The position numbers and the translations under genes are program-made. The notes under the pieces were generated by a model. It saw only the letters and a list, made by a program, of their open reading frames with translations. It ran no database searches and had not been told where the DNA came from. A DNA stretch of 64,000 nt. Source: Arenicola marina. Its lineage: Eukaryota > Annelida > Polychaeta > Arenicolidae. Of the stretch, positions 1-64,000 are shown piece after piece. The DNA lies in assembly GCA_964019135.1 (NCBI GenBank), contig OZ025263.1, positions 32,342,133 through 32,406,132 of the forward strand, read 5' to 3'. Each line of letters starts with the position of its first letter. Position 1 is the first letter of the stretch.

Positions 1-97
1 ATCGATTCTCAGCAGCTCAATGTAGGAATGTAAGTCTGTATGCTGATTCTTTTGATAAGCACGTATGGTGCAGCGTTGTATTATCTTTCCACCATAG
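1..97 (+). other. 3' part of an intron cut by the window start
   Basis: This stretch matches the last 97 bases of the introns further on. It holds ATCGATTCTCAGCAG, the TTTGATAAGC segment and the pyrimidine tract with AG at 96-97. It implies that at least one more repeat unit lies to the left of the window. Confidence 0.75.
81..97 (+). other. Splice acceptor with polypyrimidine tract (reference copy)
   Basis: TTATCTTTCCACCATAG is a pyrimidine-rich run followed by AG; most other copies read TTCTCTTTCCACCATAG. Sequence variants (CACCGTAG, CATCATAG, TTTCACC) leave the AG intact in all 170 complete copies, judged from the translated residues around the junction. Two other AGs lie upstream, at 58-59 and 72-73, without a comparable pyrimidine tract. 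They are the main weakness of this acceptor call. Confidence 0.68.
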
Positions 98-256
98 TGG
101 CGAGTACGACTAGCGCAACCAGCGCCAGCACCACTGCGGAGAGCACCACCAGCTTGACAACCCCAACGACAGTCTCGGAAACCACAAGCACCGGCACCAG
201 TGGGACGACGACAACTCCCACCACTGTCACCCCGACCACCAGTGAGTCCACAACAG
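98..256 (+). CDS. Reference exon (copy 1) of the 53-residue mucin repeat
   Basis: This copy serves as the model unit. The exon begins after CACCATAG (AG at 96-97) and ends at CAACAG before GTCAGT at 257-262. Length is 159 nt, which is 53 codons. The reading frame puts the first two exon bases (TG) as codon positions 2 and 3, completed by the terminal G of the preceding exon, so Val1 spans the junction. Residues in order are a Ser/Ala/Thr segment (2-19), Leu20, TTPTTVSETT (21-30), STGTSG (31-36), four Thr (37-40), PTTVTPTTSESTT (41-53). If read without splicing, the frame meets TGA at 262-264, six bases into the intron, so a continuous product requires splicing. Confidence 0.75.
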
Positions 257-3200
257 GTCAGTGATACAACTTTATCATTTTATGTTTAAAGGAAACGTAT
301 TGTCTAGAATGAAACGGGCGTAAAACAAACTCTAACTTCTTAAACGTCACTTTATAAGTGACATCGGCGATAATATATCGATTCTCAGCAGCTCAAAGTA
401 GGATTGTAAGTCTGTATGCTGATTCTTTTGATAAGCACGTATGGTGCAGCGTTGTATTCTCTTTCCACCATAGTGGCGAGTACGACTAGCGCAACCAGCG
501 CCAGCACCACTGCGGAGAGCACCACCAGCTTGACAACCCCAACGACAGTCTCGGAAACCACAAGCACCGGAACCAGTGGGACGACGACAACCCCGACCAC
601 TGTCACCCCGACCACCAGTGAGTCCACAACAGGTCAGTGATACAACTTTATCATTTTATGTTTAAAGGAAACGTATTGTCTAGAATGAAACGGGCGTAAA
701 ATAAACTCTAACTTCTTAAACATCACTTTATAAGCGACATCGGCGATAATACATCGATTCTCAGCAGCTCAAAGTAGGATTGTAAGTCTGCATGCTGATT
801 CTTTTGATCAACACGTATGGTGCAGCTTTGTTATTCTCTTTCCACCATAGTGGCGAGTACGACTAGCGCAACCAGCGCCAGCACCACTGCGGAGAGCACC
901 ACCAGCTTGACAACCCCAACGACAGTCTCGGAAACCACAAGCACCGGAACCAGTGGGACGACGACAACTCCCACCACTGTCACCCCGACCACCAGTGAGT
1001 CCACAACAGGTCAGTGATACAACTTGGTCATTTTATGTTCAAAGGAAACGTATTGTCTAGAAGGAAACGGGCGTAAAATAAACTCTAATTTCTTAAACGT
1101 CGCTTTATAAGCGACATTGGCGATAATACATCGATTCTCAGCAGCTCAATGTAGGAATGTAAGTCTGTATGCTGATTCTTTTGATAAGCACGTATGGTGC
1201 AGCGTTGTATTCTCTTTCCACCATAGTGGCGAGTACGACTAGCGCAACCAGCGCCAGCACCACTGCGGAGAGCACCACCAGCTTGACAACCCCAACGACA
1301 GTCTCGAAAACCACAAGCACCGGAACCAGTCGGACGACGACAACTCCCACCACTGTCACCCCGACCACCAGTGAGTCCACAACAGGTCAGTGATACAACT
1401 TTATCATTTTATGTTTAAAGGAAACGTATTGTCTAGAAGGAAACCGGCGTAAAACTCTAACTTCTTAAACGTCACTTTATAAGCGACATTGGCGATAATA
1501 TATCGATTCTCAGCAGCTCAATGTAGGAATGTAAGTCTGTATGATGATTCTTTTGATAAGCACGTATGGTGCAGCGTTGTATTCTCTTTTCACCATAGTG
1601 GCGAGTACGACTAGCGCAACCAGCGCCAGCACCACTGCGGAGAGCACCACCAGCTTGACAACCCCAACGACAGTCTCGGAAACCACAAGCACCGGAACCA
1701 GTGGGACGACGACAACTCCCACCACTGTCACCCCGACCAGCAGTGAGTCCACAACAGGTCAGTGATACAACTTTATTATTTTATGTTTGAAAAAAACGTA
1801 TTTTCCAGAAGGAAACGGGCGTAAAATAAACTCTAACTTCTTAAACGTCACTTTCTGAGCGACATCGGCGATAATATATCGATTCTCAGCAGCTCAAAGT
1901 AGGATTGTAAGTCTGTATGCTGATTCTTTTGATAAGCACGTACGGTGCAGCGTGGTATTCTCTTTCCACCATAGCGGCGAGTACGACTAGCGCAACCAGC
2001 GCCAGCACCACTGCGGAGAGCACCACCAGCTTGACAACCCCAACGACAGTCTCGGAAACCACAAGCACCGGAACCAGTGGGACGACGACAACTCCCACCA
2101 CTGTCACCCCGACCACCAGTGAGTCCACAACAGGTCAGTGATACAACTTTATCATTTTATGTTTAAAGGAAACGTATTGTCTAGAATGAAACGGGCGTAA
2201 AATGAACTCTAACTTCTTAAACATCACTTTATAAGCGACATCGGCGATAATATATCGATTCTCAGCAGCTCAAAGTAGGATTGTAAGTCTGTATGCTGAT
2301 TCTTTTGATAAGCACGTATGGTGCAGCGTGGTATTCTCTTTCCACCATAGTGGCGAGTACGACTAGCGCAACCAGCGCCAGCACCACTGCGGAGAGCACC
2401 ACCAGCTTGACAACCCCAACGACAGTCTCGGAAACCACAAGCACCGGAACCAGTGGGACGACGACAACTCCCACCACTGTCACCCCGACCACTAGTGAGT
2501 CCACAACAGGTCAGTGATACAACTTTATCATTTTATGTTCAAAGGAAACGTATTGTCTAGAGGGAAGCGGGCGTAAAACTCTAACTTCTTAAACGTCACA
2601 TTATAAGCGACATTGGCGATAATATATCGATTCTCAGCAGCTCAATGTAGGAATGTAAGTCTGTATGCTGATTCTTTTGATAAGCACGTATGGTGCAGCG
2701 TTGTATTATCTTTCCACCATAGTGGCGAGTACGACTAGCGCAACCAGCGCCAGCACCACTGCGGAGAGCACCACCAGCTTGACAACCCCAACGACAGTCT
2801 CGGAAACCACAAGCACCGGCACCAGTGGGACGACGACAACTCCCACCACTGTCACCCCGACCACCAGTGAGTCCACAACAGGTCAGTGATACAACTTTAT
2901 CATTTTATGTTTAAAGGAAACGTATTGTCTAGAATGAAACGGGCGTAAAACAAACTCTAACTTCTTAAACGTCACTTTATAAGTGACATCGGCGATAATA
3001 TATCGATTCTCAGCAGCTCAAAGTAGGATTGTAAGTCTGTATGCTGATTCTTTTGATAAGCACGTATGGTGCAGCGTTGTATTCTCTTTCCACCATAGTG
3101 GCGAGTACGACTAGCGCAACCAGCGCCAGCACCACTGCGGAGAGCACCACCAGCTTGACAACCCCAACGACAGTCTCGGAAACCACAAGCACCGGAACCA

Positions 3201-4010
3201 GTGGGACGACGACAACCCCGACCACTGTCACCCCGACCACCAGTGAGTCCACAACAGGTCAGTGATACAACTTTATCATTTTATGTTTAAAGGAAACGTA
3301 TTGTCTAGAATGAAACGGGCGTAAAATAAACTCTAACTTCTTAAACATCACTTTATAAGCGACATCGGCGATAATACATCGATTCTCAGCAGCTCAAAGT
3401 AGGATTGTAAGTCTGCATGCTGATTCTTTTGATCAACACGTATGGTGCAGCTTTGTTATTCTCTTTCCACCATAGTGGCGAGTACGACTAGCGCAACCAG
3501 CGCCAGCACCACTGCGGAGAGCACCACCAGCTTGACAACCCCAACGACAGTCTCGGAAACCACAAGCACCGGAACCAGTGGGACGACGACAACTCCCACC
3601 ACTGTCACCCCGACCACCAGTGAGTCCACAACAGGTCAGTGATACAACTTGGTCATTTTATGTTCAAAGGAAACGTATTGTCTAGAAGGAAACGGGCGTA
3701 AAATAAACTCTAATTTCTTAAACGTCGCTTTATAAGCGACATTGGCGATAATACATCGATTCTCAGCAGCTCAAAGTAGGATTGTAAGTCTGTATGCTGA
3801 TTCTTTTGATAAACACGTATGGTGCAGCGTTGTATTCTCTTTCCACCATAGTGGCGAGTACGACTAGCGCAACCAGCGCCACCTCCACTGCGGAGAGCAC
3901 CACCAGCTTGACAACCCCAACGACAGTCTCGGGAACCACAAGCACCGGAACCAGTGGGACGACGACAACTCCCACCACTGTCACTCCGACCACCAGTGAG
4001 TCCACAACAG
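98..4010 (+). CDS. Mucin repeat exons 1-11
   Basis: Exon starts (each exon 159 nt): 98, 474, 851, 1227, 1599, 1975, 2351, 2723, 3099, 3476, 3852. Copies 1-3 recur as copies 8-10 at an offset of 2,625 bp. Copies 3 and 10 share an extra intronic base just before the acceptor (CAGCTTTGTTATTC instead of CAGCGTTGTATTC), which shifts the upstream frame but not the exon. Replacements by repeat residue: exon 4 E28K and G36R; exon 5 T48S; exon 6 V1A; exon 11 S11T, T12S and E28G. Exons 6 and 7 carry the CAGCGTGGTATTC intron variant typical of the left part of the array. Confidence 0.7.
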
Positions 4011-7000
4011 GTCAGTGATACAACTTGATCATTTTATGTTCAAAGGAAACGTATTGTCTAGAAGGAACCGGGCGGAAAATAAACTCTAACTTCTTAAACG
4101 TCGCTTTATAAGCGACATTGGCGATAATATATCGATTCTCAGCAGCTCAAAGTAGGATTGTAAGTCTGTATGCTGATTCTTTTGATAAGCACATATGGTG
4201 CAGCGTGGTATTCTCTTTCCACCATAGTGGCGAGTACGACTAGCGCAACCAGCGCCAGCACCACTGCGGAGAGCACCACCAGCTTGACAACCCCAACGAC
4301 AGTCTCGGAAACCACAAGCACCGGAACCAGTGGGACGACGACAACTCCCACCACTGTCACCCCGACCAGCAGTGAGTCCACAACAGGTCAGTGATACAAC
4401 TTTATTATTTTATGTTTGAAAAAAACGTATTGTCCAGAAGGTAACGGGCGTAAAATAAACTCTAACTTCTTAAACGTCACTTTATAAGCCACATTGGCGA
4501 TAATATATCGATTCTCAGCAGCTCAATGTAGGAATGTAAGTCTGTATGCTGATTCTTTTGATAAGCACGTATGGTGCAGCGTTGTATTATCTTTCCACCA
4601 TAGTGGCGAGTACGACTAGCGCAACCAGCGCCAGCACCACTGCGGAGAGCACCACCAGCTTGACAACCCCAACGACAGTCTCGGAAACCACAAGCACCGG
4701 AACCAGTGGGACGACGACAACTCCCACCACTGTCACTCCGACCACCAGTGAGTCCACAACAGGTCAGTGATACAACTTTATCATTTTATGTTTAAAGGAA
4801 ACGTATTGTCTAGAATGAAACGGGCGTAAAACAAACTCTAACTTCTTAAACGTCACTTTATAAGTGACATCGGCGATAATATATCGATTCTCAGCAGCTC
4901 AAAGTAGGATTGTAAGTCTGTATGCTGATTCTTTTGATAAGCACGTATGGTGCAGCGTTGTATTCTCTTTCCACCATAGTGGCGAGTACGACTAGCGCAA
5001 CCAGCGCCAGCACCACTGCGGAGAGCACCACCAGCTTGACAACCCCAACGTCAGTCTCGGAAACCACAAGCACCGGAACCAGTGGGACGACGACAATTCC
5101 GACCACTGTCACCCCGACCACCAGTGAGTCCACAACAGGTCTGTGATACAACTTTATCATTTTATGTTTAAAGGAAACGTATTGTCTAGAATGAAACGGG
5201 CGTAAAATAAACTCTAACTTCTTAAACATCACTTTATAAGCGACATCGGCGATAACATATCGATTCTCAGCAGCTCAAAGTAGGATTGTAAGTCTGTATG
5301 CTGATTCTTTTGATAAGCACGTATGGTGCAGCGTTGTATTATCTTTCCACCATAGTGGCGAGTACGACTAGCGCAACCAGCGCCAGCACCACTGCGGAGA
5401 GCACCACCAGCTTGACAACCCCAACGACAGTCTCGGAAACCACAAGCACCGGAACCAGTGGGACGACGACAACTCCCACCACTGTCACTCCGACCACCAG
5501 TGAGTCCACAACAGGTCAGTGATAGAACTTGATCATTTGATGTTTAAAGGAAACGTATTGTCTAGAATGAAACGGGCGTAAAACAAACTCTAACTTCTTA
5601 AACGTCACTTTATAAGTGACATCGGCGATAATATATCGATTCTCAGCAGCTCAAAGTAGGATTGTAAGTCTGTATGCTGATTCTTTTGATAAGCACGTAT
5701 GGTGCAGCGTTGTATTCTCTTTCCACCATAGTGGCGAGTACGACTAGCGCAACCAGCGCCAGCACCACTGCGGAGAGCACCACCAGCTTGACAACCCCAA
5801 CGACAGTCTCGGAAACCACAAGCACCGGAACCAGTGGGACGACGACAACCCCGACCACTGTCACCCCGACCACCAGTGAGTCCACAACAGGTCAGTGATA
5901 CAACTTTATCATTTTATGTTTAAAGGAAACGTATTGTCTAGAATGAAACGGGCGTAAAATAAACTCTAACTTCTTAAACATCACTTTATGAGCGACATCG
6001 GCGATAATATATCGATTCTCAGCAGCTCAAAGTAGGATTGTAAGTCTGTATGCTGATTCTTTTGATAAGCACGTATGGTGCAGCGTTGTATTCTCTGTCC
6101 ACCATAGTGGCGAGTACGACTAGCGCAACCAGCGCCAGCACCACTGCGGAGAGCACCACCAGCTTGACAACCCCAACGACAGTCTCGGAAACCACATACA
6201 CCGGAACCAGTGGGACGACGACAACTCCCACCACTGTCACCCCGACCACCAGTGAGTCAACAACAGGTCGGTGATACAACTTGATCATTTTATGTTTAAA
6301 GGAAACGTATTGTCTAGAATGAAACGGGCGTAAAATAAACTCTAACTTCTTAAACATCACTTTATAAGCGACATCGGCGATGATATATCGATTCTCAGCA
6401 GCTCAAAGTAGGATTGTTAGTCTGTATGCTGATTCTTTTGATAAGCACGTATGGTGCAGCGTTGTATTCTCTTTCCACCATAGTGGCGAGTACGACTAGC
6501 GCAACCAGCGCCAGCACCACTGCGGAGAGCACCACCAGCTTGACAACCCCAACGACAGTCTCGGAAACCACAAGCACCGGAACCAGTGGGACGACGACAA
6601 CTCCCACCATTGTCACCCCGACCACCAGTGAGTCCACAACAGGTCAGTGATACAACTTTATCATTTTATGTTTAAAGGAAACGTATTGTCTAGAAGGAAA
6701 CGGGCGTAAAATAAACTCTAACTTCTTAAACGTCACTTTATAAGCGACATTGGCGATAATATATCGATTCTCAGCAGCTCAAAGTAGGATTGTAAGTCTG
6801 TATGCTGATTCTTTTGATAAGCACGTATGGTGCAGCGTTGTATTCTCTTTCCACCATAGTGGCGAGTACGACTAGCGCCACCAGCGCCAGCACCACTGCG
6901 GAGAGCACCACCAGCTTGACAACCCCAACGACAGTCTCGAAAACCACAAGCACCGGAACCAGTCGGACGACGACAACTCCCACCACTGTCACCCCGACCA

Positions 7001-10000
7001 CCAGTGAGTCCACAACAGGTCAGTGATACAACTTTATCATTTTATGTTTAAAGGAAACGTATTGTCTAGAAGGAAACCGGCGTAAAACTCTAACTTCTTA
7101 AACGTCACTTTATAAGCGACATTGGCGATAATATATCGATTCTCAGCAGCTCAATGTAGGAATGTAAGTCTGTATGCTGATTCTTTTGATAAGCACGTAT
7201 GGTGCAGCGTTGTATTCTCTTTTCACCATAGTGGCGAGTACGACTAGCGCAACCAGCGCCAGCACCACTGCGGAGAGCACCACCAGCTTGACAACCCCAA
7301 CGACAGTCTCGGAAACCACAAGCACCGGAACCAGTGGGACGACGACAACTCCCACCACTGTCACTCCGACCACCAGTGAGTCCACAACAGGTCAGTGATA
7401 CAACTTTATCATTTTATGTTTAAAGGAAACGTATTGTCTAGAAGGAAACGGGCGTAAAACAAACTCTAACTTCTTAAACGTCACTTTCTGAGCGACATCG
7501 GCGATAATATATCGATTCTCAGCAGCTCAAAGTAGGATTGTAAGTCTGTATGCTGATTCTTTTGATAAGCACATATGGTGCAGCGTGGTATTCTCTTTCC
7601 ACCATAGTGGCGAGTACGACTAGCGCAACCAGCGCCAGCACCACTGCGGAGAGCACCACCAGCTTGACAACCCCAACGACAGTCTCGGAAACCACAAGCA
7701 CCGGAACCAGTGGGACGACGACAACTCCCACCACTGTCACCCCGACCACCAGTGAGTCCACAACAGGTCAGTGATACAACTTTATTATTTTATGTTTGAA
7801 AAAAACGTATTTTCCAGAAGGAAACGGGCGTAAAATAAACTCTAACTTCTTAAACGTCACTTTCTGAGCGACATCGGCGATAATATATCGATTCTCAGCA
7901 GCTCAAAGTAGGATTGTAAGTCTGTATGCTGATTCTTTTGATAAGCACGTACGGTGCAGCGTGGTATTCTCTTTCCATCATAGTGGCGAGTACGACTAGC
8001 GCAACCAGCGCCAGCACCACTGCGGAGAGCACCACCAGCTTGACAACCCCAACGACAGTCTCGGAAACCACAAGCACCGGAACCATTGGGACGACGACAA
8101 CTCCCACTACTGTCACCCCGACCACTAGTGAGTCGACAACAGGTCAGTGATACAACTTGATCATTTAATGTTCAAAGGAAACGTGTTGTCTAGAGGGAAG
8201 CGGGCGTAAAACTCTAACTTCTTAAACGTCACTTTATAAGCGACATTGGCGATAATATATCGATTCTCAGCAGCTCAATGTAGGAATGTAAGTCTGTATG
8301 CTGATTCTTTTGATAAGCACGTATGGTGCAGCGTTGTATTCTCTTTCCACCATAGTGGCGAGTACGACTAGCGCAACCAGCGCCAGCACCACTGCGGAGA
8401 GCACCACCAGCTTGACAACCCCAACGACAGTCTCGGAAACCACAAGCACCGGAACCAGTGGGACGACGACAACTCCCACCACTGTCACTCCGACCACCAG
8501 TGAGTCCACAACAGGTCAGTGATACAACTTTATCATTTTATGTTTAAAGGAAACGTATTGTCTAGAAGGAAACGGGCGTAAAACAAACTCTAACTTCTTA
8601 AACGTCACTTTCTGAGCGACATCGGCGATAATATATCGATTCTCAGCAGCTCAAAGTAGGATTGTAAGTCTGTATGCTGATTCTTTTGATAAGCACATAT
8701 GGTGCAGCGTGGTATTCTCTTTCCACCATAGTGGCGAGTACGACTAGCGCAACCAGCGCCAGCACCACTGCGGAGAGCACCACCAGCTTGACAACCCCAA
8801 CGACAGTCTCCGAAACCACAAGCACCGGAACCAGTGGGACGACGACAACTCCCACCACTGTCACCCCGACCAGCAGTGAGTCCACAACAGGTCAGTGATA
8901 CAACTTTATTATTTTATGTTTGAAAAAAACGTATTTTCCAGAAGGAAACGGGCGTAAAATGAACTCTAACTTCTTAAACGTCACTTTCTGAGCGACATCG
9001 GCGATAATATATCGATTCTCAGCAGCTCAAAGTAGGATTGTAAGTCTGTATGCTGATTCTTTTGATAAGCACGTACGGTGCAGCGTGGTATTCTCTTTCC
9101 ACCATAGTGGCGAGTACGACTAGCGCAACCAGCGCCAGCACCACTGCGGAGAGCACCACCAGCTTGACAACCCCAACGACAGTCTCGGAAACCACAAGCA
9201 CCGGAACCAGTGGGACGACGACAACTCCCACCACTGTCACCCCGACCACTAGTGAGTCGACAACAGGTCAGTGATACAACTTGATCATTTAATGTTCAAA
9301 GGAAACGTATTGTCTAGAGGGAAGCGGGCGTAAAACTCTAACTTCTTAAACGTCACTTTATAAGCGACATTGGCGATAATATATCGATTCTCAGCAGCTC
9401 AATGTAGGAATGTAAGTCTGTATGCTGATTCTTTTGATAAGCACGTATGGTGCAGCGTTGTATTATCTTTCCACCATAGTGGCGAGTACGACTAGCGCAA
9501 CCAGCGCCAGCACCACTGCGGAGAGCACCACCAGCTTGACAACCCCAACGACAGTCTCGGAAACCACAAGCACCGGAACCAGTGGGACGACGACAACTCC
9601 CACCACTGTCACCCCGACCACTAGTGAGTCGACAACAGGTCAGTGATACAACTTGATCATTTAATGTTCAAAGGAAACGTATTGTCTAGAGGGAAGCGGG
9701 CGTAAAACTCTAACTTCTTAAACGTCACTTTATAAGCGACATTGGCGATAATATATCGATTCTCAGCAGCTCAATGTAGGAATGTAAGTCTGTATGCTGA
9801 TTCTTTTGATAAGCACGTATGGTGCAGCGTTGTATTATCTTTCCACCATAGTGGCGAGTACGACTAGCGCAACCAGCGCCAGCACCACTGCGGAGAGCAC
9901 CACCAGCTTGACAACCCCAACGACAGTCTCGGAAACCACAAGCACCGGAACCAGTGGGACGACGACAACTCCCACCACTGTCACCCCGACCACCAGTGAG

Positions 10001-13000
10001 TCCACAACAGGTCAGTGATACAACTTTATCATTTTATGTTTAAAGGAAACGTATTGTCTAGAATGAAACGGGCGTAAAATAAACTCTAACTTCTTAAACA
10101 TCACTTTATAAGCGACATCGGCGATAATATATCGATTCTCAGCAGCTCAAAGTAGGATTGTAAGTCTGTATGCTGATTCTTTTGATAAGCACGTATGGTG
10201 CAGCGTGGTATTCTCTTTCCACCATAGTGGCGAGTACGACTAGCGCAACCAGCGCCAGCACCACTGCGGAGAGCACCACCAGCTTGACAACCCCAACGAC
10301 AGTCTCGGAAACCACAAGCACCGAAACCAGTGGGACGACGACAACTCCCACCACTGTCACCCCGACCACTAGTGAGTCCACAACAGGTCAGTGATACAAC
10401 TTTATCATTTTATGTTCAAAGGAAACGTATTGTCTAGAGGGAAGCGGGCGTAAAACTCTAACTTCTTAAACGTAACTTTATAAGCGACATTGGCGATAAT
10501 ATATCGATTCTCAGCAGCTCAATGTAGGAATGTAAGTCTGTATGCTGATTCTTTTGATAAGCACGTATGGTGCGGCGTTGTATTATCTTTCCACCATAGT
10601 GGCGAGTACGACTAGCGCAACCAGCGCCAGCACCACTGCGGAGAGCACCACCAGCTTGACAACCCCAACGACAGTCTCGGAAACCACAAGCACCGGAACC
10701 AGTGGGACGACGACAACTCCCACCACTGTCACCCCGACCACCAGTGAGTCAACAACAGGTCAGTGATACAACTTTATCATTTTATGTTTAAAGAAACGTA
10801 TTGTCTAGAATGAAACGGGCGTAAAAAAAACTCTAACTTCTTAAACGTCACTTTATAAGCGACATCGGCGATAATATATCGATTCTCAGCAGCTCAAAGT
10901 AGGATTGTAAGTCTGTATGGTAATTCTTTTGATAAGCACGTATGGTGCAGCGTTGTATTCTCTTTCCACCATAGTGGCGAGTACGACTAGCGCAACCAGC
11001 GCCAGCACCACTGCGGAGAGCACCACCAGCTTGACAACCCCAACGACAGTCTCGGAAACCACAAGCACCGGAACCAGTGGGACGACGACAACTCCCACCA
11101 CTGTCACCCCGACCACTAGTGAGTCGACAACAGGTCAGTGATACAACTTGATCATTTAATGTTCAAAGGAAACGTATTGTCTAGAGGGAAGCGGGCGTAA
11201 AACTCTAACTTCTTAAACGTCACTTTATAAGCGACATTGGCGATAATATATCGATTCTCAGCAGCTCAATGTAGGAATGTAAGTCTGTATGCTGATTCTT
11301 TTGATAAGCACGTATGGTGCAGCGTTGTATTATCTTTCCACCATAGTGGCGAGTACGACTAGCGCAACCAGCGCCAGCACCACTGCGGAGAGCACCACCA
11401 GCTTGACAACCCCAACGACAGTCTCGGAAACCACAAGCACCGGAACCAGTGGGACGACGACAACTCCCACCACTGTCAGCCCGACCACCAGTGAGTCCAC
11501 AACAGGTCAGTGATACAACTTTATCATTTTATGTTTAAAGGAAACGTATTGTCTAGAATGAAACGGGCGTAAAATCAACTCTAACTTCTTAAACATCACT
11601 TTATAAGCGACATCGGCGATAATATATCGATTCTCAGCAGCTCAAAGTAGGATTGTAAGTCTGTATGCTGATTCTTTTGATAAGCACGTATGGTGCAGCG
11701 TGGTATTCTCTTTCCACCATAGTGGCGAGTACGACTAGCGCAACCAGCGCCAGCACCACTGCGGAGAGCACCACCAGCTTGACAACCCCAACGACAGTCT
11801 CGGAAACCACAAGCACCGAAACCAGTGGGACGACGACAACTCCCACCACTGTCACCCCGACCACTAGTGAGTCCACAACAGGTCAGTGATACAACTTTAT
11901 CATTTTATGTTCAAAGGAAACGTATTGTCTAGAGGGAAGCGGGCGTAAAACTCTAACTTCTTAAACGTCACTTTATAAGCGACATTGGCGATAATATATC
12001 GATTCTCAGCAGCTCAATGTAGGAATGTAAGTCTGTATGCTGATTCTTTTGATAAGCACGTATGGTGCAGCGTTGTATTATCTTTCCACCATAGTGGCGA
12101 GTACGACTAGCGCAACCAGCGCCAGCACCACTGCGGAGAGCACCACCAGCTTGACAACCCCAACGACAGTCTCGGAAACCACAAGCACCGGAACCAGTGG
12201 GACGACGACAACTCCCACCACTGTCACCCCGACCACCAGTGAGTCCACAACAGGTCAGTGATAAAACTTTATCATTTTATGTTTAAAGGAAACGTATTGT
12301 CCAGAATGAAACGGGCGTAAAATGAACTCTAACTTCTTAAACGTCACTTTATAAGCGACATCGGCGATAATATATCGATTCTCAGCAGCTCAAAGTAGGA
12401 TTGTAAGTCTGTATGCTGATTCTTTTGATAAGCACGTATGGTGCAGCGTTGTATTCTCTTTCCACCATAGTGGCGAGTACGACTAGCGCAACCAGCGCCA
12501 GCACCACTGCGGAGAGCACCACCAGCTTGACAACTCCAACGACAGTCTCGGAAACCACAAGCACCGGAACCAGTGGGACGACGACAACTCCCACCACTGT
12601 CACCCCGACCACCAGTGAGTCCACAACAGGTCAGTGATACAACTTTATCATTTTATGTTTAAAGGAAACGTATTGTCTAGAATGAAACGGGCGTAAAACA
12701 AACTCTAACTTCTTAAACGTCACTTCATAAGCGACATCGGCGATAATATATCGATTCTCAGCAGCTCAAAGTAGGATTGTAAGTCTGTATGGTAATTCTT
12801 TTGATAAGCGCGTATGGTGCAGCGTTGTATTCTCTTTCCACCATAGTGGCGAGTACGACTAGCGCAACCAGCGCCAGCACCACTGCGGAGAGCACCACCA
12901 GCTTGACAACCCCAACGACAGTCTCGGAAACCACAAGCACCGGAACCAGTGGGACGACGACAACTCCCACCACTGTCAACCCGACCACCAGTGAGTCCAC

Positions 13001-16000
13001 AACAGGTCAGTGATAAAACTTTATCATTTTATGTTTAAAGGAAACGTATTGTCCAGAATGAAACGGGCGTAAAATGAACTCTAACTTCTTAAACGTCACT
13101 TTATAAGCGACATCGGCGATAATATATCGATTCTCAGCAGCTCAAAGTAGGATTGTAAGTCTGTATGCTGATTCTTTTGATAAGCACGTATGGTGCAGCG
13201 TTGTATTCTCTTTCCACCATAGTGGCGAGTACGACTAGCGCAACCAGCGCCAGCACCACTGCGGAGAGCACCACCAGCTTGACAACTCCAACGACAGTCT
13301 CGGAAACCACAAGCACCGGAACCAGTGGGACGACGACAACTCCCACCACTGTCACCCCGACCACCAGTGAGTCCACAACAGGTCAGTGATACAACTTTAT
13401 CATTTTATGTTTAAAGGAAACGTATTGTCTAGAAGGAAACGGGCGTAAAACTCTAACTTCTTAAACGTCACTTTATAAGCGACATCGGCGATAATATATC
13501 GATTCTCAGCAGCTCAAAGTAGGATTGTAAGTCTGTATGCTGATTCTTTTGATAAGCACGTATGGTGCAGCGTTGTATTCTCTTTCCACCATAGTGGCGA
13601 GTACGACTAGCGCAACCAGCGCCAGCACCACTGCGGAGAGCACCACCAGCTTGACAACCCCAACGACAGTCTCGGAAACCACAAGCACCGGGACCAGTGG
13701 GACGACGACAACTCCCACCACTGTCACTCCGACCACCAGTGAGTCCACAACAGGTCAGTGATACAACTTTATCATTTTATGTTTAAAGGAAACGTATTGT
13801 CTAGAAGGAAACGGGCGTAGAACAAACTCTAACTTCTTAAACGTCACTTTATAAGCGACATCAGCGATAATATATCGATTCTCAGCAGCTCAAAGTAGGA
13901 TTGTAAGTCTGTATGCTGATTCTTTTGATAAGCACGTATGGTGCAGCGTTGTATTCTCTTTCCACCGTAGTGGCGAGAACGACTAGCGCAACCAGCGCCA
14001 GCACCACTGCGGAGAGCACCACCAGCTTGACAACCCCAACGACAGTCTCGGAAACCACAAGCACCGGAACCAGTGGGACGACGACAACTCCCACCACTGT
14101 CACTCCGACCACCAGTGAGTCCACAACAGGTCAGTGATACAACTTTATCATTTTATGTTTAAAGGAAACGTATTGTCTAGAAGGAAACGGGCGTAGAACA
14201 AACTCTAACTTCTTAAACGTCACTTTATAAGCGACATCAGCGATAATATATCGATTCTCAGCAGCTCAAAGTAGGATTGTAAGTCTGTATGCTGATTCTT
14301 TTGATAAGCACGTATGGTGCAGCGTTGTATTCTCTTTCCACCATAGTGGCGAGTACGACTAGCGCAACCAGCGCCAGCACCACTGCGGAGAGCACCACCA
14401 GCTTGACAACCCCAACGACAGTCTCGGAAACCACAAGCACCGGAACCAGTGGGACGACGACAACTCCCACCACTGTCACCCCGATCACCAGTGAGTCCAC
14501 AACAGGTCAGTGATACAACTTTATCATTTTATGTTTAAAGGAAACGTATTGTCTAGGATGAAACGGGCGTAAAACAAACTCTAAGTTCTTAAACGTCACT
14601 TTATAAGCGACATCGGCGATAATATATCGATTCTCAGCAGCTCAAAGTAGGATTGTAAGTCTGTATGGTAATTCTTTTGATAAGCACGTATGGTGCAGCG
14701 TTGTATTCTCTTTCCACCATAGTGGCGAGTACGACTAGCGCAACCAGCGCCAGCACCACTGCGGAGAGCACCACCAGCTTGACAACCCCAACGACAGTCT
14801 CGGAAACCACAAGCACCGGAACCAGTGGCACGACGACAACTCCCACCACTGTCACCCCGACCACCAGTGAGTCCACAACAGGTCAGTGATAAAACTTTAT
14901 CATTTTATGTTTAAAGGAAACGTATTGTCCAGAATGAAACGAGCGTAAAATGAACTCTAACTTCTTAAACGTCACTTTATAAGCGACATCGGCGATAATA
15001 TATCGATTCTCAGCAGCTCAAAGTAGGATTGTAAGTCTGTATGCTGATTTTTTGATAAGCACGTATGGTGCAGCGTTGTATTCTCTTTCCACCATAGTGG
15101 CGAGTACGACTAGCGCAACCAGCGCCAGCACCACTGCGGAGAGCACCACCAGCTTGACAACCCCAACGACAGTCTCGGAAACCACAAGCACCGGAACCAG
15201 TGGGACGACGACAACTCCCACCACTGTAACCCCGATCACCAGTGAGTCCACAACAGGTCAGTGATACAACTTTATCATTTTATGTTTAAAGGAAACGTAT
15301 TGTCTAGGATGAAACGGGCGTAAAACAAACTCTAAGTTCTTAAACGTCACTTTATAAGCGACATCGGCGATAATATATCGATTCTCAGCAGCTCAAAGTA
15401 GGATTGTAAGTCTGTATGCTGATTCTTTTGATAAGCACGTATGGTGCAGCGTTGTATTCTCTTTCCACCATAGTGGCGAGTACGACTAGCGCAACCAGCG
15501 CCAGCACCACTGCGGAGAGCACCACCAGCTTGACAACTCCAACGACAGTCTCGGAAACCACAAGCACCGGAACCAGTGGGACGACGACAACTCCCACCAC
15601 TGTCACCCCGACCACCAGTGAGTCCACAACAGGTCAGTGATACAACTTTATCATTTTATGTTTAAAGGAAACGTATTGTCTAGAAGGAAACGGGCGTAAA
15701 ACTCTTAACTTCTTAAACGTCACTTTATAAGCGACATCGGCGATAATATATCGATTCTCAGCAGCTCAAAGTAGGATTGTAAGTCTGTATGCTGATTCTT
15801 TTGATAAGCACGTATGGTGCAGCGTTGTATTCTCTTTCCACCATAGTGGCGAGTACGACTAGCGCAACCAGCGCCAGCACCACTGCGGAGAGCACCACCA
15901 GCTTGACAACCCCAACGACAGTCTCGGAAACCACAAGCACCGGAACCAGTGGCACGACGACAACTCCCACCACTGTCACCCCGACCACCAGTGAGTCCAC

Positions 16001-19000
16001 AACAGGTCAGTGATACAACTTTATCATTTTATGTTTAAAGGAAACGTATTGTCTAGAATGAAACCGGCGTAAAACAAACACTAACTTCTTAAACGTCACT
16101 TTATAAGCGACATCGGCGATAATATATCGATTCTCAGCAGCTCAAAGTAGGATTGTAAGTCTGTATGGTAATTCTTTTGATAAGCACGTATGGTGCAGCG
16201 TTGTATTCTCTTTCCACCATAGTGGCGAGTACGACTAGCGCAACCAGCGCCAGCACCACTGCGGAGAGCACCACCAGCTTGACAACCCCAACGACAGTCT
16301 CGGAAACCTCAAGCACCGGAACCAGTGGGACGACGACAACTCCCACCACTGTCACTTCGACCACCAGTGAGTCCACAACAGGTCAGTGATAGAACTTTAT
16401 CATTTGATGTTTAAAGGAAACGTATTGTCTAGAAGGAAACGGGCGTAAAATAAACTCTAACTTCTTAAACGTCACTTTATGAGCGACATCGGCGATAATA
16501 TATCGATTCTCAGCAGCTCAAAGTAGGATTGTAAGTCTGTATGCTGATTCTTTTGATAAGCACGTATGGTGCAGCGTTTTATTCTCTTTCCACCATAGTG
16601 GCGAGTACGACTAGCGCAACCAGCGCCAGCACCACTGCGGAGAGCACCACCAGCTTGACAACCCCAACGACAGTCTCGGAAACCACAAGCACCGGAACCA
16701 GTGGGACGACGACAACTCCCACCACTGTCACCCCGACCACCAGTGAGTCCACAACAGGTCAGTGATAAAACTTTATCATTTTATGTTTAAAGGAAACGTA
16801 TTGTCTAGAATGAAACGGGCGTAAAATAAACTCTAACTTCTTAAACATCACTTTATAAGCGACATCGGCGATAATATATCGATTCTCAGCAGCTCAAAGT
16901 AGGATTGTAAGTCTGTATGCTGATTCTTTTGATAAGCACGTATGGTGCTGCGTTGTATTATCTTTCCACCATAGTGGCGAGTACGACTAGCGCAACCAGC
17001 GCCAGCACCACTGCGGAGAGCACCACCAGCTTGACAACCTCAACGACAGTCTCGGAAACCACAAGCACCGGAACCAGTGGGACGACGACAACTCCCACCA
17101 CTGTCACCCCGACCACCAGTGAGTCCACAACAGGTCAGTGATACAACTTTATCATTTTATGTTTAAAGGAAACGTATTGTCTAGAATGAAACGGGCGTAA
17201 AACAAACTCCAACTTCTTAAACGTCACTTTATGAGCGACATCGGCGATAATATATCGATTCTCAGCAGCTCAAAGTAGGATTGTAAGTCTGTATGGTGAT
17301 TCTTTTGATAAGCACGTATGGTGCAGCGTTGTATTCTCTTTCCACCATAGTGGCGAGTACGACTAGCGCAACCAGCGCCAGCACCACTGCGGAGAGCACC
17401 ACCAGCTTGACAACTCCAACGACAGTCTCGGAAACCACAAGCACCGGAACCAGTGGGACGACGACAACTCCCACCACTGTCACCCCGACCACCAGTGAGT
17501 CCACAACAGGTCAGTGATACAACTTTATCATTTTATGTTTAAAGGAAACGTATTGTCTAGAAGGAAACGGGCGTAAAACTCTTAACTTCTTAAACGTCAC
17601 TTTATAAGCGACATCGGCGATAATATATCGATTCTCAGCAGCTCAAAGTAGGATTGTAAGTCTGTATGCTGATTCTTTTGATAAGCACGTATGGTGCAGC
17701 GTTGTATTCTCTTTCCACCATAGTGGCGAGTACGACTAGCGCAACCAGCGCCAGCACCACTGCGGAGAGCACCACCAGCTTGACAACCCCAACGACAGTC
17801 TCGGAAACCACAAGCACCGGGACCAGTGGGACGACGACAACTCCCACCACTGTCACTCCGACCACCAGTCAGTCCACAACAGGTCAGTGATACAACTTTA
17901 TCATTTTATGTTTAAAGGAAACGTATTGTCTAGAAGGAAACGGGCGTAGAACAAACTCTAACTTCTTAAACGTCACTTTATAAGCGACATCAGCGATAAT
18001 ATATCGATTCTCAGCAGCTCAAAGTAGGATTGTAAGTCTGTATGCTGATTCTTTTGATAAGCACGTATGGTGCAGCGTTGTATTCTCTTTCCACCATAGT
18101 GGCGAGTACGACTAGCGCAACCAGCGCCAGCACCACTGCGGAGAGCACCACCAGCTTGACAACCCCAACGACAGTCTCGGAAACCACAAGCACCGGAACC
18201 AGTGGGACGACGACAACTCCCACCACTGTCACCCCGACCACCAGTGAGTCCACAACAGGTCAGTGATAAAACTTTATCATTTTATGTTTAAAGGAAACGT
18301 ATTGTCTAGAATGAAACGGGCGTAAAATAAACTCTAACTTCTTAAACGTCACTTTATAAGCGACATCGGCGATAATATATCGATTCTCAGCAGCTCAAAG
18401 TAGGATTGGAAGTCTGTATGCTGATTCCTTTGATAAGCACGTATGGTGCAGCGTTGTATTCTCTTTCCACCATAGTGGCGAGTACGACTAGTGCAACCAG
18501 CGCCAGCACCACTGCGGAGAGCACCACCAGCTTGACAACCCCAACGACAGTCTCGGAAACCACAAGCACCGGAACCAGTGGGACGACGACAACTCCCACC
18601 ACTGTCACTCCGACCACCAGTGAGTCCACAACAGGTCAGTGATACAACTTTATCATTTTATGTTTAAAGGAAACGTATTGTCTAGGATGAAACGGGCGTA
18701 AAACAAACTCTAAGTTCTTAAACGTCACTTTATAAGCGACATCGGCGATAATATATCGATTCTCAGCAGCTCAAAGTAGGATTGTAAGTCTGTATGCTGA
18801 TTCTTTTGATAAGCACGTATGGTGCAGCGTTGTATTCTCTTTCCACCATAGTGGCGAGTACGACTAGCGCAACCAGCGCCAGCACCACTGCGGAGAGCAC
18901 CACCAGCTTGACAACTCCAACGACAGTCTCGGAAACCACAAGCACCGGAACCAGTGGGACGACGACAACTCCCACCACTGTCACCCCGACCACCAGTGAG

Positions 19001-22000
19001 TCCACAACAGGTCAGTGATACAACTTTATCATTTTATGTTTAAAGGAAACGTATTGTCTAGAAGGAAACGGGCGTAAAACTCTTAACTTCTTAAACGTCA
19101 CTTTATAAGCGACATCGGCGATAATATATCGATTCTCAGCAGCTCAAAGTAGGATTGTAAGTCTGTATGCTGATTCTTTTGATAAGCACGTATGGTGCAG
19201 CGTTGTATTCTCTTTCCACCATAGTGGCGAGTACGACTAGCGCAACCAGCGCCAGCACCACTGCGGAGAGCACCACCAGCTTGACAACCCCAACGACAGT
19301 CTCGGAAACCACAAGCACCGGAACCAGTGGCACGACGACAACTCCCACCACTGTCACCCCGACCACCAGTGAGTCCACAACAGGTCAGTGATACAACTTT
19401 ATCATTTTATGTTTAAAGGAAACGTATTGTCTAGAATGAAACCGGCGTAAAACAAACACTAACTTCTTAAACGTCACTTTATAAGCGACATCGGCGATAA
19501 TATATCGATTCTCAGCAGCTCAAAGTAGGATTGTAAGTCTGTATGGTAATTCTTTTGATAAGCACGTATGGTGCAGCGTTGTATTCTCTTTCCACCATAG
19601 TGGCGAGTACGACTAGCGCAACCAGCGCCAGCACCACTGCGGAGAGCACCACCAGCTTGACAACCCCAACGACAGTCTCGGAAACCTCAAGCACCGGAAC
19701 CAGTGGGACGACGACAACTCCCACCACTGTCACTTCGACCACCAGTGAGTCCACAACAGGTCAGTGATAAAACTTTATCATTTTATGTTTAAAGGAAACG
19801 TATTGTCTAGAATGAAACGGGCGTAAAATAAACTCTAACTTCTTAAACATCACTTTATAAGCGACATCGGCGATAATATATCGATTCTCAGCAGCTCAAA
19901 GTAGGATTGTAAGTCTGTATGCTGATTCTTTTGATAAGCACGTATGGTGCTGCGTTGTATTCTCTTTCCACCATAGTGGCGAGTACGACTAGCGCAACCA
20001 GCGCCAGCACCACTGCGGAGAGCACCACCAGCTTGACAACCTCAACGACAGTCTCGGAAACCACAAGCACCGGAACCAGTGGGACGACGACAACTCCCAC
20101 CACTGTCACCCCGACCACCAGTGAGTCCACAACCGGTCAGTGATACAACTTTATCATTTTATGTTTAAAGGAAACGTATTGTCTAGAATGAAACGGGCGT
20201 AAAACAAACTCCAACTTCTTAAACGTCACTTTATGAGCGACATCGGCGATAATATATCGATTCTCAGCAGCTCAAAGTAGGATTGTAAGTCTGTATGGTG
20301 ATTCTTTTGATAAGCACGTATGGTGCAGCGTTGTATTCTCTTTCCACCATAGTGGCGAGTACGACTAGCGCAACCAGCGCCAGCACCACTGCGGAGAGCA
20401 CCACCAGCTTGACAACCCCAACGACAGTCTCGGAAACCACAAGCACCGGAACCAGTGGGACGACGACAACTCCCACCACTGTCACCTCGACCACCAGTGA
20501 GTCAACAACAGGTCAGTGATACAACTTTATCATTTTATGTTTAAAGGAAACGTATTGTCTAGAATGAAACGGGCGTAAAATAAACTCTAACTTCTTAAAC
20601 GTCACTTTATGAGCGACATCGGCGATAATATATCGATTCTCAGCAGCTCAAAGCAGGATTGTAAGTCTGTATGGTGATTCTTTTCATAAGCACGTATGGT
20701 GTAGCGTTGTATTCTCTTTCCACCATAGTGGCGAGTACGACTAGCGCAACCAGCGCCAGCACCACTGCGGAGAGCACCACCAGCTTGACAACCCCAACGA
20801 CAGTCTCGGAAACCACAAGCTCCGGAACCAGTGGGACGACGACAACTCCCACCACTGTCACCCCGACCACCAGTGGGTCAACAACAGGTCAGTGATACAA
20901 CTTTATCATTTTATGTTTAAAGGAAACGTATTTTCTAGAAGGAAACGGGCGTAAAACTCTAACTTCTTAAACGTCACTTTATAAGCGACATTGGCGATAA
21001 TGTATCGATTCTCAGCAGCTGAATGCAGGAATGTAAGTCTGTATGGTGATTCTTTTGATAAGCACGTATGGTGCAGCGTTGTATTCTCTTTCCACCATAG
21101 TGGCGAGTACGACTAGCGCAACCAGCGCCAGCACCACTGCGGAGAGCACCACCAGCTTGACAACCCCAACGACAGTCTCGGAAACCACAAGCACCGGAAC
21201 CAGTGGCACGACGACAACTCCCACCACTGTCACCCCGACCACCAGTGAGTCCACAACAGGTCAGTGATACAACTTTATCAATTTATGTTTAAAGGAAACG
21301 TATTGTCTAGAATGAAACCGGCGTAAAACAAACACTAACTTCTTAAACGTCACTTTATAAGCGACATCGGCGATAATATATCGATTCTCAGCAGCTCAAA
21401 GTAGGATTGTAAGTCTGTATGGTAATTCTTTTGATAAGCACGTATGGTGCAGCGTTGTATTCTCTTTCCACCATAGTGGCGAGTACGACTAGCGCAACCA
21501 GCGCCAGCACCACTGCGGAGAGCACCACCAGCTTGACAACCCCAACGACAGTCTCGGAAACCTCAAGCACCGGAACCAGTGGGACGACGAAAACTCCCAC
21601 CACTGTCACTTCGACCACCAGTGAGTCCACAACATGTCAGTGATAGAACTTTATCATTTGATGTTTAAAGGAAACGTATTGTCTAGAAGGAAACGGGCGT
21701 AAAATAAACTCTAACTTCTTAAACGTCACTTTATGAGCGACATCGGCGATAATATATCGATTCTCAGCAGCTCAAAGTAGGATTGTAAGTCTGTATGCTG
21801 ATTCTTTTGATAAGCACGTATGGTGCAGCGTTTTATTCTCTTTCCACCATAGTGGCGAGTACGACTAGCGCAACCAGCGCCAGCACCACTGCGGAGAGCA
21901 CCACCAGCTTGACAACCCCAACGACAGTCTCGGAAACCACAAGCACCGGAACCAGTGGGACGACGACAACTCCCACCACTGTCACCCCGACCACCAGTGA

Positions 22001-25000
22001 GTCCACAACAGGTCAGTGATAAAACTTTATCATTTTATGTTTAAAGGAAACGTATTGTCTAGAATGAAACGGGCGTAAAATAAACTCTAACTTCTTAAAC
22101 ATCACTTTATAAGCGACATCGGCGATAATATATCGATTCTCAGCAGCTCAAAGTAGGGTTGTAAGTCTGTATGCTGATTCTTTTGATAAGCACGTATGGT
22201 GCTGCGTTGTATTCTCTTTCCACCATAGTGGCGAGTACGACTAGCGCAACCAGCGCCAGCACCACTGCGGAGAGCACCACCAGCTTGACAACCTCAACGA
22301 CAGTCTCGGAAACCACAAGCACCGGAACCAGTGGGACGACGACAACTCCCACCACTGTCACCCCGACCACCAGTGAGTCCACAACAGGTCAGTGATACAA
22401 CTTTATCATTTTATGTTTAAAGGAAACGTATTGTCTAGAATGAAACGGGCGTAAAACAAACTCCAACTTCTTAAACGTCACTTCATGCACGACATCGGCG
22501 ATAATATATCGATTCTCAGCAGCTCAAAGTAGGATTGTAAGTCTGTATGGTGATTCTTTTGATAAGCACGTATGGTGCAGCGTTGTATTCTCTTTCCACC
22601 ATAGTGGCGAGTACGACTAGCGCAACCAGCACCAGCACCACTGCGGGGAGCACCACCAGCTTGACAACTCCAACGACAGTCTCGGAAACCACAAGCACCG
22701 GAACCAGTGGGACGACGACAACTCCCACCACTGTCACCCCGACCACCAGTGAGTCCACAACAGGTCAGTGATACAACTTTATCATTTTATGTTTAAAGGA
22801 AACGTATTGCCTAGAAGGAAACGGGCGTAGAACAAACTCTAACTTCTTAAACGTCACTTTATAAGCGACATCAGCGATAATATATCGATTCTCAGCAGCT
22901 CAAAGTAGGATTGTAAGTCTGTATGCTGATTCTTTTGATAAGCACGTATGGTGCAGCGTTGTATTCTCTTTCCACCGTAGTGGCGAGTACGACTAGCGCA
23001 ACCAGCGCCAGCACCACTGCGGAGAGCACCACCAGCTTGACAACCCCAACGACAGTCCCGGAAACCACAAGCACCGGAACCAGTGGGACGACGACAACTC
23101 CCACCACTGTCACTCCGACCACCAGTGAGTCCACAACAAGTCAGTGATACAACTTCATCATTTTATGTTTAAAGGAAACGTATTGTCTAGAAGGAAACGG
23201 GCGTAGAACAAACTCTAACTTCTTAAACGTCACTTTATAAGCGACATCAGCGATAATATATCGATTCTCAGCAGCTCAAAGTAGGATTGTAAGTCTGTAT
23301 GCTGATTCTTTTGATAAGCACGTATGGCGCAGCGTTGTATTCTCTTTCCACCATAGTGGCGAGTACGACTAGCGCAACCAGCGCCAGCACCACTGCGGAG
23401 AGCACCACCAGCTTGACAACCCCAACGACAGTCTCGGAAACCACAAGCACCGGAACCAGTGGCACGACGACAACTCCCACCACTGTCACCCCGACCACCA
23501 GTGAGTCAACAACAGGTCAGTGATACAACTTTATCATTTTACGTTTAAAGGAAACGTATTGTCTAGAAGGAAACGGGCGTAAAATAAACTCTAACTTCTT
23601 AAACGTCACTTTATGAGCGACATCGGCGATAATATATCGATTCTCAGCAGCTCAAAGTAGGATTGTAAGTCTGTATTCTGATTCTTTTGATAAGCACGTA
23701 TGGTGCAGCGTTGTATTCTCTTTCCACCATAGTGGCGAGTACGACTAGCGCAACCAGCGCCAGCACCACTGCGGAGAGCACCACCAGCTTGACAACCCCA
23801 ACGACAGTCTCGGAAACCACAAGCACCGGAACCAGTGGGACGACGACAACTCCCACCACTGTCACCCCGACCACCAGTGAGTCCACAACAGGTCAGTGAT
23901 ACAACTTTATCATTTTATGTTTAAAGGAAACGTATTTTCTAGAAGGAAACGGGCGTAAAACTCTAACTTCTTAAACGTCACTTTATAAGCGACATTGGCG
24001 ATAATATATCGATTCTCAGCAGCTCAATGCAGGAATGGAAGTCTGTATGGTGATTCTTTTGATAAGCACGTATGGTGCAGCGTTGTATTCTCTTTCCACC
24101 ATAGTGGCGAGTACGACTAGCGCAACCAGCGCCAGCACCACTGCGGAGAGCACCACCAGCTTGACAACCCCAACGACAGTCTCGGAAACCACAAGCACCG
24201 GAACCAGTGGGACGACGACAACTCCCACCACTGTCACCCCGACCACCAGTGAGTCCACAACAGGTCAGTGATACAACTTTATCATTTTATGTTTAAAGGA
24301 AACGTATTGTCTAGAAGGAAACGGGCGTAAAACTCTAACTTCTTAAACGTCACTTTATAAGCGACATCGGCGATAATATATCGATTCTCAGCAGCTCAAA
24401 GTAGGATTGTAAGTCTGTATGCTGATTCTTTTGATAAGCACGTATGGTGCAGCGTTGTATTCTCTTTCCACCATAGTGGCGAGTACGACTAGCGCAACCA
24501 GCGCCAGCACCACTGCGGAGAGCACCACCAGCTTGACAACCCCAACGACAGTCTCGGAAACCACAAGCACCGGGACCAGTGGGACGACGACAACTCCCAC
24601 CACTGTCACTCCGACCACCAGTGAGTCCACAACAGGTCAGTGATACAACTTTATCATTTTATGTTTAAAGGAAACGTATTGTCTAGAAGGAAACGGGCGT
24701 AGAACAAACTCTAACTTCTTAAACGTCACTTTATAAGCGACATCAGCGATAATATATCGATTCTCAGCAGCTCAAAGTAGGATTGTAAGTCTGTATGCTG
24801 ATTCTTTTGATAAGCACGTATGGTGCAGCGTTGTATTCTCTTTCCACCGTAGTGGCGAGTACGACTAGCGCAACCAGCGCCAGCACCACTGCGGAGAGCA
24901 CCACCAGCTTGACAACCCCAACGACAGTCTCGGAAACCACAAGCACCGGAACCAGTGGCACGACGACAACTCCCACCACTGTCACTCCGACCACCAGTGA

Positions 25001-28000
25001 GTCCACAACAGGTCAGTGATACAACTTTATCATTTTATGTTTAAAGGAAACGTATTGTCTAGAAGGAAACGGGCGTAGAACAAACTGTAACTTCTTAAAC
25101 GTCACTTTATAAGCGACATCAGCGATAATATATCGATTCTCAGCAGCTCAAAGTAGGATTGTAAGTCTGTATGCTGATTCTTTTGATAAGCACGTATGGC
25201 GCAGCGTTGTATTCTCTTTCCACCATAGTGGCGAGTACGACTAGCGCAACCAGCGCCAGCACCACTGCGGAGAGCACCACCAGCTTGACAACCCCAACGA
25301 CAGTCTCGGAAACCACAAGCACCGGAACCAGTGGGACGACGGCAACTCCCACCACTGTCCCCCCGACCACCAGTGAGTCAACAACAGGTCAGTGATACAA
25401 CTTTATCATTTTACGTTTAAAGGAAACGTATTGTCTAGAAGGAAACGGGCGTAAAATAAACTCTAACTTCTTAAACGTCACTTTATGAGCGACATCGGCG
25501 ATAATATATCGATTCTCAGCAGCTCAAAGTAGGATTGTAAGTCTGTATGGTGATTCTGTTGATAAGAACGTATGGTGCAGCGTTGTATTCTCTTTCCACC
25601 ATAGTGGCGAGTACGACTAGCGCAACCAGCGCCAGCACCACTGCGGAGAGCACCACCAGCTTGACAACCCCAACGACAGTCTCGGAAACCACAAGCACCG
25701 GAACCAGTGGGACGACGACAACTCCCACCACTGTCACCCCGACCACCAGTGAGTCCACAACAGGTCAGTGATACAACTTTATCATTTTATGTTTAAAGGA
25801 AACGTATTGTCTAGAATGAAACGGGCGTAAAACAAACACTAACTTCTTAAACGTCACTTTATAAGCGACATTGGCGATAATATATCGATTCTCAGCAGCT
25901 CAAAGTAGGAATGTAAGTCTGTATGCTGATTCTTTTGATAAGCACGTATGATGCAGCGTTGTATTCTCTTTCCACCATAGTGGCGAGTACGACTAGCGCA
26001 ACCAGCGCCAGCACCACTGCGGAGAGCACCACCAGCTTGACAACCCCAACGACAGTCTCGGAAACCACAAGCACCGGAACCAGTGGGACGACGACAACTC
26101 CCACCACTGTCACCCCGACCACCAGTGAGTCCACAACAGGTCAGTGATAAAACTTTATCATTTTATGTTTAAAGGAAACGTATTGTCTAGAATGAAACGG
26201 GCGTAAAATAAACTCTAACTTCTTAAACATCACTTTATAAGCGACATCGGCGATAATATATCGATTCTCAGCAGCTCAAAGTAGGATTGTAAGTCTGTAT
26301 GCTGATTCTTTTGATAAGCACGTATGGTGCAGCGTTGTATTCTCTTTCCACCATAGTGGCGAGTACGACTAGCGCAACCAGCGCCAGCACCACTGCGGAG
26401 AGCACCACCAGCTTGACAACCCCAACGACAGTCTCGGAAACCACAAGCACCGGAACCAGTGGGACGACGACAACTCCCACCACTGTCACCCCGACCACCA
26501 GTGAGTCCACAACAGGTCAGTGATACAACTTTATCATTTTATGTTTAAAGGAAACGTATTTTCTAGAAGGAAACGGGCGTAAAACTCTAACTTCTTAAAC
26601 GTCACTTTATAAGCGACATTGGCGATAATATATCGATTCTCAGCAGCTCAATGCAGGAATGGAAGTCTGTATGGTGATTCTTTTGATAAGCACGTATGGT
26701 GCAGCGTTGTATTCTCTTTCCACCATAGTGGCGAGTACGACTAGCGCAACCAGCGCCAGCACCACTGCGGAGAGCACCACCAGCTTGACAACCCCAACGA
26801 CAGTCTCGGAAACCACAAGCACCGGAACCAGTGGGACGACGACAACTCCCACCACTGTCACCCCGACCACCAGTGAGTCCACAACAGGTCAGTGATACAA
26901 CTTTATCATTTTATGTTTAAAGGAAACGTATTGTCTAGAAGGAAACGGGCGTAAAACTCTAACTTCTTAAACGTCACTTTATAAGCGACATCGGCGATAA
27001 TATATCGATTCTCAGCAGCTCAAAGTAGGATTGTAAGTCTGTATGCTGATTCTTTTGATAAGCACGTATGGTGCAGCGTTGTATTCTCTTTCCACCATAG
27101 TGGCGAGTACGACTAGCGCAACCAGCGCCAGCACCACTGCGGAGAGCACCACCAGCTTGACAACCCCAACGACAGTCTCGGAAACCACAAGCACCGGGAC
27201 CAGTGGGACGACGACAACTCCCACCACTGTCACTCCGACCACCAGTGAGTCCACAACAGGTCAGTGATACAACTTTATCATTTTATGTTTAAAGGAAACG
27301 TATTGTCTAGAAGGAAACGGGCGTAGAACAAACTCTAACTTCTTAAACGTCACTTTATAAGCGACATCAGCGATAATATATCGATTCTCCGCAGCTCAAA
27401 GTAGGATTGTAAGTCTGTATGCTGATTCTTTTGATAAGCACGTATGGTGCAGCGTTGTATTCTCTTTCCACCGTAGTGGCGAGTACGACTAGCGCAACCA
27501 GCGCCAGCACCACTGCGGAGAGCACCACCAGCTTGACAACCCCAACGACAGTCTCGGAAACCACAAGCACCGGAACCAGTGGGACGACGACAACTCCCAC
27601 CACTGTCACTCCGACCACCAGTGAGTCCACAACAGGTCAGTGATACAACTTTATCATTTTATGTTTAAAGGAAACGTATTGTCTAGAATGAAACCGGCGT
27701 AAAACAAACACTAACTTCTTAAACGTCACTTTATAAGCGACATCGGCGATAATATATCGATTCTCAGCAGCTCAAAGTAGGATTGTAAGTCTGTATGGTA
27801 ATTCTTTTGATAAGCACGTATGGTGCAGCGTTGTATTCTCTTTCCACCATAGTGGCGAGTACGACTAGCGCAACCAGCGCCAGCACCACTGCGGAGAGCA
27901 CCACCAGCTTGACAACCCCAACGACAGTCTCGGAAACCTCAAGCACCGGAACCAGTGGGACGACGACAACTCCCACCACTGTCACTTCGACCACCAGTGA

Positions 28001-31000
28001 GTCCACAACAGGTCAGTGATAGAACTTTATCATTTGATATTTAAAGGAAACGTATTGTCTAGAAGGAAACGGGCGTAAAATAAACTCTAACTTCTTAAAC
28101 GTCACTTTATGAGCGACATCGGCGATAATATATCGATTCTCAGCAGCTCAAAGTAGGATTGTAAGTCTGTATGGTGATTCTGTTGATAAGCACGTATGGT
28201 GCAGCGTTGTATTCTCTTTCCACCATAGTGGCGAGTACGACTAGCGCAACCAGCGCCAGCACCACTGCGGAGAGCACCACCAGCTTGACAACCCCAACGA
28301 CAGTCTCGGAAACCACAAGCACCGGAACCAGTGGGACGACGACAACTCCCACCACTGTCACCCCGACCACCAGTGAGTCCACAACAGGTCAGTGATACAA
28401 CTTTATCATTTTATGTTTGAAGGAAACGTATTGTCTAGAATGAAACGGGCGTAAAACAAACACTAACTTCTTAAACGTCACTTTATAAGCGACATTGGCG
28501 ATAATATATCGATTCTCAGCAGCTCAAAGTAGGAATGTAAGTCTGTATGCTGATTCTTTTGATAAGCACGTATGATGCAGCGTTGTATTCTCTTTCCACC
28601 ATAGTGGCGAGTACGACTAGCGCAACCAGCGCCAGCACCACTGCGGAGAGCACCACCAGCTTGACAACCCCAACGACAGTCTCGGAAACCACAAGCACCG
28701 GAACCAGTGGGACGACGACAACTCCCACCACTGTCACCCCGACCACCAGTGAGTCCACAACAGGTCAGTGATAAAACTTTATCATTTTATGTTTAAAGGA
28801 AACGTATTGTCTAGAATGAAACGGGCGTAAAATAAACTCTAACTTCTTAAACATCACTTTATAAGCGACATCGGCGATAATATATCGATTCTCAGCAGCT
28901 CAAAGTAGGATTGTAAGTCTGTATGCTGATTCTTTTGATAAGCACGTATGGTGCAGCGTTGTATTCTCTTTCCATCATAGTGGCGAGTACGACTAGCGCA
29001 ACCAGCGCCAGCACCACTGCGGAGAGCACCACCAGCTTGACAACCCCAACGACAGTCTCGGAAACCACAAGCACCGGAACCAGTGGGACGACGACAACTC
29101 CCACCACTGTCACCCCGACCACCAGTGAGTCCACAACAGGTCAGTGATACAACTTTATCATTTTATGTTTAAAGGAAACGTATTTTCTAGAAGGAAAGGG
29201 GCGTAAAACTCTAACTTCTTAAACGTCACTTTATAAGCGACATTGGCGATAATATATCGATTCTCAGCAGCTCAATGCAGGAATGGAAGTCTGTATGGTG
29301 ATTCTTTTGATAAGCACGTATGGTGCAGCGTTGTATTCTCTTTCCACCATAGTGGCGAGTACGACTAGCGCAACCAGCGCCAGCACCACTGCGGAGAGCA
29401 CCACCAGCTTGACAACCCCAACGACAGTCTCGGAAACCACAAGCACCGGGACCAGTGGGACGACGACAACTCCCACCACTGTCACTCCGACCACCAGTGA
29501 GTCCACAACAGGTCAGTGATACAACTTTATCATTTTATGTTTAAAGGAAACGTATTGTCTAGAAGGAAACGGGCGTAGAACAAACTCTAACTTCTTAAAC
29601 GTCACTTTATAAGCGACATCAGCGATAATATATCGATTCTCAGCAGCTCAAAGTAGGATTGTAAGTCTGTATGCTGATTCTTTTGATAAGCACGTATGGT
29701 GCAGCGTTGTATTCTCTTTCCACCGTAGTGGCGAGTACGACTAGCGCAACCAGCGCCAGCACCACTGCGGAGAGCACCACCAGCTTGACAACCCCAACGA
29801 CAGTCTCGGAAACCACAAGCACCGGAACCAGTGGGACGACGACAACTCCCACCACTGTCACTCCGACCACCAGTGAGTCCACAACAGGTCAGTGATACAA
29901 CTTTATCATTTTATGTTTAAAGGAAACGTATTGTCTAGAATGAAACCGGCGTAAAACAAACACTAACTTCTTAAACGTCACTTTATAAGCGACATCGGCG
30001 ATAATATATCGATTCTCAGCAGCTCAAAGTAGGATTGTAAGTCTGTATGGTAATTCTTTTGATAAGCACGTATGGTGCAGCGTTGTATTCTCTTTCCACC
30101 ATAGTGGCGAGTACGACTAGCGCAACCAGCGCCAGCACCACTGCGGAGAGCACCACCAGCTTGACAACCCCAACGACAGTCTCGGAAACCTCAAGCACCG
30201 GAACCAGTGGGACGACGACAACTCCCACCACTGTCACTTCGACCACCAGTGAGTCCACAACAGGTCAGTGATAGAACTTTATCATTTGATATTTAAAGGA
30301 AACGTATTGTCTAGAAGGAAACGGGCGTAAAATAAACTCTAACTTCTTAAACGTCACTTTATGAGCGACATCGGCGATAATATATCGATTCTCAGCAGCT
30401 CAAAGTAGGATTGTAAGTCTGTATGCTGATTCTTTTGATAAGCACGTATGGTGCAGCGTTGTATTCTCTTTCCACCATAGTGGCGAGTACGACTAGCGCA
30501 ACCAGCGCCAGCACCACTGCGGAGAGCACCACCAGCTTGACAACCCCAACGACAGTCTCGGAAACCACAAGCACCGGAACCAGTGGGACGACGACAACTC
30601 CCACCACTGTCACCCCGACCACCAGTGAGTCCACAACAGGTCAGTGATAAAACTTTATCATTTTATGTTTAAAGGAAACGTATTGTCTAGAATGAAACGG
30701 GCGTAAAATAAACTCTAACTTCTTAAACATCACTTTATAAGCGACATCGGCGATAATATATCGATTCTCAGCAGCTCAAAGTAGGATTGTAAGTCTGTAT
30801 GCTGATTCTTTTGATAAGCACGTATGGTGCTGCGTTGTATTCTCTTTCCACCATAGTGGCGAGTACGACTAGCGCAACCAGCGCCAGCACCACTGCGGAG
30901 AGCACCACCAGCTTGACAACCCCAACGACAGTCTCGGAAACCACAAGCACCGGAACCAGTGGCACGACGACAACTCCCACCACTGTCACCCCGACCACCA

Positions 31001-34000
31001 GTGAGTCCACAACAGGTCAGTGATACAACTTTAACATTTTATGTTTAAAGGAAACGTATTGTCTAGAATGAAACGGGCGTAAAACAAACTCCAACTTCTT
31101 AAACGTCACTTTATGAGCGACATCGGCGATAATATATCGATTCTCAGCAGCTCAAAGTAGGATTGTAAGTCTGTATGGTGATTCTTTTGATAAGCACGTA
31201 TGGTGCAGCGTTGTATTCTCTTTCCACCATAGTGGCGAGTACGACTAGCGCAACCAGCGCCAGCACCACTGCGGAGAGCACCACCAGCTTGACAACCCCA
31301 ACGACAGTCTCGGAAACCACAAGCACCGGAACCAGTGGGACGACGACAACTCCCACCACTGTCACCCCGACCACCAGTGAGTCCACAACAGGTCAGTGAT
31401 ACAACTTTATCATTTTATGTTTAAAGGAAACGTATTGTCTAGAATGAAACGGGCGTAAAATAAACTCTAACTTCTTAAACGTCACTTTATGAGCGACATC
31501 GGCGATAATATATCGATTCTCAGCAGCTCAAAGTAGGAATGTAAGTCTGTATGCTGATTCTTTTGATAAGCACGTATGGTGCAGCGTTGTATTATCTTTC
31601 CACCATAGTGGCGAGTACGACTAGCGCAACCAGCGCCAGCACCACTGCGGAGAGCACCACCAGCTTGACAACCCCAACGACAGTCTCGGAAACCACAAGC
31701 ACCGGAACCAGTGGCACGACGACAACTCCCACCACTGTCACCCCGACCACCAGTGAGTCCACAACAGGTCAGTGATACAACTTTATCATTTTATGTTTAA
31801 AGGAAACGTATTGTCTAGAATGAAACGGGCGTAAAACAAACTCCAACTTCTTAAACGTCACTTTATAAGCGACATCGGCGATAATATATCGATTCTCAGC
31901 AGCTCAAAGTAGGATTGTAAGTCTGTATTCTGATTCTTTTGATAAGCACGTATGGTGCAGCGTTGTATTCTCTTTCCACCATAGTGGCGAGTACGACTAG
32001 CGCAACCAGCGCCAGCACCACTGCGGAGAGCACCACCAGCTTGACAACCCCAACGACAGTCTCGGAAACCACAAGCACCGGAACCAGTGGGACGACGACA
32101 ACTCCCACCACTGTCACCCCGACCACCAGTGAGTCCACAACAGGTCAGTGATAAAACTTTATCATTTTATGTTTAAAGGAAACGTATTGTCTAGAATGAA
32201 ACGGGCGTAAAATAAACTCTAACTTCTTAAACGTCACTTTATAAGCGACATCGGCGATAATATATCGATTCTCAGCAGCTCAAAGTAGGATTGTAAGTCT
32301 GTATGGTGATTCTTTTGATAAGCACGTATGGTGCAGCGTTGTATTCTCTTTCCACCATAGTGGCGAGTACGACTAGCGCAACCAGCGCCAGCACCACTGC
32401 GGAGAGCACCACCAGCTTGACAACCCCAACGACAGTCTCGGAAACCACAAGCACCGGAACCAGTGGGACGACGACAACTCCCACCACTGTCACCCCGACC
32501 ACCAGTGAGTCCACAACAGGTCAGTGATAAAACTTTATCATTTTATGTTTAAAGGAAACGTATTGTCTAGAATGAAACGGGCGTAAAATAAACTCTAACT
32601 TCTTAAACATCACTTTATAAGCGACATCGGCGATAATATATCGATTCTCAGCAGCTCAAAGTAGGATTGTAAGTCTGTATGGTGATTCTTTTGATAAGCA
32701 CGTATGGTGCAGCGTTGTATTCTCTTTCCACCATAGTGGCGAGTACGACTAGCGCAACCAGCGCCAGCACCACTGCGGAGAGCACCACCAGCTTGACAAC
32801 CCCAACGACAGTCCCGGAAACCACAAGCACCGGAACCAGTGGGACGACGACAACTCCCACCACTGTCACTCCGACCACCAGTGAGTCCACAACAGGTCAG
32901 TGATACAACTTTATCATTTTATGTTTAAAGGAAACGTATTGTCTAGAAGGAAACGGGCGTAGAACAAACTCTAACTTCTTAAACGTCACTTTATAAGCGA
33001 CATCAGCGATAATATATCGATTCTCAGCAGCTCAAAGTAGGATTGTAAGTCTGTATGCTGATTCTTTTGATAAGCACGTATGGCGCAGCGTTGTATTCTC
33101 TTTCCACCATAGTGGCGAGTACGACTAGCGCAACCAGCGCCAGCACCACTGCGGAGAGCACCACCAGCTTGACAACCCCAACGACAGTCTCGGAAACCAC
33201 AAGCACCGGAACCAGTGGGACGACGACAACTCCCACCACTGTCACCCCGACCACCAGTGAGTCAACAACAGGTCAGTGATACAACTTTATCATTTTACGT
33301 TTAAAGGAAACGTATTGTCTAGAAGGAAACGGGCGTAAAATAAACTCTTACTTCTTAAACGTCACTTTATGAGCGACATCGGCGATAATATATCGATTCT
33401 CAGCAGCTCAAAGTAGGATTGTAAGTCTGTATTCTGATTCTTTTGATAAGCACGTATGGTGCAGCGTTGTATTCTCTTTCCACCATAGTGGCGAGTACGA
33501 CTAGCGCAACCAGCGCCAGCACCACTGCGGAGAGCACCACCAGCTTGACAACCCCAACGACAGTCTCGGAAACCACAAGCACCGGAACCAGTGGGACGAC
33601 GACAACTCCCACCACTGTCACCCCGACCACCAGTGAGTCCACAACAGGTCGGTGATAAAACTTTATCATTTTATGTTTAAAGGAAACGTATTTTCTAGAA
33701 GGAAACGGGCGTAAAACTCTAACTTCTTAAACGTCACTTTATAAGCGACATTGGCGATAATATATCGATTCTCAGCAGCTCAATGCAGGAATGGAAGTCT
33801 GTATGGTGATTCTTTTGATAAGCACGTATGGTGCAGCGTTGTATTCTCTTTCCACCATAGTGGCGAGTACGACTAGCGCAACCAGCGCCAGCACCACTGC
33901 GGAGAGCACCACCAGCTTGACAACCCCAACGACAGTCTCGGAAACCACAAGCACCGGAACCAGTGGGACGACGACAACTCCCACCACTGTCACCCCGACC

Positions 34001-37000
34001 ACCAGTGAGTCCACAACAGGTCAGTGATAAAACTTTATCATTTTATGTTTAAAGGAAACGTATTGTCTAGAATGAAACGGGCGTAAAATAAACTCTAACT
34101 TCTTAAACGTCACTTTATAAGCGACATCGGCGATAATATATCGATTCTCAGCAGCTCAAAGTAGGATTGTAAGTCTGTATGGTGATTCTTTTGATAAGCA
34201 CGTATGGTGCAGCGTTGTATTCTCTTTCCACCATAGTGGCGAGTACGACTAGCGCAACCAGCGCCAGCACCACTGCGGAGAGCACCACCAGCTTGACAAC
34301 CCCAACGACAGTCTCGGAAACCACAAGCACCGGAACCAGTGGGACGACGACAACTCCCACCACTGTCACCCCGACCACCAGTGAGTCCACAACAGGTCAG
34401 TGATAAAACTTTATCATTTTATGTTTAAAGGAAACGTATTGTCTAGAATGAAACGGGCGTAAAATAAACTCTAACTTCTTAAACATCACTTTATAAGCGA
34501 CATCGGCGATAATATATCGATTCTCAGCAGCTCAAAGTAGGATTGTAAGTCTGTATGGTGATTCTTTTGATAAGCACGTATGGTGCAGCGTTGTATTCTC
34601 TTTCCACCATAGTGGCGAGTACGACTAGCGCAACCAGCGCCAGCACCACTGCGGAGAGCACCACCAGCTTGACAACCCCAACGACAGTCCCGGAAACCAC
34701 AAGCACCGGAACCAGTGGGACGACGACAACTCCCACCACTGTCACTCCGACCACCAGTGAGTCCACAACAGGTCAGTGATACAACTTTATCATTTTATGT
34801 TTAAAGGAAACGTATTGTCTAGAAGGAAACGGGCGTAGAACAAACTCTAACTTCTTAAACGTCACTTTATAAGCGACATCAGCGATAATATATCGATTCT
34901 CAGCAGCTCAAAGTAGGATTGTAAGTCTGTATGCTGATTCTTTTGATAAGCACGTATGGCGCAGCGTTGTATTCTCTTTCCACCATAGTGGCGAGTACGA
35001 CTAGCGCAACCAGCGCCAGCACCACTGCGGAGAGCACCACCAGCTTGACAACCCCAACGACAGTCTCGGAAACCACAAGCACCGGAACCAGTGGGACGAC
35101 GACAACTCCCACCACTGTCACCCCGACCACCAGTGAGTCAACAACAGGTCAGTGATACAACTTTATCATTTTACGTTTAAAGGAAACGTATTGTCTAGAA
35201 GGAAACGGGCGTAAAATAAACTCTAACTTCTTAAACGTCACTTTATGAGCGACATCGGCGATAATATATCGATTCTCAGCAGCTCAAAGTAGGATTGTAA
35301 GTCTGTATTCTGATTCTTTTGATAAGCACGTATGGTGCAGCGTTGTATTCTCTTTCCACCATAGTGGCGAGTACGACTAGCGCAACCAGCGCCAGCACCA
35401 CTGCGGAGAGCACCACCAGCTTGACAACCCCAACGACAGTCTCGGAAACCACAAGCACCGGAACCAGTGGGACGACGACAACTCCCACCACTGTCACCCC
35501 GACCACCAGTGAGTCCACAACAGGTCAGTGATAAAACTTTATCATTTTATGTTTAAAGGAAACGTATTTTCTAGAAGGAAACGGGCGTAAAACTCTAACT
35601 TCTTAAACGTCACTTTATAAGCGACATTGGCGATAATATATCGATTCTCAGCAGCTCAATGCAGGAATGGAAGTCTGTATGGTGATTCTTTTGATAAGCA
35701 CGTATGGTGCAGCGTTGTATTCTCTTTCCACCATAGTGGCGAGTACGACTAGCGCAACCAGCGCCAGCACCACTGCGGAGAGCACCACCAGCTTGACAAC
35801 CCCAACGACAGTCTCGGAAACCACAAGCACCGGAACCAGTGGGACGACGACAACTCCCACCACTGTCACCCCGACCACCAGTGAGTCCACAACAGGTCAG
35901 TGATACAACTTTATCATTTTATGTTTAAAGGAAACGTATTGTCTAGAAGGAAACGGGCGTAAAACTCTAACTTCTTAAACGTCACTTTATAAGCGACATC
36001 GGCGATAATATATCGATTCTCAGCAGCTCAAAGTAGGATTGTAAGTCTGTATGCTGATTCTTTTGATAAGCACGTATGGTGCAGCGTTGTATTCTCTTTC
36101 CACCATAGTGGCGAGTACGACTAGCGCAACCAGCGCCAGCACCACTGCGGAGAGCACCACCAGCTTGACAACCCCAACGACAGTCTCGGAAACCACAAGC
36201 ACCGGGACCAGTGGGACGACGACAACTCCCACCACTGTCACTCCGACCACCAGTGAGTCCACAACAGGTCAGTGATACACCTTTATCATTTTATGTTTAA
36301 AGGAAACGTATTGTCTAGAAGGAAACGGGCGTAGAACAAACTCTAACTTCTTAAACGTCACTTTATAAGCGACATCAGCGATAATATATCGATTCACAGC
36401 AGCTCAAAGTAGGATTGTAAGTCTGTATGCTGATTCTTTTGATAAGCACGTATGGTGCAGCGTTGTATTCTCTTTCCACCGTAGTGGCGAGTACGACTAG
36501 CGCAACCAGCGCCAGCACCACTGCGGAGAGCACCACCAGCTTGACAACCCCAACGACAGTCTCGGAAACCACAAGCACCGGAACCAGTGGGACGACGACA
36601 ACTCCCACCACTGTCACTCCGACCACCAGTGAGTCCACAACAGGTCAGTGATACAACTTTATCATTTTATGTTTAAAGGAAACGTATTGTCTAGAAGGAA
36701 ACGGGCGTAGAACAAACTGTAACTTCTTAAACGTCACTTTATAAGCGACATCAGCGATAATATATCGATTCTCAGCAGCTCAAAGTAGGATTGTAAGTCT
36801 GTATGCTGATTCTTTTGATAAGCACGTATGGCGCAGCGTTGTATTCTCTTTCCACCATAGTGGCGAGTACGACTAGCGCAACCAGCGCCAGCACCACTGC
36901 GGAGAGCACCACCAGCTTGACAACCCCAACGACAGTCTCGGAAACCACAAGCACCGGAACCAGTGGGACGACGACAACTCCCACCACTGTCCCCCCGACC

Positions 37001-40000
37001 ACCAGTGAGTCAACAACAGGTCAGTGATACAACTTTATCATTTTACGTTTAAAGGAAACGTATTGTCTAGAAGGAAACGGGTGTAAAATAAACTCTAACT
37101 TCTTAAACGTCACTTGATGAGCGACATCGGCGATAATATATCGATTCTCAGCAGCTCAAAGTAGGATTGTAAGTCTGTATGGTGATTCTGTTGATAAGCA
37201 CGTATGGTGCAGCGTTGTATTCTCTTTCCACCATAGTGGCGAGTACGACTAGCGCAACCAGCGCCAGCACCACTGCGGAGAGCACCACCAGCTTGACAAC
37301 CCCAACGACAGTCTCGGAAACCACAAGCACCGGAACCAGTGGGACGACGACAACTCCCACCACTGTCACCCCGACCACCAGTGAGTCCACAACAGGTCAG
37401 TGATACAACTTTATCATTTTATGTTTAAAGGAAACGTATTGTCTAGAATGAAACGGGCGTAAAACAAACACTAACTTCTTAAACGTCACTTTATAAGCGA
37501 CATTGGCGATAATATATCGATTCTCAGCAGCTCAAAGTAGGAATGTAAGTCTGTATGCTGATTCTTTTGATAAGCACGTATGATGCAACGTTGTATTCTC
37601 TTTCCACCATAGTGGCGAGTACGACTAGCGCAACCAGCGCCAGCACCACTGCGGAGAGCACCACCAGCTTGACAACCCCAACGACAGTCTCGGAAACCAC
37701 AAGCACCGGAACCAGTGGGACGACGACAACTCCCACCACTGTCACCCCGACCACCAGTGAGTCCACAACAGGTCAGTGATAAAACTTTATCATTTTATGT
37801 TTAAAGGAAACGTATTGTCTAGAATGAAACGGGCGTAAAATAAACTCTAACTTCTTAAACATCACTTTATAAGCGACATCGGCGATAATATATCGATTCT
37901 CAGCAGCTCAAAGTAGGATTGTAAGTCTGTATGCTGATTCTTTTGATAAGCACGTATGGTGCAGCGTTGTATTCTCTTTCCACCGTAGTGGCGAGTACGA
38001 CTAGCGCAACCAGCGCCAGCACCACTGCGGAGAGCACCACCAGCTTGACAACCCCAACGACAGTCTCGGAAACCACAAGCACCGGAACCAGTGGGACGAC
38101 GACAACTCCCACCACTGTCACTCCGACCACCAGTGAGTCCACAACAGGTCAGTGATACAACTTTATCATTTTATGTTTAAAGGAAACGTATTGTCTAGAA
38201 GGAAACGGGCGTAGAACAAACTGTAACTTCTTAAACGTCACTTTATAAGCGACATCAGCGATAATATATCGATTCTCAGCAGCTCAAAGTAGGATTGTAA
38301 GTCTGTATGCTGATTCTTTTGATAAGCACGTATGGTGCAGCGTTGTATTCTCTTTCCACCGTAGTGGCGAGTACGACTAGCGCAACCAGCGCCAGCACCA
38401 CTGCGGAGAGCACCACCAGCTTGACAACCCCAACGACAGTCTCGGAAACCACAAGCACCGGAACCAGTGGGACGACGACAACTCCCACCACTGTCACTCC
38501 GACCACCAGTGAGTCCACAACAGGTCAGTGATACAACTTTATCATTTTATGTTTAAAGGAAACGTATTGTCTAGAAGGAAACGGGCGTAGAACAAACTGT
38601 AACTTCTTAAACGTCACTTTATAAGCGACATCAGCGATAATATATCGATTCTCAGCAGCTCAAAGTAGGATTGTAAGTCTGTATGCTGATTCTTTTGATA
38701 AGCACGTATGGCGCAGCGTTGTATTCTCTTTCCACCATAGTGGCGAGTACGACTAGCGCAACCAGCGCCAGCACCACTGCGGAGAGCACCACCAGCTTGA
38801 CAACCCCAACGACAGTCTCGGAAACCACAAGCACCGGAACCAGTGGGACGACGACAACTCCCACCACTGTCCCCCCGACCACCAGTGAGTCAACAACAGG
38901 TCAGTGATACAACTTTATCATTTTACGTTTAAAGGAAACGTATTGTCTAGAAGGAAACGGGTGTAAAATAAACTCTAACTTCTTAAACGTCACTTGATGA
39001 GCGACATCGGCGATAATATATCGATTCTCAGCAGCTCAAAGTAGGATTGTAAGTCTGTATGGTGATTCTGTTGATAAGCACGTATGGTGCAGCGTTGTAT
39101 TCTCTTTCCACCATAGTGGCGAGTACGACTAGCGCAACCAGCGCCAGCACCACTGCGGAGAGCACCACCAGCTTGACAACCCCAACGACAGTCTCGGAAA
39201 CCACAAGCACCGGAACCAGTGGGACGACGACAACTCCCACCACTGTCACCCCGACCACCAGTGAGTCCACAACAGGTCAGTGATACAACTTTATCATTTT
39301 ATGTTTAAAGGAAACGTATTGTCTAGAATGAAACGGGCGTAAAACAAACACTAACTTCTTAAACGTCACTTTATAAGCGACATTGGCGATAATATATCGA
39401 TTCTCAGCAGCTCAAAGTAGGAATGTAAGTCTGTATGCTGATTCTTTTGATAAGCACGTATGATGCAACGTTGTATTCTCTTTCCACCATAGTGGCGAGT
39501 ACGACTAGCGCAACCAGCGCCAGCACACCTGCGGAGAGCACCACCAGCTTGACAACCCCAACGACAGTCTCGGAAACCACAAGCACCGGAACCAGTGGGA
39601 CGACGACAACTCCCACCACTGTCACCCCGACCACCAGTGAGTCCACAACAGGTCAGTGATAAAACTTTATCATTTTATGTTTAAAGGAAACGTATTGTCT
39701 AGAATGAAACGGGCGTAAAATAAACTCTAACTTCTTAAACATCACTTTATAAGCGACATCGGCGATAATATATCGATTCTCAGCAGCTCAAAGTAGGATT
39801 GTAAGTCTGTATGCTGATTCTTTTGATAAGCACGTATGGTGCAGCGTTGTATTCTCTTTCCACCATAGTGGCGAGTACGACTAGCGCAACCAGCGCCAGC
39901 ACCACTGCGGAGAGCACCACCAGCTTGACAACCCCAACGACAGTCTCGGAAACCACAAGCACCGGAACCAGTGGGACGACGACAACTCCCACCACTGTCA

Positions 40001-43000
40001 CCCCGACCACCAGTGAGTCCACAACAGGTCAGTGATACAACTTTATCATTTTATGTTTAAAGGAAACGTATTTTCTAGAAGGAAACGGGCGTAAAACTCT
40101 AGCTTCTTAAACGTCACTTTATAAGCGACATTGGCGATAATATATCGATTCTCAGCAGCTCAATGCAGGAATGGAAGTCTGTATGGTGATTCTTTTGATA
40201 AGCACGTATGGTGCAGCGTTGTATTCTCTTTCCACCATAGTGGCGAGTACGACTAGCGCAACCAGCGCCAGCACCACTGCGGAGAGCACCACCAGCTTGA
40301 CAACCCCAACGACAGTCTCGGAAACCACAAGCACCGGAACCAGTGGGACGACGACAACTCCCATCACTGTCACCCCGACCACCAGTGAGTCAACAACAGG
40401 TCAGTGATACAACTTTATCATCTTATGTTTAAAGGAAACGTATTGTCTAGAAGGAAACGGGCGTAAAACTCTAACTTCTTAAACGTCACTTTATAAGCGA
40501 CATCGGCGATAATATATCGATTCTCAGCAGCTCAAAGTAGGATTGTAAGTCTGTATGCTGATTCTTTTGATAAGCACGTATGGTGCAGCGTTGTATTCTC
40601 TTTCCACCGTAGTGGCGAGTACGACTAGCGCAACCAGCGCCAGCACCACTGCGGAGAGCACCACCAGCTTGACAACCCCAACGACAGTCTCGGAAACCAC
40701 AAGCACCGGAACCAGTGGGACGACGACAACTCCCACCACTGTCACTCCGACCACCAGTGAGTCCACAACAGGTCAGTGATACAACTTTATCATTTTATGT
40801 TTAAAGGAAACGTATTGTCTAGAATGAAACGGGCGTAATACAAACTCCAACTTCTTAAACGTCACTTTATAAGCGACATCGGCGATAATATATCGATTCT
40901 CAGCAGCTCAAAGTAGGAATGTAAGTCTGTATGCTGATTCTTTTGATAAGCACGTATGGTGCAGCGTTGTATTATCTTTCCACCATAGTGGCGAGTACGA
41001 CTAGCGCAACCAGCGCCAGCACCACTGCGGAGAGCACCACCAGCTTGACAACCCCAACGACAGTCTCGGGAACCACAAGCACCGGAACCAGTGGGACGAC
41101 GACAACTCCCACCACTGTCACCCCGACCACCAGTGAGTCCACAACAGGTCAGTGATACAACTTTATCATTTTATGTTTAAAGGAAACGTATTGTCTAGAA
41201 TGAAACGGGCGTAAAACAAACTCTAACTTCTTAAACGTCACTTTATAAGCGACATCGGCGATAATATATCGATTCTCAGCAGCTCAAAGTAGGATTGTAA
41301 GTCTGTATGCTAATTCTTTTGATAAGCACGTATGGTGCAGCGTTGTATTCTCTTTTCACCATAGTGGCGAGTACGACTAGCGCAACCAGCGCCAGCACCA
41401 CTGCGGAGAGCACCACCAGCTTGACAACCCCAACGACAGTCTCGGAAACCCCAAGCACCGGAACCAGTGGCACGACGACAACTCCCATCACTGTCACCCC
41501 GACCACCAGTGAGTCCACAACAGGTCAGTGATGAAATTTATCATTTGATGTTTAAAGGAAACGTATTGTCTAGAATGAAACGGGCGTAAAATAAACTCTA
41601 ACTTCTTAAACGTCACTTTATAAGCGACATCGGCGATAATATATCGATTCTCAGCAGCTCAAAGTAGGATTGTAAGTCTGTATGGTGATTCTTTTGATAA
41701 GCACGTATGGTGCAGCGTTGTATTCTCTTTCCACCATAGTGGCGAGTACGACTACCGCAACCAGCGCCAGCACCACTGCGGAGAGCACCACCAGCTTGAC
41801 AACCCCAACGACAGTCTCGGAAACCACAAGCACCGGAACCAGTGGGACGACGACAACTCCCACCACTGTCACCCCGACCACCAGTGAGTCCACAACATGT
41901 CAGTGATACAACTTTATCGTTTTATGTTTAAAGGAAACGTATTGTCTAGAAGGAAACGGGCGTAAAACTCTAACTTCTTAAACGTCACTTTATAAGCGAC
42001 ATTGGCGATAATATATCGATTCTCAGCAGCTCAATGTAGGAATGTAAGTCTAAATGCTGATTCTTTTGATAAGCACGTATGATGCAGCGTTGTATTCTCT
42101 TTCCACCATAGTGGCGAGTACGACTAGCGCAACCAGCGCCAGCACCACTGCGGAGAGCACCACCAGCTTGACAACCCCAACGACAGTCTCGGAAACCACA
42201 AGCACCGGAACCAGTGGGACGACGACAACTCCCACCACTGTCACCCCGACCACCAGTGAGTCAACAACAGGTCAGTGATACAACTTTATCATTTTACGTT
42301 TAAAGGAAACGTATTGTCTAGAAGGAAACGGGCGTAAAATAAACTCTAACTTCTTAAACGTCACTTTATGAGCGACATCGGCGATAATATATCGATTCTC
42401 AGCAGCTCAAAGTAGGATTGTAAGTCTGTATGGTAATTCTTTTGATAAGCACGTATGGTGCAGCGTTGTATTCTCTTTCCACCATAGTGGCGAGTACGAC
42501 TAGCGCAACCAGCGCCAGCACCACTGCGGAGAGCACCACCAGCTTGACAACCCCAACGACAGTCTCGGAAACCACAAGCACCGGAACCAGTGGGACGACG
42601 ACAACTCCCACCACTGTCACCCCGACCACCAGTGAGTCCACAACAGGTCAGTGATAAAACTTTATCATTTTATGTTTAAAGGAAACGTATTGTCTAGAAT
42701 GAAACGGGCGTAAAATAAACTCTAACTTCTTAAACATCACTTTATAAACGACATCGGCGATAATATATCGATTCTCAGCAGCTCAAAGTAGGATTGTAAG
42801 TCTGTATGCTGATTCTTTTGATAAGCACGTATGGTGCAGCGTTGTATTCTCTTTCCACCATAGTGGCGAGTACGACTAGCGCAACCAGCGCCAGCACCAC
42901 TGCGGAGAGCACCACCAGCTTGACAACCCCAACGACAGTCTCGGAAACCACAAGCACCGGAACCAGTGGGACGACGACAACTCCCACCACTGTCACCCCG

Positions 43001-46000
43001 ACCACCAGTGAGTCCACAACAGGTCAGTGATAAAACTTTATCATTTTATGTTTAAAGGAAACGTATTGTCTAGAATGAAACGGGCGTAAAATAAACTCTA
43101 ACTTCTTAAACATCACTTTATAAGCGACATCGGCGATAATATATCGATTCTCAGCAGCTCAAAGTAGGATTGTAAGTCTGTATGCTGATTCTTTTGATAA
43201 GCACGTATGGTGCAGCGTTGTATTCTCTTTCCACCATAGTGGCGAGTACGACTAGCGCAACCAGCGCCAGCACCACTGCGGAGAGCACCACCAGCTTGAC
43301 AACCCCAACGACAGTCTCGGAAACCACAAGCACCGGAACCAGTGGGACGACGACAACTCCCACCACTGTCACCCCGACCACCAGTGAGTCCACAACAGGT
43401 CAGTGATACAACTTTATCATTTTATGTTTAAAGGAAACGTATTGTCTAAAATGAAACGGGCGTAAAATAAACTCTAACTTCTTAAACGTCACTTTATAAG
43501 CGACATTGGCGATAATATATCGATTCTCAGCAGCTCAATGCAGGAATGGAAGTCTGTATGGTGATTCTTTTGATAAGCACGTATGGTGCAGCGTTGTATT
43601 CTCTTTCCACCATAGTGGCGAGTACGACTAGCGCAACCAGCGCCAGCACCACTGCGGAGAGCACCACCAGCTTGACAACCCCAACGACAGTCTCGGAAAC
43701 CACAAGCACCGGAACCAGTGGGACGACGACAACTCCCACCACTGTCACCCCGACCACCAGTGAGTCCACAACAGGTCAGTGATACAACTTTATCATTTTA
43801 TGTTTAAAGGAAACGTATTGTCTAGAATGAAACGGGCGTAAAATAAACTCTAACTTCTTAAACGTCACTTTATAAGCGACATCGGCGATAATATATCGAT
43901 TCTCAGCAGCTCAAAATAGGATTGTAAGTCTGTATGGTAATTCTTTTGATAAGCACGTATGGTGCAGCGTTGTATTCTCTTTCCACCATAGTGGCGAGTA
44001 CGACTAGCGCAACCAGCGCCAGCACCACTGCGGAGAGCACCACCAGCTTGACAACCCCAACGACAGTCTCGGAAACCACAAGCACCGGAACCAGTGGCAC
44101 GACGACAACTCCCACCACTGTCACCCCGACCACCAGTGAGTCCACAACAGGTCAGTGATAAAACTTTATCATTTTATGTTTAAAGGAAACGTATTGTCTA
44201 GAATGAAACGGGCGTAATATAAACTCTAACTTCTTAAACGTCACTTTATAAGCGACATCAGCGATAATATATCGATTCTCAGCAGCTCAAAGTAGGATTG
44301 TAAGTCTGCATGCTGATTCTTTTGATAAGCACGTATGGTGCAGCGTTGTATTCTCTTTCCACCATAGTGGCGAGTACGACTAGCGCAACCAGCACCAGCA
44401 CCACTGCGGGGAGCACCACCAGCTTGACAACTCCAACGACAGTCTCGGAAACCACAAGCACCGGAACCAGTGGGACGACGACAACTCCCACCACTGTCAC
44501 CCCGACCACCAGTGAGTCCACAACAGGTCAGCGATAAAACTTTATCATTTTATGTTTAAAGGAAACGTATTGTCTAGAAGGAAACGGGCGTAGAACAAAC
44601 TCTAACTTCTTAAACGTCACTTTATAAGCGACATCAGCGATAATATATCGATTCTCAGCAGCTCAAAGTAGGATTGTAAGTCTGTATGCTGATTCTTTTG
44701 ATAAGCACGTATGGTGCAGCGTTGTATTCTCTTTCCACCGTAGTGGCGAGTACGACTAGCGCAACCAGCGCCAGCACCACTGCGGAGAGCACCACCAGCT
44801 TGACAACCCCAACGACAGTCCCGGAAACCACAAGCACCGGAACCAGTGGGACGACGACAACTCCCACCACTGTCACTCCGACCACCAGTGAGTCCACAAC
44901 AGGTCAGTGATACAACTTTATCATTTTATGTTTAAAGGAAACGTATTGTCTAGAAGGAAACGGGCGTAGAACAAACTCTAACTTCTTAAACGTCACTTTA
45001 TAAGCGACATCAGCGATAATATATCGATTCTCAGCAGCTCAAAGTAGGATTGTAAGTCTGTATGCTGATTCTTTTGATAAGCACGTATGGCGCAGCGTTG
45101 TATTCTCTTTCCACCATAGTGGCGAGTACGACTAGCGCAACCAGCGCCAGCACCACTGCGGAGAGCACCACCAGCTTGACAACCCCAACGACAGTCTCGG
45201 AAACCACAAGCACCGGAACCAGTGGGACGACGACAACTCCCACCACTGTCACCCCGACCACCAGTGAGTCAACAACAGGTCAGTGATACAACTTTATCAT
45301 TTTACGCTTAAAGGAAACGTATTGTCTAGAAGGAAACGGGCGTAAAATAAACTCTAACTTCTTAAACGTCACTTGATGAGCGACATCGGCGATAATATAT
45401 CGATTCTCAGCAGGTCAAAGTAGGATTGTAAGTCTGTATGCTGATTCTTTTGATAAGCACGTATGGTGCAGCGTTGTATTCTCTTTCCACCATAGTGGCG
45501 AGTACGACTAGCGCAACCAGCGCCAGCACCACTGCGGAGAGCACCACCAGCTTGACAACCCCAACGACAGTCTCGGAAACCACAAGCACCGGAACCAGTG
45601 GGACGACGACAACTCCCACCACTGTCACCCCGACCACCAGTGAGTCCACAACAGGTCAGTGATAAAACTTTATCATTTTATGTTTAAAGGAAACGTATTG
45701 TCTAGAATGAAACGGGCGTAAAATAAACTCTAACTTCTTAAACATCACTTTATAAGCGACATCGGCGATAATATATCGATTCTCAGCAGCTCAAAGTAGG
45801 ATTGTAAGTCTGTATGCTGATTCTGTTGATAAGCACGTATGGTGCAGCGTTGTATTCTCTTTCCACCATAGTGGCGAGTACGACTAGCGCAACCAGCGCC
45901 AGCACCACTGCGGAGAGCACCACCAGCTTGACAACCCCAACGACAGTCTCGGAAACCACAAGCACCGGAACCAGTGGGACGACGACAACTCCCACCACTG

Positions 46001-49000
46001 TCACCCCGACCACCAGTGAGTCCACAACAGGTCAGTGATACAACTTTATCATTTTATGTTTAAAGGAAACGTATTGTCTAGAATGAAACGGGCGTAATAC
46101 AAACTCCAACTTCTTAAACGTCACTTTATAAGCGACATCGGCGATAATATATCGATTCTCAGCAGCTCAAAGTAGGATTGTAAGTCTGTATGGTGATTCT
46201 TTTCATAAGCACGTATGGTGCAGCGTTGTATTCTCTTTCCACCATAGTGGCGAGTACGACTAGCGCAACCAGCGCCAGCACCACTGCGGAGAGCACCACC
46301 AGCTTGACAACCCCAACGACAGTCTCGGAAACCACAAGCACCGGAACCAGTGGGACGACGACAACTCCCACCACTGTCACCCCGACCACCAGTGAGTCAA
46401 CAACAGGTCAGTGATACAACTTTATCAGTTTATGTTTAAAGGAAACGTATTTTCTAGAAGGAAACGGGCGTAAAACTCTAACTTCTTAAACGTCACTTTA
46501 TAAGCGACATTGGCGATAATATATCGATTCTCAGCAGCTCAATGCAGGAATGGAAGTCTGTATGGTGATTCTTTTGATAAGCACGTATGGTGCAGCGTTG
46601 TATTCTCTTTCCACCATAGTGGCGAGTACGACTAGCGCAACCAGCGCCAGCACCACTGCGGAGAGCACCACCAGCTTGACAACCCCAACGACAGTCTCGG
46701 AAACCACAAGCACCGGAACCAGTGGGACGACGGCAACTCCCACCACTGTCACCCCGACCACCAGTGAGTCCACAACAGGTCAGTGATTAAACTTTATCAT
46801 TTTATGTTTAAAGGAAACGTATTGTCTAGAATGAAACGGGCGTAAAATAAACTCTAACTTCTTAAACATCACTTTATAAACGACATCGGCGATAATATAT
46901 CGATTCTCAGCAGCTCAAAGTAGGATTGTAAGTCTGTATGCTGATTCTTTTGATAAGCACGTATGGTGCAGCGTTGTATTCTCTTTCCACCATAGTGGCG
47001 AGTACGACTAGCGCAACCAGCGCCAGCACCACTGCGGAGAGCACCACCAGCTTGACAACCCCAACGACAGTCTCGGAAACCACAAGCACCGGAACCAGTG
47101 GGACGACGACAACTCCCACCACTGTCACCCCGACCACCAGTGAGTCCACAACAGGTCAGTGATAAAACTTTATCATTTTATGTTTAAAGGAAACGTATTG
47201 TCTAGAATGAAACGGGCGTAAAATAAACTCTAACTTCTTAAACATCACTTTATAAGCGACATCGGCGATAATATATCGATTCTCAGCAGCTCAAAGTAGG
47301 ATTGTAAGTCTGTATGCTGATTCTTTTGATAAGCACGTATGGTGCAGCGTTGTATTCTCTTTCCACCATAGTGGCGAGTACGACTAGCGCAACCAGCGCC
47401 AGCACCACTGCGGAGAGCACCACCAGCTTGACAACCCCAACGACAGTCTCGGAAACCACAAGCACCGGAACCAGTGGGACGACGACAACTCCCACCACTG
47501 TCACCCCGACCACCAGTGAGTCCACAACAGGTCAGTGATACAACTTTATCATTTTATGTTTAAAGGAAACGTATTGTCTAAAATGAAACGGGCGTAAAAT
47601 AAACTCTAACTTCTTAAACGTCACTTTATAAGCGACATTGGCGATAATATATCGATTCTCAGCAGCTCAATGCAGGAATGGAAGTCTGTATGGTGATTCT
47701 TTTGATAAGCACGTATGGTGCAGCGTTGTATTCTCTTTCCACCATAGTGGCGAGTACGACTAGCGCAACCAGCGCCAGCACCACTGCGGAGAGCACCACC
47801 AGCTTGACAACCCCAACGACAGTCTCGGAAACCACAAGCACCGGAACCAGTGGGACGACGACAACTCCCACCACTGTCACCCCGACCACCAGTGAGTCCA
47901 CAACAGGTCAGTGATACAACTTTATCATTTTATGTTTAAAGGAAACGTATTGTCTAGAATGAAACGGGCGTAAAATAAACTCTAACTTCTTAAACGTCAC
48001 TTTATAAGCGACATCGGCGATAATATATCGATTCTCAGCAGCTCAAAATAGGATTGTAAGTCTGTATGGTAATTCTTTTGATAAGCACGTATGGTGCAGC
48101 GTTGTATTCTCTTTCCACCATAGTGGCGAGTACGACTAGCGCAACCAGCGCCAGCACCACTGCGGAGAGCACCACCAGCTTGACAACCCCAACGACAGTC
48201 TCGGAAACCACAAGCACCGGAACCAGTGGCACGACGACAACTCCCACCACTGTCACCCCGACCACCAGTGAGTCCACAACAGGTCAGTGATAAAACTTTA
48301 TCATTTTATGTTTAAAGGAAACGTATTGTCTAGAATGAAACGGGCGTAATATAAACTCTAACTTCTTAAACGTCACTTTATAAGCGACATCAGCGATAAT
48401 ATATCGATTCTCAGCAGCTCAAAGTAGGATTGTAAGTCTGCATGCTGATTCTTTTGATAAGCACGTATGGTGCAGCGTTGTATTCTCTTTCCACCATAGT
48501 GGCGAGTACGACTAGCGCAACCAGCACCAGCACCACTGCGGGGAGCACCACCAGCTTGACAACTCCAACGACAGTCTCGGAAACCACAAGCACCGGAACC
48601 AGTGGGACGACGACAACTCCCACCACTGTCACCCCGACCACCAGTGAGTCCACAACAGGTCAGTGATAAAACTTTATCATTTTATGTTTAAAGGAAACGT
48701 ATTGTCTAGAAGGAAACGGGCGTAGAACAAACTCTAACTTCTTAAACGTCACTTTATAAGCGACATCAGCGATAATATATCGATTCTCAGCAGCTCAAAG
48801 TAGGATTGTAAGTCTGTATGCTGATTCTTTTGATAAGCACGTATGGTGCAGCGTTGTATTCTCTTTCCACCGTAGTGGCGAGTACGACTAGCGCAACCAG
48901 CGCCAGCACCACTGCGGAGAGCACCACCAGCTTGACAACCCCAACGACAGTCCCGGAAACCACAAGCACCGGAACCAGTGGGACGACGACAACTCCCACC

Positions 49001-52000
49001 ACTGTCACTCCGACCACCAGTGAGTCCACAACAGGTCAGTGATACAACTTTATCATTTTATGTTTAAAGGAAACGTATTGTCTAGAAGGAAACGGGCGTA
49101 GAACAAACTCTAACTTCTTAAACGTCACTTTATAAGCGACATCAGCGATAATATATCGATTCTCAGCAGCTCAAAGTAGGATTGTAAGTCTGTATGCTGA
49201 TTCTTTTGATAAGCACGTATGGCGCAGCGTTGTATTCTCTTTCCACCATAGTGGCGAGTACGACTAGCGCAACCAGCGCCAGCACCACTGCGGAGAGCAC
49301 CACCAGCTTGACAACCCCAACGACAGTCTCGGAAACCACAAGCACCGGAACCAGTGGGACGACGACAACTCCCACCACTGTCACCCCGACCACCAGTGAG
49401 TCAACAACAGGTCAGTGATACAACTTTATCATTTTACGCTTAAAGGAAACGTATTGTCTAGAAGGAAACGGGCGTAAAATAAACTCTAACTTCTTAAACG
49501 TCACTTGATGAGCGACATCGGCGATAATATATCGATTCTCAGCAGGTCAAAGTAGGATTGTAAGTCTGTATGCTGATTCTTTTGATAAGCACGTATGGTG
49601 CAGCGTTGTATTCTCTTTCCACCATAGTGGCGAGTACGACTAGCGCAACCAGCGCCAGCACCACTGCGGAGAGCACCACCAGCTTGACAACCCCAACGAC
49701 AGTCTCGGAAACCACAAGCACCGGAACCAGTGGGACGACGACAACTCCCACCACTGTCACCCCGACCACCAGTGAGTCCACAACAGGTCAGTGATAAAAC
49801 TTTATCATTTTATGTTTAAAGGAAACGTATTGTCTAGAATGAAACGGGCGTAAAATAAACTCTAACTTCTTAAACATCACTTTATAAGCGACATCGGCGA
49901 TAATATATCGATTCTCAGCAGCTCAAAGTAGGATTGTAAGTCTGTATGCTGATTCTGTTGATAAGCACGTATGGTGCAGCGTTGTATTCTCTTTCCACCA
50001 TAGTGGCGAGTACGACTAGCGCAACCAGCGCCAGCACCACTGCGGAGAGCACCACCAGCTTGACAACCCCAACGACAGTCTCGGAAACCACAAGCACCGG
50101 AACCAGTGGGACGACGACAACTCCCACCACTGTCACCCCGACCACCAGTGAGTCCACAACAGGTCAGTGATACAACTTTATCATTTTATGTTTAAAGGAA
50201 ACGTATTGTCTAGAATGAAACGGGCGTAAAACAAACTCCAACTTCTTAAACGTCACTTTATAAGCGACATCGGCGATAATATATCGATTCTCAGCAGCTC
50301 AAAGTAGGATTGTAAGTCTGTATGGTGATTCTTTTCATAAGCACGTATGGTGCAGCGTTGTATTCTCTTTCCACCATAGTGGCGAGTACGACTAGCGCAA
50401 CCAGCGCCAGCACCACTGCGGAGAGCACCACCAGCTTGACAACCCCAACGACAGTCTCGGAAACCACAAGCACCGGAACCAGTGGGACGACGACAACTCC
50501 CACCACTGTCACCCCGACCACCAGTGAGTCAACAACAGGTCAGTGATACAACTTTATCAGTTTATGTTTAAAGGAAACGTATTTTCTAGAAGGAAACGGG
50601 CGTAAAACTCTAACTTCTTAAACGTCACTTTATAAGCGACATTGGCGATAATATATCGATTCTCAGCAGCTCAATGCAGGAATGGAAGTCTGTATGGTGA
50701 TTCTTTTGATAAGCACGTATGGTGCAGCGTTGTATTCTCTTTCCACCATAGTGGCGAGTACGACTAGCGCAACCAGCGCCAGCACCACTGCGGAGAGCAC
50801 CACCAGCTTGACAACCCCAACGACAGTCTCGGAAACCACAAGCACCGGAACCAGTGGGACGACGGCAACTCCCACCACTGTCACCCCGACCACCAGTGAG
50901 TCCACAACAGGTCAGTGATTAAACTTTATCATTTTATGTTTAAAGGAAACGTATTGTCTAGAATGAAACGGGCGTAAAATAAACTCTAACTTCTTAAACA
51001 TCACTTTTTAAGCGACATCGGCGATAATATATCGATTCTCAGCAGCTCAAAGTAGGATTGGAAGTCTGTATGCTGATTCTGTTGATAAGCACGTATGGTG
51101 CAGCGTTGTATTCTCTTTCCACCATAGTGGCGAGTACGACTAGCGCAACCAGCGCCAGCACCACTGCGGAGAGTACCACCAGCTTGACAACCCCAACGAC
51201 AGTCTCGGAAACCACAAGCACCGGAACCAGTGGGACGACGACAACTCCCACCACTGTCACCCCGACCACCAGTGAGTCCACAACAGGTCAGTGATTAAAC
51301 TTTATCATTTTATGTTTAAAGGAAACGTATTGTCTAGAATGAAACGGGCGTAAAATAAACTCTAACTTCTTAAACATCACTTTATAAGCGACATCGGCGA
51401 TAATATATCGATTCTCAGCAGCTCAAAGTAGGATTGTAAGTCTGTATGCTGATTCTGTTGATAAGCACGTATGGTGCAGCGTTGTATTCTCTTTCCACCA
51501 TAGTGGCGAGTACGACTAGCGCAACCAGCGCCAGCACCACTGCGGAGAGCACCACCAGCTTGACAACCCCAACGACAGTCTCGGAAACCACAAGCACCGG
51601 AACCAGTGGGACGACGACAACTCCCACCACTGTCACCCCGACCACCAGTGAGTCCACAACAGGTCAGTGATACAACTTTATCATTTTATGTTTAAAGGAA
51701 ACGTATTGTCTAGAATGAAACGGGCGTAAAATAAACTCTAACTTCTTAAACGTCACTTTATAAGCGACATCGGCGATAATATATCGATTCTCAGCAGCTC
51801 AAAGTAGGATTGTAAGTCTGTATGCTGATTCTGTTGATAAGCACGTATGGTGCAGCGTTGTATTCTCTTTCCACCATAGTGGCGAGTACGACTAGCGCAA
51901 CCAGCGCCAGCACCACTGCGGAGAGCACCACCAGCTTGACAACCCCAACGACAGTCTCGGAAACCACAAGCACCGGAACCAGTGGGACGACGACAACTCC

Positions 52001-55000
52001 CACCACTGTCACCCCGACCACCAGTGAGTCAACAACAGGTCAGTGATACAACTTTATCATTTTATGTTTAAAGGAAACGTATTTTCTAGAAGGAAACGGG
52101 CGTATAACTCTAACTTCTTAAACGTCACTTCATAATCGACATTGGCGATAATATATCGATTCTCAGCAGCTCAATGCAGGAATGTAAGTCTGTATGGTGA
52201 TTCTTTTGATAAGCACGTATGGTGCAGCGTTGTATTCGCTTTCCACCATAGTGGCGAGTACGACTAGCGCAACCAGCGCCAGCACCACTGCGGAGAGCAC
52301 CACCAGCTTGACAACCCCAACGACAGTCTCGGAAACCACAAGCACCGGAACCAGGGGGACAACGACAACTCCCACCACTGTCACCCCGACCACCAGTGAG
52401 TCCACAACAGGTCAGTGATACAACTTTATCATTTTATGTTTAAAGGAAACGTATTGTCTAGAATGAAACGGGCGTAAAACAAACACTAACTTCTTAAACG
52501 TCACTTTATAAGCGACATCGGCGATAATATATCGATTCTCAGCAGCTCAAAGTAGGATTGTAAGTCTGTATGGTAATTCTTTTGATAAGCACGTATGGTG
52601 CAGCGTTGTATTCTCTTTCCACCATAGTGGCGAGTACGACTAGCGCAACCAGCGCCAGCACCACTGCGGAGAGCACCACCAGCTTGACAACCCCAACGAC
52701 AGTCTCGGAAGCCTCAAGCACCGGAAACAGTGGGACGACGACAATTCCCACCACTGTCACTTCGACCACCAGTGAGTCCACAACAGGTCAGTGATAGAAC
52801 TTTATCATTTGATGTTTAAAGGAAACGTATTGTCTAGAAGGAAACGGGCGTAAAATAAACTCTAACTTCTTAAACGTCACTTTATGAGCGACATCGGCGA
52901 TAATATATCGATTCTCAGCAGCTCAAAGTAGGATTGTAAGTCTGTGTGCTGATTCTTTTGATAAGCACGTATGGTGCAGCGTTGTATTCTCTTTCCATCA
53001 TAGTGGCGAGTACGACTAGCGCAACCAGCGCCAGCACCACTGCGGAGAGCACCACCAGCTTGACAACCCCAACGACAGTCTCGGAAACCACAAGCACCGG
53101 AACCAGTGGGACGACGACAACTCCCACCACTGTCACCCCGACCACCAGTGAGTCCACAACAGGTCAGTGATAAAACTTTATCATTTTATGTTTAAAGGAA
53201 ACGTATTGTCTAGAATGAAACGGGCGTAAAATAAACTCTAACTTCTTAAACATCACTTTATAACCGACATCGGCGATAATATATCGATTCTCAGCAGCTC
53301 AAAGTAGGATTGTAAGTCTGTATGCTGATTCTTTTGATAAGCACGTATGGTGCAGCGTTGTATTCTCTTTCCACCATAGTGGCGAGTACGACTAGCGCAA
53401 CCAGCGCCAGCACCACTGCGGAGAGCACCACCAGCTTGACAACCCCAACGACAGTCTCGGAAACCACAAGCACCGGAACCAGTGGCACGACGACAACTCC
53501 CACCACTGTCACCCCGACCACCAGTGAGTCCACAACAGGTCAGTGATACAACTTTATCATTTTATGTTTAAAGGAAACGTATTGTCTAGAATGAAACGGG
53601 CGTAAAACAAACTCCAACTTCTTAAACGTCACTTTATAAGCGACATCGGCGATAATATATCGATTCTCAGCAGCTCAAAGTAGGATTGTAAGTCTGTATG
53701 GTGATTCTTTTGATAAGCACGTATGGTGCAGCGTTGTATTCTCTTTCCACCATAGTGGCGAGTACGACTAGCCCAACCAGCGCCAGCACCACTGCGGAGA
53801 GCACCACCAGCTTGACAACCCCAACGACAGTCTCGGAAACCACAAGCACCGGAACCAGTGGGACGACGACAACTCCCACCACTGTCACCCCGACCACCAG
53901 TGAGTCCACAACAGGTCAGTGATACAACTTTATCATTTTATGTTTAAAGGAAACGTATTGTCTAGAATGAAACGGGCGTAAAATAAACTCTAACTTCTTA
54001 AACGTCACTTTATGAGCGACATCGGCGATAATATATCGATTCTCAGCAGCTCAAAGTAGGAATGTAAGTCTGTATGCTGATTCTTTTGATAAGCACGTAT
54101 GGTGCAGCGTTGTATTATCTTTCCACCATAGTGGCGAGTACGACTAGCGCAACCAGCGCCAGCACCACTGCGGAGAGCACCACCAGCTTGACAACCCCAA
54201 CGACAGTCTCGGAAACCACAAGCACCGGAACCAGTGGGACGACGACAACTCCCACCACTGTCACCCCGACCACCAGTGAGTCCACAACAGGTCAGTGATA
54301 CAACTTTATCATTTTATGTTTAAAGGAAACGTATTGTCTAGAATGAAACGGGCGTAAAATAAACTCTAACTTCTTAAACATCACTTTATAAGCGACATCG
54401 GCGATAATATATCGATTCTCAGCAGCTCAAAGTAGGATTGTAAGTCTGTATGCTGATTCTGTTGATAAGCACGTATGGTGCAGCGTTGTATTCTCTTTCC
54501 ACCATAGTGGCGAGTACGACTAGCGCAACCAGCGCCAGCACCACTGCGGAGAGCACCACCAGCTTGACAACCCCAACGACAGTCTCGGAAACCACAAGCA
54601 CCGGAACCAGTGGGACGACGACAACTCCCACCACTGTCACCCCGACCACCAGTGAGTCCACAACAGGTCAGTGATACAACTTTATCATTTTATGTTTAAA
54701 GGAAACGAATTGTCTAGAATGAAACGGGCGTAAAACAAACTCCAACTTCTTAAACGTCACTTTATAAGCGACATCGGCGATAATATATCGATTCTCAGCA
54801 GCTCAAAGTAGGATTGTAAGTCTGTATGCTGATTCTGTTGATAAGCACGTATGGTGCAGCGTTGTATTCTCTTTCCACCATAGTGGCGAGTACGACTAGC
54901 GCAACCAGCGCCAGCACCACTGCGGAGAGCACCACCAGCTTGACAACCCCAACGACAGTCTCGGAAACCACAAGCACCGGAACCAGTGGGACGACGACAA

Positions 55001-58000
55001 CTCCCACCACTGTCACCCCGACCACCAGTGAGTCCACAACAGGTCAGTGATACAACTTTATCATTTTATGTTTAAAGGAAACGTATTGTCTAGAATGAAA
55101 CGGGCGTAAAACAAACTCCAACTTCTTAAACGTCACTTTATAAGCGACATCGGCGATAATATATCGATTCTCAGCAGCTCAAAGTAGGATTGTAAGTCTG
55201 TATGGTGATTCTTTTCATAAGCACGTATGGTGCAGCGTTGTATTCTCTTTCCACCATAGTGGCGAGTACGACTAGCGCAACCAGCGCCAGCACCACTGCG
55301 GAGAGCACCACCAGCTTGACAACCCCAACGACAGTCTCGGAAACCACAAGCACCGGAACCAGTGGGACGACGACAACTCCCACCACTGTCACCCCGACCA
55401 CCAGTGAGTCAACAACAGGTCAGTGATACAACTTTATCGGTTTATGTTTAAAGGAAACGTATTGTCTAGAATGAAACGGGCGTAAAACAAACTCCAACTT
55501 CTTAAACGTCACTTTATAAGCGACATCGGCGATAATATATCGATTCTCAGCAGCTCAAAGTAGGATTGTAAGTCTGTATGGTGATTCTTTTGATAAGCAC
55601 GTATGGTGCAGCGTTGTATTCTCTTTCCACCATAGTGGCGAGTACGACTAGCCCAACCAGCGCCAGCACCACTGCGGAGAGCACCACCAGCTTGACAACC
55701 CCAACGACAGTCTCGGAAACCACAAGCACCGGAACCAGTGGGACGACGACAACTCCCACCACTGTCACCCCGACCACCAGTGAGTCCACAACAGGTCAGT
55801 GATACAACTTTATCATTTTATGTTTAAAGGAAACGTATTGTCTAGAATGAAACGGGCGTAAAATAAACTCTAACTTCTTAAACGTCACTTTATGAGCGAC
55901 ATCGGCGATAATATATCGATTCTCAGCAGCTCAAAGTAGGAATGTAAGTCTGTATGCTGATTCTTTTGATAAGCACGTATGGTGCAGCGTTGTATTATCT
56001 TTCCACCATAGTGGCGAGTACGACTAGCGCAACCAGCGCCAGCACCACTGCGGAGAGCACCACCAGCTTGACAACCCCAACGACAGTCTCGGAAACCACA
56101 AGCACCGGAACCAGTGGGACGACGACAACTCCCACCACTGTCACCCCGACCACCAGTGAGTCCACAACAGGTCAGTGATAAAACTTTATCATTTTATGTT
56201 TAAAGGAAACGTATTGTCTAGAATGAAACGGGCGTAAAATAAACTCTAACTTCTTAAACATCACTTTATAAGCGACATCGGCGATAATATATCGATTCTC
56301 AGCAGCTCAAAGTAGGATTGTAAGTCTGTATGCTGATTCTGTTGATAAGCACGTATGGTGCAGCGTTGTATTCTCTTTCCACCATAGTGGCGAGTACGAC
56401 TAGCGCAACCAGCGCCAGCACCACTGCGGAGAGCACCACCAGCTTGACAACCCCAACGACAGTCTCGGAAACCACAAGCACCGGAACCAGTGGGACGACG
56501 ACAACTCCCACCACTGTCACCCCGACCACCAGTGAGTCCACAACAGGTCAGTGATACAACTTTATCATTTTATGTTTAAAGGAAACGTATTGTCTAGAAT
56601 GAAACGGGCGTAAAACAAACTCCAACTTCTTAAACGTCACTTTATAAGCGACATCGGCGATAATATATCGATTCTCAGCAGCTCAAAGTAGGATTGTAAG
56701 TCTGTATGGTGATTCTTTTGATAAGCACGTATGGTGCAGCGTTGTATTCTCTTTCCACCATAGTGGCGAGTACGACTAGCCCAACCAGCGCCAGCACCAC
56801 TGCGGAGAGCACCACCAGCTTGACAACCCCAACGACAGTCTCGGAAACCACAAGCACCGGAACCAGTGGGACGACGACAACTCCCACCACTGTCACCCCG
56901 ACCACCAGTGAGTCCACAACAGGTCAGTGATACAACTTTATCATTTTATGTTTAAAGGAAACGTATTGTCTAGAATGAAACGGGCGTAAAATAAACTCTA
57001 ACTTCTTAAACGTCACTTTATGAGCGACATCGGCGATAATATATCGATTCTCAGCAGCTCAATGCAGGAATGGAAGTCTGTATGCTGATTCTTTTGATAA
57101 GCACGTATGGTGCAGCGTTGTATTATCTTTCCACCATAGTGGCGAGTACGACTAGCGCAACCAGCGCCAGCACCACTGCGGAGAGCACCACCAGCTTGAC
57201 AACCCCAACGACAGTCTCGGAAACCACAAGCACCGGAACCAGTGGGACGACGACAACTCCCACCACTGTCACCCCGACCACCAGTGAGTCCACAACAGGT
57301 CAGTGATAAAACTTTATCATTTTATGTTTAAAGGAAACGTATTGTCTAGAATGAAACGGGCGTAAAATAAACTCTAACTTCTTAAACATCACTTTATAAG
57401 CGACATCGGCGATAATATATCGATTCTCAGCAGCTCAAAGTAGGATTGTAAGTCTGTATGCTGATTCTGTTGATAAGCACGTATGGTGCAGCGTTGTATT
57501 CTCTTTCCACCATAGTGGCGAGTACGACTAGCGCAACCAGCGCCAGCACCACTGCGGAGAGCACCACCAGCTTGACAACCCCAACGACAGTCTCGGAAAC
57601 CACAAGCACCGGAACCAGTGGGACGACGACAACTCCCACCACTGTCACCCCGACCACCAGTGAGTCCACAACAGGTCAGTGATACAACTTTATCATTTTA
57701 TGTTTAAAGGAAACGTATTGTCTAGAATGAAACGGGCGTAAAACAAACTCCAACTTCTTAAACGTCACTTTATAAGCGACATCGGCGATAATATATCGAT
57801 TCTCAGCAGCTCAAAGTAGGATTGTAAGTCTGTATGGTGATTCTTTTGATAAGCACGTATGGTGCAGCGTTGTATTCTCTTTCCACCATAGTGGCGAGTA
57901 CGACTAGCGCAACCAGCGCCAGCACCACTGCGGAGAGCACCACCAGCTTGACAACCCCAACGACAGTCTCGGAAACCACAAGCACCGGAACCAGTGGGAC

Positions 58001-61000
58001 GACGACAACTCCCACCACTGTCACCCCGACCACCAGTGAGTCCACAACAGGTCAGTGATACAACTTTATCATTTTATGTTTAAAGGAAACGTATTGTCTA
58101 GAATGAAACGGGCGTAAAACAAACTCCAACTTCTTAAACGTCACTTTATAAGCGACATCGGCGATAATATATCGATTCTCAGCAGCTCAAAGTAGGATTG
58201 TAAGTCTGTATGGTGATTCTTTTCATAAGCACGTATGGTGCAGCGTTGTATTCTCTTTCCACCATAGTGGCGAGTACGACTAGCGCAACCAGCGCCAGCA
58301 CCACTGCGGAGAGCACCACCAGCTTGACAACCCCAACGACAGTCTCGGAAACCACAAGCACCGGAACCAGTGGGACGACGACAACTCCCACCACTGTCAC
58401 CCCGACCACCAGTGAGTCAACAACAGGTCAGTGATACAACTTTATCGGTTTATGTTTAAAGGAAACGTATTGTCTAGAATGAAACGGGCGTAAAACAAAC
58501 TCCAACTTCTTAAACGTCACTTTATAAGCGACATCGGCGATAATATATCGATTCTCAGCAGCTCAAAGTAGGATTGTAAGTCTGTATGGTGATTCTTTTG
58601 ATAAGCACGTATGGTGCAGCGTTGTATTCTCTTTCCACCATAGTGGCGAGTACGACTAGCCCAACCAGCGCCAGCACCACTGCGGAGAGCACCACCAGCT
58701 TGACAACCCCAACGACAGTCTCGGAAACCACAAGCACCGGAACCAGTGGGACGACGACAACTCCCACCACTGTCACCCCGACCACCAGTGAGTCCACAAC
58801 AGGTCAGTGATACAACTTTATCATTTTATGTTTAAAGGAAACGTATTGTCTAGAATGAAACGGGCGTAAAATAAACTCTAACTTCTTAAACGTCACTTTA
58901 TGAGCGACATCGGCGATAATATATCGATTCTCAGCAGCTCAAAGTAGGAATGTAAGTCTGTATGCTGATTCTTTTGATAAGCACGTATGGTGCAGCGTTG
59001 TATTATCTTTCCACCATAGTGGCGAGTACGACTAGCGCAACCAGCGCCAGCACCACTGCGGAGAGCACCAACAGCTTGACAACCCCAACGACAGTCTCGG
59101 AAACCACAAGCACCGGAACCAGTGGGACGACGACAACTCCCACCACTGTCACCCCGACCACCAGTGAGTCCACAACAGGTCAGTGATAAAACTTTATCAT
59201 TTTATGTTTAAAGGAAACGTATTGTCTAGAATGAAACGGGCGTAAAATAAACTCTAACTTCTTAAACATCACTTTATAAGCGACATCGGCGATAATATAT
59301 CGATTCTCAGCAGCTCAAAGTAGGATTGTAAGTCTGTATGCTGATTCTGTTGATAAGCACGTATGGTGCAGCGTTGTATTCTCTTTCCACCATAGTGGCG
59401 AGTACGACTAGCGCAACCAGCGCCAGCACCACTGCGGAGAGCACCACCAGCTTGACAACCCCAACGACAGTCTCGGAAACCACAAGCACCGGAACCAGTG
59501 GGACGACGACAACTCCCACCACTGTCACCCCGACCACCAGTGAGTCCACAACAGGTCAGTGATACAACTTTATCATTTTATGTTTAAAGGAAACGTATTG
59601 TCTAGAATGAAACGGGCGTAAAACAAACTCCAACTTCTTAAACGTCACTTTATAAGCGACATCGGCGATAATATATCGATTCTCAGCAGCTCAAAGTAGG
59701 ATTGTAAGTCTGTATGGTGATTCTTTTGATAAGCACGTATGGTGCAGCGTTGTATTCTCTTTCCACCATAGTGGCGAGTACGACTAGCCCAACCAGCGCC
59801 AGCACCACTGCGGAGAGCACCACCAGCTTGACAACCCCAACGACAGTCTCGGAAACCACAAGCACCGGAACCAGTGGGACGACGACAACTCCCACCACTG
59901 TCACCCCGACCACCAGTGAGTCCACAACAGGTCAGTGATACAACTTTATCATTTTATGTTTAAAGGAAACGTATTGTCTAGAATGAAACGGGCGTAAAAT
60001 AAACTCTAACTTCTTAAACGTCACTTTATGAGCGACATCGGCGATAATATATCGATTCTCAGCAGCTCAATGCAGGAATGGAAGTCTGTATGCTGATTCT
60101 TTTGATAAGCACGTATGGTGCAGCGTTGTATTATCTTTCCACCATAGTGGCGAGTACGACTAGCGCAACCAGCGCCAGCACCACTGCGGAGAGCACCACC
60201 AGCTTGACAACCCCAACGACAGTCTCGGAAACCACAAGCACCGGAACCAGTGGGACGACGACAACTCCCACCACTGTCACCCCGACCACCAGTGAGTCCA
60301 CAACAGGTCAGTGATAAAACTTTATCATTTTATGTTTAAAGGAAACGTATTGTCTAGAATGAAACGGGCGTAAAATAAACTCTAACTTCTTAAACATCAC
60401 TTTATAAGCGACATCGGCGATAATATATCGATTCTCAGCAGCTCAAAGTAGGATTGTAAGTCTGTATGCTGATTCTGTTGATAAGCACGTATGGTGCAGC
60501 GTTGTATTCTCTTTCCACCATAGTGGCGAGTACGACTAGCGCAACCAGCGCCAGCACCACTGCGGAGAGCACAACCAGCTTGACAACCCCAACGACAGTC
60601 TCGGAAACCACAAGCACCGGAACCAGTGGCACGACGACAACTCCCACCACTGTCACCCCGACCACCAGTGAGTCCACAACAGGTCAGTGATACAACTTTA
60701 TCATTTTATGTTTAAAGGAAACGTATTGTCTAGAATGAAACGGGCGTAAAACAAACTCCAACTTCTTAAACGTCACTTTATAAGCGACATCGGCGATAAT
60801 ATATCGATTCTCAGCAGCTCAAAGTAGGATTGTAAGTCTGTATGGTGATTCTTTTCATAAGCACGTATGGTGCAGCGTTGTATTCTCTTTCCACCATAGT
60901 GGCGAGTACGACTAGCGCAACCAGCGCCAGCACCACTGCGGAGAGCACCACCAGCTTGACAACCCCAACGACAGTCTCGGAAACCACAAGCACCGGAACC

Positions 61001-64000
61001 AGTGGGACGACGACAACTCCCACCACTGTCACCCCGACCACCAGTGAGTCAACAACAGGTCAGTGATACAACTTTATCGGTTTATGTTTAAAGGAAACGT
61101 ATTTTCTAGAAGGAAACGGGCGTAAAACTCTAACTTCTTAAACGTCACTTTATAAGCGACATTGGCGATAATATATCGATTCTCAGCAGCTCAATGCAGG
61201 AATGGAAGTCTGTATGGTAATTCTTTTGATAAGCACGTATGGTGCAGCGTTGTATTCTCTTTCCACCATAGTGGCGAGTACGACTAGCGCAACCAGCGCC
61301 AGCACCACTGCGGAGAGCACCACCAGCTTGACAACCCCAACGACAGTCTCGGAAACCACAAGCACCGGAACCAGTGGCACGACGACAACTCCCACCACTG
61401 TCACCCCGACCACCAGTGAGTCCACAACAGGTCAGTGATACAACTTTATCATTTTATGTTTAAAGGAAACGTATTGTCTAGAATGAAACGGGCGTAAAAT
61501 AAACTCTAACTTCTTAAACGTCACTTTATAAGCGACATCGGCGATAATATATCGATTCTCAGCAGCTCAAAGTAGGATTGTAAGTCTGTATGGTAATTCT
61601 TTTGATAAGCACGTATGGTGCAGCGTTGTATTCTCTTTCCACCATAGTGGCGAGTACGACTAGCGCAACCAGCGCCAGCACCACTGCGGAGAGCACCACC
61701 AGCTTGACAACCCCAACGACAGTCTCGGAAACCACAAGCACCGGAACCAGTGGGACGACGACAACTCCCACCACTGTCACCCCGACCACCAGTGAGTCCA
61801 CAACAGGTCAGTGATAAAACTTTATCATTTTATTTTTAAAGGAAACGTATTGTCTAGAATGAAACGGGCGTAAAATAAACTCTAACTTCTTAAACGTCAC
61901 TTTATAAGCGACATCGGCGATAATATATCGATTCTCAGCAGCTCAAAGTAGGATTGTAAGTCTGTATGGTGATTCTTTTGATAAGCACGTATGGTGCAGC
62001 GTTGTATTCTCTTTCCACCATAGTGGCGAGTACGACTAGCGCAACCAGCGCCAGCACCACTGCGGAGAGCACCACCAGCTTGACAACTCCAACGACAGTC
62101 TCGGAAACCACAAGCACCGGAACCAGTGGGACGACGACAACTCCCACCACTGTCACTCCGACCACCAGTGAGTCCACAACAGGTCAGTGATACAACTTTA
62201 TCATTTTATGTTTAAAGGAAACGTATTGTCTAGAAGGAAACGGGCGTAAAACTCTAACTTCTTAAACGTCACTTTATAAGCGACATCGGCGATAATATAT
62301 CGATTCTCAGCAGCTCAAAGTAGGATTGTAAGTCTGTATGCTGATTCTTTTGATAAGCACGTATGGTGCAGCGTTGTATTCTCTTTCCACCATAGTGGCG
62401 AGTACGACTAGCGCAACCAGCGCCAGCACCACTGCGGAGAGCACCACCAGCTTGACAACCCCAACGACAGTCTCGGAAACCACAAGCACCGGGACCAGTG
62501 GGACGACGACAACTCCCACCACTGTCACTCCGACCACCAGTGAGTCCACAACAGGTCAGTGATACAACTTTATCATTTTATGTTTAAAGGAAACGTATTG
62601 TCTAGAAGGAAACGGGCGTAGAACAAACTCTAACTTCTTAAACGTCACTTTATAAGCGACATCAGCGATAATATATCGATTCTCAGCAGCTCAAAGTAGG
62701 ATTGTAAGTCTGTATGCTGATTCTTTTGATAAGCACGTATGGTGCAGCGTTGTATTCTCTTTCCACCGTAGTGGCGAGTACGACTAGCGCAACCAGCGCC
62801 AGCACCACTGCGGAGAGCACCACCAGCTTGACAACCCCAACGACAGTCTCGGAAACCACAAGCACCGGAACCAGTGGGACGACGACAACTCCCACCACTG
62901 TCACTCCGACCACCAGTGAGTCCACAACAGGTCAGTGATACAACTTTATCATTTTATGTGTAAAGGAAACGTATTGTCTAGAAGGAAACGGGCGTAGAAC
63001 AAACTGTAACTTCTTAAACGTCACTTTATAAGCGACATCAGCGATAATATATCGATTCTCAGCAGCTCAAAGTAGGATTGTAAGTCTGTATGCTGATTCT
63101 TTTGATAAGCACGTATGGCGCAGCGTTGTATTCTCTTTCCACCATAGTGGCGAGTACGACTAGCGCAACCAGCGCCAGCACCACTGCGGAGAGCACCACC
63201 AGCTTGACAACCCCAACGACAGTCTCGGAAACCACAAGCACCGGAACCAGTGGGACGACGACAACTCCCACCACTGTCACCCCGACCACCAGTGAGTCAA
63301 CAACAGGTCAGTGATACAACTTTATCATTTTACGTTTAAAGGAAACGTATTGTCTAGAAGGAAACGGGCGTAAAATAAACTCTAACTTCTTAAACGTCAC
63401 TTTATGAGCGACATCGGCGATAATATATCGATTCTCAGCAGCTCAAAGTAGGATTGTAAGTCTGTATGCTGATTCTTTTGATAAGCACGTATGGTGCAGC
63501 GTTGTATTCTCTTTCCACCATAGTGGCGAGTACGACTAGCGCAACCAGCGCCAGCACCACTGCGGAGAGCACCACCAGCTTGACAACCCCAACGACAGTC
63601 TCGGAAACCACAAGCACCGGAACCAGTGGGACGACGGCAACTCCCACCACTGTCACCCCGACCACCAGTGAGTCCACAACAGGTCAGTGATTAAACTTTA
63701 TCATTTTATGTTTAAAGGAAACGTATTGTCTAGAATGAAACGGGCGTAAAATAAACTCTAACTTCTTAAACATCACTTTATAAGCGACATCGGCGATAAT
63801 ATATCGATTCTCAGCAGCTCAAAGTAGGATTGTAAGTCTGTATGCTGATTCTGTTGATAAGCACGTATGGTGGAGCGTTGTATTCTCTTTCCACCATAGT
63901 GGCGAGTACGACTAGCGCAACCAGCGCCAGCACCACTGCGGAGAGCACCACCAGCTTGACAACCCCAACGACAGTCTCGGAAACCACAAGCACCGGAACC
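98..64000 (+). CDS. Internal part of a giant mucin-like (Thr/Ser/Pro-rich) gene built of 53-codon exons
   Basis: Inferred product: a very large, extended, heavily O-glycosylated secreted or surface mucin-like protein. Seen: 170 complete 159-nt exons plus one partial, each in the same reading frame and all stop-free, joined by introns of about 213-218 nt. The spliced repeat is 53 residues starting VASTTSATSAS and ending TPTTSESTT; about 70% is Thr or Ser. It has three Pro and three Glu, and no Cys, aromatic, Lys, Arg or Asn in the consensus. Every exon is phase 1-1, so G|TG rebuilds Val at each junction. Complete exons alone encode 9,010 residues. No signal peptide, terminal domain, first or last exon is in the window, so family assignment rests on composition only. 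Alternatives are many short intron-retaining peptides or a non-coding satellite carrying an inherited open frame; I judge both less likely. Confidence 0.72.
239..247 (+). other. Possible alternative in-phase donor 15 nt upstream (CCA|GTGAGT)
   Basis: GTGAGT is a full match to donor positions +1 to +6, though the last exon bases (CCA) are weaker than CAG. Use of this site would end the exon at 241 instead of 256, giving 144 nt (48 codons) and still phase 1. The junction codon would then be ATG instead of GTG and SESTT would be skipped. The site recurs in nearly all units; exceptions are GTCAGT in copy 48 and GTGGGT in copy 56. Confidence 0.35.
254..262 (+). other. Splice donor CAG|GTCAGT (reference copy)
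   Basis: CAG|GTCAGT matches the metazoan donor consensus at every position except +3. GT is retained in all 170 complete units: the codon over the junction is always GGT, TGT or AGT. Rare variants are GTCTGT at 5139, GTCGGT at 6267 and 33648, GTCAGC at 44527, T at the last exon base at 21635 and 41898, and A at the last exon base at 23139. Confidence 0.72.
346..362 (+). other. Intronic 7-bp inverted repeat with 3-base loop
   Basis: GTCACTT-TAT-AAGTGAC is a perfect inverted repeat in this copy. The corresponding place at 1099-1115 reads GTCGCTT-TAT-AAGCGAC, also perfect. The majority form, GTCACTT...AAGCGAC, has one mismatch, which on the opposite strand would be a G-U wobble. Other copies break the stem, for example TTTATGAGCGAC. 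It could be a weak intronic hairpin; no role is known. Confidence 0.4.
368..380 (+). other. Intronic inverted repeat CGATA-ATA-TATCG
   Basis: A five-base perfect inverted repeat with a three-base spacer, present in most units, immediately upstream of the ATTCTCAGCAG segment. It is short enough that no function should be assumed. Confidence 0.35.
419..423 (+). other. Candidate branch-point CTGAT, 51 nt before the acceptor
   Basis: CTGAT fits the loose animal branch-point pattern CTRAY and lies 51 nt upstream of the AG at 472-473. In many later copies the same place reads GTGAT or GTAAT. A textbook CTAAC sits at 332-336 but about 138 nt upstream, which is unusually far. Neither can be chosen from sequence alone, and AGs lie between this CTGAT and the acceptor. 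Confidence 0.25.
4228..7018 (+). CDS. Mucin repeat exons 12-19
   Basis: Exon starts: 4228, 4604, 4980, 5356, 5732, 6108, 6484, 6860. Replacements: exon 12 T48S; exon 14 T25S and T40I; exon 17 S31Y, a rare aromatic residue; exon 18 T43I; exon 19 E28K and G36R. Exon 19 shares its two changes with exon 4, and exons 4-7 align with 19-22 at an offset of 5,633 bp (15 units). Exons 14 and 17 have altered donors (GTCTGT and GTCGGT), both keeping GT. Confidence 0.7.
7100..9370 (+). repeat. 3-unit tandem duplication, 1,124-bp period
   Basis: Exons 20-22 and 23-25 with introns repeat in the same order, including the GAGGGAAGCGGGCG intron after the third member. Exon 22 has S35I and exon 25 does not. 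Limits are approximate. Confidence 0.7.
7232..10010 (+). CDS. Mucin repeat exons 20-27
   Basis: Exon starts: 7232, 7608, 7984, 8356, 8732, 9108, 9480, 9852. Copies 20-22 are repeated as 23-25 at an offset of 1,124 bp (two 376-bp steps and one 372-bp step). Exons 21, 22, 24 and 25 carry the CAGCGTGGTATTC intron variant. Replacements: exon 22 S35I, exon 24 T48S. Introns after exons 22, 25 and 26 share TTGATCATTTAATG and GAGGGAAGCGGGCG, marking a subfamily not seen past about 11.2 kb. Confidence 0.7.
10228..12253 (+). CDS. Mucin repeat exons 28-33
   Basis: Exon starts: 10228, 10600, 10975, 11347, 11723, 12095. Exons 28 and 29 recur as 32 and 33 at an offset of 1,495 bp (4 units). Exons 28 and 32 share G33E. 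Exon 31 has T45S. The intron after exon 29 has lost one base (TTTAAAGAAACG near 10,790), giving a 375-bp step. Exon 30 is the first copy whose upstream intron has TATGGTAATTC in place of TATGCTGATTC. Confidence 0.7.
12471..15256 (+). CDS. Mucin repeat exons 34-41
   Basis: Exon starts: 12471, 12847, 13223, 13595, 13971, 14347, 14723, 15098. Replacements: exon 35 T45N, exon 38 S3R, exons 39 and 41 T47I. Exons 39 and 41 form a near two-unit repeat. The intron before exon 41 has lost one base in a T-run near 15,050 (GATTTTTTGAT), again without effect on the exon. Exons 34 and 36 share the silent change CAACTCCAACG and belong to one subfamily. Confidence 0.7.
15474..22763 (+). CDS. Mucin repeat exons 42-61
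   Basis: Exon starts: 15474, 15847, 16223, 16599, 16975, 17351, 17724, 18100, 18476, 18852, 19225, 19601, 19977, 20353, 20729, 21101, 21477, 21853, 22229, 22605. Exons 42-44 recur as 51-53 at an offset of 3,378 bp (9 units), and 44-46 as 58-60 at 5,254 bp (14 units). Signatures: T30S with P46S in exons 44, 53 and 58; P23S in 46, 54 and 60; E50Q in 48; P46S in 55; T32S and E50G in 56; T39K in 58, which also has T as its last exon base; A10T and E15G in 61. Confidence 0.7.
22981..30639 (+). CDS. Mucin repeat exons 62-82
   Basis: Exon starts: 22981, 23357, 23733, 24105, 24477, 24853, 25229, 25605, 25981, 26357, 26729, 27101, 27477, 27853, 28229, 28605, 28981, 29353, 29729, 30105, 30481. Copies 65-67 recur as 72-74 and 69-71 as 76-78, both at an offset of 2,624 bp (7 units); 74-75 recur as 80-81 at 2,252 bp. 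Exon 79 is a hybrid of copies like 72 and 73. Replacements: exon 62 S27P, exon 68 T39A and T45P, exons 75 and 81 T30S and P46S. Exon 62 ends in A, not G, before its donor. Confidence 0.7.
24000..28900 (+). repeat. 7-unit higher-order duplication, 2,624-bp period
   Basis: Exons 65-67 and 69-71 correspond to 72-74 and 76-78. Exons 68 and 75 differ in type, so this block was edited after duplication or assembled from two events. Shared markers are GCAGGAATGGAAG, silent GGGACC, CACCGTAG, CTGTTGATAAG and ATGATGCAGCG. Confidence 0.7.
30857..36267 (+). CDS. Mucin repeat exons 83-97
   Basis: Exon starts: 30857, 31233, 31609, 31985, 32361, 32737, 33113, 33489, 33861, 34237, 34613, 34989, 35365, 35737, 36109. 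Exons 87-91 recur as 92-96 at an offset of 1,876 bp (5 units), with shared markers S27P (88, 93), TATTCTGATTC in the intron before 90 and 95, and GCAGGAATGGAAG before 91 and 96. Exon 90 has a GTCGGT donor. The introns before exons 86, 90 and 95 have lost the ATG of the unspliced frame, while the exon is unaffected. Confidence 0.7.
32152..35900 (+). repeat. 5-unit tandem duplication, 1,876-bp period
   Basis: Exons 87-91 with their introns repeat as 92-96 in the same order of variant units. Differences seen are CTCTTACTTC against CTCTAACTTC near 33,345/35,221 and a GTCGGT donor at 33648 against GTCAGT. Limits are approximate. Confidence 0.8.
36440..39800 (+). repeat. 5-unit tandem duplication, 1,880-bp period
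   Basis: Exons 98-101 and 103-106 correspond, including shared intronic GTAGAACAAACTGTAAC, GGGTGTAAAATAAAC and CACTTGATGAGCG. Exon 102 separates them. Limits are approximate. Confidence 0.75.
36485..41147 (+). CDS. Mucin repeat exons 98-110
   Basis: Exon starts: 36485, 36861, 37237, 37613, 37989, 38365, 38741, 39117, 39493, 39869, 40241, 40613, 40989. Exons 98-101 recur as 103-106 at an offset of 1,880 bp (5 units). Shared markers are T45P (99, 104), TGATTCTGTTGAT in the intron before 100 and 105, and ATGATGCAACG before 101 and 106. Exon 106 differs from 101 by T13P, produced by CACACCTG in place of CACCACTG near 39,530. Exon 108 has T42I and exon 110 has E28G. Confidence 0.7.
41365..50910 (+). 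CDS. Mucin repeat exons 111-136
   Basis: Exon starts: 41365, 41740, 42112, 42488, 42864, 43240, 43616, 43992, 44368, 44744, 45120, 45496, 45872, 46248, 46620, 46996, 47372, 47748, 48124, 48500, 48876, 49252, 49628, 50004, 50380, 50752. Exons 115-125 recur in order as 126-136 at an offset of 4,132 bp. Paired markers: A10T and E15G in 119 and 130; S27P in 120 and 131; T39A in 125 and 136. Others: exon 111 T30P and T42I; exon 112 S6T and T as last base before the donor. After exon 119 the intron reads GTCAGCGATAA. Confidence 0.7.
42657..51007 (+). repeat. 11-unit, 4,132-bp tandem duplication, nearly identical
   Basis: Bases 42657-46875 match 46789-51007 at an offset of 4,132 bp. By eye I found only two differences inside: 44532 against 48664 (C/T) and 46098 against 50230 (T/A). 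The outer limits are the first mismatches on each side, at 42656/46788 and 46876/51008. Eleven successive units keep the same order of diagnostic variants. This is the most recent large duplication I could recognise. Confidence 0.9.
51128..53538 (+). CDS. Mucin repeat exons 137-143
   Basis: Exon starts: 51128, 51504, 51880, 52252, 52628, 53004, 53380. Exon 140 has S35R, a rare basic residue. Exon 141 is the most diverged copy I noticed, with T29A, T30S, T34N, T40I and P46S; it is an older relative of exons 44, 53, 58, 75 and 81. The Asn at 34 is followed by Ser-Gly, so it is not an N-glycosylation sequon. Introns before exons 137-139 share the TGATTCTGTTGAT marker. Confidence 0.7.
53756..61058 (+). 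CDS. Mucin repeat exons 144-163
   Basis: Exon starts: 53756, 54132, 54508, 54884, 55260, 55636, 56012, 56388, 56764, 57140, 57516, 57892, 58268, 58644, 59020, 59396, 59772, 60148, 60524, 60900. A7P marks exons 144, 149, 152, 157 and 160 and reveals the higher-order order of the block. Exons 149-154 recur as 157-162 at an offset of 3,008 bp (8 units), and 163 corresponds to 156. The second copy lacks the equivalent of exon 155. Exon 158 has T18N, not in a sequon. Three-unit repeats (149-151 and 152-154) lie inside the larger block. Confidence 0.7.
55560..61080 (+). repeat. 8-unit higher-order block (3,008 bp) repeated once, second copy missing one unit
   Basis: Units with exons 149-156 and 157-163 follow the same order of markers: A7P, TATTATC before the acceptor, TGATTCTGTTGAT, A7P, GCAGGAATGGAAG, TGATTCTGTTGAT and TTTTCATAAGC. 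Unit 155 has no counterpart in the second copy. The paired TTTATCGGTTTATG introns near 58,440 and 61,075 mark the block ends. Confidence 0.75.
61272..64000 (+). CDS. Mucin repeat exons 164-171, the last cut by the window end
   Basis: Exon starts: 61272, 61648, 62024, 62396, 62772, 63148, 63524, 63900. Exon 171 is incomplete because the window ends at 64000, 101 bases into it. Exons 167-169 resemble the 66-68 and 73-74 group: silent GGGACC in 167, CACCGTAG acceptor for 168, and GGCGCAGCG in the intron before 169. Exon 170 has T39A, as in 125 and 136. The array continues beyond the window. Confidence 0.7.

Follow-up and report, generated by a model that had tools for sequence, protein, structure and literature searches.

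Among the closest described systems is the chicken mucin gene Muc13, whose PTS domain is encoded with one exon per near-identical repeat (at least 12 repeats of 20 residues, with an assembly gap), and whose authors proposed that recombination or regulated splicing varies the length of the repeat domain (Lang et al. 2006, PMC1552070). In SmPoMuc of Schistosoma mansoni, exon 2 and introns are repeated up to 20 times (PMC2576457), and in Argiope MaSp2 the repetitive exons are accompanied by near-identical introns (mean similarity of 97.6% within a gene), which were suggested by the authors to help homogenise the coding repeats (PMC9779670). The PEVK region of titin contains over 100 short repetitive exons that encode a low-complexity stretch and are subject to alternative splicing (PMC6469411), and a 2026 preprint states that all mucins carry a large tandem-repeat exon (PMC13345508). 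These descriptions, and the comparisons built on them below, extend as far as the excerpts of the sources on which we draw.

Here we analysed a single stretch of 64,000 nt of genomic DNA (hereafter the window), which consists of a 376-bp tandem repeat that we read as the interior of one very large gene with one exon and one intron per unit. Chicken Muc13 shares with the array, read in this manner, the arrangement of one exon per repeat; it differs in being a transmembrane mucin with a SEA domain and at least 12 repeats of 20 residues, compared with at least 170 repeats of 53 residues here, where flanking domains would lie outside the window. SmPoMuc has homogenised exon-intron tandem repeats as this array would on the same reading (PMC2576457), but its units are of about 1 kb, number at most 20 per gene and are separated by microsatellites, whereas the units here are of 376 bp and number at least 170. 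Argiope MaSp2 and the flagelliform spidroin genes likewise share with the array repetitive exons and near-identical introns (PMC9779670). Spidroins are, however, rich in Ala, Gly, Pro and Gln while the repeat of the array is rich in Thr and Ser, and in the silk genes cited by PMC2576457 homogenisation has gone further in introns than in exons, whereas in the array it is the candidate exons that are less variable. Titin PEVK has many short repetitive exons in common with the array and differs in its Pro/Glu/Val/Lys composition. The PEVK exons are, moreover, not known to form an array in which copies and introns alike are nearly identical.

The published counts for comparison are at least 12 (Muc13), at most 20 (SmPoMuc) and over 100 exons (titin PEVK). 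Against the precedents of chicken Muc13, SmPoMuc and Argiope MaSp2, the remark of an earlier note on this DNA that it knew of no described system exactly like this one does not hold for the architecture: its principle is already known, and the new part would be its scale combined with such uniformity. Among the matches listed, by titles and the starts of abstracts, in the open-licence PMC literature we found no mucin-like array this large with one exon per repeat. If the array is transcribed and spliced as read, it would to our knowledge be among the longest runs of near-identical exons known.

The array and its 159-nt segment

Tandem Repeats Finder describes the whole window (1-64000) as a single row with a period of 376, 170.5 copies and 96% matches. 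The array reaches both window ends and no other sequence is present in the 64 kb. Cutting it into units at the acceptor CTTTCCACCATAG yielded 171 sites and 170 complete units, and the tandem array of 170 complete copies announced in the earlier note is confirmed. The features referred to in the text are the following.

1 to 64000, plus strand: uninterrupted tandem array with a period of 376 bp and 170 complete acceptor-to-acceptor units (Tandem Repeats Finder).
98 to 256, plus strand: first complete candidate exon; 159 nt with both ends in phase 1, giving 53 codons once joined (AG before, GT after, open frame).
257 to 473, plus strand: first complete candidate intron, 217 nt, with donor CAG|GTCAGT at its start and acceptor TTTCCACCATAG at its end (weight-matrix scores).
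474 to 632, plus strand: second complete candidate exon.
63524 to 63682, plus strand: last complete candidate exon.
63900 to 64000, plus strand: 171st candidate exon, partial, truncated by the window end (171st acceptor site).

The length of the 170 units is 376 nt in 135 of them, 372 nt in 27, 375 nt in three, 373 nt in three and 377 nt in two. Because every segment has 159 nt, all of these differences fall outside it, and the candidate introns vary between 213 and 218 nt rather than having the constant 217 nt assumed previously. Among the 170 whole units 128 different sequences occur, which on the assembled sequence argues against the assembler having copied one unit. The unit has a CpG ratio of 1.03, which would argue against an origin in a vertebrate genome with heavy methylation, and its anatomy suggests that the DNA is eukaryotic. 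The GC content is 0.61 in the candidate exon and 0.37 in the candidate intron.

All 170 segments are 159 nt long, are preceded by AG and are followed by GT. When they are concatenated in register, 27,030 nt and 9,010 codons result with 0 stops in the stated frame, and thus it is correct that all copies are open and equal in length; each of the five remaining frames has stops, namely 171, 344, 348, 31 and 1. The last exon base is T or A in three copies, which are still open in the joined count. The frame with a single stop in 27,030 nt is antisense and valine-rich. This near-openness probably follows from the codons used for Thr and Ser, and openness is therefore partly a matter of composition. 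With G entered throughout as the first base of the junction, the 53-residue peptide VASTTSATSASTTAESTTSLTTPTTVSETTSTGTSGTTTTPTTVTPTTSESTT is identical in 114 of the 170 segments and 34 peptide forms exist overall.

The consensus repeat contains 49% Thr, 21% Ser and only 6% Pro. When a mucin is taken as a protein with a long tandem-repeat domain rich in Pro, Thr and Ser, with no cut-off on composition, the 170 repeats correspond to such a domain with low Pro. The label mucin would accordingly be one of composition alone, as the array fills the window and other mucin domains would lie outside the view. Disorder is to be expected in a low-complexity repeat of this kind. Searches of Pfam with three joined repeats returned only an irrelevant match below threshold (TseB, E 0.93), Rfam gave no match for positions 1-8000, and exact matches were absent both for a 38-base pattern in a collection of viral contigs and for a 27-base pattern in a second collection, of genome contigs, the two together covering viruses, bacteria and archaea.

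Putative splice signals and tests of constraint on the reading frame

Splice sites were scored on the 376-nt consensus unit with weight matrices that approximate those of metazoan sites. On this strand the consensus unit offers 22 GT and 25 AG candidate sites, and the best of each kind lies at a border of the segment: the top-scoring donor is its 3' border, CAG|GTCAGT (4.6, runner-up 2.96), and the top-scoring acceptor its 5' border, GTATTCTCTTTCCACCATAG (5.57, runner-up 3.41). The minus strand reaches 1.29 for donors and 2.7 for acceptors, and in 3000 shuffles equally good sites appeared at 0.11 donors and 0.05 acceptors per shuffled unit. The donor has the consensus score in 162 of the 170 units and a score of 3.3 or less in the remaining eight. 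Its position +3 is C, which is a rare base at that position. Both borders, as candidate sites recognised by consensus match alone, are in phase 1, and the putative splice sites flanking each repeat would thus preserve the reading frame. A possible microexon of 17 nt within the unit, noted by eye between TTCTCAG and GTAAGT, was rejected because its length would shift the frame and GTAAGT is found in just 154 of 170 units.

The candidate introns of the array are near-identical as well as the candidate exons, and variation differs between the two. Per site, mean pairwise diversity amounts to 0.0135 for the segment, compared with 0.042 for the rest of the unit (Mann-Whitney P 0.0006), 56 of the 159 segment sites are variable compared with 105 of the 217 others (Fisher P 0.012), and the six distinct indel events all affect the 217 nt outside and none the 159-nt segment (conditional P 0.037; Poisson P 0.012). 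Counting distinct variants, the exon has 61 in 159 nt and the 150-nt spacer 94 (P 0.003), which corresponds to 0.38 per site in the exon and 0.75 in the spacer with an intermediate 0.52 in the 58 nt upstream of the exon. Comparison of the exon with these 58 nt, which hold an ATG and 30 distinct variants, gave P 0.19, so that no significant step in variability falls at the acceptor itself. All these P values are rough because the copies are related by duplication. Within the segment, the first 60 nt carry 15 distinct variants, fewer than expected from their length, and the last 99 nt carry 46 (P 0.035).

Tests for protein-level constraint gave mixed results. The piN/piS of the exon segment is 0.30, whereas pN/pS by distinct variants (41 non-synonymous and 20 synonymous) is 0.86 and not different from 1 (P 0.58). 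The low piN/piS thus rests on a few common synonymous variants whose copies were perhaps multiplied by block duplication: variants present in five or more copies comprise six synonymous and four that are not, compared with 14 and 37 among the rarer ones (Fisher P 0.066). Diversity at third codon positions is 2.7 times that of the other positions (permutation of means, P 0.015), the ratio elsewhere being 1.24 to 1.67 in the best frame of 59 overlapping 159-nt windows outside the exon, but a rank test detected no third-position effect in the exon (P 0.60). The openness of all 170 copies, to which the earlier note points, is real, yet by itself it is weak evidence, for the chance of zero stops without selection is 0.42 to 0.58, and we rejected it as proof of selection. 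When frameshifts are included, no ORF-breaking event is seen in the exon where 3.9 would be expected at spacer rates (P 0.02), a comparison whose frameshift rate rests on just three spacer events.

The main reason for preferring exons is that the best splice sites of the unit coincide with the ends of the constrained frame. Of the explanations weighed, this reading appears to us the best supported by the sequence, and we assign a probability of about 0.66 to the array lying inside a single, very large eukaryotic gene that encodes a mucin-like (PTS-type) protein rich in Thr and Ser, with an exon and an intron per unit. Each 376-bp unit would then consist of one 159-nt exon and one intron of about 217 nt; the whole array would be transcribed as one unit, each intron would be spliced out, and translation would produce a run of at least 9,010 residues, the Thr and Ser of which would be densely O-glycosylated in a product secreted or displayed at the surface. 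Because every exon starts and ends in phase 1, the adding, deleting or skipping of exons would keep the frame, and unequal DNA exchange, seen in the block duplications described below, possibly with exon skipping, could lengthen or shorten the domain and leave it intact. More tentatively, and at odds that we regard as unfavourable, the transcription unit could exceed 64 kb and comprise over 170 interchangeable phase-symmetric exons, with the length of the protein set by germ-line exchange and by the number of exons included in splicing, in such a way that molecules may differ in length.

If the array is transcribed and spliced as read, it would lend itself to testing how sites that are all identical come to be paired in the right order by the spliceosome. 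It would likewise permit a test of random exon skipping by the spliceosome, and one of the homogenisation of exon-intron repeats in which the exon is kept more constant than the intron.

Alternative explanations of the array

The exon-per-repeat reading put forward in the earlier note draws support from the site scores, the phase, the absence of indels and the lower diversity of the segment. What it overlooked is that the frame continues beyond both borders, to an ATG upstream and a TGA downstream, and it consequently missed the following rival.

40 to 264, plus strand: alternative ATG-to-TGA ORF of 74 aa with the hydrophobic start MLILLISTYGAALY, first unit shown (ORF list of 1-1600).

Under this alternative, which we judge unlikely, the window would be an array of about 160 or more intronless small genes, each encoding a 74-residue secreted peptide made of a hydrophobic start of about 20 residues, a 53-residue Thr/Ser-rich part and then Gly-Gln-stop, the remainder of the unit being 3' and 5' untranslated sequence and processing signals (with a promoter for each gene or as a trans-spliced polycistron). 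The upstream frame runs for 57 nt without a stop (ATG CTG ATT CTT TTG ATA AGC ACG TAT GGT GCA GCG TTG TAT TCT CTT TCC ACC ATA, then GTG GCG AGT) and its downstream end reads ACA ACA GGT CAG TGA. An in-frame ATG is found 57 nt upstream at 163 of the 171 acceptor sites and only at -33 at two more, six being without any, and the frame stops at TGA in 169 of 170 complete copies, the remaining one reaching TAA one codon later. Stop-ended ORFs from an ATG at -57 or -69 are present at 162 of the 171 sites (148 of 74 aa, 13 of 78 and one of 75); at the other sites there are two shorter ORFs (66 aa), six positions with no in-frame ATG and one ORF cut by the window end. The occurrence of a 74-aa ORF from ATG to TGA in the same frame at 148 of 171 sites speaks against exons, whose model must call it a coincidence. 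It also points to a hazard for annotation, since one frame admits two readings, as an exon and as a small gene complete in itself.

The start of the ORF looks, by eye, hydrophobic in the manner of a signal peptide, and the upstream part resembles coding sequence a little. In its 57 nt the coding frame shows the lowest pN/pS, both by distinct variants (0.68 against 1.89 and 0.98) and by copies (0.86 against 2.43 and 2.08), substitutions to stop number 0 against 1.1 expected, third positions are the most variable (0.79 per site against 0.30 and 0.47), and by distinct variants the variability of the stretch does not significantly exceed that of the exon (the P of 0.19 given above). The pyrimidine-rich end of an intron tends, nevertheless, to be translated as Leu, Ile, Phe and Ser anyway. 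At 1.48, the upstream excess of third-position diversity stays inside the range of the spacer placebo, whose 95th percentile is 1.71, and ORF-breaking events upstream number four against the 4.1 expected without selection, in contrast to none against 3.9 in the exon. These breaks are two start losses (in one and four copies) and two frameshifts (in one and two copies); that all four fall upstream has a chance of 0.07, so that exons are favoured only modestly. The small genes would in addition make the presence of the unit's best donor at the end of the ORF a matter of chance, and a 376-bp unit would leave them about 150 nt for all their signals, among which the polyadenylation signal AATAAA is not fixed (71 of 170 units) and TATAAG is found in 132 of 170.

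Within the noncoding part variation is lowest in 27 nt, GCGATAATATATCGATTCTCAGCAGCT, that lie upstream of the ATG, as small genes might have it, but the block is not significant after scanning (P 0.125), and a conserved promoter-like or trans-splice-acceptor block at this place was rejected on that ground. It occupies consensus columns 269-295 (exon start = 0) and so precedes the acceptor by about 80 to 107 nt. Another part of the unit, an A-rich spot at consensus columns of about 225-234 on the same scale, is variable: 71 of the 170 units read AATAAA, 58 read AACAAA and 30 have a deletion of 3-4 nt. Relatives of the 74-residue ORF were sought in viral contigs, where 206 pattern matches were obtained and tblastn confirmed 0, and the ORF had no match to NCBIfam or to PDB sequences.

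The more improbable of the two rivals to the exon array supposes a satellite that grew from an exon-intron unit (or a small gene) of a mucin-like gene and is now unexpressed, its open frames being inherited and its homogenisation so recent that lesions had no time to accumulate. Such a view accommodates the uniformity of the array with no other sequence in 64 kb, the chance of 0.42 to 0.58 for zero stops, the pN/pS by distinct variants that does not depart from 1, and the block duplications described below. A freely evolving satellite fails, however, to explain why the 159-nt segment has a lower diversity and fewer indels and distinct variants than the remainder of the unit, unless mutation rates vary with composition (the GC content being 0.61 in the one and 0.37 in the other). 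Unspliced read-through of the array as a giant protein was rejected since the longest open stretch in the six genomic frames has 127 codons.

Turnover of the units can be followed in the array itself. An array-wide higher-order repeat of fixed period was rejected, the mean differences between units being flat with lag (11.1 to 12.7 at the lags reported, of 1 to 119). Defining a block-duplication run as three or more near-identical units, with at most two differences each, at a fixed lag, we found 17 runs. These include units 114-124 at lag 11 (four differences in 11 units), units 147-153 at lag 8 (one difference in seven units), units 86-90 at lag 5 (two differences in five units) and units 62-67 at lag 31 (seven differences in six units). 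Unequal exchange would be the natural cause of such duplications, the clearest of which comprise 5, 8 and 11 units.
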